Below are positions 1-64,000 of a DNA stretch of 64,000 nucleotides, piece by piece (the first letter of the stretch is position 1; each line of letters begins with the position of its first letter). The stretch is taken from contig NZ_CP108414.1 of NCBI RefSeq assembly GCF_035978755.1, positions 7,316,001 to 7,380,000 of the forward strand, written 5' to 3'. The translations under genes and the position numbers were made by a program. The notes below the pieces were generated by a model. The model worked only from the letters and a program-made list of their open reading frames with translations. It ran no database searches and had not been told where the DNA came from. This stretch comes from Streptomyces sp. NBC_01298. Lineage in GTDB: Bacteria; Actinomycetota; Actinomycetes; Streptomycetales; Streptomycetaceae.

Positions 1-2012
1 TCGGTGACCTGCCGTCGAAGAACATCGACACCGGTCTCGGCCTCGAACGCCTCGCCATGATCCTGCAGGGCGTACAGAACATGTACGAGACCGACACCCT
101 GCGCGTGGTCATGGACAAGGCCACCGAGCTGACCGGCGTGCAGTACGGCGCCGCCCAGGGCACGGACGTCTCGCTGCGCGTGGTCGCCGACCACATCCGC
201 ACCTCCGCCATGCTCATCGGCGACGGCGTCACCCCCGGCAACGAGGGCCGCGGCTACGTGCTGCGCCGCATCATGCGCCGCGCCATCCGCAACATGCGCC
301 TCATGGGCGCCACCGGCCCGGTCGTCCAGGACCTGGTCAACGTGGTCATCGAGACCATGGGGCAGCAGTACCCGGAGCTCGTGACCGACCGCAAGCGCAT
401 CGAGACCGTCGCGCTCGCCGAAGAGGCCGCCTTCCTCAAGGCCATCAAGGGCGGCACGAACATCCTCGACACCGCCGTGACCGAGACCAAGGCCGCCGGC
501 GGCACGGTCCTGGCCGGCGACAAGGCGTTCCTGCTCCACGACACCTGGGGCTTCCCGATCGACCTCACCCTGGAGATGGCCGCCGAGCAGGGCCTCGCCG
601 TGGACGAGCCCGGCTTCCGCCGCCTGATGCAGGAGCAGCGCGACCGCGCCAAGGCCGACGCCAGGGCCAAGAAGACCGGCCACGCGGACATGTCCGCCTA
701 CCGGGAGATCGCCGACGGCTCCGGCGCCACCGAGTTCACCGGCTACGCCACCAACCAGGGCGAGTCCACCATCGTCGGCCTGCTGGTCAACGGCGTCTCC
801 GCGCCCGCCGCCTCCGAGGGCGACGAGGTCGAGGTCGTCCTCGACCGCACCCCCTTCTACGCCGAGGGCGGCGGCCAGCTCGCCGACCAGGGCCGCATCA
901 AGCTCGACTCGGGCGCCGTCATCGTCGTCCGCGACGTGCAGCAGCCGGTCCCGGGCGTCTCCGTGCACAAGGGCTCCGTCCAGGTCGGCGAGGTGACGGT
1001 GGGCGCCTCCGCGTACGCCGCCATCGACATCCAGCGCCGCCGGGCCATCGCCCGCGCCCACTCGGCCACGCACCTGACCCACCAGGCCCTGCGCGACGCC
1101 CTCGGCCCGACGGCCGCCCAGGCCGGTTCCGAGAACTCGCCCGGCCGCTTCCGCTTCGACTTCGGCTCGCCGAACGCCGTGCCCGGCTCGGTCCTCACCG
1201 ACGTCGAGCACAAGATCAACGACGTGCTCTCCCGCGAGCTCGAGGTCACCGCCGAGATCATGAGCATCGACGAGGCCAAGAAGCAGGGCGCCATCGCCGA
1301 GTTCGGCGAGAAGTACGGCGAGCGCGTGCGCGTCGTGACCATCGGCGACTTCTCCAAGGAGCTGTGCGGCGGCACGCACGTCGGCAACACCGCCCAGCTC
1401 GGCCTGGTGAAGCTGCTCGGAGAGTCCTCCATCGGCTCCGGCGTGCGCCGCGTCGAGGCCCTCGTCGGCGTGGACGCCTACAACTTCCTCGCCAAGGAGC
1501 ACACGGTCGTCGCCCAGCTCCAGGAGCTGGTCAAGGGCCGCGCCGAGGAGCTCCCGGAGAAGGTCGCCTCCATGCTCGGCAAGCTGAAGGACGCCGAGAA
1601 GGAGATCGAGAAGTTCCGCGCGGAGAAGGTCCTCCAGGCCGCCGCCGGTCTCGCCGCGGGCGCCCAGGACATCAAGGGCGTGGCCCTCGTCGTGGGCACC
1701 GTCCCGGACGGCACCGGCGCCGACGACCTGCGCAAGCTGGTCCTCGACGTCCGTGGTCGCATCCCGGGCGACCGCCCGGCCGTCGTCGCCCTGTTCACCA
1801 CGGCGAACGACCGCCCGCTGACCGTCATCGCCACCAACGAGGCCGCCCGCGAGCGCGGTCTCAAGGCCGGCGACCTGGTCCGTACAGCCGCCAAGACCCT
1901 CGGTGGCGGCGGTGGCGGCAAGCCGGACGTGGCCCAGGGCGGTGGCCAGAACCCGGCCGCCATCCCCGAGGCCATCGCCGCGGTCGAGCGCCTCGTCGTA
2001 GAGACGGCCTGA
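1..2012 (+). CDS. alaS: Alanyl-tRNA synthetase, C-terminal ~670 residues (5' end outside window)
   Basis: This enzyme charges tRNA-Ala in the cytoplasm. The reading frame is open from base 3 and begins with the class-II motif [18 protein letters not shown], so the catalytic N-terminus lies to the left of the window. The editing domain shows the zinc-binding HSATH motif and, further on, CGGTH. The C-terminal DHHA1 region ends with the glycine run GGGGGGKPD typical of AlaRS. The stop TGA is at 2010-2012. ruvX begins 2 bp later, so the two genes are probably co-transcribed. The ATG at base 57 is internal, not a start. Nothing looks broken. Confidence 0.97.
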
Positions 2013-2014
2013 AG

Positions 2015-2485
2015 ATGACACTGCGCCGCGGCCGCCGTCTGGCCATCGATGTCGGTGACGCCCGGATCGGGGTCGCCTCGTGCGACCCCGACGGGGTGCT
2101 GGCCACACCGGTGGAAACCGTTCCGGGCCGGGACATCCCCTTCGCCCACCGGCGGCTGCGGCAGCTCGTCGCGGAGTACGAGCCCATCGAGGTGGTGGTC
2201 GGTCTGCCCCGCTCGCTCAGCGGGCGGGAAGGGCCGGCCGCGGCCAAGTGCCGCGCCTTCGCCACGGAACTCGCCAAGGGCATCAAGCCCGTGACGGTGC
2301 GTCTGGTGGACGAGCGGATGACCACGGTCACCGCCGCCCAGGGGCTGCGGGCCTCGGGGAAGAACGCCAAGAAGAGCCGGTCGGTCATCGACCAGGCGGC
2401 CGCCGTGGTGATCCTTCAGAACGCTCTGGAGACCGAACGGGTATCAGGTAATCCGCCCGGTGAGTGCGTCGAAGTGGTTGTCTGA
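2015..2485 (+). CDS. ruvX: RuvX/YqgF family RNase H-fold nuclease (Holliday junction resolvase-like)
   Basis: A 156-residue RNase H-fold protein of the YqgF family, implicated in 16S rRNA 5'-end maturation and/or Holliday junction processing. Visible motifs are the first acidic strand LAIDVGDARIGVA, VVVGLPRSLSG, the LVDERMTT block and the C-terminal IDQAAAVVILQ, so all the acidic catalytic positions are present. The ATG lies 2 bp after the alaS stop, which fits the usual actinobacterial alaS-ruvX-mltG-aroE order. The length is normal for the family. Of the two proposed activities, only the nuclease fold is supported directly by sequence. Confidence 0.93.
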   Translation: MTLRRGRRLAIDVGDARIGVASCDPDGVLATPVETVPGRDIPFAHRRLRQLVAEYEPIEVVVGLPRSLSGREGPAAAKCRAFATELAKGIKPVTVRLVDERMTTVTAAQGLRASGKNAKKSRSVIDQAAAVVILQNALETERVSGNPPGECVEVVV

Positions 2486-2612
2486 TCGCGATACGGTAAC
2501 GTTCCGCGCGATGTGACGGCATTCGAACAGCCGTCGCCCATCAGAAGAGGCGGAACCGTGAGTCGCGTCAGACGGAGTCGCGGCCAACGCCCTGCGGCGC
2601 GCTAGGGGATCG

Positions 2613-4394
2613 ATGACTGAGTATGGCCGGGGCCCTGGCCCCGAACCGTGGCACCCCGAGGACCCGCAGTACGGGGACCAGGGGTGGACCGGGCACGAGG
2701 CCCAGCAGGGTCAGATGCCCTATGTCGCAGGCCCGCAGCAGTACCAGCAGGAGCCTCAGCCCCAGCAGGCCTACTACCCGCAGCAGCAGGGTCAGTACCC
2801 CCAGGGCCAGCAGATGCCGTACCAGCAGCAACAGCAGCAACAAGAGCAGCAGCACTACCAGCAGCAGCAGGTGCAGTATCCCCAGCACCCGCAGCAGCAC
2901 CCCGAGTACCCGCAGCACCAGCAGCAACAGCAGACGTACGGGGGCCAGGGCCAGGGTCAGGTCTGGGACACGGGCCAGAACCAGGTATGGGACACCGGCC
3001 AGGGCCAGTACGCCGCGGTCCCGCAGGCCGCAGACCCCTACGCGGGCGCGGATCCGTACGCGCAGCAGCAGTCGAGCGGCTACCCCGGCGAGGCGCCCGA
3101 CCTCTACGGCACCCCCGAGGCCTTCCCGCCGCCGCGGCCCCCGGGCATGCGGCACCTGCAGACCGAGGAGCCCTGGCAGGAAGAAGAGGACGCCGCGGCG
3201 GACTCCTTCCTCGCGGGCGGCGGTGACGCCGGGGACGACGACGACGGTGACGGCGACGACGGCGGGCGCGGCGGCCGCCGGTCGGGCCGATCCGGCGGCA
3301 AACCGAAGAAGCGCAGCGGCATGGCCTGCCTCATCGCGGCCGTGGTCATCATCGGCGTGCTCGGCGGTGGCGGCTACTACGGCTACGACTACCTGAAGAG
3401 CAAGTTCGGCGCGGCCGAGGACTTCGCGGGCGAAGGCATCGACGAGACCGTCGACGTGGAGATCCCCAAGGGCGCGGGGCTGGGCCAGATGGGCCGCATC
3501 CTGAAGGAAGCGGGCGTGGTCAAGAGCGCCCAGGCCTTCGTGGACGCCGCGGGCAACAATCCCAAGGGCCAGTCGATCCAGCCCGGCATCTATCCGCTCA
3601 AGAAGAAGATGTCGGCCGCGGCCGCGGTCACGGTCATGACCGACCCCTCCAAGCTGCACGTGCTCACGATCTCCGAGGGCATGCGCAACAGCACGGTCTA
3701 CGACGCGATCGACAAGAAGCTCGAGAAGGCGCCGGGCACCACCAAGGGCATCGCCCTCAAGCAGGCCAAGAGCCTCGGCCTGCCGGCGTGGGCGAACAAC
3801 GACAAGAACATCATCGATCCCCTCGAGGGCTTCCTCTACCCGATGCGCTACGACCTGAGCAAGGACAGCACCCCCGAGTCCCTGCTCAAGCAGATGGTCA
3901 AGAACGCGACGGACAAGTACACGGAGCTCGGGGTCGAGGGCAAGGCCAAGGAACTGGGCCTGAGCAACCCGCTCCAGGTGATCACGGTCGCCAGTCTCGT
4001 CAACGCCGAGGGCAAGAACCACGACGACTTCCGGAAGATGTCGGAGGTGGTCTACAACCGCCTCAAGAAGACCAACGACGTCACCAACCAGAAGATCGAG
4101 TTCGACTCGACGTACAACTACGTCAAGAACCAGAGCGAGATCAACTTCAACCTCACGGAGGCCAAGGCCTTCGTCAACCCGTACAACACGCACAACGTCA
4201 AGGGGCTGCCGCCCGGCCCGATCGGGAACCCCGGTCTGGACGCGCTGACCGCTACGCTCAGCCCGGACCACGGAGGCTGGATGTTCTTCGTGTCGGTCGA
4301 CGGCAACACGACGACCTTCACCAAGACGTACGACGAGCACCTCAAGCTCGTCGCCGAGTTCCAGGAACGGCAGAAGCAGAAGAACGGCGGGTAG
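2613..4394 (+). CDS. mltG: Endolytic murein transglycosylase MltG with long Q/P-rich N-terminal tail
   Basis: An inner-membrane lytic transglycosylase that cleaves nascent glycan strands. Residues about 1-180 are a low-complexity, presumably cytoplasmic tail with glutamine runs and a duplicated QVWDTGQ motif. An acidic patch (about 185-220) and a basic RSGGKPKKRS stretch follow, then one transmembrane helix near residues 237-258. The extracellular YceG domain contains ASLVNAEGKN with the likely catalytic Glu466, VVYNRL, FDSTYNYV and GLPPGPIGNPG. At 593 residues it is much longer than E. coli MltG (about 340), and the tail accounts for the difference. The gap to ruvX is 127 bp. aroE starts 6 bp downstream. 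Confidence 0.93.
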   Translation: MTEYGRGPGPEPWHPEDPQYGDQGWTGHEAQQGQMPYVAGPQQYQQEPQPQQAYYPQQQGQYPQGQQMPYQQQQQQQEQQHYQQQQVQYPQHPQQHPEYPQHQQQQQTYGGQGQGQVWDTGQNQVWDTGQGQYAAVPQAADPYAGADPYAQQQSSGYPGEAPDLYGTPEAFPPPRPPGMRHLQTEEPWQEEEDAAADSFLAGGGDAGDDDDGDGDDGGRGGRRSGRSGGKPKKRSGMACLIAAVVIIGVLGGGGYYGYDYLKSKFGAAEDFAGEGIDETVDVEIPKGAGLGQMGRILKEAGVVKSAQAFVDAAGNNPKGQSIQPGIYPLKKKMSAAAAVTVMTDPSKLHVLTISEGMRNSTVYDAIDKKLEKAPGTTKGIALKQAKSLGLPAWANNDKNIIDPLEGFLYPMRYDLSKDSTPESLLKQMVKNATDKYTELGVEGKAKELGLSNPLQVITVASLVNAEGKNHDDFRKMSEVVYNRLKKTNDVTNQKIEFDSTYNYVKNQSEINFNLTEAKAFVNPYNTHNVKGLPPGPIGNPGLDALTATLSPDHGGWMFFVSVDGNTTTFTKTYDEHLKLVAEFQERQKQKNGG

Positions 4395-4400
4395 CAGGAC

Positions 4401-5228
4401 ATGTCACGGATACGGGCCGCGGTGCTGGGTTCTCCCATCGAGCACTCCCTCTCACCGGTGCTGCACCGCGCCGCGTACCAGGAGCTCGGCCTCGGGGACC
4501 GGTCGTACGACCGCTTCGAGATCGACGAGGCCGCGCTCCCCGGCTTCATGGCACGGCTCGGCCCCGAGTGGGCCGGGCTGTCGCTGACCATGCCGCTCAA
4601 GCGGGCGATCATCCCGCTGCTCGACGGGATCAGCGACACGGCCGCCTCCGTGGAGACGGTCAACACCGTCGTCTTCACCGAGGACGGCCGCAAGGTCGGG
4701 GACAACACCGACATCCCCGGCCTGCTCGCCGCGCTCGACGAGCAGGGCGTCCAGAAGGTGGAGTCCGCCGCCGTCCTTGGCGCGGGCGCCACCGCCTCCT
4801 CGGCGCTCGCCGCGCTGGCCCGGATCTGCACCGGCGAGGTGACCGCCTACGTGCGCTCCGAGGCCCGGGCCGCGGAAATGCGCGCGTGGGGCGAGCGGCT
4901 CGGCGTGGAGGTCCGTACGGCCGACTGGTCGCGGGCGGCCGAGGCGCTGGACGCGCCGCTGGTCATCGCCACCACCCCGGCCGGCGCCACCGACGAGCTG
5001 GCCGCCTCCGTGCCCGCCGCTCCGGGCACCCTCTTCGACGTCCTGTACGACCCCTGGCCCACGCCCCTGGCCGGGGCCTGGACGCACGGCGGCGGCAAGC
5101 TCCTCGGCGGCCTCGACCTCCTGGTCCACCAGGCGGTCCTCCAGGTCGAGCTGATGACCGGCTGTCCCATCGCTCCGCTCGCGGCCATGCGCGCCGCGGG
5201 CGAGGCGGCCCTGCGGGCCCGCCACTGA
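4401..5228 (+). CDS. aroE: Shikimate dehydrogenase (NADP+)
   Basis: Reduces 3-dehydroshikimate to shikimate with NADPH. The N-terminus has the substrate-binding signature GSPIEHSLSP. The catalytic pair is Lys67 (in TMPLKRA) and Asp104 (in DNTDIPG). The Rossmann nucleotide-binding loop is VLGAGATASS, and the C-terminus has the conserved GGLDLLVHQA block. The 275-residue length is normal. It follows mltG by 6 bp and precedes the aroC-aroK-aroB cluster, placing four shikimate-pathway genes in a row. The next 179 bp before aroC contain no obvious gene or strong hairpin. Confidence 0.95.
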   Translation: MSRIRAAVLGSPIEHSLSPVLHRAAYQELGLGDRSYDRFEIDEAALPGFMARLGPEWAGLSLTMPLKRAIIPLLDGISDTAASVETVNTVVFTEDGRKVGDNTDIPGLLAALDEQGVQKVESAAVLGAGATASSALAALARICTGEVTAYVRSEARAAEMRAWGERLGVEVRTADWSRAAEALDAPLVIATTPAGATDELAASVPAAPGTLFDVLYDPWPTPLAGAWTHGGGKLLGGLDLLVHQAVLQVELMTGCPIAPLAAMRAAGEAALRARH

Positions 5229-5407
5229 GCGGAAGCGGAATGCTTCCTAGATCCACATGTCGCCCCGGGCCGAGGTGCGCCGCCGTCCGATAGCTGGACC
5301 GGAGGGCGGTGTACGGGCCCGGACATGGGAGGATCGGGGCAAGGCGGGTCAGGGCCGCGCACCCGATCGCGCCATCGATGAATCAGGCGCGAGCACGAGG
5401 AGCATCG

Positions 5408-6592
5408 TTGAGCAGGTTGCGTTGGCTGACGGCCGGAGAATCCCACGGCCCGGCTCTGGTGGCGACGCTGGAGGGGCTTCCCGCCGGCGTTCCGGTCACC
5501 ACGGAGCTGGTGGCCGAACACCTGGCCCGGCGCCGGCTCGGCTACGGCCGTGGTGCCCGGATGAAGTTCGAGCAGGACGAGATCACCTTCCTCGGCGGTG
5601 TCCGGCACGGTCTGTCGCAGGGTTCTCCGGTGGCCGTGATGATCGGGAACACGGAGTGGCCGAAGTGGGAGACCGTCATGTCGGCGGACCCGGTGGATCC
5701 CTCGTTGCTCAAGGAGACCGGCCGTAACGCGGCGCTGACCCGGCCGCGGCCGGGTCACGCCGACCTGGCGGGCATGCAGAAGTACGGCTTCTCGGAGGCC
5801 CGGCCGATCCTGGAGCGCGCCAGCGCGCGTGAGACCGCGGCGCGTGTGGCTCTGGGTGCGATCGCGCGGTCCTTCATCAAGGAGGTCGCGGGCATCGAGA
5901 TCGTTTCCCACGTGGTGGAGCTGGCGGCCGCGAAGGCCCCGTACGGCGTGTACCCGACGCCCGCCGATGTCGAGAAGCTCGACGCGGATCCGGTGCGCTG
6001 CCTGGACGCGGACGCGTCGAAGCAGATGGTCGCGGAGATCGATCAGGCCCACAAGGACGGTGACACCCTCGGTGGCGTCGTCGAGGTTCTGGCTTACGGG
6101 GTGCCCGTGGGTCTGGGCTCGCACGTGCACTGGGACCGCCGCCTGGACGCGCGTCTGGCGGCGGCGCTCATGGGCATCCAGGCCATCAAGGGCGTCGAGG
6201 TCGGTGACGGCTTCGACCTGGCCCGTGTGCCCGGCTCGCAGGCGCACGACGAGATCGTGTCCACGCCCGAGGGCCTCAAGCGCACCACCGGCCGCTCCGG
6301 CGGCACTGAGGGCGGTCTGACCACCGGTGAACTGCTGCGCGTGCGTGCCGCGATGAAGCCGATCGCGACCGTGCCGAAGGCCCTCGCGACGGTGGACGTG
6401 GCCACCGGCGAGGCGACCGTGGCGCACCACCAGCGCTCGGACGTGTGCGCCGTGCCGGCCGCGGGCATCGTGGCGGAGGCCATGGTCGCTCTGGTGCTGG
6501 CCGACGCGGTCGTGGAGAAGTTCGGTGGCGACTCGGTTCCCGAGACCCGCCGCAACGTGCGGTCGTACCTCGACAACCTGCAGATCCGGTGA
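5408..6592 (+). CDS. aroC: Chorismate synthase (TTG start)
   Basis: Converts EPSP to chorismate using reduced FMN. The protein begins [16 protein letters not shown], the standard N-terminus, which puts the start at the TTG at 5408. A GAGGAGC Shine-Dalgarno sequence ends 4 bp upstream. An in-frame ATG at 5309 would add an arginine-rich extension not seen in the family. Other family signatures are [15 protein letters not shown], the histidine-containing [13 protein letters not shown] and GRSGGTEGG. The product is 394 residues, normal length. The stop overlaps the aroK GTG (GTGA overlap), indicating translational coupling. Confidence 0.95.
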
Positions 6593-7119
6593 CCGGCGAC
6601 CGTGCGACCGGACCCCTGGTGGTCCTCGTCGGCCCCATGGGGTCCGGCAAGTCCACCGTGGGCGAGCTGATCGCCCAGCGGCTCGGAGTCGCCTACCGGG
6701 ACACCGACGCCGACATCGTCGCGGCCCAGGGCCGGGAGATCTCCGACATCTTCATCGACGAGGGCGAGCCCCACTTCCGTGAGCTGGAGCGGGCGGCGGT
6801 CGCCGCCGCCGTCGCCGGCCACGAGGGGGTCCTCGCCCTGGGCGGCGGCGCCGTCCTCGACGAGAAGACGCGCGAACTGCTGGCCGGGCTGCCCGTCGCC
6901 TACCTCTCGATGGACGTCGAGGAAGCCGTCAAGCGCGTGGGCCTCGGCGCCGCGCGCCCGCTGCTCGCCGTCAACCCGCGCCGCCAGTGGCGCGATCTGA
7001 TGGAGGCCCGGCGCCCCCTGTACACCGAAGTCGCGCGCGTCGTGGTGGCCACGGACGCCCGCACCCCCGAAGAGGTCGCCCAGGCGGTCCTCGACGCTCT
7101 GGAGTTGAAGAACGCATGA
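6589..7119 (+). CDS. aroK: Shikimate kinase
   Basis: Phosphorylates shikimate at O3. The GTG start at 6589 overlaps the aroC stop by 4 bp. The protein (176 residues) opens with Walker [10 protein letters not shown], followed by the shikimate-binding DTDADI motif, and a glycine-rich [12 protein letters not shown] segment that also contacts substrate. The ATP-lid region carries [17 protein letters not shown]. The TGA stop overlaps the aroB ATG (ATGA), so aroC-aroK-aroB form a tightly coupled three-gene unit. Length and motifs are ordinary. Confidence 0.95.
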
Positions 7120-8207
7120 CAGACCAGGTGACGCGGATCCAGGTCGGCGCGAGCGCCGGGCACGACGCGTACGAGGTGCTGGTGGGCCGGCAGCTGCTCG
7201 GCGAGCTCGGCTCCCTGATCGGTACGAAGGCCCAGCGGGTCGCCGTCATCCACCCCGAGGCCCTCGCCTCGACCGGTGAGGCGCTGCGGGACGACCTCGC
7301 CGCGCAGGGGTACGAGGCCGTCGCCATCCAGGTGCCGAACGCCGAAGAGGCCAAGACGGCCGAGGTGGCGGCGTACTGCTGGAAGGCGCTGGGCCAGTCC
7401 GGCTTCACCCGCAGCGACGTCGTCGTCGGCGTCGGCGGGGGATCCACCACGGACCTCGCGGGCTTCGTCGCGGCCTCCTGGCTGCGCGGGGTGCGCTGGA
7501 TCGCCGTCCCGACCACCATCCTGGCGATGGTGGACGCGGCCGTCGGCGGCAAGACCGGCATCAACACCGCCGAGGGCAAGAACCTCGTCGGCGCCTTCCA
7601 CCCGCCGGCCGGTGTGCTCTGCGACCTGGCGGCGCTGGACTCGCTGCCGGTCAACGACTACGTCAGCGGTCTCGCCGAGATCATCAAGGCCGGATTCATC
7701 TCCGACCCGGTGATCCTCGACCTGATCGAGGCGGACCCCGAGGCGGCGCGCACGCCGGCCGGCCCGCACACGGCCGAGCTGATCTGCCGCTCCATCCAGG
7801 TCAAGGCCGACGTGGTCTCCAGCGACCTCAAGGAGTCGGGCCTGCGGGAGATCCTCAACTACGGGCACACCCTCGCGCACGCCATCGAGAAGAACGAGCG
7901 CTACAAGTGGCGCCACGGCGCGGCCGTCTCGATCGGCATGGTCTTCGCCGCCGAACTCGGCCGGCTCGCGGGCCGGCTCGACGACGCGACGGCCGACCGG
8001 CACAAGGCCGTCCTGGCTTCGGTGGGGCTTCCGCTGACCTACCGCGGCGACCAGTGGCCCAAGCTGCTGGAGACCATGAAGCTCGACAAGAAGTCCCGGG
8101 GCGACCTGCTGCGCTTCATCGTCCTGGACGGGCTGGCCAAGCCGACCGTGCTGGAGGGTCCCGACCCGGCCGTCCTGGTGGCGGCCTTCGGCGAGGTCAC
8201 GGCCTGA
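7116..8207 (+). CDS. aroB: 3-Dehydroquinate synthase
   Basis: Converts DAHP to 3-dehydroquinate with NAD+ and a divalent metal. The NAD-binding glycine motif [13 protein letters not shown], the [16 protein letters not shown](I)N block, the metal-ligand region GLAEIIKAG and [12 protein letters not shown] with its histidines are all present. The product is 363 residues, normal. The ATG lies inside the aroK stop codon overlap. A perfect 13-bp hairpin sits just beyond the stop at 8212-8241, suggesting the aro transcript ends here. Confidence 0.95.
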
Positions 8208-8211
8208 ACCG

Positions 8212-8241
8212 GGTTCGGGCCGGTGCGAACCGGCCCGAACC
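8212..8241 (+). terminator. Hairpin after aroB, no U-tract
   Basis: A perfect 13-bp stem (ggttcgggccggt / accggcccgaacc) with a GCGA tetraloop starts 4 bp after the aroB stop. It lacks a T-run, as is common for streptomycete terminators. The assignment as terminator is inferred from position and stability. Confidence 0.6.
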
Positions 8242-8347
8242 GGCCGGGGCCGGGCCACCTCGCGACCGCCGGGTGACCCGGCGGGCCTCCGGGGTCATAT
8301 AACGTTCTCGTATCAGTCGTGGTGGAACGAGACGGAGTGGCAGCGGA

Positions 8348-9115
8348 ATGCACCAAGGAGTGGGAGGCGGGGGCTGGGAGCCGCCGGGGAGTCGACACCC
8401 GGCGGCGCCCGCGCAGCCGCCGGCAGCGCCGGCGGCGGGCTGGCCCGCGTCTTCCATGCCGCCCGCACCTTCCACGCCCGCGGCGCCCCCGGCCCTGCCG
8501 AGTCCGCCGGACGGGTTCACCGGGCACGTCCCGCTGCCGCCCGCCGCCCCCGGCACCGGCGGCGCCACCCTCGCGGTCCTGCTGATCGGCCCCGCGGGTG
8601 CCGGCAAGACCACGGTGGCCCGCCACTGGGCCGGCACCCGGCCCGTCCCCACCGCGCACATCAGCCTGGACGACGTACGGGAATGGGTGTGCTCCGGCTT
8701 CGCGGACCCGCAGGCCGGCTGGAACGACCACTCCGAGGCGCAGTACCGCCTTGCCCGCCGCACCTGCGGCTTCGCCGCCCGGAACTTCCTGGCCAACGGG
8801 ATCTCGTGCATCCTCGACGACGCCGTGTTCCCGGACCGGCCGGTGGTGGGTCTCGGCGGCTGGAAGCGGCACGTGGGGCCCGCGCTGCTGCCGGTCGTGC
8901 TGCTGCCCGGCCTGGAGATCGTCCTGGAGCGCAACGCCGCCCGCTCGGGGAACCGGCGCCTCTCCGACGAGGAGGTCGCGCGGATCCACGGCCGCATGGC
9001 CGGCTGGTACGGCTCCGGCCTGCCGATCATCGACAACTCCCACCTCGACGTCGAGGGCACCGCCCGCGCCCTGGACGAGACCCTGGCCCGCGTCATTGCG
9101 CAGCCCGCCTACTGA
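8348..9115 (+). CDS. P-loop kinase-like ATP-binding protein with Pro/Ala-rich N-terminus
   Basis: A 255-residue protein whose substrate is unknown. Residues 1 to about 75 are a Pro/Ala/Gly-rich, probably disordered tail. The rest is a P-loop domain of the AAA_33/zeta-toxin/polynucleotide-kinase type: Walker A GPAGAGKTT, an ISLDDVREW segment where such kinases place a catalytic Asp, a SCILDDAVF Walker-B-like strand and a basic lid (NAARSGNRRLSDEEV). The fold is supported; phosphotransfer to a small molecule or nucleic acid is inference. It lies between aroB and the M24 peptidase gene, a position I recall as conserved in streptomycetes. The ATG start is chosen because it is the first in frame, and the exact start is uncertain. 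Confidence 0.7.
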   Translation: MHQGVGGGGWEPPGSRHPAAPAQPPAAPAAGWPASSMPPAPSTPAAPPALPSPPDGFTGHVPLPPAAPGTGGATLAVLLIGPAGAGKTTVARHWAGTRPVPTAHISLDDVREWVCSGFADPQAGWNDHSEAQYRLARRTCGFAARNFLANGISCILDDAVFPDRPVVGLGGWKRHVGPALLPVVLLPGLEIVLERNAARSGNRRLSDEEVARIHGRMAGWYGSGLPIIDNSHLDVEGTARALDETLARVIAQPAY

Positions 9116-9231
9116 ATCGCCCGCGGAACCGGCCCGCCGAATCCCCGCCCGCGGTCCGGTCGGTCCGGCCCGGCCCCCGTACGGCTGCGCTCACCAGGCC
9201 GGATGCGCGCAGCGCTCGTAGGCTCGGAGAC

Positions 9232-10341
9232 ATGTCAGACGTGTACGCGGCCCGCCGGGGCCTGCTTCGCGACCGCTGTGCGGCCGCCGGAAACGCCGCC
9301 GCACTCATCACGCGTCCGGCGAACGTCCGTTACCTCTCCGGGGCGTCGCCGCTGGGCGCGGTCCTGCTGGTGGGCCCGGGCGGTGAGGACATGCTGTTCT
9401 GTGCCGGACAGCCCACCGGGGAGGCCGACGAGGGACGGCTCGACGAGCACCTGCGGCTCTCGGTACTGGCCGGACCCGGCGCGGATCCCGCCGTCGCGGC
9501 GGCCGACGCGGCCTCCCTCGCCCGCGCCGATTCCCTCGCCGTCGAGGAACACCACCTCACCGTCGGCCGGCACCGCGCCCTGAGCTCGGTGGCGCCCGGG
9601 CTGCGCCTGGCGGACCTGGGGACCGCCGTGGAACAACAGCGCCTCGTCAAGGACGAGGAGGAGATCGCCTGCCTGCGGATCGCCGCCGAGATCGCCGACC
9701 AGGCCCTCGGGGAGCTGCTGGAATCGATCCTGGTGGGCCGCACCGAACGGCACCTCGCCCTGGAGCTGGAACGCCGCCTCGTGGACCACGGCGCCGACGG
9801 ACCGGCCTTCCCGACCTCCGTCGGCACCGGGCCGTATTCCGGCCGCTCCCGGCACCGGCCTTCGGACAGGCGGGTCGAGGAGGGTGATTTCCTCTCCGTC
9901 TGTCTCGGCGCGAACTACCGGGGCTACCGCTGCGAGATCGGCCGCACCTTCGTGATCGGCACGACCCCGGCGGACTGGCAGATCGAGCTCTACGACCTGG
10001 TCTTCGCCGCTCAGCGGGCGGGCCGGGAGGCCCTGCTGCCCGGGGCCGCGTACCGCGATGTGGATCACGCGGCCCGCTCCGTCCTCGACTCCGCAGGTCA
10101 CGGCGAGGCCCTCGCGGCGTGGACCGGACACGGAGTCGGTCTCGAAATCGACGAGGACCCGCAGCTTGCACCTACGGCCATGGGTAAACTGGACGCTTGC
10201 GTGCCGGTCACCGTCGAACCGGGGGTTCACCTCCCTGGCCGGGGTGGTGTCCGGATCGATGACACGCTCGTCGTACGCCCCGAGGCGGACGGCGGTCCCG
10301 AGCTACTCACCATTACGACCAAGGAGCTGCTCGCGCTCTAG
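9232..10341 (+). CDS. M24 (Xaa-Pro aminopeptidase/prolidase) family protein with altered metal ligands
   Basis: A 369-residue pita-bread-fold protein with a creatinase-like N-terminal domain (PANVRYLSG) and a C-terminal M24 domain. The start is the ATG at 9232, preceded by GGAG at 9227-9230. Three of the five canonical dinuclear-metal ligands are changed: Asp is replaced by Cys in SVCLGANYRGY, Asp by Glu in RCEIGRTF, and the final Glu by Asp in VRIDDTLVV. The His in TGHGVGLE and the Glu in TVEPGV are kept, and the usual substrate His in the HExP motif is Asp (IDEDPQ). It may be a divergent or non-catalytic peptidase homologue. It sits immediately upstream of efp, as M24 peptidases often do. 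Confidence 0.8.
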   Translation: MSDVYAARRGLLRDRCAAAGNAAALITRPANVRYLSGASPLGAVLLVGPGGEDMLFCAGQPTGEADEGRLDEHLRLSVLAGPGADPAVAAADAASLARADSLAVEEHHLTVGRHRALSSVAPGLRLADLGTAVEQQRLVKDEEEIACLRIAAEIADQALGELLESILVGRTERHLALELERRLVDHGADGPAFPTSVGTGPYSGRSRHRPSDRRVEEGDFLSVCLGANYRGYRCEIGRTFVIGTTPADWQIELYDLVFAAQRAGREALLPGAAYRDVDHAARSVLDSAGHGEALAAWTGHGVGLEIDEDPQLAPTAMGKLDACVPVTVEPGVHLPGRGGVRIDDTLVVRPEADGGPELLTITTKELLAL

Positions 10342-10398
10342 CCCGTCGCCGGGCTGTGCGCGCACCCGTGGTCTTCCAGTGCAGGAGATTCCCACACC

Positions 10399-10965
10399 GT
10401 GGCTTCCACGAACGACCTCAAGAACGGCATGGTGCTGAAGCTCGACGGGGGCCAGCTCTGGTCCGTCGTCGAGTTCCAGCACGTCAAGCCCGGCAAGGGC
10501 CCGGCCTTCGTGCGCACCAAGCTGAAGAGCGTCATGTCCGGCAAGGTCGTCGACAAGACGTTCAACGCCGGCACCAAGGTCGAGACGGCCACCATCGACC
10601 GCCGCGACATGCAGTTCTCCTACATGGACGGCGAGTACTTCGTCTTCATGGACATGGAGGACTTCGACCAGCTGATGGTCGACAAGAAGGCCGTCGGTGA
10701 CGCCGCCAACTTCCTGATCGAGGGCTTCACCGCCTCCGTGGCCCGCCACGAGGGCGAGGTGCTCTACGTCGAGCTCCCGGCCGCCGTCGAGCTGACCATC
10801 GAGCACACGGACCCGGGCGTCCAGGGCGACCGCTCCACCGGTGGCACCAAGCCGGCGACGCTGGAGACGGGCCACGAGATCCAGGTCCCGCTCTTCATCA
10901 ACACCGGCGAGAAGATCAAGGTCGACACCCGCACCAGCGACTACCTCGGCCGGGTGAACAGCTAA
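10399..10965 (+). CDS. efp: Translation elongation factor P
   Basis: EF-P relieves ribosome stalling at polyproline. The product is 188 residues with the three-domain EF-P/eIF5A architecture. The tip loop [12 protein letters not shown] carries the lysine that is modified in some bacteria. The C-terminal OB domain ends [17 protein letters not shown], the EF-P signature. GTG start at 10399. nusB follows 2 bp after the stop, so the two are co-transcribed. The proline-rich proteins nearby (mltG tail, the P-loop protein tail) are plausible clients, but that is inference. Confidence 0.96.
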
Positions 10966-10967
10966 CC

Positions 10968-11405
10968 GTGGCTGCCCGGAGCAACGCGCGCAAGCGCGCT
11001 TTCCAGATCCTGTTCGAGGCCGACCAGCGCGGGGTCTCCGTGCGCGAGGTCCTCGCGGACTGGGTCCGCCACTCGCGGTCGGACACCGACCGTCAGCCCG
11101 CGGTGAACGAGTTCACCATGGAACTCGTCGAGGGGTACGCCGACAAGGTGGACCGCATCGACGATCTGATCGCCACCTACGCCGTGGACTGGGACCTCGA
11201 CCGCATGCCGGTCGTGGACCGGAACATCGTGCGTCTCGGTGCCTACGAGCTGATCTGGGTCGACGGCACCCCGGACGCCGTGGCCATCGACGAGGCCGTC
11301 GAGCTGGCCAAGGAGTTCTCCACGGACGAGTCGCCCTCGTTCGTGAACGGGCTGCTCGGCCGCTTCAAGGACCTCAAGCCGAAGCTGCGCCGCAGCGAGA
11401 GCTGA
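10968..11405 (+). CDS. nusB: Transcription antitermination protein NusB
   Basis: An RNA-binding all-helical factor that joins NusE at boxA for rRNA antitermination. It has 145 residues with family motifs ARKRAFQILFEAD at the N-terminus, DRIDDLIATYAVDWDLDRMPVVDRNIVRLGAYEL in the centre (split here across helices), IDEAVELAKEFS and FVNGLLG near the C-terminus. The GTG start lies 2 bp after efp. A perfect 16-bp hairpin follows at 11431-11466, and bldD converges from the right. Confidence 0.95.
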   Translation: MAARSNARKRAFQILFEADQRGVSVREVLADWVRHSRSDTDRQPAVNEFTMELVEGYADKVDRIDDLIATYAVDWDLDRMPVVDRNIVRLGAYELIWVDGTPDAVAIDEAVELAKEFSTDESPSFVNGLLGRFKDLKPKLRRSES

Positions 11406-11430
11406 CCGGCGCCGCCGGTACGGCGTGAAC

Positions 11431-11466
11431 GGAGGGCCCGCAGCGCACGCGCGCTGCGGGCCCTCC
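11431..11466 (+). terminator. Terminator hairpin after nusB
   Basis: A perfect 16-bp inverted repeat (ggagggcccgcagcgc and its complement) with loop ACGC starts 25 bp after the nusB stop. It has no T-run. Its position ends the efp-nusB transcript. Confidence 0.75.
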
Positions 11467-11534
11467 GTCGTACGCCCCCAAGGCGCCGGTCCAAGGTGCC
11501 GGTCCAAGGCGCCGTCGGGCCGCTGTGCGGGCAT

Positions 11535-11584
11535 GAAAAAACCGGTGGGTGCCGGGAGCCTGTCGGCTCCCGGCACCCACCGGT
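11535..11584 (-). terminator. bldD: Rho-independent terminator of bldD
   Basis: A perfect 20-bp stem (11541-11560 with 11565-11584) and TGTC loop are followed on the minus strand by a T-tract (plus-strand A-run ending at 11540). It starts 26 bp beyond the bldD stop. This is the best classical intrinsic terminator in the window. Confidence 0.88.
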
Positions 11585-11610
11585 AAACGTTTCTGCTGAG
11601 GCGTGGGGGA

Positions 11611-12111
11611 CTAGATGTCCTCGTGCGCCACCGCACGACGCGCGTCCGCGTCCAGTACGCCCCAGCTGATGAGCTGCTCGGTCAGGACCGAGGGCGACTG
11701 GTCGTAGATGACGGCGAGGGTGCGCAGGTCGTCCTGGCGGATCGAGAGCACCTTGCCGTTGTAGTCGCCGCGCTGGCTCTGGATGGTCGCCGCGTAACGC
11801 TGCAGCGGGCCGGCCTTCTCGGCGGGGACGTGGGCGAGGCGCTCCAGGTCCAGGCGCAGCTTCGGCGGCGGCTCGGCCGCTCCGCCGGGGGTGGTACCGG
11901 GCAGCAGTTCCTGCACGGGCACCCCGTAGAAGTCCGCCAGCTCGGCAAGACGCTGGACGGTCACGGCGCGGTCTCCGCGCTCGTAAGAACCGACCACCAC
12001 GGCCTTCCACCGGCCCTGGGACTTCTCCTCGACACCATGGAGGGAAAGGCCCTGCTGGGTGCGGATGGCGCGGAGCTTGGCCCCGAGCTGTTTGGCGTAT
12101 TCGCTGGACAT
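11611..12111 (-). CDS. bldD: Developmental master regulator BldD (c-di-GMP-responsive repressor)
   Basis: BldD represses sporulation genes during vegetative growth when dimerised by tetrameric c-di-GMP. The protein has 166 residues starting MSSEYAKQLGAKLRAIRTQQ, with an N-terminal XRE helix-turn-helix and a C-terminal c-di-GMP domain. Both ligand motifs are intact: RGD at about 114-116 and RQDD at about 125-128, separated by 8 residues. The chosen start matches known BldD; a longer reading from 12174 would run through its own operator. The C-terminus (AVAHEDI) differs slightly from the S. coelicolor protein as I recall it. The gene is divergent from pyrR and carries a BldD box in its promoter, so it is autoregulated. 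Confidence 0.97.
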   Translation of the reverse strand: MSSEYAKQLGAKLRAIRTQQGLSLHGVEEKSQGRWKAVVVGSYERGDRAVTVQRLAELADFYGVPVQELLPGTTPGGAAEPPPKLRLDLERLAHVPAEKAGPLQRYAATIQSQRGDYNGKVLSIRQDDLRTLAVIYDQSPSVLTEQLISWGVLDADARRAVAHEDI

Positions 12112-12166
12112 AACGCTCCCGGACGCTGTGACGACATGACCACGTGCGGCTCCGCCGCGCGGCTGG

Positions 12167-12208
12167 TAACTCACTGTGAGGTTACGCAGCGTTACTTGGA
12201 TGCGTCAA
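12167..12208 (-). promoter_or_regulatory. bldD: bldD promoter with BldD box
   Basis: Read on the minus strand, a -35 TTGACG (12208-12203) and a -10 TAACCT (12184-12179) are separated by 18 bp. The sequence taactcactgtga at 12167-12179 matches the BldD consensus TNAC-N5-GTNA exactly and overlaps the predicted transcription start. This geometry explains autorepression, which is established for S. coelicolor bldD. Confidence 0.82.
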
Positions 12209-12300
12209 GCCGAATGCTCTCCGACGCCCACGTAAGAGGGGTCCTGGGCTGCCCCGATGTCGGGTCGAGGGAATCCCCCTGGTACCGTGGAACGCGTAGA

Positions 12301-12350
12301 TCCGACGTCCTTTAAGGTCCGTCCCGTGAGGCGGAGAAGGAGGTCCTTTT
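12301..12350 (+). promoter_or_regulatory. Putative PyrR-binding leader overlapping the pyrR ribosome-binding site
   Basis: The leader contains ccgtcccgtgaggcgg, a short hairpin with the GAGG loop element typical of PyrR sites. The tcctt at 12308-12312 can pair with aagga (12337-12341), part of the Shine-Dalgarno aaggagg that ends 8 bp before the pyrR ATG. In mycobacteria PyrR represses by binding the leader over the ribosome-binding site. The same mechanism is inferred here. A possible -10 TACCGT lies at 12283-12288. Confidence 0.65.
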
Positions 12351-12351
12351 C

Positions 12352-12960
12352 ATGGACACCCAGCACGACCGGCACGACCAGCAGGATCAGAAAACAGCCG
12401 CGGATGTCATGCGCCCCGTTCTCGAAGCGCAGGACATCGCCCGTGTTCTGACCCGCATCGCCCACGAGATCGTCGAACGCGCCAAGGGCGCCGACGACGT
12501 GGTGCTCCTCGGCATTCCCACCCGCGGTGTCTTCCTCGCCCGCCGGCTGGCCGCCAAGCTCGAAGAGATCACCGGCACGAAGATCCCGGTCGGCTCCCTC
12601 GACATCACCATGTACCGCGACGACCTGCGGATGAAGCCGGCCCGCGCCATCGGCCGCACCGAGATTCCCGGCGACGACATCGACGGCCGCCTGGTCGTCC
12701 TCGTCGACGACGTTCTCTTCTCCGGCCGCACCATCCGCGCCGCCCTCGACGCCCTCGGCGACCTCGGCCGCCCCCGCGCCGTGCAGCTGGCGGTCCTCGT
12801 CGACCGCGGCCACCGCGAACTGCCGATCCGCGCCGACTACGTCGGCAAGAACCTCCCCACGTCGCTGCGGGAGAACGTCCAGGTCCAGGTCCAGGAGGAG
12901 GACGGCCGCGACGCCGTGCTGCTCGGCCAGCGGACCGACCGGGCAGCCGTCGGGCAGTAG
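12352..12960 (+). CDS. pyrR: Pyrimidine operon regulator / uracil phosphoribosyltransferase PyrR
   Basis: PyrR binds pyr mRNA in response to UMP/UTP and also has uracil phosphoribosyltransferase activity. The product has 202 residues. The PRPP-binding loop [18 protein letters not shown] is intact, and [23 protein letters not shown] and the C-terminal [19 protein letters not shown] blocks identify PyrR rather than other phosphoribosyltransferases. Residues 1-20 ([13 protein letters not shown]) are a hydrophilic extension. It leads the pyrimidine operon and has its own likely target in its leader. Confidence 0.95.
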
Positions 12961-13040
12961 CGTCGCCGGCCGCCGGGCCCCTCGGGGTCCGCGCCGGAGT
13001 CCGCCCTGCCCGCACCCCCAGCCAGCCCGTCTGCCCTCCT

Positions 13041-13142
13041 CATGGCTTCGACCTCCTCACGGCTTTGAACTCACCACGGCTTTGACCTCACCACGGCTTT
13101 GAACTCAACACGGCTTTGAACTCAACACGGCTTTGAACTCAA
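13041..13142 (+). repeat. Six 17-bp tandem repeats between pyrR and pyrB
   Basis: Six head-to-tail 17-bp units fill 13041-13142. The consensus is cacggctttgaactcam. The first unit (catggcttcgacctcct) is the most diverged, and the last three are identical over 17 bp. The array occupies half of the 201-bp pyrR-pyrB gap and ends 19 bp before the pyrB ATG. It contains no spacers, so it is not CRISPR. No function is known to me. Confidence 0.95.
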
Positions 13143-13161
13143 CGACTTACGGAGCACCCGG

Positions 13162-14151
13162 ATGAAGCGCCACCTCATCTCGGCCGCCGATCTCACGCGC
13201 GACGACGCCGTCCTGATCCTCGACACCGCCGAGGAGATGGCCCGAGTCGCGGACCGGCCGATCAAGAAGCTGCCCACCCTGCGCGGCCGCACGATCTGCA
13301 ACCTCTTCTTCGAGGACTCGACCCGTACCCGGATCTCCTTCGAGGCCGCCGAGAAGCGCCTCTCCGCCGATGTCATCAACTTCGCGGCCAAGGGTTCCAG
13401 CGTCTCCAAGGGCGAGTCCCTCAAGGACACCGCCCAGACCCTGGAGGCCATGGGCGTCGACGCGGTCGTCATCCGCCACCACGCCTCCGGCGCCCCGTAC
13501 CGCCTCGCCACCTCCGGCTGGATCGACGCCCCGGTGATCAACGCGGGCGACGGCACCCACGAGCACCCCACCCAGGCCCTGCTCGACGCCTTCACCATGC
13601 GCCGCCGCCTGGTCGGCAAGGACGCCGGGCTCGGCAAGGACCTGAACGGCCGCCGGATCACCATCGTCGGCGACGTCCTGCACAGCCGGGTCGCCCGCTC
13701 CAACGTCCAGCTGCTCCACACCCTCGGCGCCGAGGTCACCCTGGTGGCCCCGCCCACCCTGGTCCCGGTCGGCGTCGAGGCCTGGCCGTGCGAGATCTCG
13801 TACAGCCTGGACGCGGTACTGCCGAAGTCCGACGCCGTCATGATGCTGCGGGTGCAGCGCGAGCGGATGAACGCCGCCTTCTTCCCGACCGAGCGCGAGT
13901 ACTCCCGCCGCTACGGCCTGGACGGCGCCAGGATGGCCCGCATGCCCGAGCACGCCATCGTCATGCACCCCGGCCCGATGGTCCGCGGTATGGAGATCAC
14001 CGCCGAGGTCGCCGACTCGGAGCGCTGCACGGTCATCGAGCAGGTCACCAACGGCGTCTCGATCCGCATGGCCGTCCTGTACCTGCTGCTCGGAGGCTCC
14101 GAGCCCGCCGTCACCACCACCAGCACGCCCCGCACCGAGGAGAGCAAGTAA
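13162..14151 (+). CDS. pyrB: Aspartate carbamoyltransferase catalytic chain
   Basis: Condenses carbamoyl phosphate with aspartate. The carbamoyl-phosphate motif [13 protein letters not shown], the HPTQALLDA block, the [12 protein letters not shown] motif and HPGPMVRG are all present. The product has 329 residues including a short non-conserved Thr/Glu C-terminus. No pyrI regulatory chain is present, and pyrC lies 2 bp downstream. The neighbouring dihydroorotase is class I, and in many bacteria such proteins assemble with ATCase; whether they do here is inference. Confidence 0.96.
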
Positions 14152-14153
14152 AG

Positions 14154-15440
14154 ATGAGCAAGATCCTTATCCGTGGCGCGAAGGTACTCGGTGGCGACGT
14201 CCAGGACGTCCTGATCGACGGCGAGACCATCGCCGCCGTGGGCACCGGCCTCGACGCCGGCGACGCAGTCGTCATCGAGGCCGCGGGCCAGGTCCTCCTC
14301 CCCGGCCTCGTCGACCTCCACACCCACCTGCGCGAGCCCGGCCGCGAGGACTCCGAGACCGTCCTCACCGGCACCCGCGCCGCCGCCTCCGGCGGCTACA
14401 CCGCCGTCTTCGCCATGGCCAACACCTTCCCCGTCGCCGACACCGCGGGCGTCGTCGAGCAGGTGTGGCGCCTGGGCAAGGAGTCCGGCTACTGCGACGT
14501 CCAGCCCATCGGCGCCGTCACCGTCGGCCTGGAGGGCAAGCAGCTCTCCGAGCTCGGCGCCATGCACGAGTCCGCCGCCCGCGTCACCGTCTTCTCCGAC
14601 GACGGCAAGTGCGTGGACGACGCGGTCATCATGCGCCGCGCCCTGGAGTACGTGAAGGCCTTCGGCGGCGTCGTCGCCCAGCACGCCCAGGAGCCCCGCC
14701 TCACCGAGGGCGCCCAGATGAACGAGGGCATCGTCTCCGCCGAGCTCGGCCTCGGCGGCTGGCCGGCCGTCGCCGAGGAATCGGTGATCGCCCGCGACGT
14801 GCTGCTCGCCGAGCACGTCGGCTCCCGCGTCCACATCTGCCACCTCTCCACCGCCGGATCCGTCGAGATCATCCGCTGGGCCAAGTCCCGCGGCATCGAC
14901 GTCACCGCCGAGGTCACCCCGCACCACCTGCTCCTCACCGACGAGCTCGTGCGCTCGTACAACCCGGTCTACAAGGTCAACCCGCCGCTGCGCACCGAGC
15001 GCGACGTGCTGGCCCTGCGCGAGGCGCTCGCCGACGGCACGATCGACATCGTCGCCACCGACCACGCCCCGCACCCGCACGAGGACAAGGACTGCGAGTG
15101 GGCCGCCGCCGCCATGGGCATGGTGGGCCTGGAGACCGCGCTCTCCGTCGTCCAGCAGACGATGGTGGAGACCGGACTGCTCGACTGGGCGGGCGTCGCC
15201 GAACGCATGTCCTTCGCCCCGGCGCGCATCGGCGGTCTTCCGAACCACGGACGCCCCGTCTCGGCAGGTGAACCCGCGAACCTGACCTTGGTCGATACCT
15301 CGTACCGTGGTGTCGTGGACCCCGCACACTTCGCCTCCCGCAGCCGCAACACGCCTTACGAGGGCCGTGAGCTGCCGGGGCGCGTCACTCACACCTTCCT
15401 GCGGGGCCGGGCAACGGTCGTGGACGGGACACTGGCGTGA
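14154..15440 (+). CDS. pyrC: Dihydroorotase (class I)
   Basis: Cyclises N-carbamoyl-aspartate to dihydroorotate. The metal-binding motif [30 protein letters not shown], the HICHLST strand and ATDHAPHP with its catalytic Asp identify a class I amidohydrolase. The product has 428 residues. The start ATG is 2 bp after pyrB, and its TGA overlaps the GTG of the following membrane-protein gene. Ordinary in length and composition. Confidence 0.96.
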
Positions 15441-16021
15441 CACCTGCAGTAATCCAACTGGCCGCCGAGGCCGCCGAACGACAGTCGGCGGAGGTGACGG
15501 ACTGGGGCGCCCGCATCGCGTGGGTGATCGGTCTGCTCGTCTTCATCGCCTTCGTGTACTGGCTGATGCGGCAGGGCTGGAAATGGCGCGGCACCCTGCA
15601 GAGCGATCTGCCGGAGCTGCCCGCCGCCCCCGGCGGTCTCCCCGAGCACCGGCTGGCCCTGACCGGCCGGTACCACGGGTCCACCACCGCCGGGCAGTGG
15701 CTCGACCGGATCGTCTCCCACGGACTGGGCGTCCGCAGCCGGGTCGAGCTCACGCTCACCGACGCGGGCCTCGACGTGGTCCGTCCGGGTGCCACCGACT
15801 TCTTCGTACCGGCCGCGCAGCTGCGCGGCGCCCGCCTCGACAAGGGAATCGCGGGCAAGGTACTCACCGAAGGCGGTCTCCTCGTCGTCACATGGGCGCA
15901 CGGCGACAGGCTGATCGACTCCGGATTCCGCTCCGACCGCGCGGCCGAACACGCCGCTTGGGTCGAAGCGATCAACGACATGAACCACTCAATCACCACG
16001 ACGGAAGGCGCCGAACGATGA
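15437..16021 (+). CDS. Membrane-anchored PH-like domain protein of the pyr operon
   Basis: A 194-residue protein whose biochemical role I do not know. It has one transmembrane helix at roughly residues 25-42 ([15 protein letters not shown]), a short basic stretch and a C-terminal globular domain ([35 protein letters not shown]) that resembles a bacterial PH-like fold. GTG start overlaps the pyrC stop (GTGA), and carA starts inside its stop. I recall the gene as conserved at this place in streptomycetes, which suggests a role tied to carbamoyl phosphate or pyrimidine supply, but no reaction can be assigned. Confidence 0.75.
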
Positions 16022-17158
16022 CGACCTCCACCAGGGGAGCAGCCAAAGCTCCCGCCGTACTCGTCCTGGAGGACGGTCGGATCTTCCGCGGCCGCGCCTA
16101 CGGCGCTGTGGGGGAGACCTTCGGCGAGGCCGTGTTCTCCACCGGCATGACCGGCTACCAGGAGACCCTCACCGACCCGTCGTACCACCGGCAGGTCGTC
16201 GTGATGACCGCCCCGCACGTGGGCAACACCGGCGTCAACGACGAGGACCCGGAGTCCTCCCGCATCTGGGTCGCCGGGTACGTCGTACGCGACCCCGCCC
16301 GCGTCCCCTCCAACTGGCGCTCCGTGCGCTCGCTGGACGAGGAGCTCGTCAAGCAGGGCGTCGTCGGGATCTCCGGCATCGACACCCGCGCCCTGACCCG
16401 CCACCTGCGCGAGCGCGGCGCCATGCGCGTCGGCATCTTCTCGGGCGAGGCCTGGGACGGCGTCCGCGACGAGGCGCTGCTGGCCAAGGTCCAGGCCGCC
16501 CCGCAGATGAAGGGCGCCGACCTCTCCGCCGAGGTCTCCACCAAGGAGACGTACGTCGTCCCCGCGATCGGGACCAAGAAGTTCACCGTCGCCGCCGTGG
16601 ACCTCGGCATCAAGGGCATGACCCCGCACCGGATGGCCGAGCGCGGCATCGAGGTCCACGTGCTCCCCGCCACCGCCACCGTCGAGGACGTGTACGCGGT
16701 CGCCCCCGACGGCGTGTTCTTCTCCAACGGCCCGGGCGACCCGGCCACCGCCGACCACGCGGTCTCCGTCATGCAGGGCGTCCTCGCCCGCAAGACCCCG
16801 CTCTTCGGCATCTGCTTCGGCAACCAGATCCTGGGCCGCGCGCTCGGCTTCGGCACCTACAAGCTGAAGTACGGCCACCGCGGCATCAACCAGCCGGTGC
16901 AGGACCGCACCACCGGCAAGGTCGAGATCACCGCGCACAACCACGGCTTCGCCGTGGACGCGCCCCTCGACAAGGTCTCGGAGACCGCCTACGGCCGCGC
17001 CGAGGTCTCCCACGTCTGCCTCAACGACAACGTCGTGGAAGGCCTCCAGCTGCTCGACCAGCCGGCCTTCTCCGTCCAGTACCACCCCGAGGCGGCCGCC
17101 GGCCCGCACGACGCCGCGTACCTCTTCGACCGCTTCGTACACCTGATGGAGGCCGAGC

Positions 17159-17166
<8 letters not shown>
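16018..17166 (+). CDS. carA: Carbamoyl-phosphate synthase small (glutaminase) subunit
   Basis: Hydrolyses glutamine and channels ammonia to CarB. The product has 382 residues. The N-terminal domain has [15 protein letters not shown] and [16 protein letters not shown] segments. The C-terminal class-I amidotransferase domain has the nucleophile in LFGICFGNQ (usually GICLGHQ) and catalytic His-Glu in [12 protein letters not shown]. The start ATG overlaps the preceding TGA by 4 bp, and its end overlaps carB by 8 bp. The FGN variant of the nucleophile elbow is common in actinobacteria as far as I recall. Confidence 0.96.
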
Positions 17167-20467
<3,301 letters not shown>

Positions 20468-20477
20468 TAGCCCGTAC

Positions 20478-20519
20478 GAAAGGGGGGCATCGGCGACAGC
20501 GACCGGTGTCCCCCCTTTC
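20478..20519 (+). terminator. Hairpin between carB and pyrD
   Basis: An inverted repeat (gaaaggggggcatcgg against ccggtgtcccccctttc) with one bulge ends one base before an in-frame ATG at 20520. It lies 28 bp before the likely pyrD start. Because pyrD and pyrF continue the pathway, it may be a partial terminator or attenuator rather than an absolute stop. Confidence 0.55.
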
Positions 20520-20546
20520 ATGAGCGCCAAAGGGATATTTCGGACG

Positions 20547-21656
20547 ATGTACAAACTGTTCTTCAACCTCGTCTTCAAGCGGATGGACGCGGAGCAGGCC
20601 CACTACATGGCCTTCCGCTGGATCCGCCTCGCGGCCCGCACCCCGGTGCTGCGCACCTTCGTGGCCGCCTACCTGGCCCCCCGGTACGCGTCCCTGCGCA
20701 CCGAGGCCCTCGGACTGCGGATGCACGGCCCCTTCGGGCTCGCGGCCGGCTTCGACAAGAACGCCGTCGCCATCGACGGGATGTCGATGCTCGGCTTCGA
20801 CCACATCGAGATCGGCACCGTCACCGCCGAGGCCCAGCCCGGCAATCCGAAGAAGCGGCTGTTCCGGCTGGTCCCGGACCGTGCGCTGATCAACCGCATG
20901 GGCTTCAACAACGAGGGCTCGGAGGCCGTCGCGGACCGCCTGGCGGCCCGTAACCCCGTCTTCAAGACGGTCGTCGGCGTCAACATCGGCAAGACGAAGG
21001 TCGTCCCCGAGGAGGAGGCCGTCGCCGACTACGTCGCCTCCACCGAGCGGCTCGCCCGGCACGCGGACTACCTCGTCGTCAACGTCTCCTCCCCGAACAC
21101 CCCGGGCCTGCGCAACCTCCAGGCCACCGAGTCGCTGCGCCCGCTGCTGAGCGCCGTGCGCGAGGCGGCCGACCGCGCCGTCACCGACCGGCGGGTCCCG
21201 CTGCTCGTCAAGATCGCCCCGGACCTCGCGGACGAGGACGTGGACGCGGTCGCCGACCTTGCCCTGGAGCTGGGCCTCGACGGCATCATCGCGACGAACA
21301 CGACGATCGCCCGCGAGGGCCTCGGCCTGAAGTCCGACCCGTCGCTGGTCAAGGAGACCGGCGGCCTGTCCGGAGCACCGGTCAAGGAGCGCTCCCTGGA
21401 GGTCCTGCGCCGGCTGTACGCCCGCGTGGGCGACCACCTGGTCCTGGTCGGCGTCGGCGGCATCGAGAACGCCGAGGACGCCTGGCAGCGGATCCTGGCG
21501 GGCGCGAGCCTGGTGCAGGGCTACAGCGCCTTCATCTACGAGGGCCCCTGCTACGCCCGCGCCATCCACAAGGGCCTGGCCGCGCGCCTGGCCGCCAGCC
21601 CGTACGCGACGCTCGCCGAAGCGGTGGGCGCGGAAACCCGAAAGGCCGCCCTGTGA
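20547..21656 (+). CDS. pyrD: Dihydroorotate dehydrogenase, class 2 (quinone-linked)
   Basis: Oxidises dihydroorotate to orotate, passing electrons to membrane quinone through FMN. It has 369 residues with the class-2 N-terminal amphipathic membrane helix ([13 protein letters not shown]). The catalytic base is Ser in [15 protein letters not shown], and FMN-binding [12 protein letters not shown] and [12 protein letters not shown] follow. The ATG at 20547, with AAGGGA 11 bp upstream, fits the family N-terminus; the ATG at 20520 has no Shine-Dalgarno and lies against the hairpin. pyrF overlaps its stop by 4 bp. A second, class-1B enzyme is encoded 2 kb downstream. Confidence 0.94.
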
Positions 21657-22504
21657 CCTCTGCGACTCCTGTCATCCCCTTCGGTACGCGGCTGCGCGAG
21701 GCGATGGACACCCGCGGGCCGCTGTGCGTCGGCATCGACCCGCACGCCGCCCTGCTGGCCTCCTGGGGCCTGAACGACGACATCGCGGGCCTGGAGAAGT
21801 TCTCCCGCACGGTGGTCGAGGCGCTGGCCGACTCGGTCGCGGTCTTCAAGCCGCAGGCGGCGTTCTTCGAGCGGTTCGGCTCGCGGGGGATCGCGGTGCT
21901 GGAGCGGACGGTGGCCGACGCGCGGTCGGCGGGCACGCTGGTCGTCATGGACGCCAAGCGGGGTGACATCGGCTCGACGATGGCCGCGTACGCGGAGACC
22001 TTCCTCTCGCCCTCGTCCCCGCTGTTCTCCGACGCGCTGACGGTTTCCCCGTACCTGGGCTACGGCTCGCTGAAGCCGGCCGTCGACCTGGCACGGGAGT
22101 CGGGAGCCGGCCTGTTCGTGCTGGCCCTGACCTCCAACCCGGAGGGGGCGGAGGTCCAGCGGGCGGTGCGGTCGGACGGCCGCACGATCGGGGCGACGAT
22201 GCTGGCGCACCTGGCGGAGGAGAACGCCGGGGCCTCCCCGATGGGCTCCTTCGGAGCCGTGGTCGGGGCGACGCTGGGGGACCTGTCCTCCTTCGACCTG
22301 GACATCAACGGGCCGCTGCTGGCCCCCGGCATCGGTGCGCAGGGCGCCACCGCGGCGGACCTCCCGGCGGTGTTCGGCGCGGCCGTCCGCAATGTCGTCC
22401 CGAACGTGTCGCGGGGCGTGCTGAAGCACGGGCCGGACGCGACTGCGCTCCGCGCTTCTGCGCAGGCCTTCGCGGACGAGATCCGCGCGGCCGTAGCGGT
22501 GTAG
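21653..22504 (+). CDS. pyrF: Orotidine 5'-phosphate decarboxylase (type 2)
   Basis: The last step to UMP. The protein (283 residues) belongs to the longer type-2 OMP decarboxylases. The catalytic Lys-Asp motif is MDAKRGDIGST. LCVGIDPH near the N-terminus and PGIGAQGATAADL at the C-terminus bind the phosphate. GTG start overlaps the pyrD stop (GTGA). Downstream, 390 bp without a gene are filled largely by a palindromic dispersed repeat, so the core pyr operon may end here. Confidence 0.96.
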   Translation: MTSATPVIPFGTRLREAMDTRGPLCVGIDPHAALLASWGLNDDIAGLEKFSRTVVEALADSVAVFKPQAAFFERFGSRGIAVLERTVADARSAGTLVVMDAKRGDIGSTMAAYAETFLSPSSPLFSDALTVSPYLGYGSLKPAVDLARESGAGLFVLALTSNPEGAEVQRAVRSDGRTIGATMLAHLAEENAGASPMGSFGAVVGATLGDLSSFDLDINGPLLAPGIGAQGATAADLPAVFGAAVRNVVPNVSRGVLKHGPDATALRASAQAFADEIRAAVAV

Positions 22505-22515
22505 CCCTGCGGGGC

Positions 22516-22716
22516 CGTCCCCGACCCGCCCTTCCACCGTTCCCCGGGCTCCGCCCGGACCCGTTCCCGGGGGCCAGCCCCCGGACCCCCGCTCCTCAAA
22601 CGCCGGAGGGGCTGGATGTTTTCAGCCGTCCGGCGTTTGAGGACCGGGGTCTGGGGCCGAGCCCCAGGGGGTCCGGGGCGCAGCCCCGGGGAACGGTGGA
22701 AGGGCGGGTAGGGGAC
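22516..22716. repeat. Dispersed palindromic intergenic element, copy A
   Basis: A long imperfect inverted repeat. Outer arms (acccgcccttccaccgttcc and its near-complement at 22689-22712) flank inner arms ctcctcaaacgccgg (about 22592-22606) and ccggcgtttgaggac (about 22630-22644). Copies B (31295-31480) and C (40442-40582) share the same motifs. It fills most of the 390-bp pyrF-to-pyrK gap. The rest of that gap (to 22894) is GC-rich and shows no gene. Confidence 0.88.
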
Positions 22717-22894
22717 TTCTGCCCCGCGCAGCGGCAAGGGGCGCTGCGGGGACTGCCGCCCCGCGCAGCGGGATGGGGGCGGGTCGGGGCGTAGGGCCCG
22801 GAGGGTCGGGGCTTCGGACCGGTGCCGGAGGGGGCGGGCCCGGGCGATCATGGGGTGGGGGGTTACGGCCCCTATCCCGGACGGAGCGCCCCGC

Positions 22895-23755
22895 GTGCCC
22901 CCAGTACAGACCGCCGCCACGATCCGGCGCATCGACCCCGTCGGGGCCTACCACCACCTCGTCCTCGACGCCCCCGGCGTCACGGGCGTGCGCCCCGGCC
23001 ACTTCGGTGCCCTCGCCATCGGCGGCCGGGACAGCAGCGCACTGCTCCGCCGCGCGTTCTCCATCCACCGCGCCGACCCGGCGACCCGCGCCGTCGAGTT
23101 CGTCTTCGCCGAGGCCGGCCGCGGGACCAGGGCACTGGCCGCGCACCGCCCCGGCGACACCGTGGACCTCATCGCCCCCCTCGGCACCCCCTTCCCGCTC
23201 CCCGACGGCCCGGTCGGCGCGGTCCTCGTCGCGGGCGGCTACGGCAGCGCCCCGATGTTCGCCCTCGCCGAGGAGATCCTCGGCCGCGGCGGCCGGGTCG
23301 CCTTCGTGCTCGGCGCGTCCACCGCCGACCGGCTGTTCGGGGTCGAGCGGGCCAAGGCCCTCGCCGAGCACGTGTACGTGGTCACCGAGGACGGTTCCGC
23401 CGGCCGCCGGGGCCGGGTCACGGGACCCCTGCTCGAGGCCGTCAACGGGATCGGCGCCACCGAGGTCCACTCCTGCGGCCCGATGGGCATGCTCAAGGCC
23501 GTCACGGAGATCGCCACCGCCGCCGGAGCCGCCAGCCACACCGCCGTCGAGGAGGCCATGGCCTGCGGGATCGGGATCTGCATGAGCTGCGTCCTACCCG
23601 TCACCGGCCCCGACGGCGTCACCCGTTTCCTTCGCTCCTGCACATCCGGCCCCGTTTTCGACGGCACCACCGTCCGCTGGGACGACGCCGGAACCCTGCC
23701 CGAGGACCTCGAAGGCGCGGCCGCCATGACCCCGAAGGCGAGCGCCGACCGGTGA
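22895..23755 (+). CDS. pyrK: Dihydroorotate dehydrogenase electron-transfer subunit (PyrK-like)
   Basis: An FAD and [2Fe-2S] protein that passes electrons from class-1B PyrD to NAD+. The 286-residue product has a ferredoxin-reductase-like FAD domain (RRAFSIHRAD, the RPGDTVDLIAPLG strand), an NAD domain (LVAGGYGSAPMFALAE, HSCGPMGMLKA) and a C-terminal cluster motif CGIGICMSCVLPV with a later Cys (RSCTSGPVFDG). The GTG at 22895, preceded by GGAGCG, is preferred; an ATG at 22850 would add 15 residues. The class-1B PyrD gene overlaps its stop, so the pair should form one complex. Confidence 0.87.
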   Translation: MPPVQTAATIRRIDPVGAYHHLVLDAPGVTGVRPGHFGALAIGGRDSSALLRRAFSIHRADPATRAVEFVFAEAGRGTRALAAHRPGDTVDLIAPLGTPFPLPDGPVGAVLVAGGYGSAPMFALAEEILGRGGRVAFVLGASTADRLFGVERAKALAEHVYVVTEDGSAGRRGRVTGPLLEAVNGIGATEVHSCGPMGMLKAVTEIATAAGAASHTAVEEAMACGIGICMSCVLPVTGPDGVTRFLRSCTSGPVFDGTTVRWDDAGTLPEDLEGAAAMTPKASADR

Positions 23756-24726
23756 ATCCCCCGAGCCCCCTCACCCCGGAAGACGTGGACATGTCCGCGC
23801 CCCTCGGCGCTCACGTCACCCTCCCGAACCCCGTCTCCACCGCCTCCGGCTGCGCCGGCTACGGCCGTGAGCTGCACCGGTTCACCCCCCTCCACGAGCT
23901 CGGCACGATCACCACCAAGACCGTGATGCCGTACGTCCGCTCCGGCCGCGCCACGCCGCGGATGGCCGAGACCCCGAGCGGGATGCTGAACTCCATCGGG
24001 CTCCAGGGCTCCGGCATCGACCACTTCGTCGAGCACGAGCTCCCCTGGCTGGCCGAGCGCGGGGCACGGGTGCTCGTATCGGTCGCGGGGGAGCGTACGG
24101 AGGAGTTCGCCGAGGCGGCCGCCCGGCTGACGGGGCGGCCCGGCGTGGTCGGCATCGAGGCCAACATCTCCTGCCCCAACGTCGCGAACCGCGGTCTCGT
24201 CTTCGCCTGTGACGCCGACGCCTCCTTCGAAGTGGTCAAGGCGGTCAAGGCGGCGGCCGACCCCGCACTGCCCGTCTACGCCAAGCTGACCCCCGATGTG
24301 ACACGGATCACGGACATCGCGGCGGCCTGTACGGAGGCGGGTGCCGACGGGCTCTCGATGATCAACACCGTCCTCGGGATGACCATCGACACCGGCACCA
24401 TGCGCCCGGCCCTCGCCGGGGTCACCGGAGGCCTCTCCGGCCCGGCGATCCGGCCCGTTGCCGTCCGCTGCGTCTTCCAGGTCCACGGAGCGATGCTGGC
24501 GGGCGCCGTCCGGCGGGTCCCCGTCCTCGGGATGGGCGGGATCGCCTCCGGCCGGGACGCGCTCGAATTCGTCCTCGCCGGCGCCTCGGGGGTGGCGGTC
24601 GGGACCGCCCTGTTCAACGATCCGTCCGCGCCCCTGAGGATCCGCGAAGACCTGCGCGCGGCGCTCGCCGCACGCGGGATCGGAGCGTTCGAGGACGCCG
24701 TCGGGCTCGCTCATCGCACTCGCTGA
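23752..24726 (+). CDS. pyrD: Dihydroorotate dehydrogenase, class 1B catalytic subunit
   Basis: The second dihydroorotate dehydrogenase of this window. The class-1 fold is shown by LPNPVSTASGCAGYG at the N-terminus, the catalytic Cys in EANISCPNVANRG (Ser in class 2) and YAKLTPDVTRITDIA. FMN-phosphate contacts are GGLSGPAIRPVA and LGMGGIASGRDALEF. It pairs with the PyrK-like subunit directly upstream. The GTG at 23752 makes a 4-bp GTGA overlap with pyrK; an ATG at 23791 with GGAAG upstream is the alternative, giving 311 residues. Co-occurrence with class 2 is unusual in principle. Confidence 0.87.
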   Translation: MNPPSPLTPEDVDMSAPLGAHVTLPNPVSTASGCAGYGRELHRFTPLHELGTITTKTVMPYVRSGRATPRMAETPSGMLNSIGLQGSGIDHFVEHELPWLAERGARVLVSVAGERTEEFAEAAARLTGRPGVVGIEANISCPNVANRGLVFACDADASFEVVKAVKAAADPALPVYAKLTPDVTRITDIAAACTEAGADGLSMINTVLGMTIDTGTMRPALAGVTGGLSGPAIRPVAVRCVFQVHGAMLAGAVRRVPVLGMGGIASGRDALEFVLAGASGVAVGTALFNDPSAPLRIREDLRAALAARGIGAFEDAVGLAHRTR

Positions 24727-24743
24727 CGAAATTCGAACGTCTT

Positions 24744-24776
24744 TCACCGGACAAATCCGGGGTGGTTTGTCCGTGA
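24744..24776 (+). terminator. Hairpin after class-1B pyrD
   Basis: tcaccggacaaa pairs with tttgtccgtga (one bulged C), with a 10-nt loop, starting 17 bp after the pyrD stop. It separates the pyr genes from the sIHF promoter. Confidence 0.55.
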
Positions 24777-24821
24777 TGTACGGTTCAGTGGAGGCTGACC
24801 AGGACTTTTCGTCCGTTCTCG

Positions 24822-24850
24822 CTGACTGGAGCGGTCATGGCCGCTAGTCT
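24822..24850 (+). promoter_or_regulatory. Candidate promoter for sIHF
   Basis: CTGACT (24822-24827) and TAGTCT (24845-24850) are separated by 17 bp, a good match to the streptomycete housekeeping promoter form. They lie about 120 bp before the sIHF GTG. The rest of 24777-24972 shows no gene. Confidence 0.5.
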
Positions 24851-24972
24851 CCGAGCAGAGTGAACGAGCAGCGATCGAGCACCACCGCTGTTCGGAGGCT
24901 CGCCCTGGTGTGATGCCTTCCGGCATTTCACTGGTCCGTATCCGACAGTTCGACATCCGAGGTGACGTAGGC

Positions 24973-25296
24973 GTGGCTCTTCCGCCCCTTACCCCTGAAC
25001 AGCGCGCAGCAGCGCTCGAAAAGGCCGCCGCGGCTCGCCGGGAGCGGGCCGAGGTGAAGAATCGACTCAAGCACTCCGGCGCCTCCCTGCACGACGTCAT
25101 CAAGCTGGGGCAGGAGAACGACGTCATCGGCAAGATGAAGGTTTCCGCTCTCCTGGAGTCCCTGCCCGGCGTTGGCAAGGTGCGCGCCAAGCAGCTCATG
25201 GAGCGCCTCGGCATCTCCGAATCCCGGCGTGTCCGAGGTCTCGGTTCCAACCAGATCGCCTCTCTGGAGCGCGAGTTCGGCGGCAGCGCCGCCTAA
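24973..25296 (+). CDS. sihF: Streptomyces integration host factor sIHF (MihF family)
   Basis: A small nucleoid-associated DNA-binding protein affecting supercoiling, development and secondary metabolism. The product has 107 residues from the GTG at 24973 ([20 protein letters not shown]). A long basic N-terminal helix precedes the helix-two-turn-helix ([19 protein letters not shown]) and the [20 protein letters not shown]-terminus. It is near-identical to the S. coelicolor protein as I recall it. An earlier in-frame ATG (24910) would add an unrelated 21-residue tail. gmk follows 61 bp downstream. Confidence 0.95.
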
Positions 25297-25357
25297 GGCG
25301 TCGTCCGAAGTTCTCCCGGCGTTCTCAGGCAGTCCCGAGAAGCTGGATAATCGCTCT

Positions 25358-25921
25358 ATGGCAGCAGAGGTTCGTCCGCGGCTGACCGTGCTCTCCGGCC
25401 CCTCGGGGGTCGGCAAGAGCACGGTCGTCGCGCATATGCGCAAGGTTCACCCCGAGGTCTGGCTCTCGGTGTCGGCCACCACCCGCAAGCCGCGGCCCGG
25501 TGAGCGACACGGAGTCCACTACTTCTTCGTCAACGACGACGAGTTCGACAAGCTGATCGCCAATGGCGAGCTGCTGGAGTGGGCCGAGTTCGCGGGCAAC
25601 CGCTACGGCACACCGCGCGGCGCAGTGCTGGAACGCCTGGAGAACGGCGAGCCGGTCCTGCTGGAGATCGATCTCCAGGGCGCACGGCTCGTACGCGAGT
25701 CCATGTCCGAGGCACAGCTGGTCTTCCTCGCTCCTCCGAGCTGGGACGAACTGGTCCGCCGGCTCACCGGCCGGGGCACCGAAACGGCGGAGGTCGTGGA
25801 GCGCCGGCTCGGCGCCGCCAAGATCGAACTTGCTGCCGAATCCGAGTTCGACAGCACCCTGGTCAACACCTCGGTCGAGGACGTCGCGCGCGAGCTGCTA
25901 GCCTTGATGAATGTCGTCTGA
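25358..25921 (+). CDS. gmk: Guanylate kinase
   Basis: Phosphorylates GMP to GDP and also helps recycle cGMP and (p)ppGpp precursors. The 187-residue protein begins with Walker [11 protein letters not shown], then the GMP-binding [20 protein letters not shown] block with its conserved Ser, Arg and Tyr, [13 protein letters not shown] and [11 protein letters not shown]. The ATG at 25358 is preferred because it places the P-loop at residue 13, as usual. It stands between sIHF and rpoZ, the common actinobacterial order. Confidence 0.96.
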
Positions 25922-26000
25922 TCGCTGACCGGTGTTCAACCGGTCCGGACGGTCCGAAATCGACACTTCTAGGTATTACCCCATCTTCGGAAGGTAGAGC

Positions 26001-26273
26001 GTGTCCTCTTCCATTACTGCGCCCGAGGGCATCATCAACCCGCCGATCGACGAGCTGCTCGAGGCCACGGACTCGAAGTACAGCCTCGTGATCTACGCGG
26101 CCAAGCGTGCCCGTCAGATCAACGCGTACTACTCGCAGCTCGGTGAGGGCCTGCTCGAGTACGTCGGCCCGCTGGTGGACACCCACGTCCACGAGAAGCC
26201 GCTTTCGATCGCGCTGCGCGAGATCAACGCGGGTCTGCTGACCTCCGAGGCCATCGAGGCCCCGGCTCAGTAA
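26001..26273 (+). CDS. rpoZ: RNA polymerase omega subunit
   Basis: A 90-residue subunit that chaperones beta-prime assembly into RNA polymerase. [29 protein letters not shown] is the conserved N-terminal block (the helix that clamps beta-prime), and [15 protein letters not shown] the C-terminal one. GTG start at 26001 with GGAAGG about 10 bp upstream. A 16-bp terminator hairpin follows 17 bp after the stop. Normal for actinobacteria. Confidence 0.96.
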
Positions 26274-26290
26274 GACACGAGTGTCCTTTC

Positions 26291-26327
26291 ACCACAGGCC
26301 CGGCAGAACATCTGCCGGGCCTGTGGT
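26291..26327 (+). terminator. Terminator hairpin after rpoZ
   Basis: A perfect 16-bp stem (accacaggcccggcag and its complement) with an AACAT loop begins 17 bp after the rpoZ stop. There is a weak T-containing tail (gtgtcat). Confidence 0.8.
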
Positions 26328-26381
26328 GTGTCATAGAGGTGTCGTCGCGGTCAGTCGACGCAGTCAGCCGAAGGGGCGTGT

Positions 26382-27599
26382 GTGGTGGGTAAGCCGAAGG
26401 TCGTGCTCGGAGTCAGTGGCGGGATCGCCGCTTACAAGGCGTGCGAGCTGCTGCGCCGGCTGACCGAGTCCGGGCACGACGTCCGCGTGGTGCCGACGGC
26501 GGCGTCGCTGAACTTCGTCGGGGAGGCCACCTGGGCCGCCCTCTCGGGGAACCCGGCCTCCACCGAGGTCTGGGAGAGCGTCCACGAGGTGCCGCACGTG
26601 CGCATCGGGCAGAGCGCCGACCTCGTCGTCGTCGCCCCGGCCACCGCCGACATGCTGGCCAAGGCGGCCCACGGGCTGGCCGACGACCTGCTGACCAATA
26701 CGCTGCTCACCGCGCGCTGTCCCGTGGTGTTCGCACCCGCGATGCACACCGAGATGTGGGAGCACCCGGCGACCCGGGAGAACGTGGCCACGCTGCGCCG
26801 GCGGGGCGCCGTCGTCATCGAGCCCGCCGTCGGCCGGCTCACCGGCAAGGACACCGGCAAGGGGCGGCTGCCCGACCCCGAGGAGATCTTCGAGGTGTGC
26901 GCAAGGGTCCTCGCCCGCGGGGTGGCCGAGCCCGACCTCGCCGGGCGGCACGTGGTGATCAGCGCGGGCGGCACCCGCGAGCCGCTGGACCCGGTCCGCT
27001 TCCTCGGCAACCGCTCCTCCGGCAAGCAGGGCTACGCCCTCGCCCGTACCGCGGTCGCCCGCGGGGCCCGGGTCACCCTGGTCTCCGCCAACACCGCGCT
27101 CGCCGACCCCGCCGGGGTGGACCTCGTACGGGTCGGGACGGCCCTGCAGCTGCGCGAGGCCGTGCTCAAGGCCGCCGCGGACGCCGACGCGGTGGTGATG
27201 GCCGCGGCCGTGGCCGACTTCCGGCCGGCCGAGTACGCGGGCGGGAAGATCAAGAAGAAGGACGGGCAGGAGCCCGCACCGGTCGCCCTCGTACGCAATC
27301 CGGACATTCTCGCGGAGATTTCCTCCGACCGGGCCCGGGAGGGCCAGGTCGTGGTGGGATTCGCCGCCGAGACGGACGACGTCCTCGCCAACGGGCGGAG
27401 CAAGCTCCTCCGCAAGGGGTGTGACCTTCTCGTCGTGAATGAGGTGGGTGAGGCGAAGACCTTTGGTTCCGAGGAGAACGAGGCGGTCATCCTGTCCTCC
27501 GACGGAAGCGAACTCGCCGTCCCCTACGGTCCGAAGGAATCGCTGGCAGACGTGATTTGGGACCAGGTGGCACCGCGACTCGCGGCGCGACGCGCCTGA
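26382..27599 (+). CDS. coaBC: Bifunctional phosphopantothenoylcysteine decarboxylase / synthetase
   Basis: Makes 4'-phosphopantetheine for coenzyme A: CoaB couples cysteine to phosphopantothenate with CTP, and CoaC decarboxylates the product. The 405-residue protein opens with the flavin-binding VLGVSGGIAAYKACELLRRL. The CoaC active-site region includes VAPATADMLAK and FAPAMHTEMW with the PAMH signature. The CoaB half has ISAGGTREPLDPVRFLGNRSSGKQG, AAVADFRP and KIKKKDG. GTG at 26382 or 26385 can serve as start, with AAGGGG upstream. Confidence 0.95.
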   Translation: MVGKPKVVLGVSGGIAAYKACELLRRLTESGHDVRVVPTAASLNFVGEATWAALSGNPASTEVWESVHEVPHVRIGQSADLVVVAPATADMLAKAAHGLADDLLTNTLLTARCPVVFAPAMHTEMWEHPATRENVATLRRRGAVVIEPAVGRLTGKDTGKGRLPDPEEIFEVCARVLARGVAEPDLAGRHVVISAGGTREPLDPVRFLGNRSSGKQGYALARTAVARGARVTLVSANTALADPAGVDLVRVGTALQLREAVLKAAADADAVVMAAAVADFRPAEYAGGKIKKKDGQEPAPVALVRNPDILAEISSDRAREGQVVVGFAAETDDVLANGRSKLLRKGCDLLVVNEVGEAKTFGSEENEAVILSSDGSELAVPYGPKESLADVIWDQVAPRLAARRA

Positions 27600-27794
27600 G
27601 CGGAGGCCCTTTCCGCAGGCTGCTCCTTGGGTAAGAATGGAGTGTCGCAGGTCACACGGCTCCCATAGGGCGAGACGGGTGGTCCGGCGAACGGTGGCGA
27701 CCGATAAACTGCAGCCGGAACGTGATCGGGCGCAGCCTCCGATGTCGTTCCACCAAAATTTCAGCCAGCAGCCGCTGCAACCCCAGGGAGCGTT

Positions 27795-29003
<1,209 letters not shown>

Positions 29004-29051
29004 GACCCGCGCGTCCTGCTCGTAGGACCGCTCGTGGCACCCGCTCGACGG

Positions 29052-29082
29052 ACGGCCCCGGACCCCTGTGGTCCGGGGCCGT
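29052..29082 (+). terminator. Terminator hairpin after metK
   Basis: A perfect 13-bp stem (acggccccggacc / ggtccggggccgt) with a CCTGT loop lies 48 bp after the metK stop, followed by a weakly T-rich tail. Confidence 0.75.
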
Positions 29083-29155
29083 ATTCCGTTGGCGCTATCG
29101 CGCCGGTGCCGCACCCTGGACGCCACTGTCGGTGGCGTTTGGTAAGAATGCTGCT

Positions 29156-31258
29156 GTGAGCAGCGCGAACGATTCCCCGCCGGAGCAGCTGGCGCTGATG
29201 CGGGAGATGGTCGCCGAGGCGAAGGCCAAGGCACCCAAGGCCAAGCCGCGGACCTGGCGCGGGGCCTCCGTCGCCGAAGAACTGCCCGTGGCCCGGGTCC
29301 TGGTCAACAAGGGCGTGCTCCACCTCGACCGGCTCTTCGACTACGCCGTCCCCGCCGAACTCTCCGCGGACGCCCAGCCCGGCGTCCGCGTCCGGGTCCG
29401 CTTCGGCGCGGGCTCCCACCGGGTCCACGGCGGCCGCCGCGAGGGCGGCGGGCTCATCGACGGCTTCGTCATCGAGCGCCGCGCCGAGTCCGACTACAAC
29501 GGAGCCCTCGCCGCCCTCGCCCAGGTGGTCTCGCCCGAGGTCGTGCTCGGCCCCCGCATGCTCGCCCTGGCCCGGGCCGTCGCCGACCGGTACGCCGGCA
29601 GCCTCGCCGACGTCCTCCAGCTCGCGCTGCCCGCGCGCAGCGCCCGCGCCGAGTCCAAGCCGTCCCCCGAACCGCTGCCCCCGCCCGCCGCGCCCGAGCC
29701 CGCCGGCTGGGAGCGGTACGGAGCCGGCCCCGGCTTCCTGCGCGCCCTGGCGAGCGGCGGAACCCCGCGCGCCGTCTGGACCGCCCTGCCCGGCCCCGGC
29801 TGGGCCGACGAGCTGGCCCGCGCCATGGCCGCCGCCCTCGCCTCCGGACGCGGCGCCCTCGCCGTGGTCCCCGACGGACGCACCGCCGCCCGCGTCGACG
29901 CGGCGCTCACCGCCCTCCTCGGCGAGGGGCGGCACGCGCTGCTGACCGCCGAGTCCGGGCCGGAGAAGCGCTACCGCGAGTGGCTGGCCGTCAGCCGGGG
30001 CTCGGTGCGGGCCGTGGTCGGCACCCGGGCCGCGATGTTCGCCCCCGTACGGGACCTGGGGCTCGTCGCCGTCTGGGACGACGGGGACTCCAGCCACAGC
30101 GACGTCCACGCCCCCTTCCCGCACGTGCGGGAGGTGCTGGAACTGCGCGCGGTCACCGACGGCTGCGCCTTCCTGGTGGGCAGCACCAGCTGCACGGTGG
30201 AGGCCGCGCAGCTCGTCGAGTCCGGCTGGGCCCGGCCGCTGGTCGCCGACCGCGAGACCGTCCGGACGTACGCGCCCCGGATCCGGACCGTCGGCGACGA
30301 ACTGCTGGCCCGCGACGGGGCCGCGCGGGCCGCACGGCTGCCGAGCCTCGCGTGGGAGACCGTACGGGAGGGACTGAAGACCGGGCCCGTGCTCGTACAG
30401 GTGCCCCGGCGGGGCTACGTGCCGCGGCTGGCGTGCGAGCGGTGCCGGACGCCCGCGCGGTGCACGGTGTGCGCGGGGCCGCTGGAGGCGCCCGACCAGC
30501 GTGACCTGCACTGCGGGTGGTGCGGAAGGGGCGAGCCGGCCTGGCACTGCGAGGAGTGCGGATCGTTCCGGCTGCGGGCCCAGGTGGTGGGAGCGCGGCG
30601 GACCGCCGAGGAGCTGGGGCGGGCCTTCCCGGCCGTACCCGTACGCACCTCCGGGCGCGACCACATCCTGGACGAGGTACCGGACCGGCCCGCGCTGGTG
30701 GTGTCCACGCCCGGCGCCGAGCCGGTCGCGGCGGGCCCGGGGTACGCGGCGGCGCTGCTCCTGGACGGCTGGGCCATGCTGAGCCGGCCCGACCTGCGGG
30801 CGGGCGAGGACGCGCTGCGGCGGTGGATCGCGGCGGCCTCGCTGGTACGGGGGGACGGGCAGGTGGTGGTGGTCGCCGAGCCGACGCTGCGGCCGGTCCA
30901 GGCGCTGGTGCGGTGGGATCCCGTCGGGCACGCGGTACGGGAGCTCGCGGAGCGGGCGCAGCTCGGGTTCCCGCCGGTGTCCCGGATGGCGGCGGTGGCC
31001 GCGGGCAGCGCCGAACTGGTGCAGACCTTCCTGGCGGGGGCCGGGCTGCCGCCGGACGCGGAGGTGCTGGGGCCCGTGCCGCTGCCCGGGCTCCGGGGGG
31101 AGCCGTCGGCGGGGGAGCGGGCGCTGGTCCGGGTCCCGCCCGGGAGCGGGGCCGCGCTGGCCGCTGCGCTGAAGTCTGCGCAGGTGGCCCGTCTGGCGCG
31201 GGGCGTCCCGGCGGCGGAGGCGGTCCGGATCCGGATCGATCCGCTGGACATCGGCTAG
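29156..31258 (+). CDS. priA: Actinobacterial PriA-like replication restart protein without helicase motifs
   Basis: A PriA relative for replication restart at forks. The 700-residue protein keeps the N-terminal DNA-binding domain (VARVLVNKGVLHLDRLFDYAVP), the zinc-binding cysteines at about 427-470 (CERCRTPARCTVCAGP and CGWCGRGEPAWHCEECG) and the C-terminal QLGFPPVSRMA. The Walker A position reads LPGPGWAD and the DEEH position WDDGDSS, so the ATPase is lost. Actinobacterial PriA proteins are known to lack detectable helicase motifs. The GTG at 29156 gives the expected N-terminus; a TAAGAAT element 6 bp upstream suggests a leaderless or short-leader mRNA. Confidence 0.9.
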   Translation: MSSANDSPPEQLALMREMVAEAKAKAPKAKPRTWRGASVAEELPVARVLVNKGVLHLDRLFDYAVPAELSADAQPGVRVRVRFGAGSHRVHGGRREGGGLIDGFVIERRAESDYNGALAALAQVVSPEVVLGPRMLALARAVADRYAGSLADVLQLALPARSARAESKPSPEPLPPPAAPEPAGWERYGAGPGFLRALASGGTPRAVWTALPGPGWADELARAMAAALASGRGALAVVPDGRTAARVDAALTALLGEGRHALLTAESGPEKRYREWLAVSRGSVRAVVGTRAAMFAPVRDLGLVAVWDDGDSSHSDVHAPFPHVREVLELRAVTDGCAFLVGSTSCTVEAAQLVESGWARPLVADRETVRTYAPRIRTVGDELLARDGAARAARLPSLAWETVREGLKTGPVLVQVPRRGYVPRLACERCRTPARCTVCAGPLEAPDQRDLHCGWCGRGEPAWHCEECGSFRLRAQVVGARRTAEELGRAFPAVPVRTSGRDHILDEVPDRPALVVSTPGAEPVAAGPGYAAALLLDGWAMLSRPDLRAGEDALRRWIAAASLVRGDGQVVVVAEPTLRPVQALVRWDPVGHAVRELAERAQLGFPPVSRMAAVAAGSAELVQTFLAGAGLPPDAEVLGPVPLPGLRGEPSAGERALVRVPPGSGAALAAALKSAQVARLARGVPAAEAVRIRIDPLDIG

Positions 31259-31294
31259 GCCCGGGCTGGGCTGGGCCGGCGTGCCCTGCGGGGC

Positions 31295-31480
31295 TGTCCC
31301 CTACCCGCCCTTCGCCCGTTCCCCGGGCTCCGCCCGGACCCTTCTGGGGCTCCGCCCCAGACCCCGCGCCTCAAACGCCGGCGAGGCTGGATTCGCCGTG
31401 CCGCGGCATCTCCAGCCGTCCGGCGTTTGAGGACCGGGTCCGGGCTGGTCCGGGGAACGGTGGAAGGGCGGGTAGGGGAC
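31295..31480. repeat. Dispersed palindromic intergenic element, copy B
   Basis: Outer arms: gtcccctacccgccctt (31295-31311) with its complement ending 31480. Inner arms: cctcaaacgccgg (31369-31381) and ccggcgtttgagg (31420-31432). The segment tccgccccagaccccgcgcc also matches copy C. It occupies most of the 332-bp gap between priA and the convergent helix-turn-helix gene, and I see no gene in it. Confidence 0.88.
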
Positions 31481-31590
31481 CCTCTCCGTCCTTCCCGTTG
31501 CCAGGAAGGACGAAGCCCCCGGCGGGGCGGCCCTGGGGGCGCTCTGGCGGGGGCTGGGCCGTCGGGGGTCGGCGTCCCGACGGGGGTGGG

Positions 31591-32121
31591 TCAGCCGTTG
31601 CGGGGGCCGGGGAAGGCGGCGGGGCGGGACGAGGCGCCCGCCTCCTCGCGCACCGGCTGCGGCGGCACCGAGCGGGCCGCCGGGACGGTGGGCAGGGGGC
31701 CCAGGGTCCGGGTCGTCGTGGTGGTCGTCGTGCCCTCCGCCAGCGGCTCCCGCTCGGCGGACTCGGAGCTCTGCGCCCGCCGCGCACCGTAGCGCCGGTG
31801 GACGGCCTGCTTGGTGACGCCGAGCGCCGAGCCGACCGCGTCCCACGAGAAGCCGAGCGAGCGGTCGAAGTCCACCGCGGCGGTGACCAGCGTCTCGACG
31901 CTGTCCCGCAGCTCCTGGGCGAGGCGGACGGTGGGCGCGGGTGCCCGGCCGTAGACGACGAAGCCCGTGGACGGGCCTGAGCGGCGCGGGCGGTAGACGT
32001 TGCCGAGCTGGGCGGTGAGCGTACGCAGAGCATCCACCTGCCGGCGAACCCGCTCGATGTCCCGCACCAGGAGGTGCAGGCTGGCCCGTGCTTGGGCGTC
32101 GTGGGTGGCGTGGTCGGCCAT
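31591..32121 (-). CDS. Helix-turn-helix protein of unknown regulon
   Basis: A 176-residue protein divergent from fmt. Its N-terminal half is a helical region ([26 protein letters not shown]) followed by an amphipathic helix. The segment [24 protein letters not shown], around residues 100-125, is a sigma-region-4/Myb-like helix-turn-helix. The C-terminal third is Thr/Pro-rich and probably disordered, with a run of six threonines. The start was set at the ATG at 32121 (MADHATHD); earlier codons read an arginine-rich stretch. I recall this gene as conserved beside fmt in streptomycetes, but I know no target. Confidence 0.75.
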
Positions 32122-32314
32122 GAAGAAGCCTCTCGAACCGGTGCTGAAGAGCGGATAGGGCCGCAGACACCGTTCTGTTTCGCGGCCCGTTTCGGTCAAT
32201 CTCTCTTGACCAACGCGCTACCGGGTGGGCAGGTCACGCTGTGGGGGCGTGTCGGCATATGCGAGGAGCGCGCGTGTGTGCGTACGCCCCCTCGGGCGGG
32301 CGGTGCGACGCAGG

Positions 32315-32343
32315 TGGGACCGTGGGCGGACAGACCATAGACT
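32315..32343 (+). promoter_or_regulatory. fmt: Candidate fmt promoter
   Basis: A -10 TAGACT lies at 32338-32343, with a weak -35 TGGGAC 17 bp upstream, about 40 bp before the fmt GTG. The 261-bp divergent region shows nothing else clear. Confidence 0.4.
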
Positions 32344-32382
32344 GATGTGCTGCTGACAGCCGAGATAGCGAGGTAGACCCCA

Positions 32383-33327
32383 GTGAAGCTCGTCTTCGCA
32401 GGCACCCCCGAGGTCGCCGTGCCCGCCCTGGACGCTCTGATCGCCTCCGGGCGTCACGAGGTCGCCGCCGTAGTCACCCGGCCCGACGCCCCGGCCGGCC
32501 GGGGCCGTCGCCTCGTCGCCAGCCCCGTCGCCGAGCGCGCCGAGGAAGCCGGCATCGAGGTGCTCAAGCCCGCCCGGCCGCGCGACCCGGACTTCCAGGC
32601 CCGGTTGAGGGAGATCGGGCCCGACTGCTGCCCGGTGGTCGCCTACGGTGCGCTGATTCCCAAGGGCGCCCTGGACATCCCCAAGCACGGCTGGGTCAAC
32701 CTGCACTTCTCGCTGCTGCCCGCGTGGCGCGGTGCCGCGCCCGTGCAGCAGTCGATCATGGCGGGCGACGAGGTCACCGGTGCCTCCACCTTCCGGATCG
32801 AGGAGGGGCTGGACACCGGCCCGGTCTTCGGGATCCTCACCGAGGAGATCCGGCCCACCGACACCAGCGGCGACCTGCTGACCCGCCTCGCCTTCGCCGG
32901 CTCCGGGCTGCTGGTCGCCACCATGGACGGCATCGAGGACGGCACCCTGCGCGCGGTGGAGCAGCCCGCCGACGGGATCTCGCTCGCGCCGAAGATCACC
33001 GTCGAGGACGCCCGGGTCGACTGGAAGGCGCCCGCGATGCGCGTCGACCGGCTGGTGCGCGGCTGCACCCCCGCGCCGGGCGCGTGGACGGTCTTCCGGG
33101 GGGAGCGGCTCAAGCTGGTCTCGGTCAAGCCGGTCGCGGACCGGACGGACCTCGCGCCGGGTGACCTGGGCGTGGCCAAGAACAACGTCTACGTCGGCAC
33201 CGGCTCGCACGCCGTGGAGCTGCTCTGGGTGCAGCCGCAGGGCAAGAAGCCCATGAAGGCCGCCGACTGGGCGCGCGGGGTGCGGATCGCCCCCGGCGAG
33301 CGGCTGGGCGGGACCGACGTAGGCTGA
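32383..33327 (+). CDS. fmt: Methionyl-tRNA formyltransferase
   Basis: Formylates initiator Met-tRNA with 10-formyl-tetrahydrofolate. The 314-residue protein begins [19 protein letters not shown]. The catalytic [17 protein letters not shown] block contains the conserved Asn-His pair, and the second Asp lies in [11 protein letters not shown]. The C-terminal tRNA-binding OB-like domain follows after about residue 205. GTG start. An unusually T-rich stretch separates its stop from rsmB 67 bp downstream, and the two are probably co-transcribed. Confidence 0.96.
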
Positions 33328-33359
33328 TTTTCTGAGTTTGTTTTTGTTTGTTTTGTTCC
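33328..33359. repeat. T-rich low-complexity stretch between fmt and rsmB
   Basis: Starting at the fmt stop, 33328-33359 reads almost only T and G with runs of three to five T (tttgtttttgtttgttttg). Such composition is rare in DNA of about 72% G+C. There is no stable stem before it, so it is not a classical terminator. Confidence 0.8.
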
Positions 33360-33394
33360 ATCCCAGCGGTACGTAAATCCGGAGCACCTTTCAC

Positions 33395-34849
33395 GTGAGC
33401 GAACAGCCCAAGAGCGGCGGCAAGCCCGCCAAGTCGGCCAAGCCCCACCGGAGGCCCAAGAAGGACCCCGTCCGGATGCTGGCCTTCGAGGTGTTGCGGG
33501 CGGTGGACGAGCGCGACGCGTACGCGAACCTCGTGCTGCCGCCGCTGCTGAAGAAGGCCCGCAAGGACGAGACCTTCCAGGCGCGGGACGCGGCGCTGGC
33601 CACCGAGCTCGTCTACGGGACCCTGCGCCGCCAGGGCACGTACGACGCGGTCATCAAGGCCTGCATCGACCGGCCGCTGCGCGAGGTCGACCCGCCGGTG
33701 CTCGACGTGCTCTCGCTCGGCGCGCACCAGCTGCTCGGGACCCGGATCCCCACCCACGCGGCGGTGTCCGCGAGCGTGGAGCTGGCCCGGGTGGTGCTCG
33801 GGGACGGGCGGGCGAAGTTCGTCAACGCGGTGCTGCGCAAGATCTCCGCGCACGACCTGGACGAGTGGCTGGAGAAGGTCGCCCCGCCGTACGAGGACGA
33901 TGCCGAGGAGCACCTCGCGGTCTTCCACTCGCACCCGAGGTGGGTCGTCAGCGCCCTGTGGGACTCGCTGGGCGGCGGCCGGGCCGGGATCGAGGACCTG
34001 CTGGAGGCCGACAACGAGCGGCCCGAGGTCACGCTCGTCGCACGGCCCGGGCGGTCCACGGCCCAGGAGCTGCTGGAGGCGGTGGGCGAGGACTCGGCGC
34101 TGCCCGGGCGCTGGTCCCCGTACGCGGTCCGGATGGCCGAGGGCGGTGAACCGGGCGCGCTGGAGGCGGTGCGCGACGGCCGCGCCGGAGTCCAGGACGA
34201 AGGCAGCCAGCTGGTGGCGATGGCCCTGGCGGCCGCCCCGGTCGAGGGCCGCGACGAGCGCTGGCTGGACGGATGCGCCGGACCGGGTGGCAAGGCGGCG
34301 CTGCTCGCGGCGCTCGCCGCCCAGCGGGGTGCGTTCCTGCTGGCCTCCGAGAAGCAGCCCCACCGGGCCCGGCTGGTCGAGCGCGCGCTCGCCGGCAACC
34401 CGGGCCCCTACCAGGTCATCACGGCCGACGGCACCCGCCCGCCGTGGCTGCCGGGCTCCTTCGACCGGGTCCTGATGGACGTGCCCTGCTCGGGCCTCGG
34501 CGCCCTGCGCCGCCGCCCGGAGGCGCGCTGGCGCCGCCGCCCGGAAGACCTGGAGAGCTTCGCGCCGCTCCAGCGCGGGCTGCTGCGCGAGGCGCTCTCG
34601 GCCGTCCGGGTGGGCGGCGTCGTGGGCTACGCGACGTGTTCGCCGCACCTGGCGGAGACCCGGGTGGTGGTGGAAGACGTACTGAAGGGCCGGGGCGCGG
34701 GTGCGGCCCCGATCGCGGCGGAACTGATCGACGCGCGACCGTACATGCAGGGGGTCCCGGCCCTGGGCGACGGCCCGGACGTACAGCTGTGGCCGCACCT
34801 GCACGGGACGGACGCTATGTATCTGGCGCTGATCCGCAGGACCGGGTAG
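33395..34849 (+). CDS. rsmB: 16S rRNA m5C967 methyltransferase RsmB
   Basis: Methylates cytosine in 16S rRNA using SAM. The 484-residue protein has a basic N-terminal extension (KPHRRPKKDPVR), an N-terminal NusB-like RNA-binding domain (residues about 28-170, ATELVYGTLRRQGTYD) and the SAM-dependent methyltransferase domain. The latter shows LDGCAGPGGKAALLA, the DVPCSGLGALRRRPE motif with one active-site Cys and ATCSPHLAETR with the other. GTG start at 33395. It is followed by a GGTTCGG-type tandem repeat. Confidence 0.95.
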   Translation: MSEQPKSGGKPAKSAKPHRRPKKDPVRMLAFEVLRAVDERDAYANLVLPPLLKKARKDETFQARDAALATELVYGTLRRQGTYDAVIKACIDRPLREVDPPVLDVLSLGAHQLLGTRIPTHAAVSASVELARVVLGDGRAKFVNAVLRKISAHDLDEWLEKVAPPYEDDAEEHLAVFHSHPRWVVSALWDSLGGGRAGIEDLLEADNERPEVTLVARPGRSTAQELLEAVGEDSALPGRWSPYAVRMAEGGEPGALEAVRDGRAGVQDEGSQLVAMALAAAPVEGRDERWLDGCAGPGGKAALLAALAAQRGAFLLASEKQPHRARLVERALAGNPGPYQVITADGTRPPWLPGSFDRVLMDVPCSGLGALRRRPEARWRRRPEDLESFAPLQRGLLREALSAVRVGGVVGYATCSPHLAETRVVVEDVLKGRGAGAAPIAAELIDARPYMQGVPALGDGPDVQLWPHLHGTDAMYLALIRRTG

Positions 34850-34855
34850 CGGAGC

Positions 34856-34950
34856 GGTTCGGTCGGTTCGGGTCGGTCGGTTCGGGTCGGTCGGTTCGGG
34901 TCGGTTCGGTCGGTTCGGGTCGGTTCGGTTCGGTCGGTTCGGTTCGGTCT
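34856..34950. repeat. Tandem repeat of ggttcggtc / ggttcgggtc units after rsmB
   Basis: About 95 bp of alternating 5-, 9- and 10-bp units built on tcggttcgg(g) run from the rsmB stop toward the convergent ridA gene. The unit order is irregular, as expected from slippage. There is no protein in this stretch. Confidence 0.9.
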
Positions 34951-34997
34951 GGTCCGGCGGCCGACCATCCCCCGGGTGGTCGGCCGGACCGGGCGCC

Positions 34998-35405
34998 TTA
35001 CGCGACGGCGGTTCCCTCCAGCTCGACCAGCTGGCCCGGGATCGCCAGCCGTGACACCCCGAGCATCGTGGTGGTGGGCGCCACCCCGGCGGCGCCCAGC
35101 CGCGACGCCAGCTCGCCGTAGTGCCGGAAGAGCAGGTCGACGTCGGTCGTGTAGACGTTGAGCCGGACGAGGTTGGCGAGGGACATGCCGGCCTCGGCGA
35201 GTACCGCCTCCACGTTGTCGATGCTCAGCGCCAGCTGCGCCGCCATGTCGCCGTCGTGCTCGGGCTTGCCTTCGGCGCTCATCGCGGTCTGGCCCGAGAG
35301 GTAGAGGGTCCGGGTCTGGCCGGAGACGACCTCGCCCTGGTTGAAGCCCATCTCGACCGACCAGGTCACGGGGTTGACGGCGGTGCGCTGGATTTGCGTG
35401 GCCAT
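34998..35405 (-). CDS. RidA family enamine/imine deaminase-like protein
   Basis: RidA proteins hydrolyse reactive 2-aminoacrylate-type enamines. The 135-residue product has the trimeric YjgF fold: LYLSGQTAMSAEGKPEHDGDMAAQLALSIDNVEAVL and LVRLNVYTTDVD. The family arginine that binds the substrate carboxylate is usually in a later (x)R(x)P context; here the strand reads TMLGVSRLAIPGQLVELEGTAV, so activity is likely but the Rid subgroup is unclear. ATG at 35405; an upstream reading is Gln/Ala-rich repeat DNA. It is divergent from the WYL regulator, which probably controls it. Confidence 0.85.
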   Translation of the reverse strand: MATQIQRTAVNPVTWSVEMGFNQGEVVSGQTRTLYLSGQTAMSAEGKPEHDGDMAAQLALSIDNVEAVLAEAGMSLANLVRLNVYTTDVDLLFRHYGELASRLGAAGVAPTTTMLGVSRLAIPGQLVELEGTAVA

Positions 35406-35442
35406 GTCGGCTCCATCGGTTCGTTGGGGAAGAGGCTGGGCT

Positions 35443-35494
35443 GCTGCGTTGCTGCGTTGCTGCGTTGCTGTGCTGATGTGCTGCTGTGCTGATG
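35443..35494. repeat. Short tandem repeats in the ridA/WYL divergent region
   Basis: Three copies of gctgcgtt (35443-35466) are followed by two copies of gctgtgctgatg (35467-35478 and 35483-35494). They lie 38-89 bp upstream of the ridA start, where its promoter or leader should be. Confidence 0.9.
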
Positions 35495-35521
35495 AAGAGC
35501 CTCGCAATGAATCACGACACC

Positions 35522-35545
35522 CTCTGTCATGTATTCCGATAGAGT
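35522..35545 (+). promoter_or_regulatory. WYL regulator promoter with operator-like inverted repeat
   Basis: TAGAGT (35540-35545) ends 6 bp before the ATG, the spacing of a leaderless streptomycete transcript. The arms ctctgtc (35522-35528) and gatagag (35538-35544) form an inverted repeat overlapping that -10. This suggests autoregulation and possible co-control of ridA. Confidence 0.55.
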
Positions 35546-35551
35546 TTTTTC

Positions 35552-36535
35552 ATGCGCGCAGATCGCTTGGTCTCGCTCGTACTGCTGCTGCGTCAGCGCG
35601 GTCAGCTGACCGCGGACGCGCTGGCCAGCGAGCTGGAGGTGTCCACCCGCACGGTGCTGCGCGACATCGAGGCGCTGTCGGCCGCCGGGGTCCCGGTCTA
35701 CGCCGAACGCGGCCGGCACGGCGGCTTCGCGCTGTCGCCCGGATTCCGCACCGAGCTCACCGGCCTGAACCACGAGGAGAGCCTCGCCCTGCTGGCCGCC
35801 GGATCGGGGCACGGCGAGCAGGCCTTCGGCCTGGGGCCGGCGCTCGCTTCGGCGAGGCGCAAGGTGGTCGACGCGCTCCCCGAAAGCCATCGGGCCGTCG
35901 CCAGTGACGCGGCGCAGCGATTCCTCGTCGACCCGGAGGCCGACCTTCTCTCGCGCAGGCGGGTCGCCGAAGAAGTACCCGGCGCCACGATGATGGAGGT
36001 CCGGCGCGCGGTGCTCGCCGGACACAAGCTGCGGATCCACTACGCGGCCACGGGCGGAACGCCGCAGTGGCGGACGGTGGACCCGATAGGGCTGGTCACC
36101 GTACGGGACCGGGGCTATCTGCTGGCCACGAGATCCGGCGAGGACCGCACGTACCGGCTGTCGCGCGTGCTGGCGGCCGAGGAACTCCCCGAGGCGGCAG
36201 TGCGGCCGAACCGGGTCGATCTGGACCGGATCTGGCGGGAACGCTCGGCGCAGTTCCTGTCGGGCGGCGACCACATCGCCGTGCGGCTCCGGGTGAACCC
36301 GGAGCGCCGGGAAGACCTGCTGAACACCGCACTGGCGGTCCGCGCGGAGGTGCCGGAGAGCGACGGGGACGGCTGGCTGCGCCTGGAGGTGACCTTCCAG
36401 GACATGCGCCATGCCCAGTGGGCGCTGTGGCAGCTCGGCACGGACGGCGAAGCCCTGGCCCCCCAGTCGCTGCGCACGCTGCTGCGGGAGCGGGCGGAGG
36501 CGGTGGCGGCGCGTTATGGGGGGTCTGGGGTGTAG
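35552..36535 (+). CDS. HTH-WYL transcriptional regulator
   Basis: A 327-residue regulator: DeoR-like winged helix at residues 1-60 (LTADALASELEVSTRTVLRDIEALSAAGVPVYAERGRHGG), a WYL sensor domain at about 140-215 (LRIHYAATGGTPQWRTVDPIGLVTVRDRGYLLATR) and a WCX extension ending in a helical tail. WYL domains bind small ligands or nucleic acids. In the WYL motif the central residues read GYLLA rather than WYL. It is divergent from ridA with a shared 146-bp control region, so ridA is the most likely target. The ligand is unknown. Confidence 0.88.
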   Translation: MRADRLVSLVLLLRQRGQLTADALASELEVSTRTVLRDIEALSAAGVPVYAERGRHGGFALSPGFRTELTGLNHEESLALLAAGSGHGEQAFGLGPALASARRKVVDALPESHRAVASDAAQRFLVDPEADLLSRRRVAEEVPGATMMEVRRAVLAGHKLRIHYAATGGTPQWRTVDPIGLVTVRDRGYLLATRSGEDRTYRLSRVLAAEELPEAAVRPNRVDLDRIWRERSAQFLSGGDHIAVRLRVNPERREDLLNTALAVRAEVPESDGDGWLRLEVTFQDMRHAQWALWQLGTDGEALAPQSLRTLLRERAEAVAARYGGSGV

Positions 36536-36584
36536 GGGGTGTAGGGGGTGTTGGGGTGACGGGGTGGTGGGGTGACGGGGTGGT
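36531..36584. repeat. 9-bp and 16-bp tandem repeats at the 3' end of the WYL gene
   Basis: tgtaggggg occurs at 36531-36539 and 36540-36548, with a partial third unit. Then ggggtgacggggtggt is present twice (36553-36568 and 36569-36584). The first 9-bp unit overlaps the WYL stop codon. Confidence 0.9.
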
Positions 36585-37267
36585 GGGCTTGTGCTGCGGG
36601 TTGGTCGGTGGCGTTGGCATGGTCCGGGGGGAGCCCGGCAGTCCAGCGTCCTTTCGGTGCGGGCCGGTCCCTCAAGGGCGCTCCCTTCGGTCGCGTCGCT
36701 ACGCGATGGCCTTCGGCCACCCTTGACCGACCGGCCCACCCCGAAACGCCACAAGACTTCCGGGATCCCCCCGAGGAACGGCCGGGAGGGAGGACAGGGA
36801 GGAGCGGCCCAGTCGCAGATACGCAGCCCCCTCCGGCCAGTGGGCATCCGTCACGGCTCCGGCAGGACAGGAAGCTCAGTCACCACACACGCGCGGGGCG
36901 ATCAGAGCATCCAGGGCCGGGCGTCTGGACACCCTTCCCGTGACGGTCGCCCGCCACCACGAGCGAGAGGGGGACATGCAGCCCCTCGGAGTCGGTGGGC
37001 GCGACAGATCGCTACACACTCCCGCTCGGCTTAGCGACTAACCGCCGTCCCTGGCTGATCTGGACGGGGTGTCCGGGACGGGCCGGAGTCCGGGAGGTTG
37101 TCGCGGAGGTCTTCGGCGCGGCCTGCCGGAGCCGTGTATGGATGGCCATCAGCCGGAGAGGGCCCACAAGGAAGCGACTGGGCCGCTCCTCCCCTCCTCC
37201 CTCCCGGGCTCCCCCCCCGGACCATGCCAACGTCACAGATCGGCCCGCAGCACGAGCCCAGCACCCC
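36577..37267. repeat. Gene-free 0.7-kb long inverted-repeat region between the WYL gene and rpe
   Basis: Two nested arm pairs match in inverted orientation: 36577-36638 with 37204-37267 (sharing ggaccatgccaacg and agcccgg), and 36783-36868 with 37121-37206 (sharing ggagcggcccagtcg and cacggctccggcagg). On the right the arms are contiguous; on the left they are split by a 144-bp insert holding its own hairpin (36661-36678 with 36720-36737, gggccggtccctcaaggg). No convincing gene is present. It may be a miniature or decayed mobile element or an inverted duplication. Confidence 0.75.
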
Positions 37268-37317
37268 ACTTCCGGGGTAGTGGCCGGAAGGCGTTGGCGG
37301 CATGGCACGCTTGGGGC

Positions 37318-38004
37318 ATGGCCGTTCAGATCAATCCCAGCATCTTGTCCGCCGACTTCGCCCGACTCGCCGAGGAGGCGAAGGCCGTTCAGGGGGCCGA
37401 CTGGCTGCATGTCGACGTCATGGACAATCACTTCGTCCCGAACCTCACGCTGGGCGTGCCGATCGTGGAGTCGCTGAGCCGGGCGACGGACATCCCGCTC
37501 GATCTGCACCTCATGATCGAGGACCCCGACCGCTGGGCCCCCCAGTACATCGAGGCCGGTGCCGGCTCCGTGACCTTCCACGCCGAGGCCGCCGCCGCGC
37601 CCGTGCGGCTCGCGCGGGAGATCCGGGCCAAGGGGGCGCGGGCGTCGATGGCGCTGAAGCCGGCGACGCCCATCGAGCAGTACGAGGACATCCTTCCCGA
37701 GCTCGACATGCTGCTGATCATGACCGTGGAGCCCGGCTTCGGCGGTCAGCCCTTCCTCGACATCATGCTGCCCAAGATCCGCCGCACCCGGGAGCTGATC
37801 TCCAGGCACGGTCTGGAGCTGTGGCTCCAGGTCGACGGAGGCGTCTCCGCCACGACCATCGAGCGGTGCGCGGAGGCGGGCGCGGACGTGTTCGTGGCGG
37901 GCAGCGCGGTCTACGGAGCGGTGGATCCGGCGGCAGCCGTACGCACGCTGCGTGACCAGGCGGGTGCGGCGATCGCCGCTGCGCCCTGGGCATGCAGCCA
38001 CTGA
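37318..38004 (+). CDS. rpe: Ribulose-phosphate 3-epimerase
   Basis: Interconverts ribulose 5-phosphate and xylulose 5-phosphate in the pentose phosphate pathway. It has 228 residues in a TIM barrel: [13 protein letters not shown] at the N-terminus, the metal/catalytic [35 protein letters not shown], the second catalytic Asp in QVDGGVSA and phosphate-binding GSAVYG. The ATG at 37318 gives the standard N-terminus; longer in-frame readings run into the inverted-repeat region. Confidence 0.95.
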
Positions 38005-38109
38005 GACAAGGCTTGGTGAACAGCTCGGTGAACGGGAGCTGTCCAGGCTGATCAACGGCCGTCGGATCTGACAGGATGAACGGCGAGTCGAGAGTGTGAA
38101 CACGATGGT

Positions 38110-39156
38110 GTGAACAGCAGTGAGGAGAACGCGGTGTCTGCAATGTCGGCGGGACGGTCAGCCCTGCGGATGGGACCCGCGGAGCTCGTGCAGGCGGCGG
38201 CCATGGCGCGCCGCTTCTACCTGGAGGGGAAGTCCAAGATCCAGATCGCCGAGGAGTTCGGCGTGAGCCGCTTCAAGGTGGCCCGGGTCCTGGAGACCGC
38301 TCTGGAGCGCGATCTCGTACGCATCGAGATCCGCGTACCGGCGGAGCTGGACGCGGAGCGGTCCGACGCGCTGCGCGCCCGGTACGGGCTGCGGCACGCC
38401 GTGGTCGTGGAGTCTCCGGCCGATGCCACCGAGGACGCGCCGGACCCGGAGAACCTGGGTGCCGTAGCCGCCGATCTGCTGGGTGAGCTCGTCAACGAAG
38501 GGGACGTGCTGGGTCTCGCGTGGGGGCGGTCGACCATTCACATGGCCGCCTCCCTGCACCGCCTGCCTCCTTGCACCGTCGTCCAGCTGACGGGCGTCTA
38601 CGACGCCGGTACGGCCGAGCGCGGGTCCGTGGAGGCCGTGCGCAGGGCCGCGCAGGTGTCGGGCGGCGATGCCCACCCGATCTACGCCCCGATGCTGCTG
38701 CCCGATCCGGCCACCGCGGCCGCCCTGCGGAACCAGACGGGGATCGCGCGGGCCTTCGAGTACTTCGACAAGGTGACGGTCGCCGCCGTCTCCATCGGGT
38801 CCTGGGAGACGGGCATCTCTACCGTCCACGACATGCTGAGCGACGAGGAGCGGGCGCACTACGCCTCGCTGGGTGTCGCGGCCGAGATGTCCGCCCATCT
38901 GTTCGACGCCCAAGGGCGCCGGGTCGGGCGGGACCTCGGCGAGCGGTGCATCACCGTGGAGGCGGACCGGCTGCGCCGGATCCCCGAGGTCGTGGCCATC
39001 GCCGGCGGGCTGCGCAAGGCGTCCGCGATCGGGGCGGTGCTGCGCTCGGGACTCGTGACCAGTCTGGTCACCGACACCGCCGTAGCGGACTATCTGCTGA
39101 CCGAATCGGAGCCCGGTCTGCGGCCGGCGCTGGAGCGGGCCGACCCCGACGAGTGA
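38110..39156 (+). CDS. SorC/DeoR-type sugar-binding transcriptional regulator
   Basis: A 348-residue regulator with an N-terminal helix-turn-helix (residues about 25-70, FYLEGKSKIQIAEEFGVSRFKVARVLE) and a C-terminal SorC-type phosphosugar-binding domain resembling glucosamine-6-phosphate isomerase folds (LGLAWGRSTIHMAASL, VAAVSIGSWETG and AIAGGLRKASAIGAVLRSG). It follows rpe, so a pentose-phosphate or related sugar phosphate is a reasonable inducer, but that is inference. GTG at 38110 or ATG at 38143 may be the start. Repeated gtgaac motifs occur in the 105-bp gap upstream. Confidence 0.85.
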   Translation: MNSSEENAVSAMSAGRSALRMGPAELVQAAAMARRFYLEGKSKIQIAEEFGVSRFKVARVLETALERDLVRIEIRVPAELDAERSDALRARYGLRHAVVVESPADATEDAPDPENLGAVAADLLGELVNEGDVLGLAWGRSTIHMAASLHRLPPCTVVQLTGVYDAGTAERGSVEAVRRAAQVSGGDAHPIYAPMLLPDPATAAALRNQTGIARAFEYFDKVTVAAVSIGSWETGISTVHDMLSDEERAHYASLGVAAEMSAHLFDAQGRRVGRDLGERCITVEADRLRRIPEVVAIAGGLRKASAIGAVLRSGLVTSLVTDTAVADYLLTESEPGLRPALERADPDE

Positions 39157-39292
39157 TTGTTCGGATTGGTCCGATTGTCCGGACGAATGCCGGTCAAACG
39201 CGGGCACGTGAGGTTCGCCGATGCGGATGGTGCCGTAATTGAGATCCGAACGGCGGACCGTTCGACGGCCTGCTGGGCGCATACTGGGTGCA

Positions 39293-39517
39293 ATGACAAA
39301 GTCCGCAGTACCTCGCCGCCATCTGCCGTCCAGCCCGTTCAAGGCCCCCGTGGAAGCGCCCCTCCGGCACTTCAGCGTCGGCGACCGGGTTTCTCACGAT
39401 GAGCACGGCCTCGGCCGTGTCGTCGCCATTGAGGAGGGGATCGCTGTCCTCGTCGAATTCGGGCCTGAGGTCCGTAAGCGCATCCTGAGTCCGTACACCA
39501 AGATGTCCGCCCTCTGA
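39293..39517 (+). CDS. Small Tudor/SH3-like domain protein
   Basis: A 74-residue protein of unknown role. Its core, FSVGDRVSHDEHGLGRVVAIEEGIAVLVEFG, matches the small beta-barrel found at the C-terminus of UvrD/PcrA helicases and in CarD-like RNA-polymerase-interaction domains. The rest is short and basic. The ATG at 39293 was chosen over a longer reading at 39239 because it places the domain after a normal 25-residue lead. A nucleic-acid- or RNA-polymerase-related role is possible but not shown. Confidence 0.7.
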   Translation: MTKSAVPRRHLPSSPFKAPVEAPLRHFSVGDRVSHDEHGLGRVVAIEEGIAVLVEFGPEVRKRILSPYTKMSAL

Positions 39518-39566
39518 AGACACCGCGCGACTCGCGGGAGAATCGGATATTTGGCACGATCGGTGC

Positions 39567-40052
39567 ATGATCTTTCGGAACGTGCCCCGATCGTTGCTGC
39601 GTGTGCTGGGGGCCGTGTTCCTCTGCGCGGCGCTGGTCGGTGCGGTGGGTTGCAGCGGGAAGAAACCCGCGCCTGCCGCGGCCACCAGTACGAGCGCGAG
39701 CGCCGGCTCCGGCGTTGACGTTGCCCCGAGCGGGGCGGCGAGTTCCGCCGTGCCGACGCCCGGATGGGCGAAGGGCATGGCGACGGTACGGGCCTCGGCA
39801 TTGCCGCAGCAGGCCCGGGACGTGCTGACGCTGATCGACAAGGGCGGGCCGTACCAGTACCGGCAGGACGGGACCGTCTTCGGCAATTTCGAGAAGGTCC
39901 TGCCGCAGAAGAAGCGCGGCTACTACCACGAGTTCACCGTGAGGACGCCCGGTGAGCGGGACCGTGGGGCCCGGCGGATCGTGACCGGTGGGGGCGGGGA
40001 GTTCTTCTACACGGACGACCACTACGAGACCTTCAAGGCGGTTCTCCGATGA
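39567..40052 (+). CDS. Secreted guanyl-preferring ribonuclease (barnase/RNase Sa family), probable lipoprotein
   Basis: An extracellular RNase of the N1/T1-barnase family. The 161-residue protein has an N-terminal signal helix ending in a lipobox-like AVGC (Cys29), an Ala/Ser/Pro linker (about 30-66) and a C-terminal catalytic domain. The catalytic triad expected from RNase Sa is present: Glu122 (YYHEFTV), an Arg in RGARRIV (about 136-137) and His152 (TDDHYETF). Its TGA overlaps the ATG of a barstar-type inhibitor gene, giving the classic RNase-inhibitor pair. A lipid anchor would hold the toxin on the cell surface; the non-Leu lipobox makes this tentative. Confidence 0.9.
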   Translation: MIFRNVPRSLLRVLGAVFLCAALVGAVGCSGKKPAPAAATSTSASAGSGVDVAPSGAASSAVPTPGWAKGMATVRASALPQQARDVLTLIDKGGPYQYRQDGTVFGNFEKVLPQKKRGYYHEFTVRTPGERDRGARRIVTGGGGEFFYTDDHYETFKAVLR

Positions 40053-40486
40053 CCTTGGACCCGCGGCCCCTGGCCCCCGCGCTCGAAGCGGCCGAGGCCG
40101 CCGGGTGGGCGACCGTACGGCTGGATCTGGACGGCGTACGGAGCAAGGCCGAGCTGATGCGGCGGTGTGGCGGCGCGCTGCGGCTGCCGCCGTGGGTCGG
40201 GGGGAACTGGGATGCCCTGTCGGATGCGCTGAGGGATCTGTCGTGGTTGCCGGCGGCGCCGGGGCGGCTGATCGCGGTGACCTCTTGGCGGGGGTACGCG
40301 GAGGCTCGGCCTGCGGACTGGGAGACGTTGCGGGAGGTCTTGGAGGAGGCCGTCGATTTCTGGCGGGCGGACTCCGGGGGCGAGGGTGACGGGCCGGTGC
40401 TGACGGTGCTGCTCGCCGAGTCCGGCCCTGGGCCGGCTGCCGGGGCTCCGCCCCGGGCCCCGCGCCTCAAGCGCCGGCGAGGCTGA
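40049..40486 (+). CDS. Barstar-family RNase inhibitor with repeat-derived C-terminus
   Basis: Cytoplasmic inhibitor protecting the host from the upstream RNase. The 145-residue protein has the barstar hallmark GNWDALSDALRDLSWLP (around residues 51-67), where acidic residues plug the RNase active site, and an N-terminal RLDLDGVRSKAEL strand-helix. The ATG overlaps the RNase stop by 4 bp. The last 14 or so residues (APPRAPRLKRRRG) are encoded by the start of dispersed repeat copy C, so the original C-terminus seems to have been replaced or extended by that element. Confidence 0.88.
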   Translation: MTLDPRPLAPALEAAEAAGWATVRLDLDGVRSKAELMRRCGGALRLPPWVGGNWDALSDALRDLSWLPAAPGRLIAVTSWRGYAEARPADWETLREVLEEAVDFWRADSGGEGDGPVLTVLLAESGPGPAAGAPPRAPRLKRRRG

Positions 40487-40582
40487 CGGATTCGGGGCTC
40501 CGCCCCGGACCCCGCGCCTCAGACGCCGGCGAGGCTGGAGGTGCCCCGGCGGAGCCCGGGGGCTCCGCCGGGGGGCCTGGAA
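40442..40582. repeat. Dispersed intergenic element, copy C, with internal direct repeat
   Basis: Two direct copies of about 44 bp (ggggctccgccccggacccc ... ggcgaggctg) lie at 40442-40485 and 40494-40537, then a ccccggcggagcccggg/ccccgccgg palindrome to about 40577. The segments match copy B at 31345-31389. The first unit contains the barstar stop codon. The element ends at the globin stop. Confidence 0.88.
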
Positions 40583-41062
40583 TCAGGACTTCGGGATCCA
40601 GGGTGGGGTCTGGCCCCAGGACCAGACCGGGATGTCGGCCGCGTCGACCGGGGGTGGGTTGGGGCCCGAGTAGATCAGGGCCATGCGGGTGCCCCACTCG
40701 ATGTAGTACGCGAAGACCGCGCGGAACTCCGGGTCCGTGGGCAGGCCCACCTCGTCGGCCGTGTCCGTCAGCAGGTCCACCCAGCGGCGGCGCTGCTGTT
40801 CGGTGATGCCGCGGCCCAGGTGCTTGGTGGCCATGTGCTGGTGGCCGCCGTGGGAGGCGGTGTACTGCTTCGGGCCGCCGAAGACCTCCGCCAGCCAGAC
40901 CGCCACGTGCTGCGGGTGCTCGGAGTCCATGCCGGCGAAGACCGGGGCCAGGATCTCGTCCCGCAGGGCGTGCGCGTAGAAGACGTCCGTGAGGCGGTTC
41001 ATCGCCTCTTCGCCGCCCATCCATGCGTAGATGGTGGGCGTGGTGTCGGGTGTGGTGCTCAT
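40583..41062 (-). CDS. Group II truncated haemoglobin-like protein
   Basis: A 159-residue haem-binding globin of the 2-on-2 (trHbO) type. It shows IYAWMGGEEAMNRLTDVFYAHALRDEILAPVF at the N-terminus, GGPKQYTASHGGHQHMATKHLGRGIT around the haem pocket with the probable proximal His in ATKHLG, and RRRWVDLLTDTADEVGLP. The C-terminal extension (about residues 130-159) is Pro/Trp-rich. Its ATG overlaps the stop of the monooxygenase-like gene by 4 bp. In S. avermitilis a related haemoglobin is, as I recall, fused to such a monooxygenase domain. Oxygen or NO chemistry is likely, but the substrate is unknown. Confidence 0.88.
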   Translation of the reverse strand: MSTTPDTTPTIYAWMGGEEAMNRLTDVFYAHALRDEILAPVFAGMDSEHPQHVAVWLAEVFGGPKQYTASHGGHQHMATKHLGRGITEQQRRRWVDLLTDTADEVGLPTDPEFRAVFAYYIEWGTRMALIYSGPNPPPVDAADIPVWSWGQTPPWIPKS

Positions 41063-41388
41063 GACGGGGTGGAAGCCTTTCCGGGGCCGGCCACCTTGGT
41101 GACGAGGTAGTGCTGCATTTCCTCGATGGCCGTGACGTACGGGCGGATCGCCGTGAAGAACGCGGGGAAGTGCTCGCCCTTGCGGAATCCGTTCAGGTGG
41201 GCGTCGATCGAGGTCCAGCGGATGCGGAGGATGTAGCGTTCGGGCTCCTCCTCGCAGCGGGCGAGTTCGTAGTCGACGCACTCCGGCGAGGCGGCCAGGG
41301 CCTCGGAGGCCCTGACGTACGCGTCCTCGAAAGCCGGCTGGTCGTCCAATGCGATCCGGTAGCGGATGTATTCGACGGTGGTGGTCAT
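41059..41388 (-). CDS. Antibiotic biosynthesis monooxygenase (ABM) domain protein
   Basis: A 109-residue dimeric alpha/beta-barrel domain of the ABM superfamily (YIRYRIALDDQPAFEDAYVRASEAL, CVDYELARCEEEPERYILRIRW). Members include cofactor-free quinone-forming monooxygenases and haem-degrading enzymes. It is the first gene of a two-gene minus-strand unit with the truncated haemoglobin and overlaps it by 4 bp, so the two products are made together and probably act together. No catalytic residue can be assigned with certainty. Confidence 0.85.
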   Translation of the reverse strand: MTTTVEYIRYRIALDDQPAFEDAYVRASEALAASPECVDYELARCEEEPERYILRIRWTSIDAHLNGFRKGEHFPAFFTAIRPYVTAIEEMQHYLVTKVAGPGKASTPS

Positions 41389-41478
41389 GGTGCGGCCTCT
41401 CCCTGGGGTCGGGCGTTGATCGCCGGTGGTCCGTGCCAGGCTCGCGCGATCTTGCGGGCGCGGGGAGATCTTTCGCCG

Positions 41479-41976
41479 TTATGACCCGGACTTCTGGGAG
41501 TCGGCGAGGTCCGGACCCTCGGCGCGGACCTGCTGGACCCGGTCCAGGGACTCGCGCAGGTCCGTCAGCCAGGTGTCGGTGTTGCGTCCGACGAGGCGCA
41601 CGCACCAGGCCAGGGCGTCGGCGCGGCTGCGGGCGACCCCGCCCGCGACCAGGGTGTCGAGGACCTGGCGCTCGGGCTGGCGCAGGCGGGTCATGACCGG
41701 GACCGCGAGGTGGGTGAAGAGGGTCAGCTCCTCGCCCGACCGGGCGGCCCAGGACACCTTGCGGCGGTAGAGCTCCTCCGCCTGCCGGGCGACCTCCACG
41801 CGCTGTTCGCGGGTGCGCTCGCGGAAGGCCGCGACCGATTCGGTGGCGGGGATCTCACCGACCACGGTGATCTCCTCCCGGTCGACCGTGACCGAGAGGA
41901 GCGAGGCGTAGACGTCCACCGGCAGGTGCTCGGCGAACCAGGTGCGGAGCTGTTCGTTCTGCTCGGATGTAATCAT
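41479..41976 (-). CDS. Conserved hypothetical protein
   Basis: A 165-residue protein that I do not recognise functionally. The N-terminal half is an alpha/beta module (LRTWFAEHLPVDVYASLLSVTVDREEITVVGEIP) followed by a charged helix (FRERTREQRVEVARQAEELYRRKVS). The C-terminal half (RQPERQVLDTLVAGGVARSRADALAWCVRLVG) looks like a ribbon-helix-helix or similar small helical DNA-binding motif. It has no signal peptide or membrane helix and lies alone between the ABM gene and the reductase gene. Coding bias agrees with a real gene. Confidence 0.7.
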   Translation of the reverse strand: MITSEQNEQLRTWFAEHLPVDVYASLLSVTVDREEITVVGEIPATESVAAFRERTREQRVEVARQAEELYRRKVSWAARSGEELTLFTHLAVPVMTRLRQPERQVLDTLVAGGVARSRADALAWCVRLVGRNTDTWLTDLRESLDRVQQVRAEGPDLADSQKSGS

Positions 41977-42064
41977 GTAATCAACGGTGCGTCCGGGCCG
42001 GGCTTGATCGCAAGTGGGTCGGTGCGATGTTCGCTCTCAGCCCAGGAGGATCAGCCCAGAGGGG

Positions 42065-43828
42065 TCAGCCCATCGAGCGGTAGCGGTGGATCAGGGAGAC
42101 CGCCATGGCTCCCTCGCCCACGCCCGAGGCGACGCGTTTGACCGAGTGGGCCCGTACGTCCCCGGCCGCGAAGACGCCGGGGACGCTGGTCTCCAGCGGG
42201 TACGGGGCGCGCTCCAGGCTCCATTCCTCCGGGAGTTCGCCGCCGTTCGAGATGAGGTCCGAGCCGGTGAGCACGAAGCCGTACTCGTCCCGTTCCACCA
42301 CCCCGGCCAGCCACCCCGTGTGCGGGCGGGCGCCGATGAAGGTGAACATGAAGCGGGCCGGGACCTCCTTGTCCTCCCCGGTCTCGGAGTTGTGGAGCGT
42401 CAGGCGTTCGAGGTGGTCCTCGCCGTGCAGGCGGACGACCGTCGTGCGGACCCGCACCTCGATGTTGGGGGTGCGCTCGATCTCGTCGATGAGGTAGCGG
42501 GACATGCTGTCGTCGAGCGAGGCCGCGCGGACCAGGATCGTGACCCGGGCGGCGTACTTGGCGAAGTGCACGGCGGCCTGGCCGGCCGAGTTGGCCCCGC
42601 CCACGATGAACACGTGCTGCGAGATGCACGCGGAGCTCTCCGTGGTCGCGGCGCCGTAGTAGAGCCCGGCGCCCTCGAAGCGGTCGGCGCCGGGGGCGTC
42701 CAGCCGGTTGTACGAGACCCCGGTGGCCAGGAGCACCGTCTCGGCGCTGATCTCCGTGCCGTCCGCCAGGGTCAGGATCTTCGCCGGGTCGTCGCGGGTC
42801 AGCGAGGTCACCTCCACCGGGTGCAGGATCTCCGCGCCGAAGCGGGAGGCCTGGATGGTGGCGCGGCGGGTCAGGTCGCCGCCGGAGAGGCCCGAGGGGA
42901 AGCCGAGGTAGTTCTCGATCAGGCTGGAGGTGCCGGCCTGGCCGCCCGGGGCGCGGGAGTCCAGCATGAGCGTGGACAGGCCCTCGGAGGCCGAGTAGAC
43001 CCCGGCCGCGAGGCCTGCCGGGCCCGCGCCGACGATGACGCACTCGTAGTGCGGGCGCGAGGCGGTGGTGGCCAGGCCCAGGCGCTGGGCGAGCTGCGTG
43101 TCCGTAGGCGCGGAGACCACCGAGCCGTCCGGGAAGCGGACCAGGGGCAGGGCGGCGTCGGGCTGGGCGGCGGCGATCACGGTCAGGGCCTCGGGGTCCC
43201 GTTCCACGTTGAGGAAGCGGAAGGGCTGGCCGTTGCGGGTGAAGAAGTCCCGGACGGCGTGGGTGCCGGGGGAGACCAGGTGACCCGCGACGATGATCCC
43301 GTCGTACGCCGGGCGGTAGGTGGCCAGCCAGTCGGAGAGCAGGTCGTCCAGGACCGGGAAGAGCCGCTCGTGCGGGGGGTCCCAGGGCTTGAGCAGGTAG
43401 TAGTCCAGGCGGACCCGGTTGATGGCGGTGATCGCCGCGTCCGTCTCGGCGTACGCGGTGAGGAGCACGCGGCGGGCGTCGGGGAAGCGGCTGACGGCCT
43501 CCAGCAGGAACTCGACCCCGGTGACGTCCGGCATCCGCTGGTCCACGAGGAACAGCGCCGGGTCGTGGCCGCGCTCGTCGAGGGAGTCCAGGATCTTGAG
43601 CGCGTCGGCGGCCGAGGAGGCGCCGAGCACCCGGTAGCGGTCGCCGTACGCGCTGCGCAGGTCGCGGCGGACGGCGCGCAGCACCTGCGGGTCGTCGTCC
43701 ACGGCCAGGATGACCGGCTTGCGGTTCTCCGCGCGGGCCGCGGCTTCGGCGGTCGCGGAGGTGGTGCTCGTGGGCGCGTTGGCCGTGGGCGGGGTGCCCG
43801 CGGTGGCGCTCTCCGGGGCCGTGCTCAC
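42065..43828 (-). CDS. Response-regulator receiver fused to thioredoxin-reductase-like FAD protein (no CxxC)
   Basis: A 587-residue fusion. After a Thr/Ala-rich lead comes a receiver domain (ILAVDDDPQVL; phospho-Asp in LFLVDQRMPDVTG; Lys in YYLLKPWD), then a thioredoxin-fold-like linker without cysteines (PGTHAVRDFFTRNGQPFRFLNV), then a two-domain FAD/NADPH oxidoreductase (VIVGAGPAGLAAGVYSASEG, IVGGANSAGQAAVHF, GVFAAGDVRAHSVKRVASGVGEG). The segment where thioredoxin reductase has CxxC reads YYGAATTESSAC, so no redox disulfide is present. GTG start at 43828 overlaps the UBP-finger gene. A phosphorylation-gated flavoenzyme is the likely role; the partner kinase is unknown. Confidence 0.88.
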   Translation of the reverse strand: MSTAPESATAGTPPTANAPTSTTSATAEAAARAENRKPVILAVDDDPQVLRAVRRDLRSAYGDRYRVLGASSAADALKILDSLDERGHDPALFLVDQRMPDVTGVEFLLEAVSRFPDARRVLLTAYAETDAAITAINRVRLDYYLLKPWDPPHERLFPVLDDLLSDWLATYRPAYDGIIVAGHLVSPGTHAVRDFFTRNGQPFRFLNVERDPEALTVIAAAQPDAALPLVRFPDGSVVSAPTDTQLAQRLGLATTASRPHYECVIVGAGPAGLAAGVYSASEGLSTLMLDSRAPGGQAGTSSLIENYLGFPSGLSGGDLTRRATIQASRFGAEILHPVEVTSLTRDDPAKILTLADGTEISAETVLLATGVSYNRLDAPGADRFEGAGLYYGAATTESSACISQHVFIVGGANSAGQAAVHFAKYAARVTILVRAASLDDSMSRYLIDEIERTPNIEVRVRTTVVRLHGEDHLERLTLHNSETGEDKEVPARFMFTFIGARPHTGWLAGVVERDEYGFVLTGSDLISNGGELPEEWSLERAPYPLETSVPGVFAAGDVRAHSVKRVASGVGEGAMAVSLIHRYRSMG

Positions 43829-44097
43829 GCCGGGTCCAGCATCAGCTTGTCGGCGTAGCACCAGGCCCAGTCCTCGCCGGGCTCGTGGGAGGCGGCGATG
43901 GGGTGCCCGGTGGTCCCGTAGTGCCTGGTGGCGTGACGGTTCTTCGAGGAATCGCAGCAGCCGACGTGCCCGCAGCTCAGGCACATCCGCAGGTGCACCC
44001 AGGCGTCACCGGAGACGAGGCACTCCTCGCAGCCCTCGGTGCCGGGTTTCACCGGACGTATCGACTCGATGTGGGTGCACAACAGGTCCATCGTCAT
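43825..44097 (-). CDS. UBP-type zinc-finger protein
   Basis: A 90-residue ZnF-UBP domain. Cys/His ligands lie in LLCTHIES, GCEECLVSG, RMCLSCGHVGCCDSS and the His-rich NRHATRHYGTTGHPIAASHE. In eukaryotes this domain binds the free C-terminus of ubiquitin; bacterial roles are not established. It overlaps the receiver-reductase gene by 4 bp and is transcribed first, implying that the finger regulates or docks to the flavoenzyme. An ATG at 44097 or 44091 may be used. Confidence 0.88.
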   Translation of the reverse strand: MTMDLLCTHIESIRPVKPGTEGCEECLVSGDAWVHLRMCLSCGHVGCCDSSKNRHATRHYGTTGHPIAASHEPGEDWAWCYADKLMLDPA

Positions 44098-44138
44098 CGT
44101 CCCCGTCCCTCTCTCGCGCTCTCGCGCCCTCGCGCTTC

Positions 44139-44311
44139 GCGCCCGTGATTGCGGCGCGCCCGTGATTCCGGGGCGTCCAGACCATAAGGCGGAGCCCCGG
44201 CGACGGTTCAGTGATTCGGACGAAGTCAGGTAGTCCGGAAGCTACTTCATGACATCGCCGGACGACTTCCTGAGGTGCCCCCATGACCTGGGCGACTACC
44301 TCACGAAGTCG
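44139..44311. promoter_or_regulatory. Candidate divergent control region with repeated operator-like sites
   Basis: Two direct copies of gcgcccgtgatt lie at 44139-44150 and 44156-44167. acgaagtc is at 44220-44227 and 44303-44310. A 14-bp inverted repeat with 13 matches (cgacttcctgaggt 44263-44276, acctcacgaagtcg 44298-44311) has a 21-bp spacer. The region lies between the minus-strand UBP gene and the first gene of the 20-gene run. No clear -10/-35 pair can be picked. The stretch 44098-44392 holds no convincing gene. Confidence 0.5.
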
Positions 44312-44392
44312 CACACCAGCGCTTTGACGGAACCCCCGGGCGCGGCCAGTGTGGGGGACGCCAACGACAACAGGCGGCGCCTGGAGGAATCC

Positions 44393-45217
44393 GTGAGCAG
44401 AAAGATTCTGGTCATTGTCTCCGAACACGGTTACTGGGCCGAGGAACTGATCGGCCCCGTATCGCAGTTCGACGAGCAAGGCTATGAAGTCGTATTCGCC
44501 ACGCCGACCGGAAAGCGTGCCCACGCTCTCCCGCCGAGCCTCGACGCGAACTACATCGATCCTCCGCTGGGACGCTCGGTCACCACCGAGGAGAACGCCC
44601 GGCTGGGCCGGGAGTTCGAGCAGTCGAGCCGGCTCGACTCCCCCCTCGACATCGAGGCCTTGGCCCCCGAGCGCCCGTACACGAGCGACTCGGCCTATCT
44701 GCCCAAGCTCGAGCAGTACCACCGCGATCTGGACAAGCTCCAGGCCGACATCGCCGGCTTCGACGCGGTGCTCATCGTGGGAGGCAGCGGTCCGATCGTC
44801 GACCTCGCCAACAACGAGCGCGTGCACGCCCTGATCCTCGCCTTCAAGAACGCGGGCAAGGTCGTCGCCGCCGAGTGCTACGGCGTCGCCTGCCTGGCCT
44901 TCGCCCGGGACTGGGGCGACCGGCGCAGCATCATCTGGGGCAAGCACGTGACCGGCCACTGCAAGGAGTACGACTACAAGGACGGCACCGGATTCCTCGG
45001 TACCGATTTCAACATGGGGCCGCCGCCGTATCCGCTGGAGTACATCCTGCGCGATGCGACCGGGCCGCGCGGCGCGTACATCGGGAATTTCGGCCACCCC
45101 CTTTCGGTGATCGTCGACTTCCCCTTCGTGACCGGTCGTTCGACCCCCGACTCATATCTCACGGGGCAGAAGATCGTGGAAGTCCTGGAGAACGGTCTCA
45201 CTCGGTACGGCTGGTAA
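44393..45217 (+). CDS. DJ-1/PfpI family protein with ECYG nucleophile elbow (cluster gene 1)
   Basis: A 274-residue class-I-amidotransferase-fold protein related to Hsp31/HchA deglycase-glyoxalase enzymes. It has ILVIVSEHGYWAEELIGP, a strand LIVGGSGPIVDL and a nucleophile elbow AECYGVACLAF, with Cys162 followed by Tyr where most members have His. Long insertions (DYKDGTGFLGTDFNMGPPPY) distinguish it from small DJ-1 proteins. GTG at 44393 has GGAGGA 4 bp upstream; a longer reading from 44249 would translate the operator-like repeats. It begins the long co-directional run. Carbonyl-stress chemistry is likely; the exact reaction is unknown. Confidence 0.85.
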   Translation: MSRKILVIVSEHGYWAEELIGPVSQFDEQGYEVVFATPTGKRAHALPPSLDANYIDPPLGRSVTTEENARLGREFEQSSRLDSPLDIEALAPERPYTSDSAYLPKLEQYHRDLDKLQADIAGFDAVLIVGGSGPIVDLANNERVHALILAFKNAGKVVAAECYGVACLAFARDWGDRRSIIWGKHVTGHCKEYDYKDGTGFLGTDFNMGPPPYPLEYILRDATGPRGAYIGNFGHPLSVIVDFPFVTGRSTPDSYLTGQKIVEVLENGLTRYGW

Positions 45218-45270
45218 TTCCGGTAACTCCGGCAATCCGGAACGACGGTACGCAAAGGAGGGGGAGTTCG

Positions 45271-46926
45271 ATGAGTTCTGGAGCCACTCCCGGACGGGAA
45301 AGGCTGATCGACCAGTTCAAGGCCGACGGCCTGAACGTCATGTTCGGAAATCCGGGGACGGTGGAACAGGGATTCCTCGACGCGGTCGACGCGGCGGAGG
45401 ACTTCCACTACGTCCTCGCCCTCCAGGAGACGGTGGCCGCCGGCATCGCCGACGGCTACGCCCGGGCCACCGGCGGGGCGGCCCTGCTCCAGCTCCACTC
45501 CGGGGTGGGGCTGGGCAACGGCATCGGCATGCTCTACCAGTCGCTGCGGGGCCACACCCCGCTCGTCGTGGTCGCCGGCGACGCCGGGGTGCGCTACGAC
45601 GCCATGGACGCGCAGATGGCGTCCGATCTGGTGGCGATGGCGAAGCCGGTGACCAAGTACGCGACCCGGGTCACCGACCGGCACTCCGTGCTCCGCACGA
45701 TCCGCCGCGCGGTGAAGATCGCCCTGACCCCGCCGCGCGGCCCGGTGTTCGTGGCGCTGCCGATGGACGTGCTGGACGAGCTCAACTCCGAGCTCGTCCT
45801 GCCCGCCGCGGTGCCGCTCACGGACGTGGCGCCCTCGCCCGCCTCGGTGGGGCGGGCGGCGGAGCTGCTGGCCTCCGCCGAGCGGCCGGTCGTCCTCGTC
45901 GGGGACGGGGTCGCGCTCTCCGGGGCGCAGCGCGAGCTCGTCGCCGTCGCCGAGCTGCTCGGCGCCGACGTGTACGAGGTCGACTCCTCCGAGGTGAACA
46001 TCGCGGCCTCGCACCCGCTGCGCCGCGGTCAGACGGGCCACATGTTCGGCCCGCACAGCAAGGAGCTGATCGGTCGGGCGGACGGGGTGCTGATCGTCGG
46101 CACCTACGTCTTCCCCGAGGTGTTCCCGGAACTGGAGAGCCCCTTCCGGGCCGGCGCGCGGGTCGTGCACATCGACCTGAACGCCTACGAGATCGCCAAG
46201 AACCACCCGGTGGACCTCGGGCTCGCCGCCGATCCCCGGCAGGCGCTGCGCGCGCTGGCCGGCGTACTGGAACACGTGCTCACCCCCGCGCAGCGGGCGG
46301 CGGCGGCCGGGAGGCTGGACGCGCGGACCCGGGAGCGGGTGCGCACGGACCAGACCGAGCGGGAGGCCAAGGAGGCGGACGGTTCGCCGATGGCGGTCTT
46401 CCTGCGGACCCTGGCCGAGCGCACCGGCGGGGACCTGATCGTCTTCGACGAGGCGCTGACCACCTCTCCGCTGGTCACCCGGTACCTGCCGCCGGAGCGG
46501 CCGGGCGACTACCACCTCACCCGGGGCGGATCGCTGGGCGTGGGCTTCCCGGGCGCGGTCGGCGTCAAGCTGGCCCGGCCGGAGCGGACCGTCGTCGGCT
46601 TCGCGGGCGACGGCGGCTCGATGTACACCTACCAGGCGCTGTGGACCGCGGCCCGGCACGGCATCGAGGCGAAGTTCGTGGTCTGCAACAACCGCAAGTA
46701 CCGGCTGCTGGACGACAACATCGCCCAGTACTGGCGGGAGCGGGAGATTGCGCAGCACGGCTTCCCGGGCTCCTTCGACCTCTCGCACCCCGAGATCGAC
46801 TTCGCCGCCCTGGCCCGGTCGCTCGGGGCGGGCGGGATGCGGGTGGAGAAGCCCGACGAGGCGATCGCCGCCGTGGGCCGGATGCTCGCCCATCCCGGGC
46901 CGTTCCTGGTCGACATACAGATCTGA
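45271..46926 (+). CDS. ThDP-dependent 2-oxoacid decarboxylase, benzoylformate decarboxylase-like (cluster gene 2)
   Basis: A 551-residue three-domain ThDP enzyme. Its N-terminal domain follows benzoylformate decarboxylase closely (VMFGNPGTVEQGFLDAV, ThDP-activating Glu53 in ALQETVAAGIADGYA, His76 in LQLHSGVGLGNG). The C-terminal domain has GDGGSMYTYQALWTAA, with Asp447, and NNRKYRLL. The NPGT motif replaces the NPGS serine that contacts substrate in the Pseudomonas enzyme, and the His281 region (GTYVFPEVF) lacks the His. A 2-oxoacid decarboxylase or lyase acting on a different substrate is likely, giving an aldehyde for the downstream oxidoreductases. It has a very strong AAAGGAGGGGG ribosome-binding site. 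Confidence 0.87.
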   Translation: MSSGATPGRERLIDQFKADGLNVMFGNPGTVEQGFLDAVDAAEDFHYVLALQETVAAGIADGYARATGGAALLQLHSGVGLGNGIGMLYQSLRGHTPLVVVAGDAGVRYDAMDAQMASDLVAMAKPVTKYATRVTDRHSVLRTIRRAVKIALTPPRGPVFVALPMDVLDELNSELVLPAAVPLTDVAPSPASVGRAAELLASAERPVVLVGDGVALSGAQRELVAVAELLGADVYEVDSSEVNIAASHPLRRGQTGHMFGPHSKELIGRADGVLIVGTYVFPEVFPELESPFRAGARVVHIDLNAYEIAKNHPVDLGLAADPRQALRALAGVLEHVLTPAQRAAAAGRLDARTRERVRTDQTEREAKEADGSPMAVFLRTLAERTGGDLIVFDEALTTSPLVTRYLPPERPGDYHLTRGGSLGVGFPGAVGVKLARPERTVVGFAGDGGSMYTYQALWTAARHGIEAKFVVCNNRKYRLLDDNIAQYWREREIAQHGFPGSFDLSHPEIDFAALARSLGAGGMRVEKPDEAIAAVGRMLAHPGPFLVDIQI

Positions 46927-46985
46927 CACCGCCGGATCTGACGCACGGACCCCACGCAGAGCACGGACAGACAGGAGGAGACCGC

Positions 46986-47417
46986 ATGCCCGCCGAGCGG
47001 CTGACCGAGGACGCGATCCGCGCCTTCGCCGAGAAGTGGTACGTGGCCCTGGACCAGCACGTCCAGCCGGACCAGGTGCTGGCCCTGATCACCGAGGACC
47101 TGGAGTTCAAGGTCCCGGAGGACACCTTCGTCGGCCACCAGGGCTTCGGCCGCTGGTACGAGGCGGTCACGAACCGCTTCTTCGACGAGGTGCACACGGT
47201 CACCAAGGTGGAGCCCGTCATCGAGGGGGACCGGGCGATCGTCCGGGTCCTCGTCAACTGGCAGGCCAAGATCTGGGACCCGCCGGCCGCCCGCAGCGTG
47301 TGGCTGGGCTTCGACGCCGACCAGACCTGGACCGTGGTCGCCGGCCCCGACGGGCCGCTGATCCGGCAGTACACCGTCAACGACCTGGCGCCCATGCCCG
47401 GCTCCGCCTCCCTCTGA
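46986..47417 (+). CDS. SnoaL/NTF2-like protein 1 (cluster gene 3)
   Basis: A 143-residue cone-barrel protein: an N-terminal helix (EDAIRAFAEKWYVALDQH), then DLEFKVPEDTFVGHQGFGRWYEAV and RAIVRVLVNWQAKIWDPP. The fold is used by cyclases, isomerases, hydratases and non-catalytic ligand binders. Here a DLEFKVPE acidic pair and His56-like residue in VGHQGF line the expected pocket. An AGGAGG ribosome-binding site precedes the ATG. It is the first of three consecutive, mutually diverged SnoaL-like genes. Confidence 0.82.
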   Translation: MPAERLTEDAIRAFAEKWYVALDQHVQPDQVLALITEDLEFKVPEDTFVGHQGFGRWYEAVTNRFFDEVHTVTKVEPVIEGDRAIVRVLVNWQAKIWDPPAARSVWLGFDADQTWTVVAGPDGPLIRQYTVNDLAPMPGSASL

Positions 47418-47449
47418 GCGCCGGACTGATCGCCGAAGGAGAAGCGACG

Positions 47450-47905
47450 ATGACCGAAGTGACACGGGAGCGGGTCGAGGCGGCGTACCGCGCCCTCGGC
47501 TCCGGCGACCGGGCCAGGATCCTGGAGTACTACGCGGAGGACCTGCGCTGGCAGGTCCCCGGCAACCATCCGCTCGCGGGCTGGTACGAGAGCCTGGACG
47601 CCTTCCTGGAGCTGATGGGCCAGACCCACAAGCTCACGGGCGGCACCTTCCGCATGGACATCGAGGCCGTCCTCGTCGGCGAGGACTGCAGCGCGGACGT
47701 CTGCCGCAACGTCGCCGTGCGCGGCGGTGCCGACGAGTCGAGCGGGTCCCCGTACGAGCGGATGGACTACCCGGTCTTCCACTTCATGCGCTGGCGGGGC
47801 GGCCGCATCGTCGAGGGCCACGACGGGCTCTTCGGCGACACGGCCACCGCCTTCAGCCAGTTCTGGGCGCCCTTCGCGCCCGACGGAACCCGCAGGGACC
47901 AGTAG
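47450..47905 (+). CDS. SnoaL/NTF2-like protein 2 (cluster gene 4)
   Basis: A 151-residue member of the same fold: VEAAYRALGSGDRARILEYYAEDLRWQVPG, then LAGWYESLDAFLELM and MRWRGGRIVEGHDGLFGDTATAF. The ending RIVEGHDGLFGD resembles the C-terminal strand of polyketide-cyclase-like SnoaL proteins. It shares little identity with its two neighbours beyond the fold, so this is not a recent tandem duplication. A GAAGGAGAAG ribosome-binding site precedes the ATG. Substrate unknown. Confidence 0.82.
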   Translation: MTEVTRERVEAAYRALGSGDRARILEYYAEDLRWQVPGNHPLAGWYESLDAFLELMGQTHKLTGGTFRMDIEAVLVGEDCSADVCRNVAVRGGADESSGSPYERMDYPVFHFMRWRGGRIVEGHDGLFGDTATAFSQFWAPFAPDGTRRDQ

Positions 47906-47918
47906 GGGGTTGAGCGCC

Positions 47919-48290
47919 ATGGACGCGCGGCAGATCTTGCAGAAGTACTACGAGTACGCCAACGCCGGTGACTGGGACAGCTGGTGCGACCTGTTCGCCG
48001 AGGACCAGGTCATGGACGAGCAGCTCGCCGGCCACATCGAGGGCCTGGACACGCTGCGGTCGATGATGAAGGGCATGGGGACCATGTACCGGGTCTTCCG
48101 CAACGAGCCCGTGCACTTCCTCGTCGACGGGGAGAAGGCCGCGGCCGTCTCCCACCTGACCGCGGTCACCCCCTCCGGGGACGGGATCGAGGCCGAGGTC
48201 ATGAACTTCTTCCGGATCGTGGACGGAAAGATCGCCTACATGGCGAACTACCACGACACGGTTCCCTTCCAGGTCCTCGGCCAGGGCTGA
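47919..48290 (+). CDS. SnoaL/NTF2-like protein 3 (cluster gene 5)
   Basis: A 123-residue nuclear-transport-factor-2-fold protein: ILQKYYEYANAGDWDSWCDLFAEDQVMDEQLAGHIEGLDTLRSMMKGM and VMNFFRIVDGKIAYMANYHDTVPF. This is the most canonical of the three, close to the general SnoaL-like clan. It sits 13 bp after gene 4 and 11 bp before the GMC oxidoreductase, so all are co-translated. It could isomerise or hydrate a product of the ThDP or GMC enzyme, but that is inference. Confidence 0.84.
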   Translation: MDARQILQKYYEYANAGDWDSWCDLFAEDQVMDEQLAGHIEGLDTLRSMMKGMGTMYRVFRNEPVHFLVDGEKAAAVSHLTAVTPSGDGIEAEVMNFFRIVDGKIAYMANYHDTVPFQVLGQG

Positions 48291-48301
48291 GGGGGCGCGC
48301 G

Positions 48302-49906
48302 ATGGCCGTGGATGAGTACGACTACATCGTCGTGGGATCCGGCACCGCCGGCAGCGTCCTCGCGAACCGCCTCTCCGAGGACCCGGACGTCACCGTCCTG
48401 GTCCTGGAGGCGGGGGCGGGCCGCATCCCTCCCGAGGTGGACGATCCGTCCTCCTGGTACAAGCTGCTCGGCGGGCCCGTCGACTGGGGTTACACCAGCG
48501 TCCCGCAGCCCGGCCTGGACGGCCGCCGCACCTACGAACCGCGCGGCAAGGCCCCCGGCGGCAGCAGCAACCTCTACATCATGATGCACATCCGGGGCCA
48601 CGCCTCGGACTTCGACAACTGGGCCTACCAGGGCGCGGCGGGCTGGGCCCACGAGGACGTACTGCCCTACTTCTCGCTGCTGGAGGGCCAGGAGGACGCC
48701 ACCGCGCCCACCACCGGCACCCGCGGGCCGCAGCGGATCACCCACGCCGGGCGGCACGGCCCCAACCCGGTCTCCCGGGCCTTCATCGACGCCGCGGTCG
48801 AGCTCGGTCACGAGGAGATCGCCGACTTCAACACCGACGGGCCGCGGCGCGGACTCTTCGGCACCGGCTGGCACCACATCGACGTGGCCGACGGCCGCCG
48901 CCAGGGCGTCCTCGCCGCCTACCTGGAGCCGGCGCTGGACCGCTCGAACCTGACCCTGCGCACCAGTGCGCAGAGCACCCGGCTGCTCTTCGACGGGGAC
49001 ACCTGCACGGGTGTGGAGTACGTCCAGCTCCAGGCCCCCGCCCAGATTCCCGGGCGGACGGTGCGGGACGGGCACAGCACGGCGTCCGAGCCCGGGCTGC
49101 ACACCGTACGGGCCCGCCGAGAGGTGATCGTGGCCGCCGGGGCGATCGAATCGCCGAAGCTGCTGCTGCTCTCCGGGATCGGGCACCCCGAGCAGCTGCG
49201 CGAGCACGGCATCGGGACCGTCGCCGCCCTGCCCGGGGTCGGCGAGAACTTCCACAACCACGTACTGACCGGGCTGATGGCCGAGGTCACCCAGGAACTG
49301 CCGCCGCCCGCACAGAACTTGTCGGAGAGCGCGCTGTTCCTCTCGTCCCGGCCCGGGCTGCCGGCGCCGGACCTGCAGATCGCCTTCGTCCACGTGCCGT
49401 TCGACGTGATCGTCGGCCAGGACCACCCGAACACGGTGTCCATCCTGCCCGGCGTCGTCCGGCCCGTCTCGCGGGGCTGGATCAAGCTGGCGAGTGCCGA
49501 TCCGCTGGCCCACCCGCTGATCAACCCGAACTACCTGGGCGACCGCTGGGACCTGGAGCGGATGGTCCAGGGCGTCAAGACCGCCCGGGAGCTCTTCGCG
49601 ACCTCCGCCTTCTCGCCCTGGTACAAGCAGGAGCTCCAGCCCGGACCCGGCTACGTGTCCGACGAGGACCTGCGCACCTTCGTGAAGCAGAAGTCGGAGA
49701 GCTACCACCACCAGGCCGGCTCCTGCCGGATGGGCATCGACGACCTCTCCGTCGTCGACCCGGAACTGCGGGTGCACGGCGTACGGAACCTGCGCGTCGT
49801 CGACGCGAGCGTGATGCCCGCCGTCCCGTCGGGCAACTGCCACACCGCCATCGCGATGATCGCCGAGCGCGCGGCGGACTTCCTGAAGGGAGTGTCCCGT
49901 GCCTGA
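48302..49906 (+). CDS. GMC-family FAD oxidoreductase (cluster gene 6)
   Basis: A 534-residue glucose-methanol-choline family flavoprotein oxidising an alcohol to an aldehyde or ketone. FAD binding: DYIVVGSGTAGSVLANRL (residues 7-24) and LVLEAGAG. The GMC signature GKAPGGSSNLYIMMHIRGHASDFDNW and second signature AAGAIESPKLLLLSGIG are present. The catalytic His pair appears in SYHHQAGSCRMG and PSGNCHTAIAMIAER. It is related to choline-dehydrogenase-like GMC proteins; the substrate is not identifiable. The downstream aldehyde dehydrogenase and molybdenum hydroxylase could oxidise its product. Confidence 0.92.
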   Translation: MAVDEYDYIVVGSGTAGSVLANRLSEDPDVTVLVLEAGAGRIPPEVDDPSSWYKLLGGPVDWGYTSVPQPGLDGRRTYEPRGKAPGGSSNLYIMMHIRGHASDFDNWAYQGAAGWAHEDVLPYFSLLEGQEDATAPTTGTRGPQRITHAGRHGPNPVSRAFIDAAVELGHEEIADFNTDGPRRGLFGTGWHHIDVADGRRQGVLAAYLEPALDRSNLTLRTSAQSTRLLFDGDTCTGVEYVQLQAPAQIPGRTVRDGHSTASEPGLHTVRARREVIVAAGAIESPKLLLLSGIGHPEQLREHGIGTVAALPGVGENFHNHVLTGLMAEVTQELPPPAQNLSESALFLSSRPGLPAPDLQIAFVHVPFDVIVGQDHPNTVSILPGVVRPVSRGWIKLASADPLAHPLINPNYLGDRWDLERMVQGVKTARELFATSAFSPWYKQELQPGPGYVSDEDLRTFVKQKSESYHHQAGSCRMGIDDLSVVDPELRVHGVRNLRVVDASVMPAVPSGNCHTAIAMIAERAADFLKGVSRA

Positions 49907-50555
49907 TGTGGTCCTGCGCGAGGGCGCGCTGACCGGAACCCGGATCGCGGTCCTGGTCGAGAGCGACTTCTACGAGCCGGAGATCTTCTACTACGGCCAC
50001 CGGTTCGCGGAGGAGGGCGCCGAGGTCGACTTCCTGACCCGGCTGTGGGGCAACGACTCCATCACCTTCTCCGGGCACGAGTACCGGGCGCCGTTCACCG
50101 CCACCCAGTCCCTGGAGGGGCTGAGCGACGAGGACCTGCGGCGCTACTCGGCGATCATCGTGCCCTCGGGCATGGTGGCCGACCGGCTGCGCTACACCGA
50201 GGACGTGGACGTACTGGCCCCGGCGACGGAGCTGCTGCGCCGGGCCTTCGAGGAGCCGACGGTCCTCAAGGGGATCATCTGCCACGGCATGTGGCTGGCC
50301 GCCTCGATCCCGGACAAGGTGCGCGGCCGCAAGGTCGTCTGCCACAACAACCTCATCGGCGACGTCCGGAACATGGGCGGCGAGTACGTGGACGAGGACG
50401 TGGTCGTCGACGGCGACCTGGTCACCGGCCGCACCGGGGCCCACCACCACCTGTTCGCCCGCCGGATCATCGAGCTGATCGCCGCCGACCGGGGCGCGCG
50501 GGGCGCTCGGGGAGCGGGAGCGGGGAGCGTACCGGGCGCGCGGGGCACCGCCTGA
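49899..50555 (+). CDS. DJ-1/PfpI family protein (cluster gene 7)
   Basis: A 218-residue PfpI-like protein: the Glu in VLVESDFYEPEIFYYGHRFAEEGAEV, IIVPSGMVADRLRY and nucleophile Cys128 in GIICHGMWLAAS, the canonical Cys-His elbow. The C-terminal 25 residues (GARGARGAGAGS) are Gly/Ala/Arg-rich. The GTG start overlaps the GMC stop by 8 bp, and its TGA shares one base with the next ATG. Members act as proteases, deglycases or glyoxal hydratases. The second of three DJ-1 paralogues here. Confidence 0.87.
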   Translation: MPDVVLREGALTGTRIAVLVESDFYEPEIFYYGHRFAEEGAEVDFLTRLWGNDSITFSGHEYRAPFTATQSLEGLSDEDLRRYSAIIVPSGMVADRLRYTEDVDVLAPATELLRRAFEEPTVLKGIICHGMWLAASIPDKVRGRKVVCHNNLIGDVRNMGGEYVDEDVVVDGDLVTGRTGAHHHLFARRIIELIAADRGARGARGAGAGSVPGARGTA

Positions 50556-50989
50556 TGGCCCCGATGGTCTGGTCGCACGTGGGCCTGAACTGCGCCGACC
50601 AGAAGACCACCGAGGAGTTCTACACCCGGTACTTCGGCTTCGCCCGGGCCCGGGTGGTCGACCTCGGAGACGCACAGATCATCTTCCTCCGCCAGGGGGA
50701 CGTGTACCTGGAGCTCTTCGCGGCCGGCACCGAGCCGGGCGACACGGCACAGCACGACGGGCCGGCGGCGCCGGGCCGGATGCGTCACCTGGCCTTCCAG
50801 ACCGACAGCGTGGACGGCTTCCTGGCCACGCTCGGCGACGCGGCCGAAGTGACCCTGGGGCCACTGGACTTCGACGACTTCATCTGCGGGTGGCGGACCG
50901 TGTGGGTCCGCGATCCCGACGGGGTGATCGTCGAGGTCAGCCAGGGATTCGAGGACGAACACGGTCAACACGACAAGGACGGTGCATGA
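50555..50989 (+). CDS. Glyoxalase/VOC-fold metalloprotein (cluster gene 8)
   Basis: A 144-residue vicinal-oxygen-chelate protein with paired beta-alpha-beta modules. The four canonical metal positions are present: His8 (WSHVGLNC), Glu53 (YLELF), His78 (MRHLAFQTD) and Glu127 (IVEVSQG), the His-Glu-His-Glu set of glyoxalase I. FYTRYFGFARARVVDLGD and DPDGVIVE are typical. It could be a glyoxalase, dioxygenase or isomerase; the ligand set favours glyoxalase-I-like chemistry. The ATG overlaps the DJ-1 stop (TGATG). Confidence 0.87.
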   Translation: MAPMVWSHVGLNCADQKTTEEFYTRYFGFARARVVDLGDAQIIFLRQGDVYLELFAAGTEPGDTAQHDGPAAPGRMRHLAFQTDSVDGFLATLGDAAEVTLGPLDFDDFICGWRTVWVRDPDGVIVEVSQGFEDEHGQHDKDGA

Positions 50990-50990
50990 C

Positions 50991-52811
50991 ATGGCGGACG
51001 CCGTGAGCTTCTCCTTCTCCGACACGATCGCCGGCTACGTCGGCCGCTTCGACTCCGGGTCCCGGCTGCTGAGGCTGAAGACCTCGGACGGCCGCGAGTT
51101 CGACGTCTCCCTGGCCGGGGACCCCAGCGCCGAGCTGGTCCGCAACCTGGACGAGCCGTACATCGACGCCTCCGGGCACATCGACGAGATGCTCTCGCCG
51201 GGACGGTTCCTCTACGTCTACGGGGTGCACTACCCCGAGCAGGGCGGCCGCTTCGAGGCCAAGCGCCTGGTGTTCCTGGGCCGCGGGGCCGAGGACTACC
51301 GCTTCGAGGAGCCCAGCTGGTGGATCAAGCAGATCGAATCGCTGGCCGACTTCTACAAGCGGGCGCAGTTCGGCGACGGGCCGGTGGACTTCACCGACTA
51401 CCGCACCGAGATCCGGCTCGGCGGTGACAAGACCGCCAGTCATGTCCAGGAGACCGACACGATCTCCCGCCTGGTCTACGGCATGGCCTCGGCCTATCTG
51501 CTGACCGGCAAGGACGAGTACCTGGAGGTCGCCGAGCGCGGCACCGAGTACCTGCGCAAGCACATGCGCGTCGTGGACAGCGAGGAGGACGTGGTCTTCT
51601 GGTACCACGGCATCAGCGTGGACGGGGACAGCGAACGCAAGCTGTTCACCTCGGAGTTCTCCGACGACTACGACGCGATCCCGATGTACGAGCAGATCTA
51701 CGCGCTGGCCGGCCCGATCCAGACCTACCGGATCACCGGTGACATCCGGATCAAGAACGACGCGGACGCCACCATCCGGCTGTTCGACAAGTTCTTCAAG
51801 GACCCGGAGCAGGGCGGCTACTACTCGCACATCGACCCGATCCTCTTCAGCGCCGACCACGAGTCCCTCGGGGAGAACGCGGAGCGCAAGAACTGGAACT
51901 CGGTCGGCGACCACGCGCCCGCGTACCTGATCAACCTGTACCTGGCGACCGGGGAGCAGCGCTACGCGGACTTCCTGGAGTACACCTTCGACACGATCGC
52001 CGACAAGTTCCCGGACTACAAGAACAGTCCCTTCGTCCAGGAGCGCTTCTTCCGCGACTGGTCCCACGACACCGCGCACAGCTGGCAGCAGAACCGCGCG
52101 GTCGTCGGCCACAACCTCAAGATCGCCTGGAACCTGATGCGGATGAACTCGCTGAAGGCCAAGCCGGCCTACGAGGAGCTCGCCCGCAAGATCGGCGAGA
52201 TCATGCCGGCCGTCGGCAGCGACGTGCAGCGCGGCGGCTGGTACGACGTGGTCGAGCGCGTCAAGTCGGGGGACGAGGAGACGTATCGTTTCGCCTGGCA
52301 CGACCGCAAGGCCTGGTGGCAGCAGGAGCAGGCGATCCTCGCCTACCTCATCCTGAACGGCACCGTCGGCGGCGACGCGAACCTGCGCGAGGCCCGGCAG
52401 GCGCAGGCCTTCTACAACACCTTCTTCCTCGACCACGACGAGGGTGCCGTCTACTTCAACGTGCTCGCGAGCGGGACCCCGTACCTGCTCGGGACCGAGC
52501 GGCTCAAGGGCAGCCACTCGATGTCCATGTACCACTCGGCGGAGCTCTGCTACCTGTCCGCCGTCTACAACAACCTGCTCATCAACGGCCGGGAGATGGA
52601 CTTCCACTTCCAGCCCGACCCGACGAACCTGCCCGACCGCGTGCTGCGCGTCTCGCCCGACCTGCTCCCCGCCGGCTCGGTGCGGATCGCGTCCGTCGAG
52701 ATCGACGAGAAGCCGTACACGGACTTCGACGCCGACGCGCTCACCGTCCGGCTGCCCGACGTACAGGGCCGGGTCAAGGTCAAGGTCCGGCTCCGCCCGA
52801 CCGCCCAGTAG
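50991..52811 (+). CDS. AGE-type (N-acylglucosamine 2-epimerase-like) alpha/alpha-barrel protein (cluster gene 9)
   Basis: A 606-residue protein. Residues about 1-115 form a beta-rich domain (SDTIAGYVGRFDSGSRLLRLKTSDG, FLYVYGVHYPEQGG) that I do not recognise. The rest is an alpha/alpha-barrel of the AGE superfamily, with VVGHNLKIAWNLMRM and WWQQEQAILAYLILNG matching the family His-containing and Trp-rich helices. The C-terminal 80 residues (VLRVSPDLLPAGSVRIASVEI) are a further beta-module. Family enzymes epimerise or isomerise aldoses, including cellobiose and mannose. The start ATG at 50991 is one base after the VOC stop; GTG 50982 is the alternative. Confidence 0.85.
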   Translation: MADAVSFSFSDTIAGYVGRFDSGSRLLRLKTSDGREFDVSLAGDPSAELVRNLDEPYIDASGHIDEMLSPGRFLYVYGVHYPEQGGRFEAKRLVFLGRGAEDYRFEEPSWWIKQIESLADFYKRAQFGDGPVDFTDYRTEIRLGGDKTASHVQETDTISRLVYGMASAYLLTGKDEYLEVAERGTEYLRKHMRVVDSEEDVVFWYHGISVDGDSERKLFTSEFSDDYDAIPMYEQIYALAGPIQTYRITGDIRIKNDADATIRLFDKFFKDPEQGGYYSHIDPILFSADHESLGENAERKNWNSVGDHAPAYLINLYLATGEQRYADFLEYTFDTIADKFPDYKNSPFVQERFFRDWSHDTAHSWQQNRAVVGHNLKIAWNLMRMNSLKAKPAYEELARKIGEIMPAVGSDVQRGGWYDVVERVKSGDEETYRFAWHDRKAWWQQEQAILAYLILNGTVGGDANLREARQAQAFYNTFFLDHDEGAVYFNVLASGTPYLLGTERLKGSHSMSMYHSAELCYLSAVYNNLLINGREMDFHFQPDPTNLPDRVLRVSPDLLPAGSVRIASVEIDEKPYTDFDADALTVRLPDVQGRVKVKVRLRPTAQ

Positions 52812-52847
52812 CGCTCAACGGGGGCGCCCCACCCAGAGGGGAAAGCA

Positions 52848-53188
52848 ATGACCCTGAACGTGAAGGAACGCCGCAACAAAGCGGGAACCGTGCTCGTCGC
52901 CATCGGCGAGATCAACAGCGAGACCTCCGGAGCGCTGCTGCAGACGCTGCTGCCGCTGGTCCGCGAGGGCAGGCCGCTGCGCATCGACCTGACGGCCGTC
53001 ACCTACGTCTCCAGCGCCGGGCTGCGCACCCTGCTCGTCGTCTACCGCGAGGCCCAGCACGCCGGGGTCGCCGTCACCCTCTACGGGGTGAGCGAGGAAG
53101 TCCGGTTCGTCATGTCGGCCACCGGCTTCCTCGACTTCTTCTCCACCGGAGAGGCCGCCGCGGCGGCCTCCAAGGCCAAGGCCGTCCG

Positions 53189-53192
<4 letters not shown>
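52848..53192 (+). CDS. STAS-domain anti-sigma-factor-antagonist-like protein 1 (cluster gene 10)
   Basis: A 114-residue SpoIIAA/RsbV-type STAS domain. The phospho-acceptor loop is TYVSSAGLRTLLVVYREA, with Ser55/Ser56 the candidate sites. The core has IGEINSETSGALLQTLLPLVREGRPLRIDLTAV. The C-terminus is Ala/Lys-rich. In established partner switching a HATPase kinase phosphorylates STAS proteins and SpoIIE-type phosphatases reverse this; all three are encoded within 5 kb here. It overlaps glgX by 4 bp (ATGA), an unusually close link between a regulatory and a metabolic gene. Confidence 0.92.
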
Positions 53193-55324
<2,132 letters not shown>

Positions 55325-55384
55325 CCGGCGACCGAGCTCCGGCCTACGGCCAAGCTCCAGTCCACGCACCGAAGGAGACCTGAC

Positions 55385-55696
55385 ATGCCGCTTTCCGTGT
55401 CCCTGAGCATCGAGGGCGACACCACCGTGATCGAGCTCGAGGGCGAACTCGACGCCAAGACCGCGCCGGACTTCCACCAGACCATAGAGAAGGCCGCCGG
55501 CCACGGCACCAGCACCGTCGAGATCCGCATGGCCGGCGTCGGCTACATGGCCAGCGCCGGACTGCGCTCCCTGGTCTTCGCCCAGCAGAAGGTGGGGGAG
55601 CACGTCACCATCAAGGTGGTCGGCGCCATCGAGCCCGTCGCCCGGACCATCCGGACGGCCGGGCTCGACCGCAGCATCGTGCTCTCCGACGACTGA
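55385..55696 (+). CDS. STAS-domain anti-sigma-factor-antagonist-like protein 2 (cluster gene 12)
   Basis: A 103-residue RsbV/SpoIIAA-like STAS domain: VIELEGELDAKTAPDFHQTIEKAA and the phospho-acceptor loop GYMASAGLRSLVFAQQK with Ser57 the candidate site. It is distinct from the first STAS protein, so the two are likely different clients of the same kinase or phosphatase. A GAAGGAG ribosome-binding site precedes the ATG, and the HATPase gene starts 5 bp after the stop. Confidence 0.93.
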   Translation: MPLSVSLSIEGDTTVIELEGELDAKTAPDFHQTIEKAAGHGTSTVEIRMAGVGYMASAGLRSLVFAQQKVGEHVTIKVVGAIEPVARTIRTAGLDRSIVLSDD

Positions 55697-55701
55697 CCCC
55701 G

Positions 55702-56166
55702 ATGGACGAGGCGGTCAAGACGGCGAGGACGTCCGCCGAACTGGAAGTGCCGGCCACCCTGGCGGCACTGGGCGACATCGCCGCGCTCGTCCTGCGGCTG
55801 GCCGGGAGCGCGGGCCTGGGCAAGGGTGCCGCGTACCGGATCCGGCTGGCCGTGGACGAGCTGGCCACCAACATCGTGATGCACGGGTACCGGGGCGGCG
55901 ACGGACGGATCACCGTCCGGGGCCGCTCCGGGCCGGGCCGGGTACGGATCTCCATCGAGGACCGAGCCCCGGCCTTCGACCCGGTCCAGGGGCGACTGCC
56001 GCCCGAACCGCACACCGCTCCCGAGCGGCGCCGGATCGGCGGACTCGGCATCCACCTCGCACTGACCAGCGTGGACGAGTTCGACTACGTACGCAGGGAC
56101 GGCCGCAACATCAGCACGCTGACTGTGATGGCTGAGGGGACGGACCCATGCCCTCCACGACCGTGA
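55702..56166 (+). CDS. HATPase anti-sigma-factor-type serine kinase, SpoIIAB/RsbW-like (cluster gene 13)
   Basis: A 154-residue GHKL-fold kinase. The N-box is VDELATNIVMHGYRGG, with Glu53 and Asn57. The G1 box is IEDRAPAFDPVQGR, and the G2-like GGLGIHLALTSVDEF follows. It is expected to phosphorylate one or both STAS proteins and to bind a target when they are phosphorylated. No sigma factor gene is nearby, so the target may be one elsewhere or a metabolic protein. Its 3' end overlaps the phosphatase gene by 19 bp, indicating coupled synthesis. Confidence 0.93.
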   Translation: MDEAVKTARTSAELEVPATLAALGDIAALVLRLAGSAGLGKGAAYRIRLAVDELATNIVMHGYRGGDGRITVRGRSGPGRVRISIEDRAPAFDPVQGRLPPEPHTAPERRRIGGLGIHLALTSVDEFDYVRRDGRNISTLTVMAEGTDPCPPRP

Positions 56167-57407
56167 TCATCCTCGACGAGTACCCGCCGCCTCCCCTCGA
56201 ACTCCTCGGAGCACTGGAGGAGATGGGGGCGGCACTCGTCCCGCGCACGCTGGCCGAACTACTGGCCGGCCCACTGGAGGAGCTGCCCGAAGCGGACGTA
56301 CTGCTCGCCCCGGCCCAGGCCGACGGGGACTCCGTACGGACCGCCGTGCGCCGGCTGCGCCGCTGGGCCGGAGCCCCCATCGTCGTCGTGTGGACCGTGA
56401 CGGAGTTCGCCGCGCTGGAGGCGCACGTCCGGATCGGGCACGACTACCTCGTACCCCCCTTCCTGCCCGCCCTCGTCGGGGCCCGGCTGCACAGCTGCTC
56501 GGAGCGCGCCGGACTCGGGCGCACCCTGCGCGAAGCCGACGCCCGCGCCGAACTCATGGGCTACGAAAAGGAGTTGGAGATCGGCCGGGAGATCCAGGCC
56601 GGCTTCCTGCCGGAATCGCTGCCGGTCCCCGAGGGCTGGGAGATCGACGTGTGCTTCCGGCCCGCCCGGCAGGTCGCCGGGGACTTCTACGACGTCTTCG
56701 AACTCTCCCGCGGCAGACGCCTGGCCTTCGTCGTCGCCGACGTCTGCGACAAGGGGGTCGGCGCCGCGCTCTTCATGGCGCTCATCCGCTCCCTGCTGCG
56801 GCACACCGCCGAGAACAGCGGCCTCCAGCACCTGGTGGCCGCCGGCCGCACCGGCAACAGCCGGCGCATACCCGTGGTCGGCGCCACCCCGCTGCTCAAC
56901 GCGGTCACCGCCACCAACGGCTACCTGACCCGCAACCACCTGCGGCAGGGCTACTTCGCCACCCTCTTCTTCGGGGTGCTCGACCCGCTCACCGGATCCC
57001 TCGTCTACATCAACGGCGGCCACAACCCGCCGCTGCTGCTGGACGCGGACGGTGGCGAGCCCCGCACGCTGGAGGTCACCGGCCCCGCCGTCGGGGTGCT
57101 CCCGGACTGTGTGTACACGCTCGGCTACGCCCAGTTGAACCCCGGTGACACGCTCTTCGTGTTCACCGACGGAGTGCCCGAGGCGCGCTGCCCCAGCGGC
57201 AGCTTCCTCGGCGACGAGCGGATGCTGCAGCTGCTGTCCGGCCCCCCGGTCAGCGGCAGGGAGGTGGTTCACCGGATGGACACGGCCGTACGCGAACACA
57301 CCGGAACAGCCGAACAGCACGACGACGTCACCATGCTGGCCCTGCACCGGCCACGCGCGGCGCGGGGGCCGCACGCGGGCGGGGCCGATCGCCAGGTCGT
57401 GGCCTGA
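56148..57407 (+). CDS. SpoIIE/RsbU-type PP2C phosphatase with degenerate receiver-like N-terminus (cluster gene 14)
   Basis: A 419-residue serine phosphatase. Residues about 1-120 look like a receiver fold without the phospho-Asp (TVIILDEYPPPPLELLGAL, ADVLLAPAQADG, APIVVVWTVTEF). A coiled linker (RTLREADARAELMGYEKELEIGREIQ) leads to the PP2C domain: RQVAGDFYDVFELS, ADVCDKGVGAALFMA, INGGHNPPLLL, FVFTDGVPEA and QHDDVTMLAL supply the Mn-binding acids. An insertion (TAENSGLQHLVAAGRTGNSRR) is present. It should dephosphorylate the STAS proteins and so reverse the kinase. What its N-terminus senses is unknown. Confidence 0.93.
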   Translation: MPSTTVIILDEYPPPPLELLGALEEMGAALVPRTLAELLAGPLEELPEADVLLAPAQADGDSVRTAVRRLRRWAGAPIVVVWTVTEFAALEAHVRIGHDYLVPPFLPALVGARLHSCSERAGLGRTLREADARAELMGYEKELEIGREIQAGFLPESLPVPEGWEIDVCFRPARQVAGDFYDVFELSRGRRLAFVVADVCDKGVGAALFMALIRSLLRHTAENSGLQHLVAAGRTGNSRRIPVVGATPLLNAVTATNGYLTRNHLRQGYFATLFFGVLDPLTGSLVYINGGHNPPLLLDADGGEPRTLEVTGPAVGVLPDCVYTLGYAQLNPGDTLFVFTDGVPEARCPSGSFLGDERMLQLLSGPPVSGREVVHRMDTAVREHTGTAEQHDDVTMLALHRPRAARGPHAGGADRQVVA

Positions 57408-58159
57408 TGACCCGGACCATCGTGGTGCACTCGTACCGCGGCGGTACCGGAAAGTCCTCGGTGCTGGCGAACCTGGCCCTGCTCCTGGCGGCCGAGGGAC
57501 GCCGGGTGGGGGTGATCGACACGGACATCCAGTCGCCCACCCTGGACCTGCTCTTCCGGCTCCGCCCCGGCCCGTCACTGGCCGACTACCTGCTCGGCCG
57601 GTGCGAGATCGAGGCCGCCGCCCAGGAGGTCACCACGAGCTGCGGCCGCGGTCTGTACGTCGTACCGGCGCGGACCGGGACGGCGGCCTTACGAGAACTC
57701 ATGACCACCGGCTACGACGTGGGGCTGCTGCCCGAGGGCTTCGACCGGCTGGCCGTGCACCACGCCCTGGACGTCCTGCTGCTCGACACCCACGCCGGAC
57801 TCAACAACGAGTCGGTCACCGCGATGGCCAGCGCCGACGTCCTGCTGATCATGGCCCGGGCCGACCGGATCGACCTCCTCGGCGTCGAGGAGACCATCGC
57901 CCTGACCGGCCGGCTCGCCTGCCGGCGGACCCTGGTGATGAGCATGGCGCCCGAGGGCATCGACCGGGAGGCCGCAAGGCGGCGGGCCGAGGAGGTCTAC
58001 CGCACGCCCCTGGCCGGAATCCTTCCCTACGTTCCGGAAATGGCGGCCCTCTACGGGGAACGCATATTTTCCGAAGCCCATCCCGACCACCCCCTGGTCG
58101 GTGAATTCCGCACCATCATCTCGGCGTTGGACGCACGTGACGAAGTATCGCGTGCCTGA
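57407..58159 (+). CDS. ParA/MinD-like ATPase (cluster gene 15)
   Basis: A 250-residue SIMIBI-class ATPase with a deviant Walker A, YRGGTGKSS (Lys16), the switch I region IDTDIQSPTLDLL, and a Walker B strand VLLLDTHAG. Members position proteins, plasmids or organelle-like bodies, or load metal cofactors. It has no obvious membrane-targeting C-terminal helix (IISALDARDEVSRA is the end). The ATG shares one base with the phosphatase stop, so it belongs to the switch module. It may localise a complex or respond to the switch. A hairpin 12 bp downstream may partly separate it from the following genes. Confidence 0.9.
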   Translation: MTRTIVVHSYRGGTGKSSVLANLALLLAAEGRRVGVIDTDIQSPTLDLLFRLRPGPSLADYLLGRCEIEAAAQEVTTSCGRGLYVVPARTGTAALRELMTTGYDVGLLPEGFDRLAVHHALDVLLLDTHAGLNNESVTAMASADVLLIMARADRIDLLGVEETIALTGRLACRRTLVMSMAPEGIDREAARRRAEEVYRTPLAGILPYVPEMAALYGERIFSEAHPDHPLVGEFRTIISALDARDEVSRA

Positions 58160-58171
58160 CGCCTCCCCCTT

Positions 58172-58191
58172 ACGCCCCTAGCGAGGGGCGT
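58172..58191 (+). terminator. Hairpin after the ParA-like gene
   Basis: A perfect 8-bp stem (acgcccct/aggggcgt) with an AGCG loop lies 12 bp after the ParA-like stop. It lacks a T-run. It may act as a weak terminator or an RNA-processing site that lowers expression of the right half of the run. Confidence 0.5.
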
Positions 58192-58238
58192 GTTGAATCG
58201 GCAGCGAATCCAGCGCAGCCAGATAGAGGAGAAGAGTC

Positions 58239-58979
58239 ATGAAGATTCTCGTCGTCATGACGGCCAAGGCCACGCTTCATCTGCTGGACGGGGAACAACA
58301 CCCCTCGGGCTTCTGGGCCGAGGAATTCGCCGTTCCCTACACCCTCTTCAAGAACGCGGGCCACACCGTGGACGTGGCGACGATCGCGGGCGAGACCCCG
58401 ACGGTCGACGCGACCAGCATCGACCCCCAGTTCCTCCAGTGGGTCCGCCCCCAGGGCTCCGCCGACACGGACACGGCCAGCGCCGCGGAGTACACCCGCG
58501 TCATAGAGAACTCCCCGCAGCTGAGAAACCCGATCGCCCTGGAGACCCTGGGCGAGAAGGACATCGCCGACTACGACGGCATCTACATCAGCGGCGGCCA
58601 CGGGGCCATCGGGGACCTGCCCAAGTCCGACGAGCTCGCCCAGATCCTGCGCTGGGCCATCGCCCAGGACAAGCCCCTGGCCACGGTCTGCCACGGGCAC
58701 ACCGCCCTGCTGGCCCTGCGCGACGGCGAGGGCCAGTGGCCCTTCGCGGGCTACCGGATGACCGCCTTCTCGCACAGCGAAGAGCTCGTCACCAACATGG
58801 CCGGCCGCCTCCCGCTGATCCTGGAGGCCGAACTCACCCGGCTCGGCGCCCGCTACGAGAAGGCCGACGCGATCTGGGACTCGCACGTGGTGGTGGACCG
58901 CAAGCTCACCACCGGCCAGAACCCCTACTCCTCCAAGGCCCTCGCGGAGACGTTCTTAACCCAGCTCGCGCGGGGCTAG
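58239..58979 (+). CDS. DJ-1/Hsp31-like glyoxalase III/deglycase family protein (cluster gene 16)
   Basis: A 246-residue protein closest to HchA-type (glutathione-independent) glyoxalases: HPSGFWAEEFAVPYTLFKNAGHTVDVATI with the catalytic Glu, DYDGIYISGGHGAIGDL and nucleophile Cys151 in ATVCHGHTALLAL. FSHSEELVTNMAGRLPLILEAELTRLG is typical of the family. HchA enzymes convert methylglyoxal to lactate. An AGAGGAGAAG ribosome-binding site precedes the ATG. It is the third DJ-1 protein here and the most canonical, making carbonyl-stress chemistry the best guess for the cluster. Confidence 0.9.
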   Translation: MKILVVMTAKATLHLLDGEQHPSGFWAEEFAVPYTLFKNAGHTVDVATIAGETPTVDATSIDPQFLQWVRPQGSADTDTASAAEYTRVIENSPQLRNPIALETLGEKDIADYDGIYISGGHGAIGDLPKSDELAQILRWAIAQDKPLATVCHGHTALLALRDGEGQWPFAGYRMTAFSHSEELVTNMAGRLPLILEAELTRLGARYEKADAIWDSHVVVDRKLTTGQNPYSSKALAETFLTQLARG

Positions 58980-59027
58980 CCGAAGCGCCCTGCCCCTCGC
59001 ACCCGAAACCGGAAGGCGGCGACAGCC

Positions 59028-60512
59028 ATGACCCAGCGCGCGCTCAGCGACCAGCCCTTGGCCAACCCCGGGAAACTGTTCATCGGCGGCACCTGGGTCG
59101 AGGCCCGGGACGGCCGCACCGAACCGGACATCAGCCCCGTGGACGGCCAGGAGATCGTGCCGGTGGCCCAGGCCGCCGCCGCCGACGCGGACGCGGCGGT
59201 GGCCGCCGCCCGCACGGCGTACGAGGAAGGTCCCTGGAGCAGACTGTCCGCCCAGGAACGCGCGCTGCGGCTGAACCGGGTCGGGGAGCTCATCGAGCGC
59301 GACCTGGAGGAGATCGCCCTGCTGGAGACGGTGGACATGGGCAAGCCGTTCGCCTTCTCCTCCACGGTCGACGCCCCCATGGCCGCCCAGCTCATGCACT
59401 ACTACGCCGGCGCCGTGACCCGGGTGGACGGCTCCTCCCGGGCCCCGGCCGGCGGGCAGCTCGCGTACACCCTGCGCGAACCGCTGGGCGTGGTCTGCGC
59501 CATCACCCCCTTCAACTTCCCGCTGCTCCTGTCGATGACGAAGATCGCCCCGGCGCTCGCGGCCGGGAACACCGTGGTCCACAAGCCCTCGCCCGCCACC
59601 CCGCTCACCGCCCTGAAGATCGCCGAGCTGTTCCAGGAGGCGGAGATTCCGGACGGAGTGCTGAACGTCATCACCGGTCCGGGCGTGGAACTGGGCGAGA
59701 CCCTCACCGGCCACCCCGGCATCGACAAGATCGCCTTCACCGGGTCCACCTCCGTGGGCCAGTCGATCATCCGCAAGGCGGCCGGCACCCTGAAGAAGGT
59801 GACGATGGAGCTCGGCGGCAAGTCCGCCAACATCGTCTTCGCCGACGCCGACCTCGACGCCGCCGAGGAACTCGCCTTCTTCGGCATCTACTACAACAAG
59901 GGCGAGATCTGCACCGCCGGCTCCCGGCTGCTGCTGCACCGCCCGATCCACGACGAGATGGTCGAACGGTTCGTGGCCCGCGCGGCCGCCCTGCTGCCCG
60001 GAGACCCGCGCGACCCGGCCACCCTCTTCGGGCCGCTCGCCCACCGCGGCCAGTTCGACAAGGTCAGCTCGTACATCGAGGTCGGCGAGAAGGAAGGCGC
60101 GGTCCTGCGCGTCGGCGGCACCGGCTGGACCCCCGAAGGGGCCTCCTCCGACGGCCTGTACTTCCTGCCGACCATCTTCACCGGCGTCGACAACTCCATG
60201 CGGATCGCCCAGGAGGAGATCTTCGGACCCGTCCTGTCGATCATCCCCTTCGACACCGAGGAGGACGCCGTGCGCATCGCCAACGACAGCGCGTACGGCC
60301 TCGCCGCCGGGGTCCACACCAAGGACCTGCGGCGCGCCCACCGGGTCGCCTCGCAGATCAAGGCCGGCACGGTCTGGGTCAATTGCTACAACCAGTACGA
60401 CCCCTCCGTGCCCTACGGCGGCTACAAGGCCTCCGGCTACGGGCGCGAGTGCGGCCCCGAGTCGCTGGAGAGCTACACCCAGACCAAGTCGGTCTGGATC
60501 GGAATGGACTGA
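59028..60512 (+). CDS. NAD(P)-dependent aldehyde dehydrogenase (cluster gene 17)
   Basis: A 494-residue ALDH-superfamily protein oxidising an aldehyde to a carboxylic acid. Catalytic Cys295 lies in KGEICTAGSR and the general base Glu261 in MELGGKSA. Cofactor binding is shown by ITPFNFPLLLS, HKPSPATPLTALKI and FTGSTSVGQ, and EEIFGPVLSIIPF near residues 400-412. It resembles betaine-aldehyde and aromatic-aldehyde dehydrogenases, but the substrate cannot be read from sequence. It could act on the product of the ThDP or GMC enzyme. Confidence 0.95.
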   Translation: MTQRALSDQPLANPGKLFIGGTWVEARDGRTEPDISPVDGQEIVPVAQAAAADADAAVAAARTAYEEGPWSRLSAQERALRLNRVGELIERDLEEIALLETVDMGKPFAFSSTVDAPMAAQLMHYYAGAVTRVDGSSRAPAGGQLAYTLREPLGVVCAITPFNFPLLLSMTKIAPALAAGNTVVHKPSPATPLTALKIAELFQEAEIPDGVLNVITGPGVELGETLTGHPGIDKIAFTGSTSVGQSIIRKAAGTLKKVTMELGGKSANIVFADADLDAAEELAFFGIYYNKGEICTAGSRLLLHRPIHDEMVERFVARAAALLPGDPRDPATLFGPLAHRGQFDKVSSYIEVGEKEGAVLRVGGTGWTPEGASSDGLYFLPTIFTGVDNSMRIAQEEIFGPVLSIIPFDTEEDAVRIANDSAYGLAAGVHTKDLRRAHRVASQIKAGTVWVNCYNQYDPSVPYGGYKASGYGRECGPESLESYTQTKSVWIGMD

Positions 60513-60584
60513 CATCCGGCACGGCGCCCCCGGCGCGGCCCCGGCCGGCACCCCGCTCGCACCGCGACCACCTGAGGAGCCCCC

Positions 60585-61199
60585 ATGCGGATCGGCATCA
60601 TCGGAACGGGCCGGATCGGATCGACCCTGGCCAGGATCCTCGTGGCGGCGGACCATCAGGTCGTGCTCGCCAACGCCCGGGGCCCGCGGAGCCTCGCGGA
60701 CCTGCTGGCCGAACTGGGCCCCGCGGCCTCGGCGGCGCACCCCGCCGAGGTCGCGGACCGGTCCGAAGTCCTCGTCCTGATGGTGCCGTTCGACAGCGTC
60801 CAGGGGCTGCTGCCCCAGGAAGCCGTACGGGACACCGTGCTGGTGGACGCCACCAACGCCTTCGACGGCCCGGGCAACGCTCGCAACCTCGGCGGCAGGG
60901 GATCCAGCGAGTTCGTCGCCGAATGGTATCCGGGGACCCGGATCGTGAAATCCCTGAACACCATGCATTTCGAGACGCTCGCCGTCGCCGGCACCGCGCC
61001 GGGCCCGCGTCTGGCCCATTTCACGGCGGGCGACGACGGGAAAGCCAAAGAAATAGTCGCGGGAATCATCACGGATCTCGGATTCGCTCCCGTGGACACC
61101 GGCCCGCTGCACTCCGGAGGAATTCTCCAGCAGCCCGGCGGGCCCCTCTTCAACCGGCCGCTCACGGAAGCGCAGGCGCTGGCATGGACCTCTCACTGA
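60585..61199 (+). CDS. F420-dependent NADP reductase-like / NPD family oxidoreductase (cluster gene 18)
   Basis: A 204-residue single-domain Rossmann protein: RIGIIGTGRIGSTLARILVAADHQV at the N-terminus, VVLANARGPRSL as the NADP-phosphate-binding loop, VVLMVPFDS-like and IVKSLNTMHFETLA. This is the fold of coenzyme-F420-dependent NADP reductases and related ketopantoate-reductase-like proteins. A hydride link to F420H2 or NADPH is therefore likely; the partner substrate is unknown. Its 3' end overlaps the molybdenum-hydroxylase small subunit gene by 16 bp, implying functional coupling. Confidence 0.85.
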   Translation: MRIGIIGTGRIGSTLARILVAADHQVVLANARGPRSLADLLAELGPAASAAHPAEVADRSEVLVLMVPFDSVQGLLPQEAVRDTVLVDATNAFDGPGNARNLGGRGSSEFVAEWYPGTRIVKSLNTMHFETLAVAGTAPGPRLAHFTAGDDGKAKEIVAGIITDLGFAPVDTGPLHSGGILQQPGGPLFNRPLTEAQALAWTSH

Positions 61200-61723
61200 A
61201 CGTCAACGGAAGACCCGAGCAGTTCTCGGCGCAGCCGAACGAACTGCTCGTGGAACGGCTCCGGGACGGCCTCGGGCTGACCGGCACCAAGGTCGGCTGC
61301 GACACCGGCCAGTGCGGAACCTGCGTCGTCCGGCTCGACGGCCGCTCCGTCAAGAGCTGCCTGATCCTCACCGCGGCGGCCGCCGGCTCCGCGGTGACCA
61401 CCATCGAGGGGGTCACCACCCCCGGCGGTGAACTCACCGGCCTCCAGGAGGCCCTGCGCGAGGAACACGGCACCCAGTGCGGCTTCTGCACCCCCGGGAT
61501 GGTCATGGCCCTGGGTGAGCTCGTGGAGAACACCGAGCACCGCGAGCCGCCCACCGAGCCCGAGATCCGCGAATGGCTCACCGGCAACCTGTGCCGCTGC
61601 ACGGGCTACCACAGCGTCGTACGGGGAGTGCAGCGCGCCTGCTCCGCGGCCCGCGCGCAGGTGCCCGTGGAGCAGGGCACCGCGCAGCCGGCCACCGCCG
61701 CCGCGTCCGGACAGGAGGGGTGA
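61184..61723 (+). CDS. [2Fe-2S] small subunit of a molybdenum hydroxylase (cluster gene 19)
   Basis: A 179-residue CoxS/xanthine-dehydrogenase-type iron-sulfur subunit carrying two [2Fe-2S] clusters. The plant-type ferredoxin motif is GCDTGQCGTCVVRLDG with a fourth Cys in KSCLIL. The second cluster motif is CGFCTPGM with LTGNLCRCTGY. The Ala/Gln-rich C-terminal 25 residues are extra. Start ATG 61184 lies within the previous gene. It supplies electron transfer for the large subunit encoded 5 bp downstream. Confidence 0.94.
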   Translation: MDLSLNVNGRPEQFSAQPNELLVERLRDGLGLTGTKVGCDTGQCGTCVVRLDGRSVKSCLILTAAAAGSAVTTIEGVTTPGGELTGLQEALREEHGTQCGFCTPGMVMALGELVENTEHREPPTEPEIREWLTGNLCRCTGYHSVVRGVQRACSAARAQVPVEQGTAQPATAAASGQEG

Positions 61724-61728
61724 GGGAG

Positions 61729-64000
61729 ATGACCGCAGTCACGGGGGAGACCCCGCTCCAGGCGCCGATCCAGGGCAACGGCCTGCTCGGACAGCCGCTG
61801 GACAGCCGCGAGGACCCGCAGCTCCTGCGCGGAGAAGCCACGTACGTCGGGGACATCGACCTGCCGGGCACCGCCCACATGGCGATCCTCGGCAGCCCCG
61901 TGGCCCACGCGAAGGTCCTCTCCATCGACACCAAGGCCGCCGAGCAGCTGCCGGGCGTACTGAAGGTGGCCACCGCGGCCGACTTCACCGACGTCATGCC
62001 GCTGCCCTGCATCTGGATACCCGGCGGGGTCGAGAGCCACTTCCCGCCCCACCCCTACGGGCTTCCCGGCTCCCGCCCGGTGCTCTCCGGCGACACCGTG
62101 CGCCACGTCGGCGACCCCGTCGCCGTGGTCGTCGCCGAGACCCCGCGCCAGGCCGCCGCCGCGCTCGCGGCCATCTCCGTCGAGTACGAGCCGCTGCCCG
62201 TGGTGACCCGCGCCGACGAGGCCCTCGCCGAAGGCGCCCCCCAGCTCCACGAGGCCGTCCCCGGCAACCTGAACGCGTACTGGACCTGCGGCGACAAGGA
62301 CCGCACCGACGCGGCCATCGCCGCGGCCGAGGTCACCGTCGAGCTGGACCTCGTCAACCAGCGGACGATCAACAGCCCCATCGAGCCGCGCGGCGCGGTC
62401 GGCGACTACAACACCGCCACCGGCGAGTACACGCTGTACGCCTCCACCCAGGGCCCGCACAACCACCGCTTCCTGCTCTCCGCGCTGGTCCTCGGCATCC
62501 CCTTCAACAAGCTCCGGGTCGTCGCCCCGACCGTCGGCGGCAGCTTCGGCACCAAGGGATACCTGTACCCCGACATGCCGCTGGTCCTGCTGCTCTCCAA
62601 GGCGCTCGGCCGGCCCGTGAAATGGGTCGACACCCGCACCGGGCTGATGAACTCCACCGTCCAGGGCCGCGACCACCGCCAGCACGTCACCCTGGCCGGC
62701 ACCCGCGACGGCCGGATCACGGCCGTGCGCTGCACCAGCTACGCCAACCTCGGGGCCTACCCCTCGACCATCGGCCCCGGTGTCGCCACCGCCCTGATGG
62801 GCCGTTCCATCAGCGGCATGTACGACATCGACGCCGCCTTCTGCGAGGTCTACGCCGCCTTCACCAACACCGTCTCGCTCGGCGCCCAGCGCGGCAGCGG
62901 GCGGGCCGAGGCCGCGTTCCTGATGGAGCGGCTCGTGGACCGCTACGCCTCCGAGATCGGCATGGACCCGGCGGCGGTGCGCCGCCGGAACCTGGTGCCG
63001 AAAGAGAAGTTCCCGTACGACAACGGCCTCGGCTGGACCTACGACTCGGGCGACTACCAGCTCAACTTCGACCGGGCCATCGAACTCTCGGGCTACGCCG
63101 ACATGCCCGCCCGCAAGACCGAGGCCCGCACCCGCGGCAAGCGGCTCGGCGTCGGCATCGCCTCCTACGTGGCGATCTGCGGGGTCGGCCCCTCCACCCG
63201 GATGTCCAAGGAGGGCATGCTCGGCGGCACGTGGGAGAGCGCGAACATCCGCGTCCACCCCACCGGCGAGGTCACCGTCACCGTGGGCTCCGCCTCCACC
63301 GGCCAGAGCCACGGCACCGTCTTCGCGCAGGTCGCCGCCGACGAGCTCGGCATCGACCCGGCGACGGTCAATGTGTACGAGGGGGACACCCTCAAGGCCC
63401 CGTACGGGCAGGGCACTTACGGTTCGCGCTCCTACAGCATGGCCGCGCCGGCCATCGCCCTCACGGCCCGGAAGATCAAGAGCAAGCTGGTCAAGGCCGG
63501 CGCCGTCTTCCTCGGCGTCCCCGAGGACAAGGTCGTCTACGCGGACGGCAAGGTCTTCGAAGAGGGGCACGAAGACGACCCCGAGAAGAGCAAGACCTTC
63601 GCCGAGCTGGCCATGGCCATGTGGTACGGCTGGGGACTGCCGCCCGAGATCGAGCCCGCACTCGACGAGACCACCCACTTCGACCCGCCGGACTTCAACT
63701 ACCCCTTCGGGACGCACGTGGCGGTCGTCGAGATCGACGAACTGACCGGCGAGACCGAGGTGGTGGCCTACACCGCCGTCGACGACGCCGGGAACATCGG
63801 CAACCCGAAGATCGTGCTCGGCCAGATCGAGGGCAGCATCCTGCACGGCCTCGGCCAGGCCCTCATGGAGCACGCCGAGTACGACCCGGACGGGCGGCTC
63901 GTCAGCCGGGACCTGAACCACTACGCCCTGCCGCGCGCCATCGACGCGCCCTTCTTCACCCTCGACAAGACCACCACGCCCTCCCCGCACAACCCGCTGG
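61729..64000 (+). CDS. Molybdopterin large subunit of a molybdenum hydroxylase, form II-like (cluster gene 20, 3' end outside window)
   Basis: The first 757 or so residues of a xanthine-dehydrogenase/CO-dehydrogenase-type large subunit. Domain one has [21 protein letters not shown]. The molybdopterin domain has [34 protein letters not shown] and [16 protein letters not shown]. At the position of the form I CO-dehydrogenase loop (AYxCSFR) it reads [12 protein letters not shown], which lacks the catalytic Cys, so it should act as an aldehyde or heterocycle hydroxylase, not a true CO dehydrogenase. No FAD (CoxM) subunit is seen before the window edge; it could lie downstream. Confidence 0.92.

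Follow-up and report, generated by a model that had tools for sequence, protein, structure and literature searches.

Organization of the block

The window (i.e., the whole 64,000-nucleotide stretch of Streptomyces sp. NBC_01298 that was analyzed) closes with a dense gene run, all of it on the plus strand. Gene calling placed exactly 20 same-strand genes between position 44393 and the window end, with a largest gap of 79 bp, as the original prediction had described (20 co-directional genes; no gap above 80 bp). The "at least seven" start/stop overlaps that it listed came down to five true overlaps and two 1-bp gaps by called start codons, while each of its family names was backed by Pfam and NCBIfam profile matches. 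The run extends beyond the window to position 71596 and comprises 27 genes.

The first gene encodes a ThiJ/PfpI-like DJ-1 protein (DJ-1a, 44393..45217; PF17124/PF01965 above cut-off; Cys conserved in 23/23). It is followed by a ThDP enzyme (45271..46926) that is nearest to benzoylformate decarboxylase yet scores 308.6 bits against an NCBIfam equivalog cut-off of 493 bits, by three SnoaL-like genes (a, 46986..47417; b, 47450..47905; c, 47919..48290), and by a GMC oxidoreductase gene (48302..49906) whose product falls below the NCBIfam cut-off for the mycofactocin dehydrogenase MftG (310.7 versus 387 bits). A PfpI-like DJ-1b gene (49908..50555) and a VOC gene (50555..50989) lead into the center of the block. 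There, an AGE-type sugar epimerase/isomerase-like gene (50991..52811) precedes STAS1 (52848..53192; anti-anti-sigma-like), the 3' end of which shares 4 bp with the start of glgX (53189..55324). STAS2 (55385..55696), an RsbW/SpoIIAB-like kinase gene (HATPase_c_2; 55702..56166), a SpoIIE phosphatase gene (56148..57407), and a ParA/MinD-like ATPase gene (57407..58159; Walker A, RGGTGKS) come next; the predicted embedded partner switch is thus in place, with STAS, HATPase, SpoIIE, and ParA/MinD matches in mid-block.

An HchA-like DJ-1c gene (58239..58979) marks the beginning of a lineage-specific tail, which continues with genes for an aldehyde dehydrogenase (ALDH, 59028..60512), an F420/NADP oxidoreductase-like Rossmann protein (60585..61199; F420_oxidored profile), and the [2Fe-2S] (CoxS-like, 61184..61723) and large (CoxL-like, from 61729 through the window end at 64000 to 64155) subunits of a Mo-hydroxylase. 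Queried without the last 51 of its 808 residues, CoxL scored 568 bits against the NCBIfam cut-off of 991 bits for the large subunit of aerobic CO dehydrogenase. Both Mo-hydroxylase subunits, ALDH, VOC, and the three SnoaL proteins have Pfam/NCBIfam support, and all three DJ-1 proteins exceed the Pfam gathering scores but stay below the NCBIfam glyoxalase/deglycase cut-offs. Downstream of CoxL, the genes for CoxM, an MFS protein (after a 137-bp gap), a cNMP-binding histidine kinase, a SnoaL protein, TMEM175, a DDE_5 protein, and XdhC (to 71596) have an identical order in five of five related Streptomyces genomes; an IMPDH-family gene lies next after XdhC. Between positions 44100 and 64000, a scan for sigma-70-type promoters found none, and the four terminator-like sites are all on the minus strand.

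An operator-like array ahead of DJ-1a

The array (44243..44310; no strand assigned) lies 5' of DJ-1a and has near-palindromic sites at positions 44243, 44264, and 44297, which are 21 and 33 bp apart; all three follow the consensus TACYTCAYGARGTC with at most three mismatches. This putative operator array was present in all 25 loci of the same operon type (22 plus 3 with mis-called starts), with two sites in one locus (L029) and at least three in each of the other 24, and a three-site array was found in 0/34 loci of other operon types. We considered a wider regulon by counting near-exact sites in the own genome. These numbered 15, versus 20 for a reversed-pattern control (i.e., no enrichment); among the 13 located elsewhere, 11 were inside called genes and no 60-bp stretch held three. 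On these near-exact counts, the wider regulon was rejected. A 322-amino-acid reading frame that would extend DJ-1a N-terminally across the array was also set aside, because some aligned relatives carry single-base gaps there and a ribosome-site-like GGAGG precedes position 44393. A SigB-type promoter consensus had no match 5' of the block in 26/26 sequences (the window and 25 relatives), 3 of which were shortened by a mis-called start.

Conservation and spread of the core

We collected 88 loci solely by AGE-gene similarity and grouped them into 37 clusters at 85% AGE identity; 72 of the loci (the full-flank subset) have about 9 kb on both sides, and neighbor counts were made on loci other than L112 to L132. 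AGE, STAS, and GlgX genes are consecutive in 76/88 loci and 30/37 clusters, and STAS1 overlaps or touches glgX in 59 of these 76 loci. In the full-flank subset, a same-strand or fused STAS was found in 71/72 loci, as was GlgX. The conserved core consists of DJ-1b, AGE, STAS1, GlgX, STAS2, the kinase, and the SpoIIE phosphatase, often with ParA, and a recurrent enzyme set (DJ-1a, ThDP, SnoaL, GMC, and VOC) stands beside it. Since most of the 88 loci in 37 clusters retain the core, chance juxtaposition, which the original prediction named as its own refutation, fails; the block is co-conserved. Its 20-gene system holds for this core and not for the last five window genes (DJ-1c to CoxL), which lie outside the widely conserved system: they occur on the same strand in 23/72 loci and 1 to 2 of 31 clusters (2 to 4 of 37 clusters on either strand) and, within flank reach, are nearly limited to one lineage.

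The AGE gene was detected in 27/199 Streptomyces genomes, 2/396 Actinomycetota genomes, and 18/244 genomes of the Synechocystis phylum. The core occurs in several phyla and the operon is in some cases on plasmids; it is probably laterally moving. Evolutionary distances of 11 tested families correlate with AGE distances (r = 0.35 to 0.87; P ≤ 0.002), a pattern that shared ancestry alone could yield. The strongest links found are those of AGE to GlgX, to DJ-1b, and to STAS domains. Partial correlations did not separate STAS-enzyme coupling from STAS-kinase coupling.

The sugar enzymes and their fusions

GlgX passes the NCBIfam TIGR02100 cut-off (689 versus 641 bits) and keeps the GH13 catalytic residues; the D, E, and D columns are conserved in 35 to 36 of 36 sequences. 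In a FastTree tree, read by topology irrespective of branch support, the STAS-flanked GlgX proteins form a subfamily apart from the two GlgX paralogues of the own genome. The AGE protein belongs to the AGE superfamily by its PF07221 score (71.6 bits; gathering score, 23.4) and its (alpha/alpha)6-type barrel. Among its best matches, it is 15 to 20% identical to mannose isomerase, cellobiose 2-epimerase, and glucose 2-epimerase, and it differs from known members of the superfamily in about 100 extra N-terminal and 70 extra C-terminal residues and in the STAS or DJ-1 fusions of its kin. The Glu that follows the Gly-His-Asn motif in the relative 8h1k, presumably catalytic, is Lys377 here (Lys in 38/38); the label "epimerase" is uncertain for this reason.

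AGE is fused to STAS in 7 of the 88 loci (3 clusters), with no kinase or phosphatase gene in the flanking DNA examined, and DJ-1b is fused to AGE in 3 loci and in P0120. Within the full-flank subset, kinase/phosphatase genes were nearby in 62/66 loci without an AGE-STAS fusion versus 0/6 with one. The fused STAS is closer to STAS2 than to STAS1 (i.e., the gene between AGE and GlgX). With one AGE-STAS fusion as the query, which itself ranks fusions high, 119 of the best 120 of 4,593 relatives matched the STAS2 profile; the STAS domain of the L007 fusion has no Pfam call.

Relation to the icfG operon and to known partner switches

RsbU/RsbV/RsbW and SpoIIAA/AB/E are partner switches for which a linked target sigma-factor gene is usual, if not strictly defining. 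The block resembles them in having STAS proteins with an S/A-S-A-G-L motif, a HATPase kinase, and a SpoIIE-type phosphatase. The kinase ATP motifs, the STAS phosphosite, and the metal-site Asp residues of the phosphatase are conserved in the alignment columns, and catalytic and phosphosite motifs are retained in nearly all members. Unlike these systems, the block has two STAS genes, no linked sigma-factor gene, and enzyme genes in between, and its relatives fuse enzymes to STAS. No sigma-like gene was found among the 1,747 genes called in the 88 loci; the own genome holds seven SigBFG-type genes above cut-off, none linked and the nearest more than 0.9 Mb away. The N-terminal region of the SpoIIE phosphatase may be a degenerate receiver, although its probability against a receiver profile was 3.9, versus 11.3 for ParA as an unrelated control.

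The icfG cluster of Synechocystis was reportedly studied by Beuf (1994), Shi (1999), and Gonzalez (2001), as cited in PMC8670252, PMC12329169, and PMC11619594; it spans slr1852 to slr1862 of strain PCC 6803. The original prediction put the system forward as a candidate undescribed one; its core had already been described, because AGE-STAS-GlgX-STAS-phosphatase/kinase is the Synechocystis icfG operon, in order and in homology. The window likewise carries AGE, STAS, GlgX, STAS, SpoIIE phosphatase, and RsbW-like kinase genes together on one strand, with STAS1, GlgX, and STAS2 as positional counterparts of Slr1856, Slr1857, and Slr1859, and with the kinase and phosphatase as counterparts of Slr1861 and IcfG. 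Identities to Synechocystis salina L088 are 63% (AGE), 62% (GlgX), 34% (STAS1), 42% (STAS2), 40% (kinase), and 33% (SpoIIE). From a DJ-1b-like gene through AGE, STAS, GlgX, and STAS, L088 has the order of the window, and the phosphatase and kinase genes that follow stand in reversed order; the L088 phosphatase has 629 amino acids versus 419 in the window. The window adds DJ-1a, ThDP, three SnoaL, GMC, and VOC genes upstream, ParA after the phosphatase, and the oxidoreductase tail. Judged by gene order and sequence identity, the block is an enlarged actinobacterial relative of the icfG operon. What is new is the 27-gene actinobacterial form, the multi-phylum spread, the missing linkage to any sigma-factor gene, the upstream operator array, and the AGE-STAS and DJ-1b-AGE fusions; among the papers listed by the literature searches, subscription papers excluded, none described the operon outside cyanobacteria or an AGE-STAS fusion.

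As cited in PMC12329169, the icfG operon has been linked to carbon control since the 1990s; according to that paper, Slr1861 binds Ssr1600, and the kinase is proposed as an anti-SigC factor. In Synechocystis, the kinase is reported to phosphorylate both STAS proteins and the phosphatase to act on one only (PMC12329169 and PMC11619594). Slr1855 is annotated as "N-acetylglucosamine 2-epimerase" in PMC8670252 and as "Unknown protein" in PMC8385029, and a 2020 review states that it has yet to be settled what each of the two GlgX isoforms of Synechocystis does (PMC7133116).

Proposed mechanism and alternatives

We favor, at a probability of roughly 55%, the reading that the block represents an actinobacterial operon of the icfG type, enlarged and probably spreading by lateral transfer, and that its switch may have the AGE/GlgX enzymes themselves as targets. 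By analogy with Slr1861 and IcfG, the kinase would phosphorylate both STAS proteins and the SpoIIE phosphatase would reverse this, the phosphorylation state deciding which partner the STAS proteins hold. One such partner would be the AGE/GlgX pair, and a stress or carbon signal would thereby tune the debranching of alpha-glucan and the isomerization or epimerization of the reducing sugar set free in this way. In addition, the kinase may hold an unlinked sigma factor, and the DJ-1, ThDP, GMC, VOC, and ALDH/Mo-hydroxylase proteins would process the products by oxidation. The fused genes of the relatives suggest that the phospho-switch may act directly on sugar enzymes and not only on gene expression. 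More tentatively, and at rather less than even odds, metabolism would be the output of the switch: STAS phosphorylation by the operon kinase/phosphatase would directly gate the epimerase/isomerase-GlgX pair, and STAS would have become a covalent regulatory domain of the enzyme in many cyanobacteria and scattered other bacteria, with the sigma layer bypassed. The AGE-STAS fusions come from three clusters only, and the anti-SigC proposal (PMC12329169) describes a conventional output.

That proposal, together with the binding of Ssr1600 by Slr1861 (same paper), would suit a standard partner switch whose target is encoded elsewhere in the genome, in which the kinase is the anti-sigma factor of a SigB-family factor, the STAS proteins are antagonists, and the enzymes are regulon members in the same operon. 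The seven unlinked SigBFG-type genes offer candidate targets, but we consider this reading doubtful given that the 88 loci are devoid of sigma genes, the 26 upstream sequences (3 shortened) of SigB-type matches, and that some relatives have enzyme-fused STAS domains. It is unlikely that the block is, as originally predicted, a carbonyl-stress operon, with a switch that controls enzymes for the release and detoxification of carbonyls derived from sugars: three DJ-1 proteins, VOC, ALDH, and a Mo-hydroxylase do share one block and DJ-1b is fused to AGE in relatives, but DJ-1c, ALDH, and the Mo-hydroxylase are missing within reach in nearly all other clusters, and the DJ-1 proteins rank under the glyoxalase/deglycase cut-offs. 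Order, overlaps, and fusions kept across phyla, and the near-constant GlgX of the full-flank loci, make a loose island of common stress-pool genes, co-transferred without functional coupling, highly improbable, even though the sporadic spread of AGE and the plasmid occurrence would accord with one.

With a multi-phylum core, plasmid copies, no linked sigma-factor gene, and the joining of AGE to STAS in some relatives, the regulatory puzzle of icfG becomes a direct question of binding and enzyme activity in both Streptomyces and Synechocystis.

Gene content and relationship to the icfG operon

Genes were called with a codon-usage script and families were assigned with Pfam and NCBIfam. From position 44393 to the end of the window, 20 genes lie on the same strand (intergenic distances of -19 to 79 bp; five overlaps). 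The original prediction of 20 co-directional genes with no gap above 80 bp thus agrees with the gene calls, as does each family that it named for the block, while its count of at least seven start/stop overlaps was too high. The same-strand run continues beyond the window with the rest of CoxL, CoxM, an MFS gene preceded by a 137-bp gap, a cNMP-binding histidine kinase, SnoaL, TMEM175, a DDE_5 protein, and XdhC (ending at 71596 in continued window numbering); an IMPDH-family gene is next. The tail order is identical in all five related Streptomyces genomes that were fetched.

The prediction knew of no described operon with this content, but the core order is found in the icfG operon of Synechocystis. 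A Synechocystis salina locus (L088) carries DJ-1b, AGE, STAS, GlgX, STAS, SpoIIE, and kinase genes in this order; SpoIIE precedes the kinase there, whereas it follows the kinase in the window. According to published accounts, operon slr1852-slr1862 includes Slr1855 (epimerase), Slr1856 (anti-sigma antagonist), GlgX1, and IcfG (PMC8670252); Slr1856 and Slr1859 are phosphorylation targets of Slr1861, a proposed anti-SigC, and IcfG removes phosphate from Slr1856 and not from Slr1859 (PMC12329169); and when inorganic carbon is low, loss of Slr1859, not of Slr1856, harms growth on glucose (PMC11619594). On the basis of this gene order and these accounts, the window block is therefore an enlarged icfG-type operon, and we regard its membership as strongly supported.

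Conservation of the neighborhood

Loci were gathered by AGE protein similarity alone, so neighboring genes were no selection criterion. The set consists of 80 loci from a genome-contig scan (near relatives are over-represented, because these are the best 80 of at least 549 confirmed AGE relatives) and 8 from 20 matching plasmid records. These 88 loci form 37 clusters at 85% AGE identity. By the taxonomy lines and titles of their records, they span Actinomycetota, Deinococcota, Chloroflexota, Cyanobacteriota, Bacteroidota, Alphaproteobacteria, and a Terrimicrobiaceae bin (the phyla of some bins are presumed).

Among the 72 loci (31 clusters) with about 9 kb or more on both sides, the predicted co-conservation held for the core: same-strand genes were present for GlgX in 71 loci (30 clusters), STAS1 in 63 (25), STAS2 in 62 (26), DJ-1b in 62 (25), and the kinase and SpoIIE in 58 each (23 each). 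With fusions included, STAS was present in 71/72 and DJ-1b in 65/72 loci. Counts for the remaining genes were 51 (19) for both DJ-1a and ThDP, 48 (12) for ParA, 38 (15) for GMC, 36 (12) for VOC, and 34 (12), 25 (3), and 34 (11) for SnoaL a, b, and c. The last five genes of the window (DJ-1c, ALDH, F420-like, CoxS, and CoxL; 23 loci each) occupied 1 to 2 of the 31 clusters and lie outside the widely shared set, an absence that applies inside 9 to 10 kb because the right flanks only just reach the CoxL position. On either strand outside the window's own cluster, DJ-1c was found in L036, L041, L054, and L077, CoxS plus CoxL in L077, ALDH in L089, and F420-like in L076. The distances of 11 tested families correlate with AGE distances, a correlation that common ancestry by itself could produce.

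The DDE_5 transposase-like gene (69069 to 70394 of the own genome, i.e., L092:6069-7394) recurs as 28 copies in 12/37 clusters (including L004, L037-L049, and others). It shares 1 bp with xdhC both in the own genome and in 5/5 relatives, and 12/28 copies have a 4-bp overlap with the gene that follows (in L004, one annotated as maltokinase); the DDE_5 gene looks domesticated rather than mobile. Left of the block lies a divergent pair (42065 to 44097; a receiver plus thioredoxin-reductase-like flavoprotein, and a UBP zinc finger), whose flavoprotein family recurs in 7/37 clusters. A barnase-type ribonuclease reading frame (PF00545; 39822 to 40052) lies between the ribulose-phosphate epimerase region and the block.

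GlgX and distribution of the AGE gene

In the topology of a midpoint-rooted FastTree tree, GlgX proteins from STAS-bearing loci form one group. Both further GlgX proteins encoded by the own genome fall outside it, and those of AGE-STAS fusion loci (five of seven are in the tree) sit in the other group. By sequence, the window GlgX (53189 to 55324) matches the solved structure of plant chloroplast isoamylase 1 best (649 bits); the bacterial and archaeal GlgX structures score lower, at 431 to 545 bits. In a second Streptomyces-type arrangement (L004, L010, L011; L037-L056), maltosyltransferase, GlgB, TreS, or maltokinase genes adjoin the core (annotated in L004, L010, and L011; inferred from position elsewhere), in line with an alpha-glucan role.

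AGE was detected in 27/199 Streptomyces genomes (12 at 93% identity or more, 2 at 73 to 76%, and 13 at 57 to 62%), 2/396 Actinomycetota genomes (own genome counted; a third, weak match was discounted), and 18/244 genomes of the S. salina phylum (S. salina counted). In genome G773 (C1:1236289-1240388), the gene is split into two parts separated by about 2.3 kb, perhaps through an insertion. The Sphaerisporangium melleum locus (L057) shares 19 genes with the window at 58 to 86% identity and is nearer to it than to Sphaerisporangium L052/L053 for each of the 10 genes common to them, a sequence pattern compatible either with joint transfer of the whole block or with an ancient divergence of types.

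Operator-like array

Three sites of the form TACYTCAYGARGTC (up to 3 mismatches; spacing of 21 and 33 bp) lie at 44243 to 44310. Such arrays occur in 25/25 loci of the window's operon type (at least three sites in 24, two in L029), although many of these loci are closely related and their conservation therefore represents few independent events. Three sites (spacing of 21 and 21 bp) are also present in L057, which belongs to another family, and 0/34 loci of other operon types have three. Across whole loci, counting the arrays, sites occur at a rate of 0.22 per 451 bp; near-exact sites show no genome-wide enrichment (15 versus 20 for the reversed pattern). A further operator-like site, TACTTCCTGAGGTC (1 mismatch; 68982 to 68995), is located at the 3' terminus of TMEM175, 73 bp upstream of the DDE_5 gene, and 5/5 relatives retain it (with 2 mismatches in one of them); its conservation may reflect coding constraint.

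Gene fusions and the target of the switch

The N-terminal part of the SpoIIE phosphatase (56148 to 56550) may be receiver-like, lacking the phospho-acceptor Asp and ending in DYLVPPF. The ParA/MinD-like ATPase at 57407 to 58159 has Arg where the deviant Walker A motif carries its signature Lys; 13/15 family members show this substitution.

Loci without a STAS gene between AGE and GlgX mostly encode a longer AGE protein. AGE and a following STAS domain form a single protein in seven loci (L007, L008, L071, L082, L083, L084, and L091); the fused domains are nearest to STAS2 (profile E values of 2.5e-17 to 2.6e-29), and six of the seven exceed the Pfam STAS cut-off. A search with the L082 fusion, a query that biases the top of the list towards fusions, returned 4,593 relatives, of whose best 120 a precomputed STAS domain was present in 116 and the STAS2 profile matched 119, the phosphosite being Ser or Thr in most of these. 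DJ-1b precedes AGE in single proteins of L065, L076, L089, and database protein P0120. Candidate kinase-phosphatase fusion genes were called in L005 (annotated as SpoIIE only) and L087 (which also has a separate kinase gene). Within the DNA examined (12.7 kb only for L071), 0/7 AGE-STAS loci encode STAS, kinase, or phosphatase as a gene of its own; among full-flank loci, kinase or phosphatase genes are nearby in 62/66 without the fusion and 0/6 with it (3 clusters).

An unlinked sigma factor, as proposed for Synechocystis, is a possible target of the switch; searches with twelve own-genome sigma-factor proteins revealed no relatives among the 1,747 genes of the 88 loci. Taken together, the fusions and the gene order suggest that the STAS proteins may act on the enzyme.
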